This document shows, in pieces, positions 1 through 64,000 of a stretch of DNA of 64,000 bases; the stretch's first letter is position 1, and each line of letters opens with the position of its first letter. The translations under genes were made by a program, and so were the position numbers. The DNA is from Halichondria panicea (taxonomy: Eukaryota; Porifera; Demospongiae; Suberitida; Halichondriidae). The notes beneath the pieces are model-generated. The model was not told the origin of the DNA, ran no database searches, and saw nothing but the letters and a program-made list of their open reading frames with translations. Where the stretch lies: positions 558,001 through 622,000 of the forward strand of contig NC_087382.1 of NCBI RefSeq assembly GCF_963675165.1, written 5' to 3'.

Positions 1-83
1 AAGAGAGAGATACCAACACAAAGGTAGAATCACCACTTATGACTTAAGATTTAAGCTGAGAGCTGTGCAAGAGTTCGGAGTAG

Positions 84-178
84 ACATAACAATAAACACC
101 CATTTCGAATAAGCACCCATCTCGTTTAAACGCCCCCTTTAAAGACTTCGATATGAAATAAACGCCCAGGCGTTTAAT
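84..178. repeat. Fragment of a dispersed repeat shared with 15080-15136
   Basis: A stretch containing CCCATCTCGTTTAAACGCCC and CGTTTAATC matches, in inverse orientation, sequence at about 15080-15136 (GTTTAAACGAGATGGGC, followed by AAATACGGTA). Both look like ends of one TIR element. I could not define its full boundaries. Confidence 0.35.
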
Positions 179-322
179 CAACATACATTGAAGCATACCT
201 TGTATACAAGTGCATGTACATACAGACTAGTAAGCATGCTAGGTTCCCATTCTCTGTACTGTACATTCAATAGTACACTGTGGACTCATTGCACTGCATA
301 ACTACACATTATACACACGTAC

Positions 323-1348
323 CTTGTTCTTGATGAAGGTTCCTCAGTAGCCCCTGTCCATGGACCCATGTCTTCAGACTGTCCCTCACTGCTTATAGGC
401 TGCTCACCAGACTGGAGGTGGGCTGCATGTAAGGGCTGGGTGTCAGGGGAGTTTTTAGTCTCTGATGACAGACCCTTTTCCATACTGTTGAGGTCTGTTA
501 GCGTCTGAGTGGTCAGTTTACGTGAGGCCCCTCTCTTAGCAGCATAGTAGGCCTAAAAGTGTGTGTGTGTGTGTGTGTGTGGGGGGGGGGGGTCGTATAT
601 GATTGTACATTGCACACCTTCAAATACATTACAGGGAAACACACATTGTGTGCTATAGCTCACGCTGTATGATGACAAATAAATTTTCCAGCTTTACCTC
701 TTCTTCCACTCAGTGCTTCTTCTCTTCTCCTTAGCTGTACGAAAGAGACGTCATTGAAATTCCAATGTTATGTTGTAACAGTACATCGTGCAACTTGTGC
801 TACTGGTACATGTCAAAGTATATACCGTGGAGCATGTCTATTGTGGTCACCCTATAGCAGGCCACCCTCTATAATACAGCCAGGTTAATGGACTCCATAG
901 TCTCTATAGCATGTGTTTGGACCTGTGTTAGCATGCAGGTCAGCCACTGTTGGTCTGCCCACAGGGTGACCACTATAGACAGTTTACAACTAGAGAACTG
1001 GAGTGCTAACCCTCGGCTGGTTACCAATAAATTGGAAGCTGGCTAAGTAGCAAGTAACATTTCCATCGTTCCTGGTGCAGGATCACTGCAGCTGTAAATA
1101 CGTACCTCAGAAAAAGGACGCATGCAGCTAGCTAGAGGCCAACGTGCAAGTTAAAGCTTCTTCAATAACGTGCGTACATGCATGTATACTCAATATAAAC
1201 AGTCTCCACTGCACCTCATTATCTCTCTCTCTGTCCATTCTCTCTTGTTCTGCCAACAGCTGATCAAAGTTGCCACTCATCACATGTTCTCTCTCCTCTT
1301 CTGTCACCACCTGTGTACTCTCCCGGAGCTCGTTCTGTGAGGGGTGGA

Positions 1349-1403
<55 letters not shown>

Positions 1404-2400
1404 GGTTTGGATGTGTCGGGTGTGGGTGTGTACTAATTAAACTAGAATCCTTTGTGGACATAAAATGAATAATTATATAAGAGCTGCAGCATAGTAGGCC
1501 TAAAGGTGTGTGTGTGTGTGTGTGGGGGGGGGGGGGAGGGGGATCGTACATGATTGTACATTGCACACCTTTAAATACATTACAGGGAAACACACATCAT
1601 GTGTTGAATAGGACACACTATTATAGCTGACCTTGAATGACTTTAAGGGACTCTACAAAGTATGACACAAATGTCCACCTCACCAGGTTAGTACAAACTC
1701 CGGGTGTGTTGCTACCGCTGGTTGCTAGGTGGAGCTCCGCTAGTAAGTTATCCTCATTGGGGTCAAAGTCCTCCTCACCAGGTTGGTACAAATCCTCAGG
1801 TCTGGTAGGGAGGGAAATACATGAACAGTAATAGTGTACGTGAATTCTGGCTAAAGCAATAATATTATTATAACTCTACAAACACAAACACATCTTTAAA
1901 ACTATACATGTAGCAAAGGCAATGGCTATAATAGTTTCAAGCAACTCCACCATAACACAAGCACTGGCAAAGGTCAAATACTCGTGTCATTAGAGGTCAT
2001 GACAGTGCTTGTAATACATTTACTCACGCACTCTTCAACATCACAATAATTTCAAACACATTTCTACTATTCCGGACCATCCAAACAAATCAAAGCCCCC
2101 TATACATACAGTGTAAATGTTGGCAGTACGTATATCCTATAGAGAAGCTCCCCCCTCACTGGATAGAACATGTTAGGCTAATAACAACACTACCACTCAC
2201 TCATCATCCAGTGTGTCATCAGACTCTGCATCTTTACGAGCAGCTTCGTCATGTCCTGATTGGCCAGGAACTCGCTCTCCTCAGCAATGGTCTCTTTCCA
2301 TGGTCCTGACTATGTCACTGTGGTCCACTATAGGACTAGACAAAGCTTCCACCAAATACAGACAATAGTTTGACCAACTTCCTCCATGCTTCAAAAGTGT
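323..2400 (-). pseudogene. Companion gene copy M0, decayed (coiled-coil/acidic protein with Death-like remnant)
   Basis: I do not recognise the family. Exon-like blocks on the minus strand, in transcription order, are: a Death-like remnant at about 2286-2400 (reads SSPIVDHSDIVRTMERDHC); an acidic exon at about 1696-1801 (PEDLYQPGEEDFDPNED), cut short; a 40-codon exon at 1215-1334 (NELRESTQVVTEEEREHVM and on, coiled-coil-like) with clean acceptor and donor; a short exon at 698-734 (LRRREEAL); and a 230-bp exon at 323-552 (AYYAAKRGASRKL to EEPSSRTR) with donor GTACGT. The short exon is 37 nt here against 33 nt in the copies at 24140 and 50648, so the frame shifts. The acidic exon lacks its second half. 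The C-terminal exon would lie before the window. The copy is head-to-head with K1, about 130 bp from its ATG. It is probably a pseudogene, but exons before position 1 are unseen. Confidence 0.55.
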
Positions 2401-2440
2401 CAGACTACTTTTTCTTTCTTGAACTTGAAAGCACGTGGTT

Positions 2441-2453
2441 TGCTGATTCAGCA
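2441..2453. promoter_or_regulatory. MARE-like palindrome in K1/M0 bidirectional promoter
   Basis: Perfect 13-bp palindrome TGCTGATTCAGCA, 83 bp before the K1 ATG and about 40 bp from the companion gene's Death-like remnant. It matches the small-Maf/Nrf type recognition element (TGCTGA-N-TCAGCA) with T in the centre instead of C or G. It is conserved at the same place before K2 and K4. Factor identity is inferred. Confidence 0.5.
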
Positions 2454-4045
2454 ATATTTTTGCGAGATTGGAATTCTTTATACAAAAGAGGGCGTGTCTT
2501 GTAGCTTTACAAAATAATGCAGAGATAAGATTAGAATGGCTGCAATGTTTTCAGCTCTTCGAGATGACGCTAACTTGAGGGAGTTTGTGCTGGAGAATGT
2601 GGAGCACTTTGGAGAGGAGAGAGTTCTAGGAACTGGCTCCTATTGCTCTGTTCAGGAGGTCAGTCACTGCATGCTCTGTTTCTGTGCACTGTCTCTAGTG
2701 TATCTGCTAGCTATTCAAGTGTGACTGCCTCCATGCACAGGTGAAGATCAATGGTGAGGTGTATGCAGCCAAGAAGATTCACGAGGTTCTCCTGGAGACT
2801 GACGAGCGTGGTGGAGTGGCCAACATAGCTGGGAACTACCACCGAGAGTGTCGACTCATGGCTCGCATCCGTCACCCCAACATCACCCAGTTCATTGGGC
2901 TGTGTTTCGTGACTGGCTCTCGACTGCCCCTTCTGGTCATGGAGAGGCTGGACTCATGTCTGGACGATCTTCTAGAGTCCACCCCCAACATCCCCCTTTC
3001 TGTCTCCCAGTACATTCTGGTCTGTGTGGCTCGAGGGCTGCTCCACCTGCATCGTGAGTCCGTGGTCCATCGTGATCTCACTGCCAAGAATGTCCTGCTG
3101 ACGGCATCTCTGAGAGCCAAGATCACAGACTTTGGTAACTCTCGTATCGTGAATCTGGAGCCTGGTCGACTGGCCAGGACTCTGACGAGGTTTCCTGGGA
3201 CACTGGTGTACATGCCGCCCGAGGCCCTCTGACAGAGGCCACAGTGTGTCCGTACCCAGTCTGGACGTCTTCTCTTTCGGAGTGCTGCAATTGTTTGCAC
3301 TCACACAAGTATGTGTTTAGATCCTCTGCAGTATTGCAGTTTGCTTTGTGTAATGGGGTATTCTTATCTACATGTACTGTGGTATTGTATGTGTTGGTAA
3401 ATGGTTGACTTTTGCCTGTATTACGCAAATACAGTGTGTACTAATGGAACGAGTGCTGCGCTGTGCTAATGCCTCTCGCCATGTTTTGCTTTTGCTCAAA
3501 ACTATAGTTGTATCTCACCTTGGATCGATACAACTATATAGCTAACAGTCTCATAAACTATTAAAAACGAAACAAAAAGCTTGTCCGTATAGCTTGTAGC
3601 CAGTGCAAGCTTCTATAGCTCTTCATACTAACCATGTCCAAGCAGTGAGCCCCACCTATATTCCAGCCTTCCTGTTTTGCGAGCCTCATGCACCTATCTG
3701 TCCTGCCCTTGTCAACATGTGTCTAGCTTCTTTTAGCTGTGTATAGATCTACTATAAAATCAGTGCGCCCTCAAGGCAAGGGAGTTTATGAGGAATGCGG
3801 GAGTTTATGGTAGTTAAATTTCACCCAGTTGCTATGTAAGACCCTAAGTGGGGTATATAGAATATGTTATTACTGAATTGAATTCCACACAGTCATTATT
3901 AGGAGCTTAATGAAACAGAAGCCTATCTGATGGCTTGATGAATAATCTTCAATACACATGTATATGGTCTGTAGCCAAAGTGTAGGCCTATATGACAATT
4001 ATAGTATACATCTATTGTTATTCTATAACCATAGCATTTATTGTC

Positions 4046-4846
4046 GTATTTTGTGGCTTACCAGGACCTCAAGAAAAAGAAATAAATTTGATTCTGCCAG
4101 GATCTGGATTCTCTCACTCGTGGGGATGAGCGCGCATGCGCATTGCATCCACATTGCATCCACATTGCATCCACAGTAATATATAAATAAGGGGTGTGTA
4201 TGCAAAGGGATCAAATTCACAAATGGTTGCTTTAACAGCTCTTTTCTGACTCTTGTAGCTAACAAAAAGCTAGCGCTTTAGTGCAAGGCTAACTCATGTG
4301 TTGAATAGAAAGTTTGTGCGGACGGATGATACTATGAAAGATTCTGAAGAGACTTCAACAGCCGTCAATGTGAGTCAAAGTAGCCATAACTCGAGAAAGC
4401 TTTAGTTTGCTAATCCACGAATCAAAATCCTACAACGTCCTACACTGAATTGTTCATCCATCCTACCCCATGCATCCTTCTTCGTCCTACACTGGATTGT
4501 TCAGCCATCCTACCTTATCGCACCCTTATTATACATCCTACCCTGTAGCAATATATGAGATGATGTGGAGAGCACTCACCCCACTGATTGTTCATCCATC
4601 CTACCTTCTGCTCCCCCGTCCTACCACAACCTTCTTTGTTCAACACTGGATTGTTAATACTGGATTGCATGTTCAGCCATCCTACCTTATCGTACCCTAT
4701 CATATATACATCCTACCACATCCTACAAAGAATTAGAACATCGCTAGAAGCCTGTTAGTTTTCGTCGCATTGCAACCGTTGAGCAGTTACAGCTGGAATA
4801 CACACACACATACACACTCTTATGCGGCTACGCCTCGGGGCATAAT
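4046..4846 (-). repeat. Long interspersed repeat (GCGGCTACGCCTCG... family), inverted copy in K1 intron 2
   Basis: Inverted relative to 15640-16325. It ends in GCGGCTACGCCTCG next to a CA microsatellite, and shares the blocks around AACCGTTGAGCAGTTACAGC, TTCGTGGATTAG (inverse) and the GCGCATGCG segment. It carries a local 12-bp tandem (three copies of GCATCCACATT at 4144-4175). A block of CATCCTAC repeats interrupts it at 4426-4738. Another partial copy is at 38878-39190. It has no coding capacity that I can support. Confidence 0.6.
4426..4738. repeat. Degenerate CATCCTACC-rich repeat block
   Basis: About 310 bp built from irregular repeats of CCATCCTACC, TTGTTCATCCATCC and TACACTGGATTG. It sits where the repeat copy at 15640-16325 is uninterrupted, so it is an insertion or a local expansion within the interspersed repeat. 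The small reading frames inside are by-products. Confidence 0.6.
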
Positions 4847-5507
4847 GATTGTGACACATGTACACTTCATATATATACACGTACACTCAGTATTGACATG
4901 CTCTTCCACTCCAGGTGTTTCCAGGAGATCTCCTTGCCCCCACGTATAGCAACTCCAGCGACCCTGACCACCTCCTAGCTCGCTCAGAGTTTGAGCGTCG
5001 AGGTCCCTACACGGCTCTCCTTGAGAGGAATCTGGCGGGTGGACGTGAGCACCCTCTGTTTGGTCTGGTGAGGGAGTGTCTGACCAATACCCCAGAGAGA
5101 AGACCGACCACGGTTGAGCTCCTCTCGTCTCTGGAGGAGGTGGGGAGGGAGATGGACGGAGGACTGCTCCAGCTGGACATTGCACGAGTGAAGACTGCCA
5201 GGACCCTCAGGGCAAAGGAGAAGAGGATAGAGGCTCTACAGGTGAGTCCAGTCCAGTGAGCTAGTGGGTGCAAGGGTCTGACACTGCATGCTGTACTCTG
5301 TTCTCAGAGAGAGGTAGTTGAGAAGGACAAGATACTGGAGAGGAAAGATGAGCAATTAACTGAGAAAGATGCACTTTTAGTGGAAAAAGACAATCAACTT
5401 GAACAACAAAGATACCAGAAAGATGCACAAGTAGATACTCAGCTTGCTATACAGCAACAGGTGACTGGTCAGCAGAACGTTTACTGTATACAAGTTAACC
5501 ATACATG

Positions 5508-5551
5508 TAGCCTCGATTCCAGACCGCACTGAGGCCTTGTGAAGGAGGCTA
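5508..5551. mobile_element. 44-bp miniature TIR element with 9-bp target duplication (K1 intron 4)
   Basis: Begins TAGCCTCGATTCCAG and ends GAAGGAGGCTA, i.e. two inverted ends with almost nothing between. It is flanked on both sides by CCATACATG (5499-5507 and 5552-5560). The equivalent intron of K2 (around 21436) and K4 (around 35530) reads GTTAACCATGCAAGTT without the insert, so a related empty site is visible. Confidence 0.85.
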
Positions 5552-5927
5552 CCATACATGTTGATTATCTTTATTCACTTCACACAGATATTGAATAATG
5601 TCTGTGCCACCAAAGATGGCATGATTGCTAACAAGGACAGACAACTCAGTGAACAAGAGTCAAGGATCACTGATCTCATTTCCCAGAGAGAGGCTGCTCT
5701 AGTTGAGAGGGACGCTCTCTTACAGGTATTATAGTAGTCACCATATGCACACACTCTTATACTCTAGTACAGTACATGAGTGTAGAATTGTCCACTGCTA
5801 CAATAATAATATTCAAATCTGTGTTTTGATTTACCAACGTTCCCCTGCACAGGCACACAGGGAACAGATTGAGCACAAAGATGCTGAGCTGGTTAGGAGA
5901 GACGCCATCATTCAACAGCAGAGACAG

Positions 5928-7244
5928 GTGAGATAAAATGAACCAGTAAGCTTTGATCGGTTATATCATAGATAGTAGAGTGGAAACATCACAGGTGACC
6001 AATGTATTGCCCTAGAGAATTCTGACACTATGCGTGTTGCATTCCGCAAGTGTTGATTGCGATTGATTGCGAGCCAGATGCAAAGACAAAGGAGAATAAA
6101 GTGAAGAAAACTGCAGTAAGCACTGGCAAAGCTAGTCTGTATGTACATTATCCATAGTAAATGTATGGTTTACATCATTTACCTAATTTATTTGATCATC
6201 AGAGGTCCATGTAGCACTATTTTACATGTATTTAGCTGGGAAAATTGAAGGTATGAAACTTTGTGGGGGGATATCTTGAGCTAGGAAGTAGTCATGATTG
6301 CTTGAGAGTGATCACAGTGTAGAGGGAGCATTGAAATATGCCTTAGGCATAGCCAAGTTGAGCATTGTGCTGTTTATTGTTGAATATTAACATAGAAGTG
6401 TGAAAAGAAGAATTCAAAAGTACATTTGTTTGCGGGGGAGTTGCTGGTTAACAATAGATTGTACATCACTATTGTTTAGGTCTACATACTTACATATTGC
6501 CTAATGATCCCGATGTGCCTTATAGCTAACCTGTATAGTTTTTGAAATATGCTAATTCAAACTTACCCGTAAATTGGGTACTCAGAAGATTAGTTCTAGA
6601 GAACTGCCAAGACCCTTTGGAAAAGTTTGGCATGCCAATGACAGGGGGAAGGGACACATGATAACCCCACTTATTCATTACGATTGGTCAATTCTTTTGC
6701 AAAAGCTGTGTAGTGACCTGATGACGGAAATACGTACACCACTACCTAAACGTCAGACTTATGTTTTGTGTTTGTAAACATAATCATTTCTCCATGCATC
6801 CTTTGTGATTGTGTGAATCATAATGTTAAAAATAAGTATGCATCTATATGAACTGTGCCTAGTACTATATATATAGACTCTAGTTTTTTTGTGAGTACAT
6901 GCCTTCAATGTTCTTTGAAGGTTTGTTGAGGACATGTAATTCTTCAATGCAACATGCAGAGAAAAGTCTCATTCTGATGTAAGAACAACAAACAAACAAA
7001 CAAACTAGTTAAGATCTATGTATGTAGCTATGTTAGCTATATGTATGTAGCTACTATCCGGCCAGAGAAGCTATAACTATAGCTGTTCACTCTCTTTTGG
7101 CCCCAATTAAATTAACTTCCTGTCTATTTCCGGTGCGACACGCATGGGCCGCGTGAAATCCCTGTGTTTCCAATCCCTTCCCTCTACTATCTATGGTTAT
7201 ATTCTTAAGACACTATCCTATAATTACGCTCATTCATTATTCAG
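5928..7244. other. K1 intron 6; no recognisable gene
   Basis: AT-rich intron of 1.3 kb. It contains a short (AAAC)n run near 6990 and ends with the conserved pre-Kelch stretch GACACTATCCTA...TTATTCAG. I see no paralogous exon and no TIR pair in it. Confidence 0.5.
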
Positions 7245-8652
7245 GGTCTCCCTTCCAGAGAGTTGCTCACTTTGAAATGGAGAAGAGGAAAAGACATGCC
7301 AATCAAGATGAGTGGCTCGATACAGAGTGTTGTTATCGGTGACACGGTGTATGTTGGTGGAGGGCTTGCAGTCAATGATCATGATATGTGTACAGTGATG
7401 AAGCTCGAGCAAGATCAATGGACCAAACTACCAGAGTACACTTCCTATTGGTTCGCTATGACATCACTCGCTAATCGACTAGTGCTGGTGGGAGGACGTG
7501 ATCCAAAATCCTGCAATCAACTTTCTATCTTTGAGTCAGGGGAATGGGCTCATCCGTACCCACCAATGAACATTGCTCATTCTTCCTCAACAGCTGTCTC
7601 CTTCAACAACCACATCATTGTAGCTGGTGGGCGTGATGATAAAGACAAGCGTATCTCCTCTGTGGAGGTGTTGGATGTGGCATCAAGAAGATGGTACATT
7701 GCTCAGTCACTACCTCACCCACGATCAACACTGAAATCAACTCTCATAGGAAACACCCTCTACCTAATGAGAGGGAGCGATTACACTGAAAGGGCAACTA
7801 AGACAGTGCACCACGTCGACCTCAATGAACTGATTGCAAAGACCCTTTCCAACTTGGACACATCCACTCTCTGGCAGACCTTACAAGAAGTACCACTCAA
7901 GTTCTCAGCTCCTCTCAGTATTGGGAGGTCACGATTAGCCGTTGGTGGACGGGACGGCCGAGGCAGCCCAAGTTCATCGATCCACCTCTACCATCCTGAC
8001 ACCAGGAGGTGGGTGAAAGTGGGAGACCTGCCTACTGCACGATACAACTGCACATGCTCAGTACTTCCTAGTGAAGAGGTCATTGTAGCCGGAGGACATG
8101 CAAACACTGATTACATTGAAATTCACTGCAAAAAATTTTGTTTGAAACTACATTGCATAATCGTTTTAACATTATTCTTAAACAGTTGAATCAACTTAAT
8201 ATTTAGTAAAATAAAAAGACAACGTTAAAATAATCAGTATATGTGGTTTTAACTTAAAATATTGTAGAATCACACAATGTCTTTTATTTCTACAATAATT
8301 TACATAGAATCTATTATTGATATCTTAAATCAAACTAACAAACTCATTTTGATTAAATTATATTTGAAACTCTATCATGCAGCATGTTAGAATACAATAT
8401 ATAAATTTAGATTTAACAATAATAATATTAATTTTGTTCTAACACAGGCACACATATAATTATATACAATCAATATTTTTAACAATCCATTTATAATAGC
8501 ATGAGTGATGTGAAATTATATACAGTCATGAACATTGTAAGCAAGTTTGCATAGAACCATAGATATTAGAGGACCTAGAGAAACTAAATGAAATTGTGGG
8601 CGTGGCTATGCTAAGTCTAAGATTGCGGGACATTTGCTGCTATAAATCTGAC

Positions 8653-8910
8653 TGTGATGATACTTCTGTGAGAGGTGAGGGACAGACATGAAGTGTTCTC
8701 AACAGTATAATTATAAAACTTTAATAGGTATGACTGTGACTCGACTACACCAAGTGGATGATGATACTTCTAGTTCTGTGAGAGGTGAGGGACAGACATG
8801 AAATGTTCTCAACAGTATAATTATAAGGCTTTAATAGGTATGACTGTGACTACACCAAGTGGATGATGATACTTCTGTGAGAGGTGAGGGACAAACATAA
8901 AGTGTCTAGT
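8653..8910. repeat. Tandem repeat, about 100-110 bp unit, 2.3 copies
   Basis: GAGGTGAGGGACA recurs at 8672, 8782 and 8881, with TTCTCAACAGTATAATTATA and AATAGGTATGACTGTGAC between. It lies in the AT-rich spacer after K1 (8190-9472), in which I recognise nothing else. Confidence 0.75.
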
Positions 8911-10215
8911 TTTCTGGTGAACACTGTCACTGTCAATATACCTCTAAGCATATACTTTTTCCTACAGAAATTCCTTAAACTGGCAAGCTTGACATGCGAG
9001 AACAAACGAAACAAACAGACGAATGGATAGAAGTTGTTGGATATCCTCTCGGTGATTGATAATACACGGTAATAATTAATATCAATAACAATGATGTATT
9101 TACTATTATAGGTGGACTCTGCGTGGTCAAGAGTGATCGGTCTGCTATACTTGGAGTCCAGTATGTTACACCAAGGAGATTAACTATTCCTTGGGCTAAT
9201 TAATTTAAAACTGTCCTTCTAATTTAACATTGTATACCATTGTCTCACTCAGTTGTCACGAACGTTTCCTATCACTATTTTTGTATTAACATGTTATTTA
9301 TTGAATTGAATAATAATTGTTATACCGATTCATTTGTAAATCGTTGTTTTAGGAATTTATTTAGCTATAATGAGTCTTATTTATTATAATAAGTATTTTT
9401 TTAATGGTTGTTTTAATGTATGGCTTAAGTAGATTTGACAATAAAACACAACAGTTTTAACCTAGCAATAATTAGCCTCGTTCCCAGGCCTTACTTTTTC
9501 TTGCTGTTGTCACTGTTCATCCATAAATCACAAGAAAGACATAGTGAGGCAGCAAAGAAAGAAATGGGCGTACAGTTAAGAAAAGTAAGGCCTGGTTTGG
9601 GAAATCGCGTGATCCACAAGGATTTTTATGAACGTGGGCGATATGTAGCCCACAATCATGACATAAGGTATTCTCCCACGCATTCAGAGTTAATAAAACT
9701 GACTGAGCATGAGACAACCACCCAAGCTGTGCTGCAAGTCAGATCAGAGAACCAGCGTGGCCAGCTCTGGTGGCAGTAGCTACCTGCTATATGATAATGA
9801 TGACTAAGCTATTCTTGATCTATACTAGCATGTAGAAAGACACAAGAAAAGGTAATAGTCTGATAGAATCTGAACACACAATCTAGACTAGTAGATCATC
9901 TAGCTAAGCCTAAGGTATATAGCTAGCTATAGTGCTTGCAAACTTTCAGTTCCAAGTCCATGTCCAGCTTGCTGCAGGCAAAGTTTTACGCTGTGACTAT
10001 TCTTACGGCACTGTAAAGGCTGCTTACCTTGCTATTCTTACGGCATGGTGAACTTTCACCTCTGACCATAATAATAATTTATGCGCATGCGCTATAATAG
10101 ATAGTTAATAATCAATACACATAAAAATTAAATATGACAGGATCTACAAAACCAGTGCTTGCTTTTAGGAGCGTTCTTCAATCCAACACACTTCAAGTGA
10201 AACCATCCAAGACAA

Positions 10216-13200
10216 CTATATATCACAGCCAATGCTTTCACTTGTAGATAAATCAATGCAGCATATTGAGCAAGTCCAATTCCCATGAACAAGCAAAGTA
10301 TCTATGCTATTTTGAAGTAAACTCCAGCCGTCAAAAGTGAAGAATTTTTTGATTTGAGCAATGCAAACATTGTCATCCAAGCATTTTCTGGGTATTTTCT
10401 CGGGGCAACATTCCATTTCGTGTTCTTCAATAAGGTCCCCACCTCTCACTGCCCGTTCAGTGACTTCTTCATCGACAAACCAGTTGAGCATAACTACAGA
10501 ACGAGAAGGGAAGACTGTATAAATAACACAGAATCTGGAATAAAGGAAGTACACACCTTTTGTCTTCTCCCATTCTGATTTTAGTACAAATGCCTTCGGT
10601 TTGGAAGAAGCTTTTCCCTTCTTTTTAGGAAGGCCAATCACTGTTATTCCAGCACCTTTTGGTCGACCTCGTTTCTTGATTGCAGGCGGCATTTTTATCG
10701 CAAAAGTATTATCTTGAATGGTAGACAATGGCTGTCGAGAATCAGGTGCTTTCTGTAACAGATCTATAATTATACATGGTGAGTGTGGGTGATGCAACAC
10801 ACGTTACAACAACGAAAAACGTACCAACTGTGTCTTATCTGTCAGGATGGGAGGTGGGATTTTAATATGATCAGAAACAGAATTGTCACTGTCGCTTGAT
10901 ACATCCTCACCAGTGTCTAGTAAGAAAAAAGGAACGAGAAATGCCCATACATTATAGGTTATGACATAATCATTAATTTTTCAGATTTCTAGAGCGCCCC
11001 CCCTCTGTATAAAACCCTGTAAGATGTCTACTACTAATGCCGAACTACATACAAAAATTTGGCAAATAATATTGACAAAACACTTGCAATAATAAAATGC
11101 GTAACAGTCTCATACTGAAATTATACCTGCTGCTTCTCCAACGACAACCTTTTTGCCTTTTTCCCAGAGATGCGCTATTGATTGCAGGACTTCTATTCCT
11201 TCATTGAAGTCGTGCATACCAAAAGTAGAGAGCTGCTGGCATAAGCGTTGGCCTATATTGAAAGATTTTCTGTATTTTTGCTGCTCAGAGAGCACTGCTC
11301 TTGCCGGTTCTAATGTAGAGATTTGAATCGTATCATCAATATGACTTTCCACATCACAATCACTCATATCAGTTGGTACATATGCCCGATGATGACTCGT
11401 AAAATGTTTTTGCGTCCACCTTTCAGCACAGAGATTCCTCATACTCAGATAGAGACTGGGATGTGCGCACTGCAAAGATATGCTTGCATGGCAGTTTCAT
11501 AGCAGAAACAAAGCCGCAGGGACAAGAGTCAATAGTAGTTGTTATAGATCGGCCTTGAGATCGCAATACACACGATTTTTCATCAATTTGTTGAATAATC
11601 TGTACTTTACTGACGTTTTCTAGTTGGTCTTTTACAAATTCAAAGGAGTATGGTGTCAAAAAAGACATATACCGTCCAAATGATGTATCAGAGTCATGTA
11701 ATGATACACGTCTTTTCATTACTATTTCAAGTGCTCTATGATCACGCTCAATTCTCAGAGTGTTCAAACACTTCATCAAATCTTGGAAAAACTGAGTAAC
11801 TCCTGAATACCGAGAAATTACAGACTTTAATTTCTGATTGATGCTTTCAACTCTATTATTGGTGCGATTCATAAAGTTGCAAGTTGCATTTTTCAAACCG
11901 TCCACCCATTCATGGCGAATGCTATGCCAATTATTTTCAAAGTACTCCACAAGTCGTTGTGGTCCATTCTTTAACTATCAAAGAGCTTACTATACTCTTC
12001 TTCGTCTCTTGCATACACCATTTTCAACAATATTTCCAAGCACATACTCCTTTCTCCCTGTGATATGCCAAGCTTTTCGCAGAATACCTCTCTTTTCATA
12101 GTGCGCAGAGTATGAAATAAGCAAATCAAAAGCTTGGACTGTGGAAATTGTTCGCCTAAAACAGTTCTCTCAGTCATATCTTTGTCGGACATAATACATT
12201 TCGTTGAAATCCAATCTGAATTATACTTCTTGAATTCTTCAACAAGTTTTGTAATAGTTTCTTTATCTTCAAATTGTGTCAGCCACAGACATACAGTCTC
12301 ACTCTCACCATTCCCATCGACTACCATTAAAACGTACAAAGGCATAATTATGCAGATCGTTTAGTTTGTACGTAGCATCAATCAAGAGGAGTTCAGGATA
12401 AGAAGCAAATATATATTTTTCATTTCAGGTGTCTGAAAGTATATAGCCTTTAACATACTCTCTTCGTCAACAAATGCAGTAACAGTTGAATCTACAACCG
12501 AAAAAAGAAAAACGTGATCACATTCAACACATTATTAAGTTATGATTATTTAAAGCTCACCTTTAATGCTTTTCATTTCTTCTACTAGCTCACGAAAATC
12601 ATTCCGAAACTTTGGTACATTTCTCGCTGCAATATTATGAAGATCTTTGAGTGTCACTGTTTTACCAGTTGTACTCGATTCTGAAGAAGCTTTTTGTTAG
12701 CTCTGAGTTTGAGGAGTTTTACTGCTTCATCCTTTGTTTCAGAATCCAGGCGCCGTTGCTTTGGCATATGACGAAATATTTCCTACATGGATTAAGGTGC
12801 TAGCTAAGTATAATATAAGTGTAATTAAGACGTATACTGTGCATGAACACTTAAGCAGACATGTTTCTGATTCAACCCCACTTGCTTACCTCAGACAAAT
12901 CATGATTATGCTCTCCACGAATTTCTTTGATGTGTAACTTTTCTCCATCCAGTGTTGTCTTAATCTTAATCACAAATGGGCAATCCTTTAAAAATGTCCT
13001 GTGATTTGGTATACGTTAACAAGTACTATCGTAATTATTATCGCGAATAATTATACGCCTATTGCACACCATGCATGCAATGATGCACATCCAGTACACG
13101 AGGTCATGGACGTCATAATTATAGTCACTGTCAGCGCATTGATAGCTGATAATGCAGAGAGTATTAATAAGCTAGAACTATAGTCTACTGGTACAGTACA

Positions 13201-13480
13201 CTACACAAAATTAATAGCACAGTCAGAATTCTTACTTTTGGCACAGCCTCTTCTGTGTAGATTGGGACTTATATTCTCTGCCTCCATGTACACATGCATA
13301 ATCAATTTCTGAATACTTTAGTTTGTCGATAAAAGTTCTCTTTGGAGCCCTTCTTCTAGCTGCTTCAATACTCCTAGAGCTTCTTGAGTAACAAAATTAA
13401 CCTCTTCACACTTCTTAATAATTTCGGCCAGTTCCTCGAAAGAGCAGAACTCCTGGCCATTCTCAGGGGCGTTTCTAGAG
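10216..13480 (-). pseudogene. Mutator-like (MULE/SWIM) transposase, frameshifted
   Basis: Minus-strand segments in order: an N-terminal piece near 13320-13480 (FEELAEIIKKCEEVNFVTQE); 12580-12690 (KTVTLKDLHNIAARN); 12376-12490 (DEESMLKAIYFQTPEMKN, then ELLLIDATYKLND with the first catalytic Asp); 11971-12345 (YVLMVVDGNGESE, then CIMSDKDMTE with the second Asp and the FHTLR motif); 11423-11950 (NRTNNRVESINQKLK and the SWIM finger CPCG...CKH); 11110-11430 (ERWTQKHF); and a C-terminal exon near 10216-10750 (KKRGRPKGAGITVIGLPKKK). Reading continues only by changing frame near 12405, 12350 and 11430, so this copy cannot make an intact transposase. Family assignment rests on the DATYK, SDKD and SWIM motifs and on the 9-bp target duplication of the element. 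Confidence 0.8.
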
Positions 13481-14313
13481 ATTGAAGCAGGAGGGTGCTC
13501 AAAAGTACAGAAAAAAAAAATGGAGCCGCGCGCATAGCGCGCGCGATTTTACACCCCCGCATTTATTGCGGCGTATCTTTCATACATCCAGCTCCTCCCC
13601 CATGCAGCCTTGCAGCAAAAAAGTACAGCACACTGCCCAAGAAAAGAGCGGCTCCTACTATTCTCCTCTAGAGCTTCTCTCTTCCATTCTAGTTCTGTTA
13701 CTATGTTACTAGACAAAGCATCTAGCTACAATAATTTTTCTGTGTATCTTCTTGTAAATGACAATACAATGTATAATGTTGTAGTTTGTAGCCCAGAGTA
13801 ATCTATAGTACCGGTACTATAGCTCATAGTTCCCTGCTAAATACACTCAAATGGGATCTAATGCATGCATAGCGTGATAATAAGACATAATTATGAGTCA
13901 GTCATCTTGTAGGATCTCCATGCACTATTCTTCTGGGGTACATCCTAGCAAACTGGTCAATCACAATGGGGATGTCCAGTCATTCTAGTGTTAGTCATTG
14001 CTTCTCAGTATCTCTCAGTGGAGCAAGAGTTGACTGGGATAGTGCAGAGGATCTTATGCATGCAATGGCAATACTGATTGCACATGCTCAATTGGGCGTG
14101 GTCATGACTTGTAATCGTTGTGTCAATGAGATAGAGCTGCACAGTTAGCTAGCTAGCTACTGAGTGATACGATTAGTTTCATGGTTGTCTGGGAGGACAG
14201 GGGGGTGCTCAAGCCCCCAAAGAGCCCCCCATTGTACACGCCACTGATTCTGTAGATGGAGCAAGTCTAGCGCCATATTGATTATACCCGGGTAACTTGC
14301 TACAGGAAGTTGC

Positions 14314-14349
14314 TAGCCTCTATCCCAGGCCGGCCTTGAATCGAGGCTA
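14314..14349. mobile_element. 36-bp miniature TIR element with target duplication
   Basis: TAGCCTCTATCCCAGGCC is followed directly by GGCCTTGAATCGAGGCTA, two inverted ends back to back. AGGAAGTTGC precedes it (14304-14313) and recurs at 14351-14360, separated by one T. It is inserted in the Mutator-like element, so it is younger than that insertion. Confidence 0.75.
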
Positions 14350-14702
14350 TAGGAAGTTGCCAGAGCCAGAGGTGAAAGTTCACTATGCCGTAAATATAGC
14401 AAGGTACGTAAGCAGCCTTTACAGTGCCGTAAGAATAGTCACAGCGAAAGTTTTATTAGTCATAGATATCTGCGTGGGCAGTCCAACATCTCTAGCTCAG
14501 TATGCCCACGCTCATTTTCACCCTTCTACCACCCTTCTACCCTCACGCGACTTCCCGATACAGGCTCTCCTAACTCTACGTCTATTTCTTTCTTTATTCC
14601 TCCAATTAATACCGTATTTTATCTCATTGAACGATTAAGACAGTATTTTATCTTATTGAACGATTGTGATAAAGAACAGAAAAAGGAGAGCCTGTGTAGA
14701 GG

Positions 14703-15298
14703 CTAGCAATAATAATGTTAAAAAACTACATTTATACATTAATACTTATAAGTATTTTTAAATAGTTGTTATAATTATTACATAAAAGTTGAATTGACGC
14801 TTTTTGTACTTCGTTAAAGCTACATTAATAAATGTCACCTCAGTTTCAATTGTTTTGACCATTAAAAAAATTGTTAAATTGATTAATTTTTTTTGTAGTG
14901 AACTGTGAACTTTTTGTTAATAAGTTAATTGATTAGATTATATTATAGTTCCGCCTTAAATTATTATGATAACATTGCCAAAATACCGGTATATAAATTA
15001 TATATATATTCGTGGTATATATAATTATACCCAAAATAGTCAAGAATTATGGCATGAACATAACTACATCGACAAAATATAATTCCTACCATGGGGTGTT
15101 TAAACGAGATGGGCATTTAATCAAGTAAATACGGTATACATACGTATATGAATAACAATTAACAATCGTGATATGTTGCAACAGAATTTCATTGTTTGTT
15201 AGGATTGCGTAGTTAATCAAATTGTACAAAATAATCAATGGCACGAGTTCGTACAAATATTACATTATGAGAATATAGACCACAAAAAGAGACAAAAT
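14703..15298. other. AT-rich spacer; no gene seen
   Basis: Very AT-rich sequence with short TATA and ATT runs and a fragment of the repeat also found at 84-178. I see no exon-like block or complete element. Confidence 0.5.
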
Positions 15299-15639
15299 GT
15301 GCGACAGTCTCAAAACAAGTTCAGGTCCTTGGTTGGGGACTTTTATGCTTGCAGAGCGGAAGCTGAGGACTCGACAGTTGCCTTGTCTCTGTGTGGCAGG
15401 GGAGTGAGGGTGTGTGAGGGTGAGGGTGTGTGTGTGTGTGTGTGTGTGTGCAGGAGGAGTGAGGGGGCATGTGTGTGCAGAGAGAGGAGGGTAACTACGT
15501 CTATTTGTGTTGAGTTTGACCTTCTATTAACTTTGTCATACTTCACTGAAATTCAAAGTTTCATATGGATTCCTTCTTAAAAGCACTTCTTATCTATATG
15601 CTGTAGAGCTGGTAAGCTCCAACTAGTTAAAAGTTAGCA

Positions 15640-16325
15640 TTTTTATGCCTCGAGGCGTAGCCGCACAAGGGATACGGTAAAGCTGACTGTGTGTGTGTCT
15701 GTCTGTCTGTCTGTGTGTGTGTGTGTGTATTCCAGCTATAACTGCTCAACGGTTACAATGCGACGAAAACTAACAGCTTCTATAGGCTTCTAGCCACGTT
15801 CTCTTGGATTTTGATTCGTGGATTAGCAAACTAAAGCTTCTTTCTCGAGTTATGGCTAGTTTGACTCACATTGAAGGCTGTTGCAGTCTCTTCAGAATCT
15901 TTTATAGCATCATCTGTCCGCACAAACTTTCTATTCAACATATGAGTTAGCCTTGCACTAAAGCGCTAGCTTTTTGTTAGCTACAATACTCAGAAAATAT
16001 CTGTTAAAACAGCTAGCTAGCAGTAGCCATTTGTGAAATTGATCTCTTTGGACACACCCTTTAATTATTCCTGTGGATGTAATGCGCATGCGCGCTCATT
16101 CCCCATGTGTGAGAAAATAATATCCAAGATCCAGATCCAGATCCTCCTGGCAGAATCATCTTTGTCTTGAGGGCCTGGTAAGCCACAAAACACTACCATA
16201 TAACAATATAGATAACAATATGCATGTACACAGGTCTTTTCTTCTTAGATATTATATACACTGAACTACAGATCCTGGAAGAATCAATTTTCTTCTTTCT
16301 TGATGTCCTGGTAAGCCACATAATA
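15640..16325 (+). repeat. Long interspersed repeat (GCCTCGAGGCGTAGCCGC family)
   Basis: Starts ATGCCTCGAGGCGTAGCCGC, then a TG microsatellite, then CTGCTCAACGGTTACAATGC, TTGGATTTTGATTCGTGG, and a GCGCATGCGCGC segment near 16083. It matches 4046-4846 in inverse orientation and 38878-39190 partially. No coding capacity was recognised. Confidence 0.6.
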
Positions 16326-16737
16326 CAATAAATAACAACTTACAATAGATGCATGTAAATAAGTCTTTTCTTCTCAGTGACTTTATATAGATAAGCTAAC
16401 TTTAATATAAAATTCATTATAGATAACACTCTAATACTTTTGAGCGAAAGCAAAAACATGGCGAGAGGCATTAGCACAGCACCAGCTTGAACACTAGTCC
16501 ATGTAGAAATCCCGGCATATTTGTCCACCACATAAAGCATAAATGAAGCCATAATTGACCACATAACTTCCGGGGCCAAACTCAGACTTTAATGCCCAAT
16601 AATACATGTATTTATGACCATGAATTAGAGAAATGGAAGGAATACATATAACCAAAACCTCTTAATGGTGCTTCTGCCCAATGTTTGAAGTACACCTATC
16701 CCACAGGAGCAGCCATTCCCCTAAAGACAGATCACAA

Positions 16738-16965
16738 TAGATAAAAGCCACTCACAATTCAAGTTCCCTAACTTGAGCCAGGAGATGGTCCATTTCCAGA
16801 GACAATTCACTCCTAAAGCTGGAGAAAAATTATAGACAGTGAGATACAACATGTACCAACACCACTGTGACTGACTATAGGATTGCTATAACACGCCCAC
16901 ACACTGGTCGGTGGTTGGCTCTAGACCAAAATAACCATCAGTACTACATACACGTAAACAGAGGC
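16738..16965 (-). repeat. Direct duplicate holding a companion-gene coiled-coil exon (copy 1)
   Basis: About 230 bp duplicated at 18106-18365. Shared blocks include CTCACAATTCAAGTTCCCT, TTCCAGAGACAATTCACTCC and GCTATAACACGCCCACACAC. It contains the 63-bp minus-strand exon 16756-16818 with an intact CTCCAG acceptor and GTGAGT donor. Confidence 0.7.
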
Positions 16966-17794
16966 AAATTTGTGTATTGTATGTATAGCACGGGCACGAG
17001 GGATTGTATGGTGTATATTGTACTGAAGCACGAGGGCTGAGTGCAATATACACCATGCATCCCGAGTGCATGTGTTTAGTTTATATCCCTAGCAACACAA
17101 AATACACCACAGCTTCTACACAAATTACTAGTCCCAGCTACTTGCATCTCCACTCAAAGATACCATCTGACCATTCAAGGTTGCTGTCGATCATTGGCAT
17201 GACGAGGCTTGACTCACAAAACGTTGGGCTCCTCGCTCGATGCTAGACAAGAGTAAAGCAGCCCCACCCCCCACAACGCTGCAAAACAGCCCTAACCCCA
17301 AAGGCAAAGCTGCAGAGCAACTCAAGCAGCCCCACTTCAAACTCTGCTGCAAAAAATCCACTCCCCAACTCTGACGATGCCTCTAACCAGTGACCGTGTC
17401 CTAGGACTATGTTCAAGCAGACAGAAAAAAATGGACAAACCTACATATGATTATTTATACTGTAAGCCTGTGCTACACGGCATTTAGTTTTTTGTAAAAA
17501 TGCCATGCATATCATTAAATCCCTCAAGGCTTTGTGGCCAGTGTATAGAATATGAGATTCAGTGCATTATGCTGCATATTGCACATAGCAACAGCATAGC
17601 AACGGGATATAAAATATTTGTATGGTATTAATTGAGGATTGCCATCACTTCCAAAATTCTGGCAAATCTACTGCTATAAATACAGGCCAATGCAATGTAC
17701 ACAGGGTGTCATACAGGATTTGGGGGAAATAAAGCATGCTTCTGAAAAGTAACCAGACATTTTGCTAAAAAACTGTTATTTCAATACCCTGTTA

Positions 17795-17989
17795 CCATAT
17801 AGCAAGAAATTTCTGCGGCCCAAAACTTCTGCGAATTCTGCGAATGAATGAGCAAACGCATGCAGTCCTCAAATGCTTATTAACCACGCCTAATTTAACA
17901 GTTGAAAGTTTAATTCGCAGAAATATTATCCGCAGACTGAAGGTATTTTTACAGCTATTCCTAGGCCGCAGAAATTTCTAGCTATACGG
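17795..17989. mobile_element. 195-bp MITE, TA-flanked, CCGTATAGC-type ends
   Basis: Left end CCATATAGCAAGAAATTTCTGCGGCC and right end GGCCGCAGAAATTTCTAGCTATACGG are inverted copies, flanked by TA on both sides (Tc1/mariner-like target). It lies between two coiled-coil exon copies of M1. Confidence 0.8.
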
Positions 17990-18105
17990 TAGTACGTATA
18001 GACACTCAATCAATACAACTAGTAGCTAGAGCAAATTTTAGGAGGGTGGGAATTGGAGCTAGAGGAGGGGATATCCCCCTTCCCCCCCACCCCTCTACAA
18101 AATAG

Positions 18106-18365
18106 ATAAAGTCACTCACAATTCAAGTTCCCTCACTTGAGCCAGGAGATGGTACATTTCCAGAGACAATTCACTCCTAAAAGATGGAGGATATAGACAG
18201 TGAGATACATTGTACATGTACCAACACCACTGTGTCTGACTATAGAATTGCTATAACACGCCCACACACTGATCGGTGGTGTTTGGTACTAACCACCTCT
18301 AGACCAAAATAACCACCTCTTAGGCTAGTTACTACACACACGCAAACAAGAGGCATATGTGTGTG
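18106..18365 (-). repeat. Direct duplicate holding a companion-gene coiled-coil exon (copy 2)
   Basis: Second copy of the 16738-16965 block. The minus-strand exon at about 18120-18177 reads the same RSELSLEM...LLAQVRELE, but the acceptor region is changed (TTTTAG directly before GAG). Confidence 0.65.
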
Positions 18366-19611
18366 TTGAATTGAGATTGAGAGGATTGAAGATAACCATC
18401 ACTTCCAACATTCTGGTCACATCCACTGCTACAATACAAGCCAATGCAATGTCTACAGAACCATCTAGAGTTTAGGGAAGTAACAGAAAGAGTGTGCTAT
18501 TTGGTGCTATTGGTTGATAAGCACCACTCACTGATGAGCTTAGGTCCAGCTCCTGTCTCTTGTTACTCTGTGTTTAGCAATCAGCTCTAGCAGTAGTATC
18601 TATCCTACAGCAGCTAGGTCTCCAAACTGATTTATGTTGTGTCCTCTAACAATGCTGTCAAAAGTGAAGGTAAGCTCAGCAGCTGCAAAAGAGCCATTGA
18701 GCACAAGTTCTGCGTTTCACTTGCTTTCTAAATGACAGACACTAAAAGCTTTCTTATTAGGCACTCTTCAATTATAAGCGCTTATATTGTTCCTGGGATT
18801 ATAGGCACCTCCGCTTAATAACACACGTCTACGTGTATACAAGTCAACAAAGCTCTCAGAAAGAGACCTACAATGTATATAGTTGTCTGACATGCTATCA
18901 CTCACTTTTCCAGCATAAGTTTCTTATTGTCTATAATGATCTGATCCACTCCGGGTGTGTTGCTACCGCTGGTTGCTAGGTGGAGGTCCGCTAGTAAGCC
19001 TTCCTCGTTGGGGTCAAAGTTCACCTCACCTGGTTGGTACAAATCCTCAGGTCTGGTAGGGAGGGAAATACATGAACAGTAATAGTGTACGTGAATTCTG
19101 GCTAAAGCAATAATATTATTATAACTCTACAAACACAAACACATCTTCAAAAGTATACATGTAGCAAAGGCAATGGCTATAATAGTTTCAAGCAACTTCA
19201 CCATAACACAAGCACTGGCAAAGGTGAAATACTCGTGTCATTAGAGGCCATAACAGTGCTTGTAATACATGCACTCACGCACTCTTTAACATCATAACAA
19301 TTTCAAACACATTTCTACTATTCCGGACCATCCAAACAAATCAAAGCGCCCCATACAGCCCCATACATACAGTGTACATGTTGGCAGTACGTATATCCTG
19401 ATTGGCCAAGAATTCGATCTCCTCAGCAATGGTCTCTCTCCATGGTCTTGGCTATGTCACTGTGGTCCACCATAGGACTAGACAAAGCTTCCACCAAATA
19501 CAGGTAATAGTTTGGCCACTTTCTCCATGCTTCAAAAGAGACAGACTACACTTTCTTGACTGTTCTGGAATTAACTCTGGTCTTGACTCTAGTTCTCAAA
19601 AGCACGTTGTT

Positions 19612-19624
19612 TGCTGATTCAGCA
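19612..19624. promoter_or_regulatory. MARE-like palindrome in K2/M1 bidirectional promoter
   Basis: TGCTGATTCAGCA, 57 bp before the K2 ATG. It is followed at 19657-19680 by the GGGGGCGTATCTTGTAGC box found before other genes of the array. Confidence 0.5.
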
Positions 19625-19680
19625 ATATTTTTGAAACAAGCGATTCATACAAAAGGGGGCGTATCTTGTAGCTGTACAAA

Positions 19681-22600
19681 ATGGCTGCAATGTTTTCTCT
19701 TCAAGATGACGCCAACTTGAGGGAGTTTGTGCTGGAGAATGTGGAGCACTTTGGAGATGAGAGAGTTCTAGGAACTGGCTCTTATGGCTCTGTTCAAGAG
19801 GTCAGTCACTGCATGCTCTGTTTCTGTGCACTGTCTCTAGTGTATCTGCTAGCTAGCTATTCAAGTGTGACTGCCTCCATGCACAGGTGATGATCAATGG
19901 TGAGGTGTATGCAGCCAAGAAGATCCACGAGGTTCTCCTGGAGACGGACGAGCGTGGTGGAGTGGCCAACATAGCTGGGAACTACCACCGAGAGTGTCGA
20001 CTCATGGCTCGCATCCGTCACCCCAACATCACCCAGTTCATTGGGCTGTGTTTCGTGACTGGCTCTCGACTGCCCCTCCTGGTCATGGAGAGGCTGGACT
20101 CAAGTCTGGACAATCTCCTGGAGTCCACTCCCAACATCCCCCTCTCTGTCTGCCAGTACATTCTGGTCTGTGTGGCTCGAGGGCTGCTCCACCTGCATCG
20201 TGAGTCCGTGGTCCATCGTGACCTCACTGCCAGGAACGTCCTGCTGACGGCATCTCTGAGAGCCAAGATCACTGACTTTGGTAACTCTCGTATCGTGAAT
20301 CTGGAGCCTGGTCGACTGGCCAGGACTCTGACAAGGTTTCCTGGGACACTGGTGTACATGCCGCCCGAGGCCCTCTCTGACAGAGGCCACAGTGTGTACG
20401 GACCCAGTCTGGACGTCTTCTCTTTCGGAGTGCTGCAATTATTTGCACTCACACAAGTATGTTATTCGTTGGTAAATTCCTATAATTGTTGATGACCTTC
20501 ACTCCTAATTACATATTCATACACTTAATCAGTACTGTGGTATATATGTAGATTCCTCTAAATGGTTGACCTTTTACTTGCAGCAAATGCATTGTGTACC
20601 AGAGGAGATAACGATAGGCGCGGTGCAGCTCAGGCAATTAGCCTTTGATTGAGCAATAATTATCCGCCCACGTCGTATGTTTTTGCTGAGAGTAATCAAA
20701 GGCTAATTACTTGAGCTGCACCGCACCTGTCGGACCTCCTCTGATTGTGTACTAATGGAATGATTGTGACACATGTACACTTCATACATACGTACATACA
20801 TGCAATCATGACACTCAGTATTGACATGCTCTTCCACTCCAGGTGTTTCCAGGAGATCTCCTTGCCCCCACGTACAGCGACCCCAACAACCCAGACCACC
20901 TCCTGGCTCGCTCAGAGTTTGAGCGTCGAGGTCTCTACACGGCTCTCCTTGAGAGGAGTCTGGCGGGTGGACGTGAACACCCTCTGTTTGGTCTGGTGAG
21001 GGAGTGTTTGGCCAACACCCCAGAGAGAAGACCGACCACCGCTGAGCTTCTCTCGTCTCTGGAGGAGGTGGGGAGGGAGATGGAAGGAGGACTGCTCCAG
21101 CTGGACATTGCACGAGTGAAGACTGCCAGGACCCTCAGGGCAAAAGAGAAGAGGATAGAGGCTCTACAGGTGAGTCCAGTCCAGTGCGCTAGTGGGTGCA
21201 AGGGTCTGACACTGCATGCTGTACTCTGTTCTCATGCAGAGAGAGGTGGTCGAGAAAGACAGGATACTGGAGAGGAAAGATGAGCAACTTGTACAGAAAG
21301 ACGATCAACTGGATCAGAAAAACGCACTTCTGGTACAAAAAGATGAGCAAGTAGCGGACAAAGATACTCAACTTGCTAGACAGCAACAGGTCAGTAGAAT
21401 TTTTACTTCACTTTTTACACGCAATTTCGTATTATGTTAACCATGCAAGTTAATAATTTCTCTTCATACAGATATTGAATAGTGTCCGTGCTGATGCTGC
21501 CACTAAAGATGGTGTGATTGCTGACAAGGACAGACAACTCAGTGAACAAGAGTCAAGGATAACTGATCTCATTTCCCAGAGAGAGGCTGCTCTAGTTGAG
21601 AGGGACGCTCTCTTACAGGTATTATAGTAGTCACCAAATGCACACACTCTTGTACTCTAGTAATGTACATGAGTGCAGAATTGTCCACTGATACAATAAT
21701 AATATTCATGTCTGTGTTCTAATTAGAAGATTTCCACCAACGTTCCCCTGTACAGGCACACGGGGTACAGATGGAACACAATACTGAGCTGGTCAGGAGA
21801 GACGCCATCATTCAACAGCAGAGACAGGTGAGATGAATCCATATTATTGCGGAGCTATAGTAGAAGCTTTGATGTTATAGTTTTGTACATTCTAGTGGAC
21901 TGGTGGTCTTCACCTCTTAAGCTTCAGTATAGCGGGTAATTTTTGGGGGGCAAAATATTCGTGGTTCAGCCATTTTGAGACATTTCGTGGGTAATACTTT
22001 CATGGTTGCTGCTTGTACTGCAAGTAAAGGTAGGCAAGGTCGCTTCATTCGTACAATATTCGTGGCCAGACCTTCAATCAGAAAACCATGAATATTTTGC
22101 CCCACGAAATTACCCTCCATACGATAATTAGAAAAAGTGATTTAGTGTGCATACAATTATTGCTACAAGTAACACTCGCTTGTTAGTAGACACTATCCTA
22201 ATTACACTCATTCATTATTCAGGGTCCCCCTCCCAGAGAGTTGAGACCTCCACTCACTCTGAAATGGAGAAGAGCAAAAGACATGCCGATCAAGATGGGC
22301 TACACAGTACAGAGTGTTATTATCAGTGACGCGGTGTATGTTGGTGGAGGCAGTGCAGGCGATGATTGTAACGTGTGTACAGTGATGAAGCTCGAGCAAG
22401 ATCAATGGACCAAACTACCAGAGTACACTGCCAAGTGGTTTGGTATGACATCACTCGCTAATCGACTAGTGCTAGTGGGAGGACGTGATCCAAGAAACAA
22501 CACACCCAGCAATCAACTTTCAGTGCTTGAGTCAGGGGAATGGACTCACCCGTACCCACCAATGAACATTGCTCGTCAATCCTCAACAGCTGTCTCCTTC

Positions 22601-23143
22601 AACAACCACATAATTGTAGCTGGTGGGCGTGATGGTGATGGTCGTATCTCCTCTGTGGAGGTGTTGGACGTGGCATCAAGAAGATGGTACATTGCTCAGT
22701 CACTACCTAACTCACGATCAGAACTGAAATCAACTCTCATAGGAAACACCCTCTACCTAATGGGAGGGTACGATCACACTGGGCCAACCAAGACAGTGCA
22801 CCACGTTGACTTCAATGAACTCATTGCCAAAGCCCTTTCCAACTCGGACACACCCACTCTCTGGCAGACCTTAGAGGAAGTGCCGCTCGAGTTGTCAGCT
22901 CCTCTCAGTATTGGGAGGTCACTATTAGCCGTTGGTGGAGCGAACGACAGAGTCAACCCAAGTTCATCGATCCACCTCTACCATCCTGACACCAGGAGGT
23001 GGTTGAAAGTAGGAGACCTGCCTACTGCACGATACTGCTGCACATGCTCAGTACTTCCTAGTGGAGAGGTTATTGTAGCCGGAGGACAGATACTAAATAA
23101 GATTAAAATCCAAACTGTGGATTTCTTCTCTATAAGTTCTTAG
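19681..23143 (+). CDS. K2: kinase-coiled coil-Kelch protein, intact
   Basis: Seven phase-0 exons: 19681-19800, 19887-20456, 20843-21169, 21240-21389, 21472-21618, 21756-21827, 22223-23143, about 768 residues. The kinase domain (about 25-300) has glycine loop GTGSYGSV (31-38), Lys51, helix-C Glu76, HRDLTARN (150-157; this loop form is typical of tyrosine kinases), DFG 170-172 and the PPE motif 199-201. Exons 4-6 (340-462) are a heptad-like charged coiled coil rich in ERKDEQL and QKD repeats. Residues 463-768 form six Kelch repeats; the starting strand TLKWRRAKDMP probably closes blade 6. I see no signal peptide or membrane segment, so the protein is probably cytosolic. The start is the first ATG after the conserved promoter box. 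Introns 2 and 6 each hold a MITE. A role as a Kelch-directed kinase is inferred from domains only; substrate unknown. Confidence 0.85.
20600..20743. mobile_element. 144-bp fold-back MITE with 9-bp target duplication (K2 intron 2)
   Basis: The two halves are inverted copies (CAGAGGAG..., GCGGTGCAGCTCA, AATTAGCCTTTGATT). It is flanked by ATTGTGTAC at 20591-20599 and 20744-20752. The matching place in K1 intron 2 (about 3432-3445, CAGTGTGTACTAATGGA) is empty. Confidence 0.85.
21925..22120. mobile_element. MITE with CAGTATAGCGGGTAA-type ends (K2 intron 6)
   Basis: Inverted ends CAGTATAGCGGGTAATTT and AAATTACCCTCCATACG enclose GGCAAAATATTCGTGGTT and its inverse. The homologous introns of K4 (37830) and K6 (62858) read CTTAAGCTAATTAGAG without it. 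The TA flank is degenerate on the left. Confidence 0.75.
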
Positions 23144-23339
23144 TTTTTTTCATGTCCTTCGTGTTATAATTATAAATTAATGATACTTTTCTAGCATAAT
23201 AATTAAAGTTGCAACTGAATTTTGATTGGCAGCTATTAAAAATTATGCAAAAACAATTAGTTGGTACATAATTAAATTTCCCGAATAGACAAGAAACCGA
23301 CAATAATTATACTAATTATGTGACAGTCTCATAACAAGT

Positions 23340-24560
23340 TCAGGTCCTTCCTTGCATGGTTGGGGTCTTGTCCGAGGGTAGGGTGGACGCCTTCTCCCAG
23401 AATCCAAAGTCTATCTCCTCTTCCGAGTCAGACAGTAAGAGGTGGGGCTCAAGAACTGAGGGGTTAAAGAGTCACATGGTCATAGTCATACTGAGTGGAA
23501 GTTTGAGGGCTTAGGAAGTAAGGGGTGAGAAAATTCAAAGCCAATTGACAGACATTTCCCTGTACACACCTAAACTGCATACATTGAAGCATACCTTGTA
23601 TACAAGTGCATGTACACACAGACTAGTAAGCATACTAGGTTCCCATTCTGTGTACTGTACATTCAATAGTACACAGTCGACTCATTGCACTGCATAACTA
23701 CACATTATACACACGTACCTTGTTCTTGATGAAGGTTCCTCAGTAGCCCCTGTCCATGGACCCATGTCTTCAGACTGTCCCTCACTGCTTATAGGCTGCT
23801 CACCAGACTGGAGATGGGCGTCATGTAAGGGCTGGGTGTCAGGGGAGTTTTTAGTCTCTGATGACAGACCATTTTCCATACTGCTGAGGTCTGTTAGCGT
23901 CTGAGTGGCCAGTTTACGCGAGGCCCCTCTCTTAGCAGCATAGTAGGCCTAAAGGTGTGTGTGTGTGTGTGTGTGGGGGGGGGGGGTCGTACATGATTTT
24001 ACATGGCACACCTTCAAATACAATACAGGGAAACACACATCATGTGCTGAATAGGACACACTATAGCTGACCTTGATTGACTTTAAGGGACTCTACAAAG
24101 TATGACACAAATGCATTTTCCAGCTAATGTACTCCGTACCTCCATTCTCAGTGCCTCTTCTTGTCTCCTCAACTGTAGGAGAGAGGAAACCATTGAATGA
24201 TATGAAAACACCACTCACACCAACACAGTGTAAAGCACAAACCAAACAGACACACTCAACCAGAATAACAGAACCAGCTCGGAATTGTCACCAATGCTTA
24301 CAAGACTCCATTGCAGTAGGCACTCACTCATCTCATGCTATAATGTACTGTACAACACACTGTACACTAACACAGGCTCAGAATTGTCATCTTCCTATGC
24401 AGTCTAGAGTCACTCATTTAGTTGCCTGCCCTTCTCATACCTATACGACGTTGGCTTCCTCAGTGCTTGCACCCGTAGACTGTACATGGTCTCTCTCCAT
24501 AGTCCTGGCTATGTCACTGTGGCCCACAATAGGACTGGACAAAGCTTCCAGACAGTGAAA
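23340..24560 (-). pseudogene. Companion gene copy M2, decayed
   Basis: Minus-strand blocks: a Death-like remnant near 24440-24560 (SSPIVGHSDIARTMERDH and VQSTGASTEEA); a 33-nt exon at 24140-24172 (LRRQEEALRME) with clean acceptor and donor; a 230-nt exon at 23719-23948 (AYYAAKRG... to EEPSSRTR); and a C-terminal exon at 23340-23455 (LSDSEEEIDFGFWEKAS, ending PTMQGRT then TGA). The exon 40420-40505 of M4, needed to join the last two in frame, is absent here, so the phases do not match. An insertion in PT-MQGRT also shortens the conserved TKDLNLL tail. It is tail-to-tail with K2, with about 200 bp between stop codons. Confidence 0.6.
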
Positions 24561-24648
24561 TGTTTGGCCACTTGTTCAATTTCTTGTTTCAACTCCTGAT
24601 CCTGTTCTCTCTCTCTGGTCTACATGTAAAAGTAGACACGTGCATGTT

Positions 24649-24661
24649 TGCTGATTCAGCA
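24649..24661. promoter_or_regulatory. MARE-like palindrome, relic promoter
   Basis: TGCTGATTCAGCA upstream of an AAAGGGTGTGTCTTGC box, but no class A kinase follows. The next plus-strand sequence resembles the 5' untranslated exon of class B genes, and then an inverted kinase fragment. It is probably a leftover from a lost gene. Confidence 0.4.
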
Positions 24662-24939
24662 ATGTTATTGCATGTGACAAGAAAAAGGGTGTGTCTTGCT
24701 GCAAAAGGATCTCAATCTCATGTTCTCTTACTCTTCTCTCGTACTTGTGTATCTACACGAACTCCTAGCTAGCTGTGATCAGAATGAAGATGCTGTAGTC
24801 TCTGGATTATTATCAGTGAGTACAGACACCACTGTGTACTGTAGATATACAGACATTCAATGATTCATACTGTACTCTGACTCACAATCAATTGCTTGTG
24901 AGTTTCGGTATATAATTATCACACACTAAATAGACTCAC

Positions 24940-25085
24940 AGATGTCCCTGGCAGATGGTCTCCTCCTCATGTCTTCTTGCAAACAACTGTCGATAAGCTT
25001 CCTCCACCTGTGTGTGCGAGGGATCTGGGCAACATGGAATGATGGATCCTTGGCTGATGTGATGGTCTCCAACAGGTGACACTGG
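24940..25085 (-). pseudogene. Inverted fragment of class B kinase C-lobe (copy 1)
   Basis: The minus strand reads LLETITSAKDPSFHVAQIP, then a segment matching RKLIDSCLQEDM and RPSARDI of K3 and K6, ending at the same donor (GACATCT then GTGAGT). Plus-strand sequence just before it (about 24770-24826) matches the 5' untranslated exon of K5. A Death-gene start is thus joined to an inverted kinase end, which indicates a rearrangement. Confidence 0.75.
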
Positions 25086-25563
25086 ACAGTACGAGAACAT
25101 GGAACTGGACAAGGGGGTGTGGCAATGTGAGTGTGCTGCTCTAAACTATAACATTTGTGGACTCTGTCAAGAGCTGCTTTAAGGAAAAGATGTAGCTCTA
25201 TGGAATGTGGTACGTGTTTGTTTAGCTTGTGGATCTGATTTTAATCAAGACTTGCACAGTATGCATGTATATGTATGTGCTGTGTCAGCAGAAACCTTTG
25301 AAGGCCCATAAACTTGACTTTAGGCTGACCAATTTCCAGTGTAAAAGATGCGTTTAGTTTATGATATGTTTAGCTTTATCATCAATCAAAACTGTTGTTA
25401 CAGTAGCTCCTCCTAAAAGTGCTCGTACAGATATCGTGTTTGAAATGAACCTAATATTCTGCATCTCAGGAAATGTGTGTAACACAGTGATCCTTAGTCT
25501 GTGCTGGTTTCAGCTGGTTACTAACCACCAGTGTGATATAATCAATGTCCCCTGTTCCCTATA

Positions 25564-26985
25564 CAGACACGCCCATCACTGAGAAGATAACGGTGACCCA
25601 CTTCCTCGTCCAACCACACCCACCATCACTGAAAGTATGGCAATACAATGTGTGTGTGTGCTTCCAAGGGGTTTAATCAATATCTCCATTCCTCCAGTTT
25701 TATCCCCCGCCCACACACTCTCCACAGAGTCCCTCCCAGAGTTCATAGTCCACCACTGGCACAATGGAAGAGCTGTATATGCCTTGTTAACTGGTGCTCC
25801 TCCGAGACTCCGCCCCTTTCCCTGCCCAGCCCATCCCTCGGAGGAGACCAGCTGGTGTACAATAAGCACTGGAGCAGGTGGGTGGGGTTTGCAGTGTAGG
25901 AAGATTCCTAAGAGCTGCTATATTATGATGTTACGTAGGTAGAGTACATTCAAAGTTTGTTAGAGCATGTCTGTAGTTTTGGTTGGGTCAAAATGATCAG
26001 TTTACACTGTTAAAAATTAAAGTTCACTCAATTGAAGGACCTTCTAATGTTAAGAGCAATTAAAACATATTCACAATAGCTTCATGTAATGGTGAAAAAT
26101 TTCAGAGAGGTCAGGGTTCACCCGTTACCCCATTGCCTTATTACCGTACGTGCGTGTAGGTAGCTATACATGAACTGGAACAAGCCATCACAATTATACA
26201 CAGGTGTCAATAATTATTAGCAAAACATTCTGCTCTCTGTGACTAATCCACAAATTCACAAAATAGCCAATTCACAATTTTTTACATACTATGTCCATAT
26301 TCCAACTACCGTATATGCTTGATCAGGAGCCGCGGCTACTAAATGTTTCATTTTGCTGGAAGAGGAGGCTACAATTCAAGAGGGGCCACTGTTCAAGAGC
26401 GGCGTTTATTAGGTCCAGATAATTTAGTTTGTCATCAAAAGTTGTTTTCACCTGCATAAACTTGAACTCTGCCATGAGAAAGTCTTTGTGAAGCACTAAC
26501 AAGCTGCTACTCATAGCTACGTACATGTAGCTAGCTGCTAGTAATAATTGTTGTGGCTGCCACGTGTAGAAATGCTAGAGTCGAAGTTCACTGAGGCTAC
26601 TATTTGAGAGCGGCTACTAAATGTTTCATTTTGCTAGCAAGGGAGGCTACTATTTGAGTGCGGCCTTTATACAAGAGCGGCCTCTGATCGAGCATATATG
26701 GTATATACACCTAGGCTAGTACACTATAATATTAACCGTCACTCTCCATGCATGCAATTCACAAAATTAATGTTTAGACCCTCAACTATTATTATATGGT
26801 ACGTCCATAGTGTCATTATTAACCGTCACTCCCCATGCATGCACAGGTGCTTTGGTATCGTCTACCACCCCTGCCTGCACAAGATGCTCTCAGCTACTGC
26901 TGTCTGGTGTTTTCCGAGTTCTACTCCTCACAACCTGTTACATCAGTCGGTGAACTTTGTCCATAAAAGAACACCAAATAGCTAG
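25564..26985 (+). other. Unidentified duplicated exon-like sequence
   Basis: Plus-strand pieces with splice-like borders: after CTATACAG at 25567 (ITEKITVTHFLVQPHPPSLK); after CCACAG at about 25729 (SLPEFIVHHWHNGRAVYAL); and at about 26847 (CFGIVYHPCLHKMLSA). All recur, changed, at 58380-59120. Frames are not continuous from piece to piece and the second copy has a stop, so this is probably a gene remnant. I do not recognise the protein. A MITE separates the last piece. Confidence 0.35.
26309..26701. mobile_element. 393-bp MITE (CCGTATATGCTTGATCAG family), copy a
   Basis: Inverted ends CCGTATATGCTTGATCAGGAG and the inverse of CTCTGATCGAGCATATATGG, flanked by TA. The partner duplicate (about 58990-59025) reads straight from ATTCCACACTACG to GCTAGTACAC, an empty site. 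Nearly identical copies are at 39236 and 39624. A minus-strand frame of 67 codons inside is a by-product. Confidence 0.85.
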
Positions 26986-27068
26986 ACACACTTATTTTAC
27001 CTTGTGTGTTGTATTTTCCAGGTGTCAAAATAATTGTAACCCACCATTAATTTGCCAATGACAGGCTA

Positions 27069-27080
27069 TGCGCATGCGCA
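27069..27080. promoter_or_regulatory. NRF1-type palindrome upstream of K3
   Basis: TGCGCATGCGCA, about 70-140 bp before the K3 5' untranslated exon. K6 has GCGCATGCGCA at 59282-59292 in the same setting, and both are followed by a GAGGGCG/ATGTCT box. The match to the NRF1 consensus is known; function here is inferred. Confidence 0.45.
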
Positions 27081-27293
27081 ATGTGCACAGTAGTCAAAGA
27101 AAGAGGGCGTCTCTCGTGAAGTTGCTCTGGTGTTCTCCTCCGCTAACCTCACTGTGTATCATCATGCTGTGATCAGAATGCTGTAGCCTCTGGGGATATT
27201 ATCAGTGAGGGCAGACAATTAACTGTGTATGGATGTGCTAGATAATTGCTTTTTGCCATACAGCTTTTTTGTATTCCACACTATACAGAAAAG

Positions 27294-30200
27294 ATGTCTG
27301 ACTATCTCACAATAGAAGATCTTAAGAAAGTGTACCTAGTCACGTTTGATGCTCGAGTTAAGTGGCGAAACATTTTGCTTGTTCTTGACGTATCCCCGGC
27401 TACTATCAACAACGTAGGTACGAAATGGCGTGACAATCCTGATGACTGCTATCGTGAGGGACTGTCAGAATGGCTAACGGGTGGGGAGAGAAGCTGGGAA
27501 GATGTGATGGGGGCATTGTCTAGTCCTATTGTGGGCTTCAGTTACATAGCCCAGACCATCGAGAGAGATCATCTACAGTCTACTGATGTGAAGTCAGAGG
27601 GTACGTATAAGTACCAATTAATTGAGCTGGAATTCATATTGTATAATGTTTGTTAGCAATCTTTCCTATAATCCCATGATCACTGTTAATTCACTGCCTC
27701 ACCCACTCACCTTCCCCACACCCTACAGTTGACCAAAATCACCAAAAGATCAATGAAGATTTGACCATTTTCCTAGACGAGCCACTCGGTAGTGGTGCAT
27801 TTGGAGCAGTCTTCAAAGGCAGCTACAGAGGCGATCCTTGTGCTATCAAACTATTACATCAGGTTGCTATGGAGATGCAGACAAATATTCCCGCCACCAA
27901 AAGTGAAGATGCTAGCAATGCAATTGATCGTGAGAGTGATTTTCTCAAGTCGTTCCAGCACCCAAACGTTGTTCAGTTTTTGTCGACTGCTAAGCACCCC
28001 AAATCAGGTGGTACAATCCTCGTTGTTGAGCTGATGGATTGCAATCTGAGATCCTATTTTTCTGGCCTTGATGAAGAGCCCCTCTCTAGCGAATGTGAAA
28101 TTAGCCTCTCCAAAGACATGGCTTGTGGTCTGGCCTACATTCACAGCAAGCAGATTATCCACCGTGACCTCTGTGGCGATAACGTCTTGCTGAAGCTGAC
28201 ACTGCCAGTGCCTGTTGCAAAGATTTCTGACTTTGGTATGTCGCGACTATACGATCCCTCCAAGCTTAGCTCCACCCTCACAGCCATTGGTCAGCGTAGA
28301 GGGTATCTACCTCCCGAGGCCTATCGATTAGAAGAGGAGAATTACGATAATAGCCTGGATGTGTTTTCCTTTGGGGTGATTTTGACGCAGATTGTTTGCA
28401 AGTTAGAGACGATCAAATCAGCCAAGGATCGATCATTCCATGTTGCCCAGATCCCTCACACACACAGGTTGAGAAAGCTTATTGACAGCTGTTTGCAAGA
28501 AGACATGACGAGGAGACCATCTGCCAGGGACATCTGTGAGTCTATTAGATACTGTATAGCGCGGATTTCGTGGGTTAGCAATCCTACACAAAAATTAAGT
28601 CCACGAAAATTGTTCTTTAATTAGAATTATCTGCTATAACGTGCAAAGATTTAAAAGCTTGGCTTCCGGTAAGCAGTCATTCCGCGAACATTGTGTAACG
28701 AAATGCTTTTAGAGGCCATTCCACGAAAATTTCGCACTATACGGTACCAAGAGTACATTAAGAGGAGCGTCCAACTGTAGCAGTTGAAGTGTAAACCAGG
28801 TTATGGTAGGAGCATGTCATACCACGTCACTATCAGACCACATCTTAAGTGGGTGCGTAGGTGTAGCGGTTATTAGATATCAGCACACACACACGTGTGG
28901 TTTGTACCTCCAGCCCACATTTAGTTTTATTCATGGCTAACAGTTTACACAACTACAAGTGTTAGTGATGGATTCAGTCCTAAGATGTAAAATGGAATGC
29001 ATGTGCGTGAGAGTTGTATACTCTTTAGACAGTACTCAGTATATTGTATGTGCGTAGCGCGAGGGACTGGCAAACTGCCTATCAGATTGCTCAGCGTCAT
29101 ATTAGCCCTGTAATTGTAACCACACTTACACTTCAGGGGATTCAATACATTCCATATATAGTAGCTGAATCTCATAGCAAAATTTAACCACATTATCTAT
29201 AATGATATTCATGTTTGGTAGTATCGTTTGATTTATACACTTCTGCTGAGACGAGTGACGTATAGGCAGTTGGCCATGCAGTCGCTTGCGCGTATCGCCG
29301 CCAGTCTAACTCCTCTTAATGTACTCCTGACAGTACCTAGTGCATGATAATATATTATGCTTCTGAAAAATGTGTCGATTTTCCTTTTAATGTTTAATTC
29401 TTACTTTTAGATGTTTCACTGACAAGAGACTCGGACTCAGTGGAGGCAACAAAGAGGGAAACTCTACCAGTCGAAAAGGTGCGTACATGTAGTGTGTGAA
29501 TGAGAATCCTAATAACAACAAAACTTAGGGTTTCATTGTTAAGTCTGTTTCATTATAGCTATAAGTAACACTCTCTTGTTATTAGATCATGTTTGTCATA
29601 AATACTGCAATCTGATTGGTTAGAGGAAATGTTCTATCCAATTTAGAAAATCATGTACTTCAATAGAAAATCATGTACTTCACTTAGAAAATCATGTAGC
29701 AAAGATTAGATAAGAACATTCAAATCTGATTGGCTAAATACTCATGGTTGCTATGATCTAAAATGCTTAGACACTGTTTAGGAAGTTTCCACATGATTTA
29801 GAAGTCCTCAGGGCTAGTAGAACCCTCACTGCGTTCGGGATACTACAACCAGCCCTTTGGGCTTCTAAATTATGTAGAAACTTCCTAAACAGTGTCTAAC
29901 TATTATGTAGACACTATCCTAATTACACTCATTCATTATTCAGGGTCCCCCTCCCAGAGAGTTGAGACCTCCACTCACTCTGAAATGGAGAAGAGGGAAA
30001 GACATGCCAATCAAGATGGGTGGCTCTGTACAGAGTGTTGTTATCGGTGACACGGTGTATGTTGGTGGAGGGAATACAGACAATTTTCATGACGATCGTA
30101 CAGTGATGAAGCTCAAGCAAGATCAATGGACCAAACTACCAGAGTACACTGACCATTCCTTCGCTATGACATCACTCGCTAATCGACTAGTGCTGGTGGG

Positions 30201-30852
30201 AGGACTTAATGTAGGAAACACAAAAGTCACCAATCAACTTTCTGTCTTTGTGTCAGGGGAATGGAACAACCGTTACCCACCAATGAATATTGCTCGTTAC
30301 TTCTCTACACCTGTTTCCTTCAACAACCACATCATTGTAGCTGGTGGGCGTGATGACGAAAAATATATCTCCTCCTCTGTGGAGGTGTTGGACGTGGCAT
30401 CAAAGAGATGGTACATTGCTCAGTCACTACCTAACCCACGATCAGAACTGAAATCAACTCTCATAGGAAACACCCTCTACCTAATGGGAGGAGCAACCAA
30501 GACAGTGCACCACGTCGACCTCAATGAATTCATTGCAAAGGCCCTTTCCAACCTGGACACACCCACTCTCTGGCAGACCTTACAGGAAGTGCCGCTCGAG
30601 TTTTCAGCTCCTCTCAGTATTGGGAGGTCACTATTAGCTGTTGGTGGACAGGACGACAGCGACAACCCAAGTTCATCGATCCACCTCTACCAGCCTGACA
30701 CCAGGAGGTGGGTGAAAGTGGGAGACCTGCCTACTGCACGATACTACTCCACATGCTCAGTACTTCCTAGTGGAGAGGTCATTGTAGCCGGAGGACAGAC
30801 ACAACTATTTGGTTACATTCAAACTGTGGACTTATTCTCTATAAGTGCTTAA
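27294..30852 (+). CDS. K3: Death-kinase-Kelch protein
   Basis: Coding exons: 27294-27600, 27729-28535, 29411-29478, 29944-30852, about 696 residues. A non-coding 5' exon ends near 27205 (donor GTGAGG). Residues 1-95 are a Death domain (MSDYLTIEDL, VKWRNILLVL, DPDDCYREGL). The kinase (about 115-375) has GSGAFGAV 123-130, Lys143, Glu171, HRDLCGDN 237-244, DFG 260-262 and PPEA, a TKL-like set. A 23-codon linker (TRDSDSVEATKRE) leads straight to six Kelch blades; the coiled-coil exon of K6 is missing here. The kinase exon is phase 1 at both ends. Death followed by kinase is the order of IRAK/Pelle; adding a Kelch tail is unusual. Likely cytosolic signalling protein. A 193-bp MITE starts 16 bp after the kinase exon donor. 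The reading frame is intact. Confidence 0.85.
28552..28744. mobile_element. 193-bp MITE next to K3 kinase exon donor
   Basis: Ends CTGTATAGCGCGGATTTCG and CGAAAATTTCGCACTATACGG are inverted copies, flanked by TA (28550-28551 and 28745-28746). K6 lacks it at the same point (TTAGATACGTAGTGC). Confidence 0.8.
28751..29330. mobile_element. Possible TIR element in K3 intron (GAGTACATTAAGAGGAG ends)
   Basis: GAGTACATTAAGAGGAGCG near 28751 and its inverse ACTCCTCTTAATGTACTC near 29311 bracket about 580 bp absent from K6. No target duplication was identified. Confidence 0.5.
29768..29898. repeat. Fold-back sequence in K3 pre-Kelch intron
   Basis: TAGACACTGTTTAGGAAGTTTC at the left pairs with GAAACTTCCTAAACAGTGTCTA at the right, with an inner inverted pair around ATTTAGAAG. 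Just upstream, AAAATCATGTACTTCA occurs about three times (29648-29700). Confidence 0.7.
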
Positions 30853-31171
30853 ATTGTTTCATTTCTTTTGGTTTCACTTTAATTGTCACATGAATTGCGA
30901 CAAATTGCGACAATTAATAATCCTGATGTTTTTTTTATACATGTCATGAGAAAGGCTCTAATTATCTTGCACAGAATAATTATTAATATCATTGTTGGTA
31001 TATAGGGATTGTAAATAATATTAAATCATGCAAAACACATTGTAATTAATTATGACATAATGTTTGATTGAATTGTATAATATAGTTATAGTTTAAACAT
31101 AAACAATGGTCCGGTATGAACATAAATATTGTCAGAATAGACCACAAAAACAGACAAAATATGTGACAGTC

Positions 31172-32390
31172 TCATAACAAGTTCAGGTCCTTGGTTGTGG
31201 TCTTGTCCGAGGGTACCTTCTCCCAGAATCCAAAGTCTATCTCCTCTTCCGAGTCAGACAGTGAGGGGTGGGGCTCGGGAACTGAGGGGTTAAAGAGTCA
31301 CACATGGTCATAGTCATACTGACTTCAGGCCTACTATGTAAGTAAGCATGCTAGGTTACCATTCTCTGTACTACTTTACATTCAATAGTACACAGTCGAC
31401 TCATTGCACTGCATAACTACACATTATACACACGTACCTTGTTCTTGATGAAGGTTCCTCAGTAGCCCCTGTCCATGGAGCCATGTCTTCAGACTGTCCC
31501 TCACTGCTTATAGGCTGCTCACCAGACTGGAGGTGGGCTGCATGTAAGGGCTGGGTGTCAGGAGAGCTTTTAGTCTCTGATGACAGACCCTTTTCCATAC
31601 TGCTGAGGTCTGTTAGCGTCTGAGTGGCCAGTTTACGTGAGGCCCCTCTCTTAGCAGCATAGTAGGCCTAAAGGTGTGTATGTGTGTGTGTGTGTGTGGG
31701 GGGGGGGTCGTACATGATTGTACAATGCAAATACATTACAGGGAAACACACATCATGTGCTCCATTATAGCTGACACACAAATGCATTTTCCAGCTAATG
31801 TACTCTGTACCTGTACCTCCATTCTCAGTGCCTCTTCTTGTCTCCTCAACAAAGCTCTTCTCCATCTCTCAACACTTGGTCAGGCTGAAAATGGCCGCAC
31901 TACTGGGGGCAAAGGTCAGGGGTGAAAAATTAAACAATAGTACAGAAGACAATCAATCAGTCGATCTAGAATAAGCGTACAGACAACGAGACAATTTATC
32001 ATGTATTTTACTGCACTACTTTACTGCACTATATAACAAGTGATGCAAGCTGCGCTGTGCTTCTCGCCATGTTTTGTTTCGAGGCCATGACAGTGCTTGT
32101 ACTCACGCACTCTTCAACGTCATAACAATCAAACACATTTTTGCTGAAGTGTTTTGGTCGAGGGAGCTGAGGTGTTCTGGATAGAACCTGTTAGGCTAAC
32201 ACCACTACCACTCACTCATCATCCAGTGTGTCATCAGACTCTAGCTGCATCTTTACAAGCAGCTTTGTCATACAGGCTCATCTGATTGGCCAGGAACTCG
32301 CTCTCCTCAGCAATGGTCTCTCTCCATAGTCCTGGCTATGTCACTGTGGCCCACAATAGGACTTGACAAGGCTTCCACCAAATACAGGCA
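31172..32390 (-). pseudogene. Companion gene copy M3, decayed
   Basis: Minus-strand blocks: a Death-like remnant near 32311-32385; the 230-nt exon 31438-31667 (AYYAAKRG... to EEPSSRTR); and a C-terminal exon 31172-31281 (LSDSEEEIDFGFWEKVPSDK to DLNLL, then TGA) missing a few codons found in M4. The exon 40420-40505 of M4 is absent, so the last two exons do not join in phase. The small LRRQEEALRME exon is fused with other sequence near 31820. Head-to-head with K4, tail-to-tail with K3. Confidence 0.55.
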
Positions 32391-32452
32391 ATAGTTTGAC
32401 CAACTTCTTCCATCCTTCAAAAGTGTCAGACTAATTTCAAAAGCATGTGGTT

Positions 32453-32465
32453 TGCTGATTCAGCA
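32453..32465. promoter_or_regulatory. MARE-like palindrome in K4/M3 bidirectional promoter
   Basis: TGCTGATTCAGCA, 96 bp before the K4 ATG, followed by GGGGGTGTCTTGTAGCTG at about 32515. Confidence 0.5.
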
Positions 32466-32560
32466 ATATTTTTGCAACACGGGAGATTGGAATTCTTTAT
32501 ACATAAGATTAAGAGGGGGTGTCTTGTAGCTGTACAAAAGAATGCAGAGCCAGAGAAAGA

Positions 32561-35500
32561 ATGGCTGCAATGTTTTCTCTTAGAGATGACGCTAACTTGA
32601 GGGAGTTTGTGCTGGAGAATGTGGAGCACTTTGGACAGGAGAGAGTTCTAGGAACTGGCTCCTATGGCTCTGTTCAAGAGGTCAGTCACTGCATGCTCTG
32701 TTTCTGTGCACTGTCTCTAGTGTATCTGCTAGCTATTCAAGTGTGACTGCCTCCATGCACAGGTGATGATCAATGGTGAGGTGTATGCAGCCAAGAAGAT
32801 CCACGAGGTTCTCCTGGAGACGGACGAGCGTGGTGGAGTGGCCAACATAGCTGGGAACTACCACCGAGAGTGTCGACTCATGGCTCACATCTGTCACCCC
32901 AACATCACCCAGTTCATTGGGCTGTGTTTCGTGACTGGCTCTCGACTGCCCCTCCTGGTCATGGAGAGGTTGGACTCAAGTCTGGACGATCTCCTGGAGT
33001 CCACCCCCAACATCCCCCTCTCTGTCTGCCAGTACATTCTGATCTGTGTGGCTCGAGGGCTGCTCCACCTGCATCGTGAGTCCGTGATCCATCGTGACCT
33101 CACTGCCAGGAACGTCCTGCTGACGGTATCTCTGAGAGCCAAGATCACAGACTTTGGTAACTCTCGTATCGTGAATCTGGAGCCTGGTCAACTGGCCAGG
33201 ACTCTGACGAGGTTTCCTGGGACACTGGTGTACATGCCGCCCGAGGCCCTCTCTGACAGAGGCCACAGTGTGTACGGACCCAGTCTGGACGTCTTCTCTT
33301 TCGGAGTGCTACAATTGTTTGCACTCACACAAGTATGTGTGTGGTTACTGATACTCATTGGTAGATTCCTCTGTAATTGTTATTATACCTATTAATACTC
33401 ACCTGGCTGCCATAGCACTGCGTTTACGGTATGTATAGCCTTTTCACAACAAGTTATTATGTCTCGGTACGCATATGCAAGCGAGGTATACGGTAGTGTG
33501 TGTGTGTGTAGTCAGGTGTGTGTGTATGTGTAGACTGCTACAGCTGCTCAAGGATCAATAAAGTGCAAGTAAGAGTTTCTATAGGTTTCTTGTCATGTTT
33601 TCTTGGATTTAATTCGTGGATTTGCAAAATAATGCTTCGTTCTCGAGTTATGCCTAGTTTTGCTTACTTGGAATGCCATTGCAGCCTTTTCAGAAGAGTC
33701 CATAGCAAAACTTGTTCACCGAGTGTTACTATTCTACTTAGTAGTTAGCTCTGCACTAGAACGCTAGCTATTGGTAGCTGCAAGAGTGAGAAAAGAGCTG
33801 CAAGGCTCTGCTGACTTGCAGCTATTAAATTTTAACTTGAACTTTTGGCATCGATCGTTTTTAACAACAATCATCGTCGATCATTATTCACTCTTTGAGT
33901 TTCCCTGTTATTCTGGATTCTGCATACATGCAGCAAAATTAAAATGTTGATCATGATCAATGTGTGTATAAAAGCTAGCTATTATGTAGCTTTGGCACCT
34001 CCGCCGAGGCATCAGCACCCGCAGTGCTTTCAACGGATTTCAAGCTTTTTGTCGTATAAAAGCAGGCACTAAGAAGCTTGGACTGGCAACGTTGGCTGGC
34101 TCTACACGCGGCCTTTATTCGAGGTAGAGCAACAGCTAAAGTTATCGTTTACCAGTCTCTGTTAAAAGTATAGTTTTATGAACTGAACAGTCCTCTGGTT
34201 TCATAGATCTAGCACTTACGTAGATTCCTTTTGGGTAATGGAGTGTAACCTTATCTGTATTGTGGTATTGAATATGTTGGGTAGATCCCCTAAATGGTTG
34301 ACTTTGCCTTTTAAGATGTAGCCTCGGTCCCAGGCCAGAAGGGGAAAAAGTACGGCCGGGTATACCTATTGCATGGGTAATAGTGCGCTACTAATTTACT
34401 CTCTATAATCTGGAGAATCCCCTTTGTCTTTCGTTGTAAAGCACTTAGCCCTCTATTACGTTGGTCCAGAAGGCCTGCACACTAGTCTGAAGAGGCTCTC
34501 ATCATTGTCATCAACCTCTATGATGGTTGTATGGTCGGGATGTCTGATTCTGTACATGTAGGCTATAATTATGGTGTTTCCAACTGCTACTTGCGAACCA
34601 TTATAGAGGTAGATGACATTCATGGCCACTGTTCCCTACGTGTATCAGACAATCCTATAGTATGAGTCCTATGCATACTTACTACATATAGTATAACGGA
34701 AGGAAGTATTTGTATAGCCTGTGTCTCCATGCAGAGGATCCCTATATTGGATGCGTGCATAGAGCATTTATGTCCGGGAGGATCCTGCATTGGATGCCAC
34801 ACTGGCATCAGAAAAGTTGGACCAGGAACGAGGCTATACATATTATTTATGAGATTCAGCGCCTGGGCAAATTGTATTGGCCTGGACAATTAAATGACAC
34901 ATGTACACTTCATACATACGTACATACATGCAATCATGACACTCAGTATTGACATGCTCTTCCACTCCAGGTGTTTCCAGGAGATCTCCTTGCCCCCACG
35001 TACAGCGACCCCAACAACCCAAACCACCTCCTGGCCCGCTCAGAGTTTGAGCGTCGAGGTCCCTACACGGCTCTCCTTGAGAAGAGTCTGGCGGGTGGAT
35101 GTGAGCACCCTCTGTTTGGTCTGGTGAGGGAGTGTCTGGCCAACACTCCAGAGAGAAGACCGACCACCGCTGAGCTCCTCTCGTCTCTGGAGGAGGTGGG
35201 GAGGGAGATGGACGGAGGACTGCTCCAGCTGGACATTGCACGAGTGAATACCCTCAGGGCAAAGGAGAAGAATATAGAGGCTCTACAAGTGAGTCCAGTC
35301 CAGTGAGCTAGTGGGTGCAAGGGTCTGACACTGCATGCTGTGCTCTGTTCTCAGAGAGAGGTGGTCGAGAAGGACAGGATACTGGAGAGGAAAGATGAGC
35401 AAATAACTGAGAAAGATGCACTTCTGGCACAAAAATATGAGGAAGTAGCGGACAAAGATACTCAGCTTGCTAGACAGCAACAGGTCAGTAATTTTATTAC

Positions 35501-38500
35501 TTCACTTTTACAAGCAATTTCGTATTATGCTAACCATGCAAGTTAATAACTTTTTTTACTTTATACAGTTATTGAATAGTGTCCGTGCTGATGCTGCCAC
35601 CAAAGATGGTATGATTGCTGACAAGGACAGACAACTCAGTGAACTGGAGTCAACAATCATTTCCCAGAGAGAGGCTGCTCTAGTTGAGAGGGACGCTCTC
35701 TTACAGGTATTATAGTAGTCACCAAATGCACACACTCTTATACTCCACCGTCTTTGTTCTGAATAACAATTAATTTGAAATGGTCTACATTTGGAATGAC
35801 AAATTATTGAGAATTGGTTCTTAGAATAGGTGTGGAGGTAACAAGATGTTCGCATTACAGTGATCTGGTTGTAAGACCTTAAAACGTTTGTGATCCAGCT
35901 ATATAATTATCTGCACTCAAAGTAGTTTTCCATGATGACTCGTTTTTTGTACAATTTGAATGTAAAACGCTGATGTCACTACTTATTTAAAAGTGATCAT
36001 GTGTATCAGCAACTGTAGGTTGTTGGTTATGGTCGTTCTAACTAAGCTACCTCAGTTGCGCATGCGCAGTGAGGTATACGGTGTGTCTGCACTAGAACGC
36101 TAGCTATAGGTAGCTGCAAGAGTAAGAAAAGAGCTGCAAAGCCACACTGTTTATCATTATTTTAGCTTGCAGCCATTATGAACTTTGAACTTTTGGTATC
36201 GATCTGGTCGATCGTTTCCCTTACACTCCTAACCTCCTTCACTGGCCTCCCCTGAAGAGGAGGCCTGCTACTGACTGCTTGCGCATGCGCTGAATATTTT
36301 TTCCCGTAAAAAAACTATGATACTATTTTATTTTTATTTTATGCAAAACCAAGTAAGGGTAGGTCAGGTAGCTCAGATGGCTACTTCCCCTGGACAACAC
36401 AAAAACAGAAAAATAAAACAAAAATTAAGGAGCTATGGCTAATTAATAAAAAGCTACTGAGGTTTAAATGATGAAACAGAGGAGCTATTGCTAACTTCTG
36501 GTGGTAAAGAGTTCCATTTCGTAGACTCTCGTTAATCCGGTCACCCTTGGGACCATGCAGCTTGGCCGGAATAGCGAGGTGGCTGGCTGCAGCTCAAGAA
36601 ATAGCCGCGGCTTAAAATGACCTTACCTCGAATCTAATAACTACTTTTGCGGTTTTTGTCTCGAGGATAATGTAGGATAATGAATCATTCTGTTCTCTAT
36701 TTAAGTGTAATCTAATTTTATTTGCTAAACCACACCCAAAACGTCATATCCGGCCGTAATATATGTATAAAATTACATTGAAAACCTAGTTTGGGACAGC
36801 CAGCACTGGCCGGTAAACGGAATAGCGAGTGGCCGTACTTCAGGGTGAGTTTTGTGCAGTAAACATATAGCTAGCATTCCGTGCCAAGCCAAATGGCCGG
36901 TATATCGAGGTGGCCGTACTTCAGAGAGCCGAAATAGCGAGAGTCTACTGTATTACATCCAGAAAAAAGAAATCTCGAAAATATCCTCACAAAGTAGGAG
37001 GGTCATACACAAAGCTATTATAGCTAGCTAGCTAGAGACAAAGCTGTAGGTTTGTCATACAGCTAGCTATTTTATTTCTGATAGATTGATTGGACGATTG
37101 TCATCCATAGTAGACTTTTCACTAAATTTAGTATTAGATTGGCGTGGCCTGTCCATATAGGCTCGTGTCAGCTTTCACTCCGTTCAGACGATTGTCATCC
37201 ACACTGTTGCTGGCTGTGAGTCTTTTGTTAACATAGCAGGCTAAGGGTAGCTGTCAGAATACTATCTGATGGCCAGGCTAGAAACCTTCCCTCTATGCAT
37301 CGTTTTACTAAGCATACACGTTGTTATCCGGATCCGCCAGATACCGGCAGATGGTTAGCGCATGCGCAAGCAGTCGATACCAGGCCCACTCTTCTATAGC
37401 TTTTTGGCGCCTCCACCGAGGTATCAGCATGCACCCGCAGTTGTTTCATTAACTATAAAATTAAAATAATCGAAATAGATCAAACAAATATAACATGGTT
37501 TTTCTTAGTGCTGTAATTAGAATCAAGACCGTGGTGTACGCGTTATAATTATACTGTACATGAGTGTAGAATTATTCCAATGCTACAATAATAATATTCA
37601 CGTCTTTTTCGTATAATTAGAAGATTTCCACCAACGTTCCCCTGTACAGTCACACAAGGAACTGATTGAGCACAAAGATGCTGAGCTGGTCAGGAGAGAC
37701 GCCATCATTCAACAGCAGAGACTGGTGAGACGAAATGCACCATTATAAAATTGCAGAGCTATAGTAGAAGCTTCGATCCGTTATAATCGTACTGTACATT
37801 CTAGTGGACTGGTGAGTGTCGCCTCTTAAGCTAATTAGAGAAAGTGATTTAGTGTGCATACAATTATTGCTACAAGTAACACTTGCTTGTTAGTAGACAC
37901 TATCCTAATTACGTTCATTCATTATTCAGGGTCCCCCTCCCAGAGAGTTGAGACCTCCACTCACTCTGAAATCAAGAATAGGGAAAAAAATGCCAATCAA
38001 GATGGGTGGCTCCGTACAGAGTGTTGTTATCGGTGACACGGTGTATATTGGTGGAGGTGGTGCATTCAATGATCGTGACGGGTGTACAGTGATGAAGCTC
38101 GAGCAAGATCGATGGACCAAACTACCAGAGTACACTGCCCAGTGGTTCGCTATGACATCACTCGCTAATCGACTAGTGCTGGTGGGAGGACGTGATCCAA
38201 GAAACAACAAACGAACCAATCAACTTTCTATTTTTGAGTCAGGGGAATGGACTCACTCATACCCACCAATGAACATTGCTCGTCATTCCTCAACAGCTGT
38301 CTCCTTCAACAACCACGTCATTGTAGCTGGTGGGCGTGATGATAAAGGATATACATCCTCTGTGGAAGTGTTGGACGGGGCATCAAGAAGATGGTACATT
38401 GCTCAGTCACTACCTAACCCACGATCATTACTGAAATCAACTCTCATAGGAAACACCCTCTACCTAATGGGAGGGTACGATCATGCTGAAAGTGCAACCA

Positions 38501-38853
38501 AGACAGTGCACCACGTCGACCTCAATGAACTGATTGCAAAGGCCCTTTCGAACCAGGACACATCCACTCTCTGGCAGACCTTACAGGAAGTACCACTCAA
38601 GTTGTCAGCTCCTCTCAGTATTGGGAGGTCACTATTTGCCGTTGGTGGAGTGGACGGCAGAGTCAATCCAAGTTCGTTGATCCATCTCTACCAGCCTGAC
38701 ACCAGGAGGTGGGTGAAAATGGGAGACCTGCCTACTGCACGATACAGCTGCACATGCTCAGTACTTCCTAGTGGAGAGGTCATTGTAGCCGGAGGAGAGA
38801 CGAAAACATTTAGTTATATTCGAACTGTTGATATCTTCTCTATAAGTGCTTAA
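32561..38853 (+). CDS. K4: kinase-coiled coil-Kelch protein, intact
   Basis: Seven phase-0 exons: 32561-32680, 32763-33332, 34971-35288, 35355-35483, 35569-35706, 37650-37724, 37930-38853, about 757 residues. Same plan as K2: kinase with GTGSYGSV, AAKK lysine, HRDLTARN, DFG, MPPEAL; coiled coil shorter by several codons (exon 4 has 43 codons against 50 in K2); six Kelch blades ending IRTVDIFSISA. Reading frame intact through all exons. Introns 2 (1.6 kb) and 5 (1.9 kb) are much longer than in K2 because both hold repeats, including two copies of the same GCACCCGCAG-ended repeat. The Kelch exon differs from the others at the same small set of positions listed in the findings. Substrate and ligand unknown. 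Confidence 0.85.
33455..34020. repeat. Dispersed repeat in K4 intron 2 (ends CGAGGCATCAGCACCCGCAG)
   Basis: Contains GCAAGCGAGGTATACGGTAG, a TG run, a GATTTAATTCGTGGATTTGC segment related to the 15640 repeat, and GCACTAGAACGCTAGCTATTGG. The same blocks recur around 36050-37430 in intron 5 of this gene. Confidence 0.5.
34319..34836. mobile_element. Possible TAGCCTCG-family TIR element in K4 intron 2
   Basis: TAGCCTCGGTCCCAGGCC at the left and GGACCAGGAACGAGGCTA at the right are inverted ends about 518 bp apart. I find no clear target duplication. Confidence 0.45.
35707..37649. repeat. K4 intron 5, filled with repeats
   Basis: The 1.9-kb intron replaces a 137-bp intron in K2. It holds a repeat also present in intron 2 (GCGCATGCGCAGTGAGG near 36058; CGAGGTATCAGCATGCACCCGCAG near 37418), interrupted by a MITE at about 36519-36950. 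No exon is seen. Confidence 0.6.
36519..36950. mobile_element. MITE-like element with GTAGACTCTCG ends
   Basis: Left GTAGACTCTCGTTAATCCGG and right GAAATAGCGAGAGTCTAC are inverted ends. The interior repeats GGCCGG...ATAGCGAGGTGGC in both orientations. Flanks are not clear. Confidence 0.6.
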
Positions 38854-38877
38854 TAGTTGTTACTGTTTCACTTGCTT

Positions 38878-39190
38878 AATTATGCGTCGAGGCGTAGCCG
38901 CACAAGCTAGGGATACGACTGTGTGTGTGTGTGTGTCTGTTCCATCTGTAACTGCTCAACGCGGTTGCAATGCAACGAAAACTAACAGTTTCTATAGGCT
39001 TCTAGCCATGCACGTTCTCTTGGATTTTGATTTGTGCATGGATTAGCAATTCGAGTTATGGCTTGTTTGACTCCCATTGAAGGCTGTTGCAGTCTCTTTA
39101 AAATCTTTCATAGCATCATTTTCTCGCACAAAGTTTCTATTCAACTTATGAGTTAGCCTTGCACTAATTTAAAGCACTAGCTTTTTATTG
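38878..39190 (+). repeat. Partial copy of the GCCTCGAGGCGTAGCCGC-family repeat
   Basis: ATGCGTCGAGGCGTAGCCGC, a TG run, CTGCTCAACGCGGTTGC and TTGGATTTTGATTTGTG match 15640-16000. It sits between the K4 stop and the tandem MITE pair. Confidence 0.65.
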
Positions 39191-39235
39191 TACTTACAGG
39201 AGTCGCAGTAAAGTAATATGAACAATATTGGTATA

Positions 39236-39621
39236 CCGTATATGCTTGATCAGGAGCCGCGGCTACTAAATGTTTCATTTTGCTGGAAGAGGAGGCTACA
39301 ATTCAAGAGAGGCCACTGTTCAAGAGCGGCGTTTATTAGCTCCAGATAATTTAGTTTGTCATCTAAAGTTGTTTTCACCTGCATAAACTTGAACTCTGCC
39401 ATGAGAAAGTCTTTGTGAAGCACTAACAAGCTGCTACTTGTAGCTAGCTACGTACATGTAGCTAGCTGCTAGTAATAATTTTTTGGCCCACGTGCAGAAA
39501 TGCTAGTTCACTGAGGCTACTATTTGAGAGCGGCTACTAAATGTTTCATTTTGCTAGCAAGGGAGGCTACTATTTGAGTGCGGCCTTTATACAAGAGCGG
39601 CCTCTGATCGAGCATATAAGG
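39236..39621. mobile_element. 386-bp MITE (CCGTATATGCTTGATCAG family), copy b
   Basis: Same element as 26309-26701. Its right TA (39622-39623) is also the left TA of copy c, so the two lie in perfect head-to-tail tandem. Confidence 0.85.
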
Positions 39622-39623
39622 TA

Positions 39624-40016
39624 CCGTATATGCTTGATCAGGAGCCGCGGCTACTAAATGTTTCATTTTGCTGGAAGAGGAGGCTACAATTCAAGAGGGG
39701 CCACAGTTCAAGAGCGGCGTTTATTAGCTCCAGATAATTTAGTTTGTCATCAAAAGTTGTTTTCACCTGCATAAACTTGAACTCTGCCATGAGAAAGTCT
39801 TTGTGAAGCACTAACAAGCTGCTACTCATAGCTATGTACATGTAGCTAGCTGCTAGTAATAATTTTTTTGGCTGCCACGTGCAGAAATGCTAGAGTTAAA
39901 GTTCACTGAGGTTACTATTTGAGAGCGGCTACTAAATGTTTCATTTTGCTAGCAAGGGAGGCTACTATTTGAGTGCGGCCTTTATACAAGAGCGGCCTCT
40001 GATCGAGCATATACGG
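39624..40016. mobile_element. 393-bp MITE (CCGTATATGCTTGATCAG family), copy c
   Basis: Second member of the tandem pair, flanked by TA at 40017-40018. It is closer in sequence to 26309-26701 than to its neighbour at several positions (for example, it has GAGGGGCCAC where copy b has GAGAGGCCAC). Confidence 0.85.
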
Positions 40017-40077
40017 TATATATAATTACATTGTCAGAATAGACCACAAAAACAGACAAAATGTGTACGTGACAGTC

Positions 40078-41575
40078 TCATAACAAGTTCAGGTCCTTGG
40101 TTGGGGTCTTGTCCGAGGGTAGAGTGGACGCCTTCTCCCAGAATCCAAAGTCTATCTCCTCTTCCGAGTCAGACAGTGCTGAGGGGTGGGGCTTGGGAAC
40201 TGAGGGGTTAAAGAGTCACATGGTCATAGTCATACTGAGTGGAAGTTTGAGGGCTTAGGAAACAATGATAAAGGGATGCTATGTACTGGTGTACAATATT
40301 AACTAAGAGTCTAGAATAATCGTAAGAGTCAGCCTTTTGCCGTCGGATTAATTTTCACTGCACGCCATCATGTATTACTTACTTACATTATAGTAATACT
40401 AGAATAGAGTAAGTGATACCTTTTGTGGAGAGTGAGAGCTGCTGAGCTTTGACACTCTCCAGGAACTTGTCAAAGTCCTCCTCGTCCTGAGTCAGTGTTC
40501 TGTAGCTAGGATAAATAACACATGGACACATTCAAACTGGTAGTGTGATGAAGGGTCTGGTACACGTACTGTACAATGTCATGTACAAATATTGTGAGCT
40601 AGTGTTCTCAATTGACACATGTTTCCCTGTACACACCTAAACTGCATACATTGAAGCATACCTTGTATACAAGTGCATGTACATACAGACTAGTAAGCAT
40701 GCTAGGTTCCCATTCTTTGTACTGTACATTCAATAGTACGCAGTCGACTCATTGCACTGCATAACTACACATTATACACACGTACCTTGTTCTTGATGAA
40801 GGTTCCTCAGTAGCCCCTGTCCATGGACCCATGTCTTCAGACTGTCCCTCACTGCTTGTAGGCTGCTCACCAGACTGGAGGTGGGCTGCATGTAAGGGCT
40901 GGGTGTCAGGGGAGTTTTTAGTCTCTGATGACAGACCCTTCTCCATACTGCTGAGGTCTGTTAGCGTCTGAGTGGCCAGTCTTAGCAGCATAGTAGGCCT
41001 AGAGGTGTGTGTGTGTGTGGGGGGGGGGGTCGTACATTGCACACCTTTAAATACATTACAGGGAAACACACATCATGTGCTGAATAGGACACACTATAGC
41101 TGACCTTGAATAACTTTAAGGGACTCTACAAAGTATGACACAAATGCATTTTCCAGCTAATGTACTCTGTACCTGTACAGGTAGATGTTTCCTGATCCAC
41201 GGGTCCCAGTGTACATTGTTGAGTTGAGCTTAAACTTGTTCGTCAGGTAGGGAGGGGCAAGGTTTAGCAGACATTTGTGCACTTGGGTGAGCATGAACCT
41301 TTGACGCCTTTCATGGAGTGTGGTCCAGCCAAGTTGGTCCCTGAGGGATGAGCTGCTGGTATGTGGAGGTTTTCCCAATATCACATGCATTCCATAGTTA
41401 GCAATTTTCCTCAGCAATGGTCTCTCTCCATGGTCCTGGCTATGCCACTGTGGTTCACAATAGGACTGGACAAAGCTTCCACCGAATACAGGCAATAGTT
41501 TGGCCAACTTCCTCCATGCTTCAAAAGTGTCAGACCTAAACCTTTTTTGACCAGATCTCAAGAAGCATGTGGTTT
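40078..41575 (-). pseudogene. Companion gene copy M4, most complete C-terminus
   Basis: Minus-strand blocks: a Death-like remnant near 41430-41560 (ALSSPIVNHSGIARTMERDHC); the AYYA exon 40786-40998; an 86-nt exon 40420-40505 (YRTLTQDEEDFDKFLESVKA) found only in this copy; and a C-terminal exon 40078-40199 (SALSDSEEEIDFGFWEKAS to TKDLNLL, then TGA). The last three exons join in matching phases (2, then 1), giving the best view of the family's acidic tail. However, a 17-nt deletion near the start of the AYYA exon shifts the frame, so this copy is also broken. Function unknown. It lies tail-to-tail with K4 across repeats and head-to-head with K5. Confidence 0.6.
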
Positions 41576-41587
41576 GCTGATACAGCA
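41575..41587. promoter_or_regulatory. Degenerate MARE-like palindrome upstream of K5
   Basis: TGCTGATACAGCA, one mismatch from the palindrome before K1, K2 and K4, followed by GGGGGAGTATCTTGTAGC. K5 is a class B gene, so a class A style promoter lies next to a Death-type head. Confidence 0.4.
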
Positions 41588-41862
41588 ATATTTTTGCTCA
41601 AAAGGGGGAGTATCTTGTAGCTCAGTAGCTGTTATAAGTACGCGAGGTTAAGTACATGTAGACATGTGTTGTACATGTACGTACGTAGACTACATGTGTA
41701 TTAAATTTGAAGAAGATGTAGCCTCTGGATTATTATCAGTGAGTACAGACTAGACAGCACTGTATACTGTAGATCTTTAGTGTAGTAATCATTGCACACT
41801 CCCAATATAAACTATGCTCATACATTTCACTGCAATATCTTATTCCACACTCTACAGAGAAG

Positions 41863-44800
41863 ATGTCTGACACTTACCTCACAATAGCAGATCTAGGAAA
41901 ACTATACATAGCTACGTTTGATGCTCGAGTGAAGTGGCGAAACTTCTTGCTGGTTCTTGAGATATCCTCAGATACTATCGACAGTATAGGTACGAAATGG
42001 CGAGATGATCCTGATGACTGCTATCGTGAGGGTTTGAAAGAATGGCTGAAAGGTGGGGAGAGAAGCTGGGAAGATGTTGTCAAAGCATTGTCTAGTCCTA
42101 TTGTGGGCCACGTTCACATAGCCAGGACCATCGAGAGAGATCATCTACAGTCTAGCAATCCTACTGATGTGAAGTCAGAGGGTAAGTACCAATTATGCAC
42201 CTATCAATGCAAACCCCCACCCCCCCCCCCCCTCCTGGGATAGGGTGGGGCATTTGTAAGTCATTTGATTCCCCTGGGGTGGGGCTTTTGTAATTAAGTT
42301 TGTATACTCAGCAGCCACAAGTCAGTATACTATAATTTTAACTTCTAGTTCTTTTTTATAACCTCCCACTGGCATGTGTACATGTAGCTCTTTGGAAGGA
42401 ACAAACAGCCAGTATAGAAAGCTGGATCACTTGTGATTGCTGGAGCTGTGGTTTCATTGAGTTGAAATAGAACCACAGACTTACTATTGTATACAGAGTG
42501 TACTCCATAATTATGTGCTATGTTGTTTATTCTTTGTGACTGTGTCAAATCCCGTGGGTTAGGGGAGGGGTATTTGTAGTGCTTTAGTACCGTAGAAACT
42601 GAATTATTAGCGCATGCGCTTTTGGGGTCAATAGCAGAGCTCTATACGCTTATATTCGAGAATGCGCCTATAATGCAGTCATTTCGAGCCCCACCCAGCA
42701 ACCGGATGTCTCTGTGATGAGTGCTGACTCGCAAGCTAGCTAGAAAGTGAGCAAGCAAGGCAAGCAGGCAACCCTAACTGGATCTATATCATACTATTAT
42801 GTTACAGTTCATTTTACAGTTCATTTACATCATTTTAAATTGACCAGGAACTTGCATAATTGGAAAAGCGCTTCAATTCGAGTATAAAAAGCCTGCCGTT
42901 GAGCATGTGCTTAAAATAAAGATACGCTTATAGTCGAGTAAGCGCTAATAATCCAGTTTCTACGGTAGTGTATTTGTACTGAAAACTACCCCCCTGAAGA
43001 GGGGGGTTTGCAACTCCCAGTGTCAAATCCCCACCCTATCCAGGGAGGGGGGTGGGGATTTACATTGATAGGTGCATTAATGCATCTATATATATGAACG
43101 ATATGCCCCACCCCCCTCCCCCCCACCTAGGGTTATTAGTATCGCAACCTAGGGTTATTAGTATCGCAAGCCACACCCCTTCACTCGAAGAAGGGTCAGA
43201 CAACAGTGTGATATTGACCATTCTACTATATTGACCATATTGACCATTCCACTACATTTCCCTCACGTGCTCCCCAGGTGGTGGGGTATATCATTGATAG
43301 GTGCATAACTTAATGATACGTAGTTTGTTAATTAGTATAATTATTTCACTACATTACCACTCCCCCACCTACACACATTGTTCTGTACAGTTGACCAAAA
43401 TTTAGCACTATAAAGTACCTAGTGCATGATAATTATGTGTTTTACGCTTCCGAATAATGTGTCGATTTTCCTTTTAACGTTTAATTAGATGCTTCACTGA
43501 CAAGAGACTCGGACTCAATGGAGGCAACAAAGAGGGACACTCAACCAATCAAGAAGGTGCGTACATGTAGTGTGTGAATGAGATTCCTAACTGCAGCCAC
43601 AAACAACAGCACTGTACCTCAGGGTGCTGTTTCATTATAGCTATAAATAAGTAACACTCGCTTGTTATTAGATCCCACTTGTGTGTGTTTAGCAGGGAAT
43701 TATGAGCCATAATCTCATAGTTTCCCAGGGAATTATAAGCTTGAGGGTATAAAGTACAAGTATAATTTTTTGAATGTACAGAAATGATAATAAAGCTGTA
43801 GCTGTATGATAATTAGCTATGGCTATTCAGTTTTTTCACTACCAGTTTCTATAGCGTTTGCTGGGTTTATGGTAGGGTTCACCAGTATCTTTTCTTGTCC
43901 GCCAGTCTACGAGGAACACTAAGAGCCAATGATTTTAACTGCATGTTCTGGGTCCATTGTCACAAGCATGAAAGCATGTCTTCAACTAAGTAGCATTTGT
44001 CAACTTCGTCCTCCTGACTTCTGTTTCTAACAGCCATGTTTCAAAATAGGTAGACTCCTGGGAACAATATAGTGCACTGTAGCATTGCTGCAAGCTGTTC
44101 CTTGCTGGCTAGCGTACAGATCAGAACAGTTTACTGAGAAGCTTGAGCTGGGGTGGGGCTTGAGTGCAGAGAAAAGAGGAGGCTGGGCTCAATTGTTGCA
44201 GAGTGCTTCCTGCACAAGGTGGAGACACTAGTTTGTCCATTCCAATGTTGAAGCAAGGCCAATGCAAAGGTTTTTAGCAGAGAAGCAGAACTCATCTAGC
44301 TTGTCAGAACAGGACATTTTCAAAACTAAAGCTGTTGCTAAGGCTCGCTGCTTTTATAGATACACTTCTTGCCTGAGGCAGCCAATGAAAAGTGGGATCT
44401 AAATTAGTTAGCACATGTGCATTCGGTATCTACACTGCAAAAACACTTTTGTTAATTTAACAAACAAAAGTTTGTCCCGGTGATGAATCTCACATGACAG
44501 AATAATATTTGTTAGAATGACAAAGGTAAAACAACCTACAATGTTTTGTCATTCAAGCAAAGAAATTATGTCAAAACAACAAAGTATTATGTCATCTGAA
44601 TTTCACCAATTTATTGTACTTCTATGTCAAAATAGCAAAGTGAATGCTGAATTAACACTGGTATAAAGTGAATTTCTTTGTTAAATTAACACTATACCTT
44701 TGTCATTTAATTAGTTGTTTTCTCGCGCACGTACGCACATGCAGAAGGTCAAACGGTATTAGAACAATGAGTTTATGATAGAATAAGATCACTGGATCAC

Positions 44801-47800
44801 ATGACATGCAGCACAATAATTTCTTCTGTCAGTAAATTGTTTTTAGTGTTCATCACTTAGCGTTTCTTGAAATTCCAGTACAGTGAACTGCAGGCGTTTC
44901 GTTTGGTTTCATGAACGCTACATCCCTCAGATCATTTTCGCTCCTACAGAACAAAGATTGAAGTCACTATAGTTACCAACACATATGTAGTGCAAAATGT
45001 AAATAGTATAAGCTATCACCCCCATGGACGAAGTTGACCAGTGTAACTGACACGTGAGGACACATATACACACAAACTCGTAAATCAGTATGCTATAGCT
45101 ATCACCCCATGGACGAAGTTGACCAGTCGAAACCAGTGTAACGGACACGTGAGGACACATACACACAAAATCGTAAATCAGTATGCTAGCTATCACCCCA
45201 TGGACGAAGTTGACCAGTCGAAACCAGTGTAACTGACACATGAGGACACATACACACAAACTCGTAAATCAGTATGCTAGCTATCACCCCATGGACGAAG
45301 TTGACCAGTCGAAACCAGTGTAACTGACACATGAGGACACATACACACAAACTCGTAAATCAGTATGCTAGCTATCACCCCATGGACGAAGTTGACCAGT
45401 TGAAACCAGTGTAACTGACACGTGAGGACACATACACACAAACTAGTAAATTACAATGCTAGCTATCACCCCATGGACGAAGTTGACCAGTCGAAACCAG
45501 TGTAACTGACGCATGAGGACACATACACACTAAATCAGTATGCTATCACCCCATGGACGAAGTTGACCAGTCGAAACCAGTGTAACTGACACATGAGGAC
45601 ACATACACACAAACTGGTAAATTACAATGCTAGCTATCACCCCATGGACGAAGTTGACCAGTCGAAACCAGTGTAACTGACGCATGAGGACACATACACA
45701 CAAACTGGTAAATTACAATGCTAGCTATCATCCCATGGACGAAGTTGACCAGTCGAAACCAGTGTAACTGACGCATGAGGACACATACACACAAACTGGT
45801 AAATTACAATGCTAGCTATCATCCCATGGACGAAGTTGACCAGTCGAAACCAGTGTAACTGACACGTGAGGACACATACACACAAACTGGTAAATTACAA
45901 TGCTAGCTATCACCCCATGGACGAAGTTGACCAGTCGAAACCAGTGTAACTGACACGTGAGGACACATACACACAAACTGGTAAATTACAATGCTAGCTA
46001 TCACCCCATGGACGAAGTTGACCAGTCGAAACCAGTGTAACTGACGCATGAGGACACATACACACAAACTGGTAAATTACAATGCTAGCTATCACCCCAT
46101 GGACGAAGTTGACCAGTCGAAACCAGTGTAACTGACACGTGAGGACACATACACACAAACTCGTAAATCAGTATGCTAGCTATCACCCCATGGACAAAGT
46201 TGACCAGTCGAAACCAGTGTAACTGACACATGAGGACACATACACACAAACTCGTAAATCAGTATACTAACTATCACCCCATGGACGAAGTTGACCAGTC
46301 GAAACCAGTGCATGAAGACACAAACTCGTAAATCAGTATGCTACAGATGAAGGTCGAAACCAGGCCAGGGACAGTTGCCCTCTAGCTAGCTATATAGTTT
46401 TATGGAATCTGACATAACTTGCAAGTCGTTTCTTTGAAGTCGATGAAGGTGGTTAAGTAGACTCCCGGGCTTAGCTGGTACACATTGTGGGGCCGAGGTA
46501 CGGTAAAATCTGCAGCTGGAAGAAACACGTAAACACATTTATTTAGCAATGAGCAGCATAACTTAAATCCTTTTTCTTTGAAGCTGGTACATGGTGGAGT
46601 TATACGCCGATACGGTATAGCAGTGATTTGTAAACTGTGAATTCAGAGAGTTTTGGGATCATGTACATGCCATGCGCCAACAGCATGCAATGGAACTTAA
46701 CTTTTTTCTTTGAGATGGTGGTACTATCTACTCTTTAAGAAAATCTGAAAGAGAGTATTGAGCAATAAGTTGAGTTTAGCAATGAGCACTGACTAACTTG
46801 CAATTGTCTTTTCTTTCAAGCTGCAGATGCAGGTGACTCTTGACTCCTAGATCCTAGCTGGTGTACATGGAACATGGTAGCCCAGGGCCAGGGGTACAGG
46901 CATGCAGTCAGTGATGGTATAAAGCTGCATGAGCAGCTGCAGTCTGGTGCAGCTGCAAGCACCATGTGCTAAGTATGTTTGAGGCCTCGCCCTGTTATTC
47001 CTGAACGCCCCCTCATGCCACACCTATAGTTCCAGCTTATAATTATAGTCTCGAGGCCAAACTCTCCTGGCCTCGAGACTAGCTAGAGTTAGAGGCTAGA
47101 GAGAAGCTCGATCCCAGGCCGCTCTTCAGGCCAGGCCTTGTGAAGGAGGCTATAGAGAGAAGGCTGCCTGCACTGCACTGCACTGAAGGACTCTGGAGGC
47201 TCCTGACTTCTTCACTGCCACTGTAACTTACCATGCCCAGTCACAAGTCTCCAATTGCTACATACACAATTGAACATGAGCATGCAAAGATATAAGCATC
47301 AGGGCAACTGAGATGTTTCAGTGTAGACAATTTATTACGAGCTAGGGTAATCGAGTATAGGTTGAGTAGGTTGAAATCAGTGATGCAAACTTGCACGTAT
47401 CTTTTAGTAGAGTTCTAGCTGTAACTTTATAATTTGTTATTGTCACACATTAACCCTTTAACCGTCAGATTCTTAATTAACAGTGAAGTGAAATGTCTGT
47501 AAATTCTCTATCGGGTTTCCAGAGCAATAAAATGCCTAGCAACCATATACCAATAGAATTCCCATACAACAAGGAATAAAATGGTGCAACATGTGTTGCC
47601 ATAGCAACGACGGTTATTGCGCCCACCCGTTTTTATCATTTTAAATGCCCGGCCAGCGGTGAGATAAAATCCAAAAATTTTTTTTTCATGGATCAGCCTA
47701 TCATATGGTATAAAGGCTTGACTAAGCTTGATTTTCACATCATATGAATGTAACAGTGCTAAGATATATCTTGACATCAGAGAGAAGGTGGGGCTCGGTG

Positions 47801-49644
47801 AACGATCTATGAAATTTACAAGCTCACATAAAGACTGTTCATTACTGCTAATTCTATTTTAGCTATACTATACTTACACTACTGATATTCTAGCTATACT
47901 ATACTACTTACTAGAGTCACACAGTGAGCCCTCTCCTAGTCTTTCACCGTCCTGGTCCATAGCTAGCGTCTAGGTCCATGTCATGCATGTCATCAGTCCC
48001 AGACAGTTCATCAGCGTCTGGCATAAAGCTGGTAGCCTTTGGGAGGTATCCTACTATCCCCTCTCCTTCATAGGCACTGTCATCACCAGAGGAGACATCG
48101 CCATTGCTGTCCTCAAGCTGTTCAAGCACATCGGCACAAGTAAACAATCTAGCCATAGCTATAAACTTCGTGCGGTAAGATGCTAATGAAATTTTAACAT
48201 AGCAACGTGGCTTGGAAAATTCTAAACTAAATTGCACGTGATTCTACAGCTCTTCCTCTATACAGGGATGTGCGTAGTTCGAGCTACTTCCTAAGTATCG
48301 CAGAATTAGAATTTCGCAAAAAAAGTCACTTATTGCGGGCCACGATCGTGGCCCGTGGCGGTTAAAGGGTTAATGTTAATTTGACAATGAACGGTAACTT
48401 CCACTAAATGTGAGATCAACAACGCTTCGACAAAATAACAACACATGTGTTCAAATAACAATCTACCATTATAATAACAAATATTAATAGTTAGATAAAC
48501 TATATTAATAGTTAAATAAACTATGATTTGTCGTTATAACAATAATTGCAGGAAATTGACAAACGTTTTGTCAAGATAACATTTTGTGCCGGTAGCAAAC
48601 TGTGTCACAATAACAAAAGTGTTTTTGCAGTGTATGTGTTATAGTGTCCCTCATCCCTCGGGCTTCACATAGATACCTCATGCCCGTGTACTATCTATAA
48701 CGTAGACACTATCCTCATTCATTATTCAGGGTCCCCCTCCCAGAGAGTTGCCACTCACTCTGAAATGGAGAAGAGGAAAAGATATGCCAATCAAGATTGG
48801 CTACACAGTACAGAGTGTTGTTATCGGTGACACGGCGTATGTTGGTGGAGGCAGTGCAGACAATTATCGTAACATGTGTACAGTGATGAAGCTCGAGCAA
48901 GATCAATGGACCAAACTACCAGAGTACACTGCCAAGTGGTTTGGTATGACATCACTCGCTAATCGACTAGTGCTAGTGGGAGGACGTGATCCAAAAAAAA
49001 ACACACCCAGCAATCAACTTTCAGTGCTCGAGTCAGGGGAATGGACTCACCCGTACCCACCAATGAACATTGCTCGTCAATCCTCAACAGCTGTCTCCTT
49101 CAACAACCACATAATTGTAGCTGGTGGGCGTGATGGTGATGGTCGTATCTCCTCTGTGGAGGTGTTGGACGTGGTATCAAGAAGATGGTACATTGCTCAG
49201 TCACTACCTAACTCACGATCAGAACTGAAATCAACTCTCATAGGAAACACCCTCTACCTAATGGGAGGGTACGATCACACTGGGCCAACCAAGACAGTGC
49301 ACCACGTTGACCTCAATGAACTCATTGCCAAAGCCCTTTCCAACTCGGACACACCCACTCTCTGGCAGACGTTAGAGGAAGTGCCGCTCGAGTTGTCAGC
49401 TCCTCTCAGTATTGGGAGGTCACTATTAGCCGTTGGTGGAGCGAATGACAGAGTCAACCCAAGTTCATCGATCCACCTCTACCAGCCTGACACCAGGAGG
49501 TGGTTGAAAGTAGGAGACCTGCCTACTGTACGATACTGCTGCACATGCTCAGTACTTCCTAGTGGAGAGGTTATTGTAGCCGGAGGACAGATAGTAAATA
49601 AGATTAAAATCCAAACTGTGGATTTCTTCTCTATAAGTTCTTAG
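41863..49644 (+). CDS. K5: Death-Kelch protein lacking the kinase exon
   Basis: Coding exons 41863-42181 (Death; MSDTYLTIADL, VKWRNFLLVL), 43489-43556 (linker ASLTRDSDSMEAT) and 48730-49644 (six Kelch blades), about 433 residues. Where K3 and K6 have an 807-bp kinase exon, K5 keeps only its acceptor and 11 bases (CAG then TTGACCAAAAT, about 43390-43400). These are fused to sequence that in K3 and K6 lies in the next intron (GTACCTAGTGCATGATAA). Because the kinase exon is phase 1 at both ends, the Death exon (ends G) joins the linker (starts AT) in frame. The relic acceptor, if used, would give an early stop. The final intron is 5.2 kb and packed with transposons. The Kelch exon is close to that of K2. 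Expression unproven. Confidence 0.7.
42590..42965. mobile_element. 376-bp MITE (CCGTAGAAACTG ends) in K5
   Basis: CCGTAGAAACTGAATTATTAGCGC and GCGCTAATAATCCAGTTTCTACGG are inverted ends, flanked by TA on both sides. It lies in the interval left by the lost kinase exon, together with C-rich low-complexity tracts at about 42213-42236 and 43103-43126. Confidence 0.85.
43671..44399. mobile_element. 729-bp TIR element in K5 intron
   Basis: GATCCCACTT and AAGTGGGATC form short inverted ends flanked by TA. The insert begins exactly where the K3 intron also departs from the shared GTAACACTCGCTTGTTA sequence. No coding capacity recognised. Confidence 0.6.
44985..46345. repeat. Minisatellite, 91-bp unit, about 15 copies
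   Basis: CCATGGACGAAG recurs at 45022, 45107, 45198, 45289, 45380 and so on to about 46277, mostly 91 bp apart, with one shorter unit near 45549. Each unit contains GACCAGTCGAAACCAGTGTA and GAGGACACATACACACAAAC. Units fall into at least two variants (CTCGTAAATCAGTATG and CTGGTAAATTACAATG), which cluster, as expected from local amplification. Cysteine-rich repeat frames on the minus strand are by-products. Confidence 0.95.
47046..47081. repeat. 36-bp perfect-arm palindrome
   Basis: TAGTCTCGAGGCC and GGCCTCGAGACTA are separated by 10 bp. It is similar in size and plan to the nearby 47106-47152 element but has no target duplication that I can see. Confidence 0.6.
47106..47152. mobile_element. 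47-bp miniature TIR element with 9-bp target duplication
   Basis: GCTCGATCCCAGGCC at the left and GGCCTTGTGAAGGAGGCTA at the right, flanked by TAGAGAGAA (47097-47105 and 47153-47161). The left end lacks the first bases of the TAGCCTCG consensus. Confidence 0.75.
47454..48369 (-). mobile_element. piggyBac-like non-autonomous element, 916 bp
   Basis: Ends CCCTTTAACCG and CGGTTAAAGGG directly abut TTAA on both sides (47450-47453, 48370-48373), the target site and CCC start typical of piggyBac. A minus-strand frame from the ATG at 48156 to about 47947 (MARLFTCADVLEQLEDSNGD, then an acidic stretch) resembles the acidic N-terminus of piggyBac transposases. No catalytic domain remains. A second minus-strand frame at 47508-47777 may be another remnant. 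Confidence 0.75.
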
Positions 49645-49849
49645 TTTTTTTCATGTCCTTCATGTTATAATTATAAATTAATGATACTTTTCTAGCATAA
49701 TAATTAAAGTTGCAACTGAATTTCAATTGGCAGCTATTAAAGATTACGCAAAAACAATCAATGGCATTAGTTGGTACATAATTAAATTTCCCGAATAGAC
49801 AAGAAACCGACAATAATTATACTAATTATGTGACAGTCTCATAACAAGT

Positions 49850-51060
49850 TCAGGTCCTTCCTTGCATGGTTGGGGTCTTGTCCGAGGGTAGGGTGGACGC
49901 CTTCTCCCAGAATCCAAAGTCTATCTCCTCTTCCGAGTCAGACAGTAAGAGGTGGGGCTCAAGAACTGAGGGGTTAAAGAGTCACATGGTCATAGTCATA
50001 CTGAGTGGAAGTTTGAGGGCTTAGGAAGTAAGGGGTGAGAAAATTCAAAGCCAATTGACAGACATTTCCCTGTACACACCTAAACTGCATACATTGAAGC
50101 ATACCTTGTATACAAGTGCATGTACACACAGACTAGTAAGCATACTAGGTTCCCATTCTGTGTACTGTACATTCAATAGTACACAGTCGACTCATTGCAC
50201 TGCATAACTACACATTATACACACATACCTTGTTCTTGATGAAGGTTCCTCAGTAGCCCCTGTCCATGGACCCATGTCTTCAGACTGTCCCTCACTGCTT
50301 ATAGGCTGCTCACCAGACTGGAGGTGGGCTGCATGTAAGGGCTGGGTGTCAGGGGAGTTTTTAGTCTCTGATGACAGACCATTTTCCATACTGCTGGGGT
50401 CTGTTAGCGTCTGAGTGGCCAGTTTACGCGAGGCCCCTCTCTTAGCAGCATAGTAGGCCTAAAGGTGTGTGTGTGTGTGTGTGGGGGGGGGGGATCGTAC
50501 ATGATTTTACATGGCACACCTTCAAATACATTACAGGGAAACACACATCATGTGCTGAATATGACACACTATAGCTGACCTTGATTGACTTTAAGGGACT
50601 CTATAAAGTATGACACAAATGCATTTTCCAGCTAATGTACTCCGTACCTCCATTCTCAGTGCCTCTTCTTGTCTCCTCAACTGTAGGAGAGAGGAAACCA
50701 TTGAATGATATGAAAACACCACTCACACCAACACAGTGTAAAGCACAAACCAAACAGACACACTCAACCAGAATAACAGAAGCAGCTCGGAATTGTCACC
50801 ATTGCTTACAAGACTCCATTGCAGTAGGCACTCACTCATCTCATGCTATAATGTACTGTACAACACACTGTACACTAACACAGGCTCAGAATTGTCATCT
50901 TCCTATGCAGTCTAGAGTCACTCATTGAGTTGCCTGCCCTTCTCATACCTATACGACGTTGGCTTCCTCAGTGCTAGCACCCGTAGACTGTACATAGTCC
51001 TGGCTATGTCACTGTGGCCCACAATAGGACTGGACAAAGCTTCCAGACAGTGAAATGTTT
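49850..51060 (-). pseudogene. Companion gene copy M5, decayed
   Basis: Nearly the same as M2: a Death-like remnant near 50985-51060; a 33-nt exon 50648-50680; a 230-nt exon 50229-50458 (donor GTATGT instead of GTACGT); and a C-terminal exon 49850-49965 with the same altered PTMQGRT tail. The defects are shared with M2, so they predate the segmental duplication. The large transposon now lies 165 bp upstream of this remnant. Confidence 0.6.
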
Positions 51061-51137
51061 GGCCACTTGTTCAATTTCTTGTTTCAACTCCTGTTCTCTC
51101 TCTCTGGTCTACATGTAAAAGTAGACATGTGCATGTT

Positions 51138-51150
51138 TGCTGATTCAGCA
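51138..51150. promoter_or_regulatory. MARE-like palindrome, relic promoter (copy 2)
   Basis: TGCTGATTCAGCA, the duplicate of 24649-24661. The transposon at 51225 now separates it from downstream plus-strand sequence. Confidence 0.4.
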
Positions 51151-51261
51151 ATGTTATTGCATGTGACAAGAAAAAGGGTGTGTCTTGCTGCAAAACTCAA
51201 TCTAATTCTCTTGTACTTGTGTATCGAGGGGTCCGACACTATGAAAATTTGTGTACGGGAT

Positions 51262-51420
51262 TTTAAAATCTCGAGATTCGGGAGATTTTACAAGATTTTA
51301 CGGATTTCAGAGATTTTGAGATTTCAGAAGATTTTGGAAGATTTCAATGATTTTAGAGATTTCAGAAGATTTTAGAAGATTTCAGAAGATTTCAAAAGAT
51401 TTCAGAAGATTTCAAGGACT
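51262..51420 (+). repeat. Left subterminal repeat array of the 6.1-kb transposon
   Basis: About a dozen irregular repeats of AGATTT[TC]AGAAGATTT. The right end has a related array in the same orientation, unlike the inverted termini. Confidence 0.75.
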
Positions 51421-51757
51421 GCAGGGGCCCATAACAGCTCTATAAAGTCTATATGCAACACATTGTTCATGTTGTTCCAGGTTTAAACTGTTCTTCTACC
51501 AGCTGTCCTTCTTATTCCAGCTCTTCCAAATTCTCCTGCATGACATGCAGTGGATCTATAGCTAGCTAGCTAGTTATTATGGGTTTCACTATAGCTATAC
51601 TGAGTGAATCTATAATTATAAGTCTATAGCGAGTATAGGTATAATTATAGCTTTATATATAAATTATTATGTACATAATTATTATGAATTTAAAGTATAT
51701 AGGGGGCATTGTGAAATGAAAATGCATTGCATTGTGAATTGTAAATATACATAAAAA

Positions 51758-54700
51758 TTATACTCCTCTACAATTGTTACAGATCCATTTATTGTTTTTC
51801 TTCACTTCGAAAGCATTGACACACTTGAGGTGAAACCAGCCTCCCAGTTTACACCCGCTGCTCTCACACTCAACCATTTTTGAGCCATTATCAGGCAGTC
51901 TACAATAGCAATACAATTGAATCTCCACTATTTCCTTTGTTATCGCTAATCTGGCTGTTCTTTGTGAGTTAGTCGGAAAGGGTGTCATGGTTGCTTGGTC
52001 AATGCATTTCAAGAAATGCTCTCTCATTGCATTTTGTTTGAAATTGCAGTAGCAGGGGTTTAGGCTATGTGCTAAATGCGTAATGAAAGCGATAGCAAAC
52101 AATCCACAGTCTGAAGCGCCTGATTGTTGTGCCACATTTGCTACAGCGACGGAAAGTTGTTGCTCTGAGTCTCTTGTTCCATTTGCTAGAAACTTGGCCA
52201 AAAGTGTTTGAGTGTCCATGCTTATTCCCCTATACAACGAGTCGTATAGACATGCAGTGGGAATCAAATTTGTGGTACTGCACTGAAGTGTAGACAGAGC
52301 TATCCAATGGTTGCTAGAAACGTGCAAAATTTGTAGAGACTCCTGTGAGAGAGGACTGATATATTGCGACTGTTGTAACACAGAGCACCGTAGGCCATGC
52401 AGATGAGTGAATTGCTTTTTTAGCAAGTATTGGGCACAATTTACATGATTGTCGTTCAACCAGGCATTACGGCTTAGCAGAATACTGTGGTCTTGGTGGT
52501 AGAGATGAAAATGATCAATTTTCTTCCAAATAGTTGACTCGGATGAATCACTTGAGTCTGAAATGATAGTAATATCAGAATTTGTGCTTGTGTCAATGGT
52601 TACTGTCGAACTGTTTATAAAACATTCACATTCTTTGGTCAGAACAAATTCTTGAGCCATTGCTAGTTTGTGGTGCTCAGGACTGAATCGAAGCAGAGTG
52701 CTTGGTGCTTGTTGAATTGTGCTGACTGCTTCATCAATACAGGCATTGTTGAGAGTGCAAACATACGTTGTGGTTGGTACGTATGTGTGTGTGATAGCAG
52801 GATTGTCAAACAACTTAAACAATCTGGTTGAACCTTTTTGCACCTCAAACCATGAACACAGCACACCAACGCTTGGTGATATCTCTGCTGTTGACCCCTT
52901 GTATTGCTGAATCTTTTTTTTCTTATGGTTTAGGGCAAACTGCAATATCTTCCCAATAGACCACTTATGCTCACCAGCCATGAACACACAAACATCCCCT
53001 ATGTGCATAACATTGGTAGTTGGCAATTGGCTGTTTGTTACTGGTGACTTTGTTACAATTGTACTGCTTAAAGAGAAAGGTTGGTTGGTCCGTACTCTAA
53101 ACAACCGATCAGAAGACACCCTTTCACCTTCTTGGAACAACCACAATGCAGTTGTCTTTCTGATATATACATCAGGGTGCACTTCTACGAACGGTTTTCG
53201 AGAAAGCAGTGCAGGTTTTTTTCGTGGGGGTTCTGAACACATGTCTGGAAATTCAGGTGCTTGTATTGGTCCGTATGTTGAGATGGTGTTAGAAGTTGAG
53301 GTTTTAGTGAGATGTCTATGAAGGGTATCTAGCTTATCTTTCAAATCTGAAGTTATCAGTTGGTTCTTAGACAAATTTTCTACATCTTCCCTAACATGGC
53401 TGGAGTCGGTATCCAGACACATTTCTTGAATTAAGCTGGATTCAGACCGTTTTTCCAATTCATCATCGGAGCTGTCCTCAGAGTCACCAAAGACGACGTC
53501 AATATCATCAATCACATCTGCCTGATCCTCCCACTGTTTATGTTCAATCAACAGATCTGCCATTCCCAGTTTCTCAATTCTCCCACGTGCCATTATTTTT
53601 ACTCTCTGAACAGCATCGGCAATGTCAGAGTCTGAAAGCTCACATACAGTTTGGGGTGAAGTTACACTCTTCATAGAGGTGTCTCCATCTTTGGCATTGT
53701 GCTTTTTCAGCTGTGGAAAAACTATATCAGTTGTGGACGACTCTGCTTGGATGATGGCCTGAACTTGGAGACGGTGAATGCGTCTCAGCAATCCAAGCAT
53801 GCCAAAATTGATAAAAGTAGAAAATACACTTGACATACTCCGTGCAGATCTAAACAACCCTTCACATGATTGTGATCCAAAACTGCTAGGAAGAAAGTAC
53901 TCCGATTGCTTAAGTGTATCTCTGATTGTTCGAATGATCGTTATCAAAGAATGAGCGTTCAATTCAATGCACATATGTGCATTAAAAGTAATGAAATTGT
54001 CTGTCAGATTGTACAGGGGATGTAATTTAATCCATAGACGCCAATAGCGGAGAAAGAAAGTGACAAACCAAATTTTCTCAACACGTTCAATTGGACTAGT
54101 TAGTTTATTGATGTAGCTGTCCACAACACATTCTAGAAGGTCGATGTAAGTTTTTGTGCCCACAGAATCTGGAATGCTTTCTAACAATGGGGCAGCTCTA
54201 ATCATGTGCATAACAGCATCAAAGTTTTGTTTATCTTTGTGATCTACATCTCTTTCTCTTAGGCCGTGAATATCTTTGCCAACCGTTAATTGTAGAATAC
54301 GAAGGTGATGTGCACCTGCAACAAAACTTCCCATTGGAAGTACAATTGATGGTTTAAGCAACCGGCACTTTAACTTGACTGCTATATGTACAGTGTCTTG
54401 AATCAAGGCTATAGATGTGGGTCGTTTCAAGGAGAACCAAGAATGCCAATTAGACGGAACCTCTGATTTTGGTATGACATTAGATACATGTAGCTTACTC
54501 ACGTTGGTGACATTAAGGCCACTGCACATCCGCATACCAGTCAAAAGACGAGTGTCTCCATCTGAGCTGATTGTTAGCACCGTGATTCCTCGCTGCTGAC
54601 ACTCATCTAAAATGTACTTCCAGCGTAGTACAATTTCTTCCGTTGTGAATTTGTTATCAGTACCAAAACATGACAGACAAAAAGCTGGGACATTACATGT

Positions 54701-56443
54701 ACTCAGAGGTTTGGCCATGTACACATAAGCATACTTAGCAATTGTGGTGGTAGAAAACATTCTCTCAATTGCTTCGAATGAGACAGCTAAAAATGAGTCG
54801 GCTTTAAGCGTGCCATTCTTGCTGGAGGGCAGAACAAAGCCAACACACCGATCAGTCTCACTGTCATATTCCACTCGAGATACAACTCTTGTAGCATCTT
54901 CTCCAAGAGATATTACTTTAGGTGCATTGTGTTTATTAAGGTATGCTTCCAATTCGTCAAAACGAAATTCTCCTTCAGTTATCGGCTTATACTCACTGTA
55001 AACGAGTCGACGCACTGTTCTCAGAGATGGCAAAGCTTGAGACAAATTTTGCTGCAGAAAGTCGTAGGCTAGGGGGCCTGAGTAGATAAACAAGGCTGTT
55101 GCAAATTTCTTTACGATGTCAGCATGCCTGTATCCATGTTTTGAGCTCCTAGCATTCTTTTCAGCATTATACATGTTATTTGCCGTAGAATTGGACTGTA
55201 CAATTCATAGTTGAAGCCTGAATTACTTTGCTTGAGTAAACTGGTAAGCTTCTCATTTTTCAGGCAAAGAACTTCAACTTCATCCAAAAGAGAGAAAAAG
55301 TCGTCCAATCGAGTCTGATTTGAAGAACTCTGAGCCTTCTCAAGTGCCCTCATTTGTCTGCTTAAACGAGAATTTGAATCCAAAATTGCCCCTCTCTTAC
55401 TTCGTTTCAAGAGAGGGGCCTCAGGAAAAATCTGCTCTGACTCGTTTTGGTTTTGGTCAGCCACTTTCTCAGGATCATTGGGAACAGACTCTTCTAACAA
55501 TAAACCAGTATGGTTATCTCCCGCAATACCCTGAGTGTCCAGTGTAGCATTGGGAACGTTTGGTCCTACATCTGCTGAATCTTCCAATGGCTTGTTAGCC
55601 ACTTCATTCTCACCACTAGCTACGTCTCCGTTATCACCAGTCAAAGGCAGCTGGGAATTCTGTTCAAATGTCTCTCCTCCAGAGGTGTGAGCTGTACTAG
55701 AAGAGAGAGGAGGCGAAAGATAAGAATAGATAGGTCTGGTTCTGGAACCAGGGTGACTATGCAGCATAGCAATTCTTAATGTGTCTAGTCCAGTTAGATA
55801 TAGCAAAGGTTGAGGTGTTAACTGCACTTCGCTGCAGTTGAGTTCTCGAATTGCAAGCATGACACTTCACAGAAGCAGATAAATCATGGCTTTTGCGAAC
55901 ATATGAGACAAATATGGTGAAGTGATCATTCTCTTTCAAGTCCTGAAGCTTTGATTGTTGCTTCCCAATCCACATAGCAATGTTCTTTCTCACTTGTTTT
56001 GTAACACTGGCTATACTTTCTGTGTCTATGTCGCTATCGCTCATCATTGCGGACCGTGTTGATTTTGATTTCATAGATTTGGCCCTTTTTGGTACTTTGG
56101 CTATAAGTTTTGGAGCCTGATCTTGCTTCTTAATAGCCAAAACAAAGTTTGCTATTCTCATTCTATGGCCAGGAGGAAAGACGAAACAACTGCTCAATGC
56201 TGAAGAGGCTTGAATGTACGTGTTACTGTAACCATCCTGATCTGCAAAGTTCTTAGCTATGAATTGTTCAATCTATTATATGGAGTTTCCAGGCTCGTCA
56301 GTAACATCCATTGAGCATATAACCTCAGGAACATCAAAACCAGATGGGAGCATGCAGTTCACCACATAAGTTGGGAGTTTCTCACGCATCAGAGACAAAA
56401 AATCAATTTCTTCCTTTGTCCTGGTCGTCAACTCAGATGCCAT
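51758..56443 (-). pseudogene. Transposase with BED-like finger, RNase H-like core, Ulp1 protease and PHD finger; broken N-terminus
   Basis: The main open frame 55174-51758 has 1,138 codons. In order: a helical region (GYRHADIVKKF, YSGPLAYDFL); a probable RNase H-like core with LGEDATRVV (Asp about 93), TISSDGDTRL (Asp about 205), QDTVHIAVKL, and a later GSQSCEGLFRSARS that may supply the acidic third residue; an acidic linker; a Ulp1/C48-type protease with NHWIAL (His, about 52310), LYDS (Asp), QQSG and SDCG (Cys, about 52110); and a C-terminal PHD finger CYC...CESSGC...WFHLKC...WICNNC. Upstream minus-strand segments add MASELTTRTKEE (from 56443), IEQFIAKNFADQDGYSN, a BED-like CHAC...HIKNC finger near 55780-55870, and a 55111-55860 segment. 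Joining them needs frame changes near 55170 and 55760, and in-frame stops TAA TAG lie at about 56273-56278. Introns could explain some breaks, but probably not the stops. Motif-based; family unassigned. Confidence 0.7.
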
Positions 56444-57164
56444 GAGATCTATATAATTATTATAATTATACAGTCATAAACACAACGATTAGTTATATAC
56501 ACCACTGCATGTGCAACTTACCACTTAATTCTTGGCAATGCAGACTGTAAACAAAGCTGACGAGTAGTACTCAAGTACGTATATAGTTGAGGTAGTAGCA
56601 GAGACAAGCTTGAATGTGCATATATACTGTACCTGCACTGATGCATGCATACGCACAAATATTTCAATCAATAACAGAATACTTTTTAATAGTTCATCTT
56701 ACCCACTATATTGTGATCAGATGTACGTCTATTAGTAAAGATGTTCCAAAGAGTTGAATGTAGCTCAACTGGTCCGGACTACAGCATGAATATGCAGTCA
56801 GTTCAACAAAGAACACTGCATAATTATAGTTTAACTTACTTATTGTTGTATGGGATCAGACGGAGGAAGAGGATCCAGTGACCTATATAGCTGTGCAACA
56901 GTGAACTCCTGCAATTGTATCAACTATTTTAGCAATAATAATAATTATATGCAAATAAACTTTAAGCATCCTACATTACTTTTAGAGCTAGATGTACACC
57001 AGTCCATACACCATTGCTAGTAAGTCTACTTGACTTACAGTGCAGTTGCAGTAGAGGAAACAGCAATGACAGTAATATACTATTCAGTGGGCTCTCGAGA
57101 CCATTGCAACACTCTGCAGCTGCATGCTGTGACGTAGCAAGATTTACGGAGATGGAAACATAGA

Positions 57165-57340
57165 TTACGGATTTTAGGGAGAGATTTTAAGAGATTTTGC
57201 GAGATTTTAAGATTTTAAGATGATTTTGCGAGATTTTAAGATTTTAAGGAGATTTTGCGAGATTTTAAGATTTTAAGATGATTTTTCGAGATTTTAAGAT
57301 TTTAAGGAGATTTTGCCCACAGGCGTACAAGATTTTAAGG
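57165..57340 (+). repeat. Right subterminal repeat array of the 6.1-kb transposon
   Basis: Repeats of GATTTTAAGATTTTAAG and GATTTTGCGAGATTTTAAG, about ten copies, next to the right terminal inverted repeat. Confidence 0.8.
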
Positions 57341-57547
57341 AGTGGCGGACCCCTCGCTTGTGTATCTACACGAACTCCTAGCTAGCTGTGATCAGAATGA
57401 AGAGATGCTGTAGTCTCTGGATTATTATCAGTCAGTACAGACATCACTGTGTACTGTAGATATACAGACATTCCATGATTCATACTGTACTCTGACTCAC
57501 AATCAGTGAGTTTCGGTATATAATTATCACACACTAAATAGACTCAC

Positions 57548-57700
57548 AGATGTCCCTGGCAGATGGTCTCCTCGTCATGTCTTCTTGCAAACAACTGTCG
57601 ATACGCTTCCTCCACCTGTGTGTGTGAGGGATCTGGGCAACATGGAATGATGGATCCTTGGCTGATGTGATGGTCTCCAACAGGTGACACGACACTGGAC
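57548..57700 (-). pseudogene. Inverted fragment of class B kinase C-lobe (copy 2)
   Basis: Duplicate of 24940-25085. The minus strand reads LLETITSAKDPSFHVAQIPH, CLQEDMTRRPSARDI, then the donor GTGAGT. The frame is open for 63 codons and extends upstream into degraded DVFSF-like sequence (SMFSYCP). Preceded on the plus strand by Death-gene 5' exon sequence at about 57385-57435. Confidence 0.75.
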
Positions 57701-58377
57701 AGTATGAGAACATGGAACTGGACAAGGGGGTGTGGCAATGGGGGTGTGCTGCTCTAAACTATAACATTTGTGGACTCTGTCAAGAGCTGCTTTAAGGAAA
57801 AGATGTAGCTCTATGGAATGTGGTACGTGTTTGTTTAGCTAGTGGATCTGATTTTAATCAAGACTTGCACAGTATGCATGTATACGTATGTGCTGTGTCA
57901 GCAGAAACCTTGAAGACCCATACGATAACTTGAATGACCAATTTCCAGTTTAAAAAATGTATTCAGTAACTTTTAGGTTTATAGTGTGTTTAGCTTTAGC
58001 ATCAAAATGACCAAACTAAAGGACTTAACTTAATACTGTTGTAGCTCTTCCTAAAATTGCTTGTATAATTATCGTGTTTGAAATGAAGAAGTCATCACAC
58101 TTTGTGTCTACTACCGTATTACTACTGCAATGTTTTAATTACGAGTTTCAAACACTTGAGAATTTCGTGAGTGCTTATGACATCGCTAAAATAAGATTGC
58201 AAATACCTATACCAGTACTTGTATGATAATAGCACGATCTTTCCTATTGAAAAGTTTCAAATGTTTCCTCAATCGTAAAGGCTTTTAAATTTGAACTCTG
58301 CACCCAGGCACATTGTTACAGTAGCAGTACAGTATCTTAATGTACAGTGTGTATTCTTGTAGTATGGCAATCCAAGG

Positions 58378-59120
58378 GGTTTAATCAATATCTCCATTCC
58401 TCCAGTCTTATCCCCCCGCCCACACACTCTCCACAGAGTCCCTCCCAGAGTTCATAGTCCACCACACAATGGAAGAGCTGTGTATGCCTTGTTGACTGGT
58501 GCTCCCCCGAGACTCCGCCCCTTCCCCTGCCCAGCCCATCCCTCGGAGGAGACCAGCTGGTGTACAACAAGCACTGGAGCAGGTGGGTGGGGTTTGCAGT
58601 GTAGGAAGATTCCTAAGAACTGCTATATTATGTTACGTAGGTAGAGTACGTACGTTCAAAGTTTGTTAGAGAATCATCTTATTTGAAGCATGTCTGTAGT
58701 TTTTGGTTGGGTCAAAATGATCAGTTTGCACATTTAAAAATTAAAGTTCATTGAAGGACCTTCTATATTGTTTAAAAAATATTCACAATAGCTTCATGTA
58801 ATGGTGAAAAAACTTCAGAGAGGTCAGGGTTCACCCGTTACCCCATTACCTTATTACCGTACGTGCATGTAGGTAGCTATACATGAACTTGAACAAGCTA
58901 TCACAATTATACACAGGTGTCAATATTAGTAAAACATTCCGCTCTCTGTGACTAATTCACAAATTCACAAAATATTCACGATTTTATATATACTATGTCC
59001 GTATTCCACACTACGCTAGTACACTATAATATTAACCGTCACTCCCCATGCATGTACAGGTGCTTTGGTATTGTCCACCACCCCTGCCTGCACAAGATGC
59101 TCTCAGCTACTCTTGTCTGA
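58378..59120 (+). other. Unidentified duplicated exon-like sequence (copy 2)
   Basis: Counterpart of 25564-26985: SLPEFIVHH, GDQLVYNKHWSR and CFGIVHHPCLHKML are recognisable but not in one frame. The first piece (ITEKITVTHF) is absent here. Likely a gene remnant of unknown identity. Confidence 0.35.
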
Positions 59121-59281
59121 TGTTTTCCGATGTTACATTAAAAAGAAACTATACAAACTAGCTTGAAATAATCAAGTCTTGTGTGTTGCATAGGAGTGCA
59201 TGAATGCGTGGTGACAGTTGTATATTATTATCTTCCCACAATCATCTAAGTTGTGTCATGTTTGTTGTCTTGTAATCTCCG

Positions 59282-59292
59282 GCGCATGCGCA
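59282..59292. promoter_or_regulatory. NRF1-type palindrome upstream of K6
   Basis: GCGCATGCGCA followed by GAGGGCATGTCTTGTAG at about 59314, in the same relative place as in K3. The non-coding first exon follows and ends near 59418 (ATTTCA then GTGAGT). Confidence 0.4.
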
Positions 59293-59538
59293 GTATACCA
59301 ATGTGCAAGGAAAGAGGGCATGTCTTGTAGTTCATGAGTGTTGTTTGGTTTGTCTGCTGTTCCCTGGCCCTACTAGCTGGTGAAATCAAAGGGAAGATAC
59401 TGTAGCCTCGACATATTTCAGTGAGTGCAGACAGCACTGCATGTGTACTGTATAGGTACTGTACATGATTTACTTTAGAGCTGTGCACACCTATGTACTC
59501 CCTCCTATAAAGCATTCATTCCACACTCTACAGAGAAG

Positions 59539-62500
59539 ATGTCTGACTATCTCACAATAGCAGATCTAAACAAAGTGTACCTCGCTACGTTTGAAGCTCG
59601 AATCAAGTGGCGAAACATCTTGTTAATGCTCGAAGTCTCTGCAGCTACAATCAGAAGTATCAGCAAAGAATGGAACAATGATCCTGATGACTGCTATCGT
59701 GAGGGGCTGTTGGAATGGCTGAATGAAGGAGAGAGAAGCTGGCAATCTATGGTCAAAGCATTGTCCAGTCCTACTGTGGGCCACATTCACATAGCCAGGA
59801 CTATCGAGAGAGATCATCTACAGTCTAGCAATCCTACTGATGTGAAGTCGGAGGGTGAGTACCAATTAATTCACCTAGCTATATAAATGATATGCCCCAC
59901 CTAGGGCGATTAGTCTTGCAAGCAAAGAAGGGTAGTGTCAAAATATTGACCATTCCACTACATTTCCCTAATGTGCTCCCCAGGTGGTGGGGGAGGAGAC
60001 ATATTATTGATAGGTGCATAATTATGTCTAAAAATAGTTTACATACCGTATAGCGGGTATATTTTGAGCGTATAAAAATGTTCGCGGTTTTCGCGGATTG
60101 AGCCTGTATCGCAAAAATTTATGAATAGTAGGCGTGTTCAGTATTATTGACCACACCTATGACAATAAGAGGTGCCTCACACAGGCTAGGCCTGGATTTG
60201 AGGCTAACGGTGTGGAGGTACAGCTGCATGTTGATTAGCCTAGATCCCAGGCCGAGTTTTCGCTTTTATAACGGTTAGGCGAACAACTGGGCCTGGTACT
60301 AGTTGTCTGCGCATGCGTCAGTCGTTCGTCAGATTCTGACGAATGGATATTCTCGTTCACTTTCGTGACATTTATATTCGTGTACTATCGTGTACTAGAA
60401 GTCAGTTCCCGTTTTATCATTATTGGAATGGCTCTTAGCTGAAGCTTCTCTCTTCTCTGAAGCTTAGAAAACATTATTCTGAAGACTGAACAACAAGGGA
60501 AAAGGTATAAAGCTTTGTCAAGCTTGTTAAGGTCAGATATTTTTGTGTGGGCCCTATGCTATCATGTCAAGTCGTGTTCATGTTTGGTATTAAAAGATCT
60601 ATAGTATCATCATTAATATGGTGGATCAAGTGAAGAGTGTGAGCTAGAGAACTTGGTGCTGCCATCATCAGCTCGTCGACAATGACACTATAACCTGTTT
60701 AATACGAGAAATTTAATATGTACATGTATACAGTAGATCTACACGTATTTTGAATGTCTACTTCTCTGTACAGGAGCAATGGCTACTATCCAGCTATCCC
60801 AACATTGTTCCTCTTGGCCATACTAACGGACAAGACTGGACAGTTTAAGGTAAGGGTTTAACCGTGTTTGGTTTCTTTAATATTGTCCTATACTTACAGG
60901 ACTGGAGTATGACCTGATCGTTCGAGTGTTGCTGGGTAGCTCAGAGGCATCAAGAAAATTTACGTTTTCTCAAGCAAAGTTTAACTGAGTTACAAGTTGG
61001 GGCCTAGAATCAGAGAAGTCCAGCAGCCTGCTAAATCGTTGAAACGTAATTTGAAGGCATTCAATCATCTTGAAGTTGCCCTGGGTCACTGTAATCGTGC
61101 TGCAGCACAACTGGCAGCTCCCCAGGCCCTTGTGAAGCAGCTCCCTATGTGCATCTTTTGTGTACTCACTCACTCTGTGCATTTTCTGTGTACAAATTTC
61201 AATTATTGATTTATTAAATATCTTTGCCGACCACAAATACAATGAAAATTTGACGCATGCGCAGACAACTAGTACCAGGCCCAGTTGTTCGCCTAACCGT
61301 TATAAAAAGCAAAAACTCGGCCTGGGATCGAGGCTACATGTTGATGTGCGCATGCGCCAAAAGGCTGGAACTCAGACCACGAAAATAAATCCGCGAAATC
61401 CTTTGTAATGGTCCATCCGCGAAAATTTATACCCTCGAAATATACCCGCTATACTGTAGTCATTCCTTACTAACCACTCATCCCACCCCACACACATTGT
61501 TCTGTACAGTTGACCATAATCGTCAAAAGATCAATGAAGATTTGACCGTTTTCTTAGACGGGCCACTCGGTAAAGGTGCATTTGGAGCAGTTTTCAAAGC
61601 CAGGTACAGGGGCGAGATTTGTGCAGTCAAAGTGCTGCTTCACGATGCTATGGAGATGCAGGCAAGTATTGCAGTTGGCAAAAATGAAGATGCTAGCAAT
61701 GCAATTGATCGTGAGAGTGATTTTCTCAAGTCGTTCAAGCACCCAAACGTTGTGAAGTTTTTGTCGACTGCTAAGCACCCCAAATCAGGTGGTACAATCC
61801 TCGTTGTTGAGTTGATGGATTGCAATCTGAGATCCTATTTCTCCGGCCTTGATGAAGAGTCCCTCACTAGCGAATGTGAAATTAGCCTCTCCAAAGACAT
61901 GGCTTGTGGTCTGGCCTACATTCACAGCAAGCAGATTATCCACCGTGACCTCTGTGGCGATAACGTCTTGCTGAAGCTTACACTGCCAGTGCCTGTCGCA
62001 AAGATTTCCGACTTTGGCATGTCACGGCTTTACGATCCCTCCAAGCTTAGCTCCACCCTAACAGCCATTGGTCAGCGTAGAGGGTATCTACCTCCTGAGG
62101 CCTATCGATTGGAAGAGGAGAATTACGATAATAGCCTGGATGTGTTTTCCTTTGGGGTGATTTTAACGCAGATTGTTTGCAAGTTAGAGACGATCAAATC
62201 AGCCAAGGATCGATCATTCCATGTTGCCCAGATCCCTCGCACACACAGGTTGAGGAAGCTTATCGACAGTTGTTTGCAAGAAGACATGACGAGGAGACCA
62301 TCTGCCAGGGACATCTGTGAGTCTATTAGATACGTAGTGCATGATAATTATGTGTTTACGCTTCCGAAAAATATGTCAAATTACTTTTTAATGTTTAATT
62401 CTTACTTTTAGATGCTTCACTGACAAGAGACTCGGACCCAATGGAGGCAGCAAAGAGAGAGACGAAGGACACTCAACTAGTCAAGAAGGTGCGTACATGT

Positions 62501-63882
62501 AGTGTGTGAATGAGATTCCTAATAACAATAGTACTGTACCCTAGGGTGCTGTTTCATTGTAAAAAGCATGTTAAGTTTTGTTACGTAATTCTTTAGAAAG
62601 ATTACTATAGTACTGTAAATACTTGTACAATTGTGATATTCACGTCTTTTTCCTACCAGCGTTCCCCTGTACAGGCACACAGGGAACAGACTGAGCACAA
62701 AGATGCTGAGCTGGTCAGGAGAGACGCCATCATTCAACAACAGAGACAGGTGATATGAAATGCAACACTCTAATTATTTTTGCAGAGCTATAGTAGAAGC
62801 TTTGATCTGTTATAATCGTACTGTACATTCTAGTGGACTGGTGGGCGTCGCCTCTTAAGCTAATTAGAGAAAGTGATTTAGTGTGCATACAATTATTGCT
62901 ACAAGTAACACTCGCTTGTTAGTAGACACTATCCTAATTACACTCATTCATTATTCAGGGTCCCCCTCCCAGAGAGTTGAGACCTCCACTCACTCTGAAA
63001 TGGAGAAGAGGAAAAAACATGCCAATCAAGATGGGCACCTCAGTACAGAGTGTTGTTATCGGTGACACGGCGTATGTTGGTGGAGGCAATGCAGACAATG
63101 ATCTTGACAAGTGTACAGTGATGAAGCTCGAGCAAGATCAATGGACTAAACTACCAGAGTACACTGCCAAGTGGTTCGCTGTGACATCATTCGCTAATCG
63201 ACTAGTGCTGGTGGGAGGACGTTATCAAAGAAACAACAAAGTCAGCAATCAACTTGCCGTCTTTAAGTCAGGGGAATGGACTCACCCGTACCCACCAATG
63301 AACATTGCTCGTAATTCTTCAACAGCTGTCTCCTTAAACAACTACATCATTGTAGCTGGTGGGGTTGATGATGAAGGACGTATCTCCTCCTCTGTGGAGG
63401 TGTTGGACGTGGCATCAAGAAGATGGTACATTGCTCAGTCACTACCTAACCCACGAGCAGTACGACAATCGACTCTCATAGGAAACACCCTCTACCTAAT
63501 GGGATGGTTCGATCACACTGGGGAACCAACCAAGACAGTGCACCACGTCGACCTCAATGAACTCATTGCAAAGGCCCTTTCCAACCTGGACACACCCACT
63601 CTCTGGCAGACCTTACAGGAAGTACCACTCGTGTTGTCAGCTCCTCTCAGTATTGGGAGGTTACTATTAGCTGTTGGTGGAGCAGACGACAGAGTCAACC
63701 CAAGTTCATCGATCCACCTCTACCAGCCTGACACCAGGAGGTGGGTGAAAGTGGGAGACCTGCCTACTGCACGATACCGCTGCACATGCTCAGTACTTCC
63801 TAGTGGAGAGGTCATTGTAGCTGGAGGAGAGACCAAAACTTTTTACGTTCAAACTGTGGACTTCTTCGCTATGAGTGCTTAG
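59539..63882 (+). CDS. K6: Death-kinase-coiled coil-Kelch protein
   Basis: Coding exons 59539-59854, 61510-62316, 62412-62488, 62675-62749, 62959-63882, about 732 residues. Death domain (MSDYLTIADLNKVY, IKWRNILLML, DPDDCYREGL), then a TKL-like kinase with GKGAFGAV, AVKV lysine, HRDLCGDN, DFG and PPEA, a 26-codon linker, one coiled-coil exon (EHKDAELVRRDAI, the same as exon 6 of class A genes), and six Kelch blades ending VQTVDFFAMSA. This is the fullest class B gene and shows that the coiled-coil exon is shared by both classes. The first intron (1.65 kb) holds two nested MITEs. Frames are open throughout; all exon borders are GT-AG. The Kelch exon differs from K2 and K4 mainly at the propeller-face positions and in loops after the GG pairs. 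Confidence 0.85.
60046..61456. mobile_element. MITE (CCGTATAGCGGGTATA ends) split by a second element
   Basis: Left CCGTATAGCGGGTATATTTTGAG and right CTCGAAATATACCCGCTATACTG are inverted ends with TA flanks (60044-60045, 61457-61458). Without the inner 1,101-bp element and its duplicated target, it would be about 300 bp. Related to the MITEs at 17795, 21925 and 28552. Confidence 0.85.
60236..61336. mobile_element. 1,101-bp TIR element nested in a MITE, 9-bp target duplication
   Basis: Inverted ends of about 85 bp: TAGCCTAGATCCCAGGCCGA... with GTTAGGCGAACAACTGGGCC and ACTAGTTGTCTGCGCATGCG on both arms. Target duplication CATGTTGAT at 60227-60235 and 61337-61345. Same TAGCCTCGATCCCAGG end family as the 36-47-bp miniature elements. 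The interior has no recognisable transposase. Confidence 0.9.
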
Positions 63883-64000
63883 TTGTTTTGTTACTAGCTA
63901 TTCACTACTAGCGTTCAATCGGAGACGGATCGGCCTGGGAACGAGGTTAACTACATGTATTCACTTGTTGTAATAGCATTAATTAGCAACGATCTTGATT
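63883..64000. other. 3' flank of K6 with a TAGCCTCG-family end
   Basis: CGGCCTGGGAACGAGGTTA near 63930 resembles an inverted end of the TAGCCTCGTTCCCAGGCC family. The next companion gene copy would be expected beyond the window. Confidence 0.4.

Follow-up and report, generated by a model that had tools for sequence, protein, structure and literature searches.

Hypervariable recognition domains are known in immunoglobulin and zinc-finger folds. Among Kelch proteins, the KLHL type carries BTB/BACK heads. In the WD40 and LRR folds, hypervariable recognition domains are described in the available passages of PMC1805685 and PMC8226289, respectively. According to the parts of PMC1805685 at hand, the selected codons of the NACHT-WD40 proteins of Podospora anserina (HNWD family, het-d/het-e) lie in the strand d-to-a loop and the b-c turn, on the interaction face. 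In stimulated sponges, single Kelch-motif genes changed, their architecture being unstated in the passages available (PMC6208332). Among the papers listed, several of the listings giving the best of many matches, no comparable hypervariable animal Kelch family with kinase heads appeared.

The window (the whole stretch of 64,000 nucleotides that was analysed) contains six Kelch exons, K1 to K6. At least 139 exons of this family are present across the 131-Mb genome, which Wnt matches indicate to be that of an animal. Two features recall the HNWD proteins: diversifying D-A and B-C loops on a predicted face, and exchange among family members.

Kelch exons and their heads

The exons of the window are the following.

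2711..3232, + strand: kinase A exon of gene 1, disrupted
5832..5927, + strand: short coiled-coil-like exon of the K6 type in a kinase A gene, preceding K1 (read by eye)
7245..8123, + strand: K1 Kelch exon, gene 1 (kinase A head)
19857..20492, + strand: kinase A exon, gene 2
20825..21283, + strand: kinase A continuation of gene 2, then coiled-coil-like exons, e.g. 21210-21440 (read by eye)
22223..23140, + strand: K2 Kelch exon, gene 2 (kinase A head)
27246..27656, + strand: death-like exon, gene 3 (weak FADD match)
27680..28624, + strand: kinase B exon, gene 3
29944..30852, + strand: K3 Kelch exon, gene 3 (death-like and kinase B head)
32733..33395, + strand: kinase A exon, gene 4
37930..38850, + strand: K4 Kelch exon, gene 4 (kinase A head)
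41773..42243, + strand: death-like exon, assigned to gene 5 by order alone (Pfam Death E 0.041, below cut-off)
48727..49641, + strand: K5 Kelch exon, gene 5, with a death-like exon upstream
59479..59886, + strand: death-like exon, gene 6
61389..62411, + strand: kinase B exon, gene 6
62654..62749, + strand: short coiled-coil-like exon preceding K6 (YQRSPVQAHREQ..., read by eye)
62959..63882, + strand: K6 Kelch exon, gene 6 (death-like and kinase B head), first sequence of the structure model

When K1 and K2 were scanned, Pfam Kelch_1 matched them with 88.1 and 93.0 bits (curated cut-off 20.1), and the 123-copy consensus has a double glycine in all six blades. A copy identical to K4 in every base is found at G000:C6:791832-792752. 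The family counts are lower bounds, since scoring covered 130 of 453 and 137 of 447 candidates for Kelch and 150 of 811 and 141 of 767 for the kinases. No internal stop was present in 136 of the 139 Kelch exons examined (two of the 136 being partial). Five exons were excluded: L040 for an internal stop, L129 and L130 as partial, and L132 and L133 for a stop near an end that had been extended. With 11 identical copies also collapsed, 123 distinct copies were analysed. All come from one genome, and the genes are known as exons.

A kinase is the head in front of most Kelch exons of the family. The heads gave Pkinase and PK_Tyr_Ser-Thr matches in the Pfam scan, and the motifs AAKK/AVKV (catalytic lysine), HRDL (HRD) and DFGNS/DFGMS (DFG) were read by eye; the best PDB matches of kinase B were CTR1, CERK1, LIMK1 and others, the tyrosine-kinase-like group being a candidate placement. 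For the kinase A continuation of gene 2 no Pfam match was obtained, and its coiled-coil-like piece matched RNase_Y_N below cut-off. Because of the in-frame stop in its kinase exon, gene 1 is possibly degenerate. No kinase match was assigned to K5 within 6 kb.

The three death-like exons are of a more tentative nature: two of them had no match to Pfam Death, the third being the sub-threshold case listed above. FADD or PIDD/LRDD made up 13 of the 14 PDB profile matches, with a best E of only 0.026, and the AlphaFold model was poor (pLDDT 59), with no fold match in Foldseek. NCBIfam was also tried, and all support for this identity was weak. Neither BTB nor BACK was matched among the upstream exons scanned, which are part of each gene's exons. 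A NACHT + WD40 architecture was absent from the parts scanned, with protein kinases as heads and a propeller of the Kelch type.

A single Kelch pool is common to the two kinds of head, namely kinase A with coiled-coil-like exons and the death-like domain with kinase B. The Kelch distance is 0.0908 within A heads, 0.0884 within B heads and 0.0900 between A and B, and the closest A-B pair differs by 5 nt in about 915. The nearest Kelch neighbour has the same head in 70 of 107 cases, for 53% by chance, so that the pool is not fully mixed.

Amino-acid and silent change across the propeller

From the letters of K1 to K6, a preliminary description had proposed that the copies differ at equivalent positions in most blades, over an almost fixed framework. 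The six exons are present and the strings quoted for blades 1, 2, 3, 4 and 6 are all as read. Its statement that blade 5 varies only between F and L was incorrect, the preceding residue, at the equivalent position, being K, E, E, K, E and V in K1 to K6. The codons concerned are given here for K6.

63037..63039, + strand: hypervariable D-A codon of blade 1 (residue 27); other blades at 63169-63171, 63313-63315, 63460-63462, 63631-63633 and 63778-63780
63088..63090, + strand: hypervariable residue after GG of blade 1 (residue 44); other blades at 63220-63222, 63364-63366, 63508-63510, 63682-63684 and 63829-63831

When K1 to K6 alone were compared (15 pairs, no tree), the six D-A codons showed 116 amino-acid and 4 silent changes (pN 0.540, pS 0.073). 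At the residues after GG, where variation had also been described, 79 amino-acid changes stood against 5 silent ones. The A-B and C-D loops had 63 and 39 (pN/pS 0.51), and the strands a pN/pS of 0.58. Over all pairs of the 123 copies, pN and pS were 0.511 and 0.094 for one codon per D-A loop, 0.531 and 0.161 for the residue after each GG, and 0.043 and 0.085 for the constrained framework; the view that an amino-acid excess is missing is contradicted. Both sets of key codons are near saturation for amino-acid change.

Furthermore, the six blades were aligned on the second G of GG. Averaged over the blades, pN was highest at offset +1 (0.538) and next highest at -16 (0.443), and it did not exceed 0.052 at any offset from -14 to 0 (123 copies). 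In 10,000 within-blade shuffles the top value was matched by none and the second by 36; a cruder count (P>0.95 at one offset in five of six blades) was matched by 508. Blade 4 has its D-A codon at -15 instead of -16.

With the exact key codons chosen post hoc, the D-A ones of five of the six blades having been named beforehand in the preliminary description, one copy per cluster (100 clusters) gave bootstrap 95% intervals of pN/pS of 3.36-4.83 for the 12 key codons and 0.50-0.59 for the framework. By subset, the ratio at these 12 codons was 4.04 for C1 copies (n=97), 4.37 for C6 and C28 copies (n=25), 4.26 for A heads (n=41) and 4.24 for B heads (n=66). The 12-residue key strings took 105 distinct forms among the 123 copies. 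As the stretch between kinase and Kelch diverges by 7-11%, the Kelch pS is not unusually low. Thus, in a ring of 12 key codons and in B-C loop codons, amino-acid change is several-fold above silent change.

The kinases of the same genes served as controls. Among the exons retrieved or lying in the window, 27 were of kinase A, of which 24 distinct ones were used, and 26 of kinase B, of which 25 were used; the K1-gene exon and L046 were left out for stops, the remainder being duplicates. Kinase A had a dN of 0.009 and a dS of 0.064 (dN/dS 0.14), for 0.091 and 0.084 in the Kelch of the same 24 genes. Kinase B had 0.070 and 0.204, for 0.097 and 0.084 in the Kelch of the same 23 genes. The gain in 2dlnL from permitting beta>alpha was 3.6 for kinase A versus 176.8 for its Kelch, and 11.6 for kinase B versus 161.4. 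Kinase A is therefore constrained, kinase B less so. The gain of 11.6 for kinase B weighs against our preferred reading.

The structure model reached a pLDDT of 82 and a pTM of 0.84. It aligned with KEAP1 over 254 residues at about 20% identity, and the 50 listed matches to solved Kelch domains had Z scores of 27.4-29.6. On this model 25 of the 26 strongly selected codons (one tree, beta>4, P>0.95) could be placed: 21 fall among the 101 codons of the D-A and B-C loops, 4 among the 147 of the strands and none among the 45 of the A-B and C-D loops (D-A and B-C loops versus the rest, Fisher p 1.4e-7). The four strand codons are strand ends adjoining the D-A or B-C loops. The key codons and the further B-C loop codons are thus predicted to lie nearly all on one propeller face. 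The site-wise dN/dS and structure mapping, run on six and on 123 copies, therefore agree with the earlier suggestion of recognition domains under diversifying selection, and an even spread over the propeller is contradicted.

Interpretation and alternative explanations

We favor, with a probability of roughly 0.72, the reading that the family is a large repertoire of sensor kinases, probably intracellular, whose genes recombine and in which the six-bladed Kelch propeller at the C-terminus serves for recognition. A recognition role of the Kelch face is suggested by the structure model and by analogy with known systems. The face would bind a diverse or rapidly changing set of ligands, and binding would alter clustering and hence kinase or death-domain signalling. 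Point mutation at the face would create new specificities, while gene conversion or unequal exchange would spread and reshuffle them and homogenise the framework. The putative use is likely innate immunity or self/non-self recognition.

More tentatively, and with somewhat less than even odds, the repertoire may be anticipatory and combinatorial: within long arrays, gene conversion would carry hypervariable Kelch cassettes from one to the other of two unlike kinase heads, giving each individual more than 100 different binding faces and two signalling outputs. If true, NLR or lymphocyte-receptor repertoires would have a Kelch-based equivalent in an early-branching animal, probably a sponge, and the family would supply candidate molecules for sponge immunity or graft rejection.

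Several points count against the sensor-kinase reading, among them the incomplete mixing of the Kelch pool, the raised pS after GG and in the B-C loops, the unreliability of P>0.95 taken alone, the post hoc choice of key codons, the weak death-domain matches and the restriction to one genome. In addition, the 16 closest disjoint pairs (at most 20 nt apart), a comparison intended to be proof against recombination, showed no acceleration, with N 5.5 and S 3.5 in the 12 key codons and zero amino-acid change in the D-A codons. The 8 pairs 31-45 nt apart gave N 68.4 and S 2.6 in the same 12 codons (by subtraction of rows).

The face may also have been diversified by selection for endogenous partners, in developmental signalling or in gamete or cell-type recognition, and not for immunity or self/non-self; we hold this to be a serious minority possibility. 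Other KLHL proteins bind endogenous substrates. KEAP1, moreover, uses this face for its ligands in the available part of PMC6891428. However, an open-ended ligand set accords better with more than 100 copies, with the weak linkage among residues of the face and with heads of the kinase or death-like type, and the fungal HNWD family, selected in the same loops, is described in the passages of PMC1805685 as a non-self recognition system.

A little less probable is that the face carries long-retained variants and has not undergone repeated adaptive change; its codons would then be older than the rest, the framework having been homogenised by conversion while selection blocked conversion at the face. 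Since pS is raised after GG (0.161) and in the B-C loops (0.142), at 1.7-1.9 times framework pS, part of the excess may indeed reflect older lineages spared homogenisation. In the same direction, pairs with a framework pS of 0.02-0.03 differ at a mean of 7.2 of the 12 key residues, and pairs with pS <0.01 at 0.1-1.3. The pS is, however, inflated by path counting in saturated codons, and that of the D-A codons barely exceeds framework despite their high pN, so that age alone cannot explain the excess.

Much less likely is an artefact in which gene conversion disrupts the single tree and thereby mimics positive selection. The Kelch copies do exchange sequence: six segment trees fitted far better than one tree (lnL -17,070 versus -20,304, extra branches not penalised), and r2 between sites dropped from 0.056 to about 0.03 over roughly 100 bases. 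Because the copies recombine, tree-based site tests over-call. In the real data, P>0.95 was reached at 48 of 305 sites with one tree and at 41 with segment trees. In six-tree simulations without positive selection, the one-tree analysis reached it at 35 (neutral) and 11 (purifying) sites and the segment analysis at 0 and 0; in neutral simulations where copies exchanged freely at intervals of 10 or 5 codons, the segment analysis did so at 48 and 54 of 305. As these neutral counts are as high as the real 41-48, P>0.95 site counts were abandoned as a measure. Ordinary dN/dS tools are thus misleading for these recombining copies, and reliance was placed on beta>4 and on tree-free pN/pS. With segment trees, P>0.95 and beta>4 were reached together at 21 of 305 real codons and at 0 in four sets simulated without positive selection (one neutral and one purifying on six trees, and the two neutral free-exchange sets). 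Furthermore, within-codon pN/pS needs no tree, exchange seldom splits three adjacent bases, and the strong sites keep blade register and share one face. The tree-free contrast and the strongest sites therefore hold up despite recombination.

Even less credit can be given to relaxed constraint, i.e. neutral drift at tolerant loop positions. Kelch B-C loops are long, length-variable and often variable, and the mean dN/dS of the whole Kelch domain (0.99) is by itself compatible with drift. However, pN is 3 to 5 times pS within the same codons, and neutral drift cannot surpass the silent rate; the key-codon pN is also far above the divergence of the neighbouring stretch, the opposite-face loops are conserved (A-B pN 0.028, C-D pN 0.052), and internal stops are nearly lacking from the family.

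A mutation mechanism directed at the key codons, whether adenine mutagenesis of the retroelement type or a local hotspot, is just as improbable. In its favor, codon bases 1 and 2 are near saturated whereas base 3 hardly varies (in blade 1, 120 of 123 copies have C), but third-base amino-acid steps make up 37 of 272 single steps (13.6%) versus 15.8% expected from opportunity (minimum codon networks of 23 such codons, 6 multi-base edges excluded), the commonest third base changes from site to site, each of the four bases being represented, and pS is 0.107 in codons adjoining the key ones versus 0.098 far off. The target of a diversity-generating retroelement (adenine-derived, NNY-type) was rejected on these third-base steps, near expectation, and on all four third bases being common.

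Comparison with known recognition systems

The sensor-kinase family resembles highly variable plant NLRs, which in the available passages of PMC8226289 are immune receptors with variable residues clustered on a predicted binding surface; there, however, the fold is LRR and not a propeller, and the diversity is among individuals' alleles. The sponge Dysidea avara, likewise an early-branching animal, has expansions of NLRs into large families of intracellular receptors, death domains being present in some (PMC12909245); these are NACHT-LRR proteins, and its abstract leaves Kelch-kinase genes unmentioned.

KEAP1 and the KLHL proteins share the six-bladed Kelch fold, to judge from the model (Z 27.9 to KEAP1), but the heads here are kinases and the identity is about 20%. 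In the part of PMC6891428 available, the KEAP1 ligand contacts 334, 478, 525 and 572 are spaced like the residues after GG, and contacts 363, 414, 508, 555 and 602 like the D-A residues, the match being made by spacing and by the first aligned residues. This agrees with the earlier claim that the counterpart positions of Keap1 line its ligand face.

The closest likeness is to the HNWD proteins, for which the passages of PMC1805685 describe a propeller recognition domain selected in the same two loops, concerted evolution with exchange between genes, a homogenised framework and a signalling head. That family has WD40 repeats, a NACHT-type head and 10 genes in a fungus, whereas here Kelch, kinases and at least 139 exons are found in an animal. 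In addition, HNWD genes exchange single repeats, whereas the six Kelch blades are unlike in sequence and exchange between genes seems to involve stretches of the Kelch exon. A small residue set and a gene family are pinpointed for immune and allorecognition work, and the fungal choice of two propeller loops recurs here in another fold and kingdom.

Kelch exons, their heads and their arrays

The window corresponds to C6:558001-622000 of a genome of 131 Mb and 39 contigs, probably that of an animal, as it contains Wnt matches. Two genome searches combined gave at least 139 Kelch exons: 104 at C1:15.48-17.39 Mb, a further 25 at C6:0.47-0.80 Mb, 4 on C28, 3 at C1:11.0 Mb and 3 elsewhere. K1 to K6, the Kelch exons of genes 1 to 6, are on the plus strand of the window, each of about 300 codons in a single open frame; Kelch was called by Pfam in K1 and K2, the two exons scanned. 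Two kinds of head were found upstream. Genes 1, 2 and 4 carry a kinase A head followed by exons read by eye as coiled-coil-like, and genes 3 and 6 a death-like exon with kinase B. In gene 5 a death-like exon is present, and no kinase match was assigned within 6 kb upstream. The same short exon, of coiled-coil-like type, was read ahead of both K1 (A head) and K6 (B head).

Gene 1 is possibly degenerate (window 2711-3250 and 8100-8189), with an in-frame stop inside the kinase match and, at 8100-8189, a K1 frame end unlike the common C-terminal end of the family. The Kelch exon of gene 5, within window 41773-49641, and those at C6:501400, C6:659785, C6:798496 and C28:12827 differ from one another by at most 5 bases; each has death-like matches a few kb upstream and no assigned upstream kinase match, and the group is possibly a third architecture. 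Between the genes lie the following features:

10216-12360, minus strand, between K1 and K2: broken transposase-like frames with one below-cut-off DUF5575_C match
51758-55204, with 55111-56272, minus strand, between genes 5 and 6: transposon-like large open frame; its matches to an Ulp1-type protease and P-element-HTH exceed the cut-off, and one to a PHD finger falls below it

Among the matches listed, kinase A gave 48 at 84-100% identity to the query, the next falling to 52%; for kinase B, 110 matches at 73-100% identity, among 141 listed, were used for head assignment. The nearest head within 6 kb upstream of the 139 Kelch exons was A for 44 and B for 75, with 20 unassigned. In protein, the kinase A copies listed are 93-100% identical to the query (except one at 84%) and the Kelch copies listed 78-85% identical to K3, so that the contrast in conservation was already apparent before modelling.

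The C1 array consists of two arms of opposite orientation (15.48-16.13 Mb, minus; 16.71-17.39 Mb, plus). Base-identical Kelch exons are common to both arms, owing either to an assembly effect or to recent exchange or duplication from one arm to the other. The kinase arrays at C3:0.87-1.71 Mb (at least 44 matches) and C11:4.4-6.5 Mb (at least 25), 46-52% identical to kinase A, are further kinase expansions, and C12:5.90-6.14 Mb holds an array of at least 17 death-like matches that are more distant, at 38-48% identity.

Amino-acid change on the propeller face

In all, 133 stretches were fetched; five exons were left out and identical ones merged, and the 123 distinct Kelch sequences were aligned over 305 codons. 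Mean pairwise dN and dS were 0.098 and 0.099 (3,000 sampled pairs). For 24 genes, kinase A gave dN 0.009 and dS 0.064, and their Kelch exons 0.091 and 0.084; for 23 genes, kinase B gave 0.070 and 0.204, and their Kelch exons 0.097 and 0.084.

The mean Kelch dN/dS of about 1 conceals two regimes. In the within-codon comparison over all pairs of the 123 copies, which is independent of any tree, pN and pS were 0.511 and 0.094 at six codons of the D-A loops, 0.531 and 0.161 at the six codons following each GG, 0.291 and 0.142 at 45 B-C loop codons, and 0.043 and 0.085 at the other 254 codons. Bootstrap ranges, and splits by array and by head, were consistent with this result. The 12 key codons (D-A and after GG) were chosen after the first site scan, with the list of the preliminary description as a guide; compared with the remaining positions, theirs are enriched in Arg, Tyr, Gln, Glu and Phe. 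With the six blades aligned on GG, mean pN was 0.443 at offset -16, 0.326 at -15, 0.538 at +1, 0.099 at +2, 0.121 at -17 and 0.22-0.38 at +3 to +8, and did not exceed 0.065 at any other offset scanned. The proposal that paralog differences fall on equivalent positions of most blades within a nearly fixed framework is thus borne out, by the peaks at -16 and +1 and the low pN of the 254 other codons.

A structure model was predicted from the six window Kelch sequences (pLDDT 82, pTM 0.84). Its strands, in an order of our own reading, form a six-bladed propeller closed by the N-terminal strand, matching KEAP1 with Z 27.9 (254 residues aligned, model 35-307 against KEAP1 325-588). The preliminary description had placed the variable sites on one face. 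When 25 of the 26 strong sites of the one-tree analysis were mapped on the predicted model, they clustered there, in the D-A (6/47 codons) and B-C loops (15/54), with none in the A-B (0/15) or C-D loops (0/30) and 4/147 in strands. These four (residues 88, 95, 168 and 184) are at strand ends beside D-A/B-C loops, and three are register residues. The weaker segment-tree sites off the face (residues 74, 207, 298 and 304) are no more than neutral data could yield.

KEAP1 contacts in the accessible part of PMC6891428 include 334, 478, 525 and 572, and 363, 414, 508, 555 and 602, spaced by about 47 like the two key-codon series; 415, 462 and 556 each fall one residue beyond a D-A position, and 483, 530 and 577 are five residues beyond a GG+1 position. 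The correspondence is based on residue-number arithmetic and the alignment start, not on a printed residue alignment.

Sequence exchange and alternative explanations

Kelch copies exchange sequence. Six segment trees were about 3,230 log units better than one tree, extra branches being unpenalised, and r2 between Kelch sites reached its floor within about 100 bases. Tree-based site tests therefore over-call. Data simulated on six trees and analysed on one gave 35/305 called sites (neutral) and 11/305 (purifying), and none by segment analysis; when neutral data were simulated so that exchange was free every 10 or 5 codons, 48 and 54 sites were called by segment analysis. No site with an amino-acid rate (beta) above 4 occurred in any of these simulated sets, and the real data gave 21 on segment trees (maximum 10.2) and 26 on one tree.

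Two results count against positive selection at the face: the 16 closest disjoint Kelch pairs gave no face acceleration, and pairs of very low framework pS have few face differences, the jump to 7-9 of 12 coming at framework pS 0.02-0.04. Recent copies may be too young, or duplicates unfixed, to display acceleration; alternatively, the framework of older copies may have been homogenised and the face spared, and part of the face signal would then be long-kept diversity. A low-silent-rate artefact was rejected, since divergence of the kinase-to-Kelch stretch (introns and small exons) is about 7% in A genes and 11% in B genes. Aimed mutagenesis was rejected on the third-base amino-acid steps (37/272, 13.6% against 15.8% expected). 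So was neutral drift: pN is higher than pS within the same codons, and loops on the opposite face are conserved.

Kelch distance was 0.0900 between A and B, 0.0908 within A and 0.0884 within B, the A/B excess being matched or beaten in 66/999 label shuffles. In 625/702 A-B pairs the sequence immediately preceding the Kelch exon contains a shared stretch, with a median length of 518 bases and 87.8% identity; the Kelch exons of the closest A-B pair differ by 5 bases. Nearest neighbours had the matching head in 70/107 cases, hence some structure by head. The 12 key residues form 105 distinct strings among the 123 copies (summed entropy 32.5 bits), with little information between sites (0.63 bits vs 0.51 shuffled).

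Putative function and related systems

The Kelch kinase products are most likely cytoplasmic sensors, since no signal peptide was seen by eye at either probable start (MSDYL... ahead of the death-like domain, MAAMF... ahead of kinase A); further exons may lie upstream. Binding of a ligand to the Kelch face would induce clustering and, in turn, kinase or death-domain signalling. Specificity would be altered at face residues, and gene conversion would spread Kelch cassettes across loci and across the two heads.

The fold is ordinary among Kelch proteins; to our knowledge, neither the heads nor the hypervariability follow the KLHL pattern. In working mode, the family comes nearest to HNWD of Podospora. 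In the accessible part of PMC1805685, the selected HNWD codons occupy two loops, d-a and b-c, of a WD40 propeller whose repeats are in concerted evolution, and those of the Kelch family are in the same two loops. The Kelch family nevertheless stands outside HNWD, with kinases instead of NACHT and Kelch instead of WD40.
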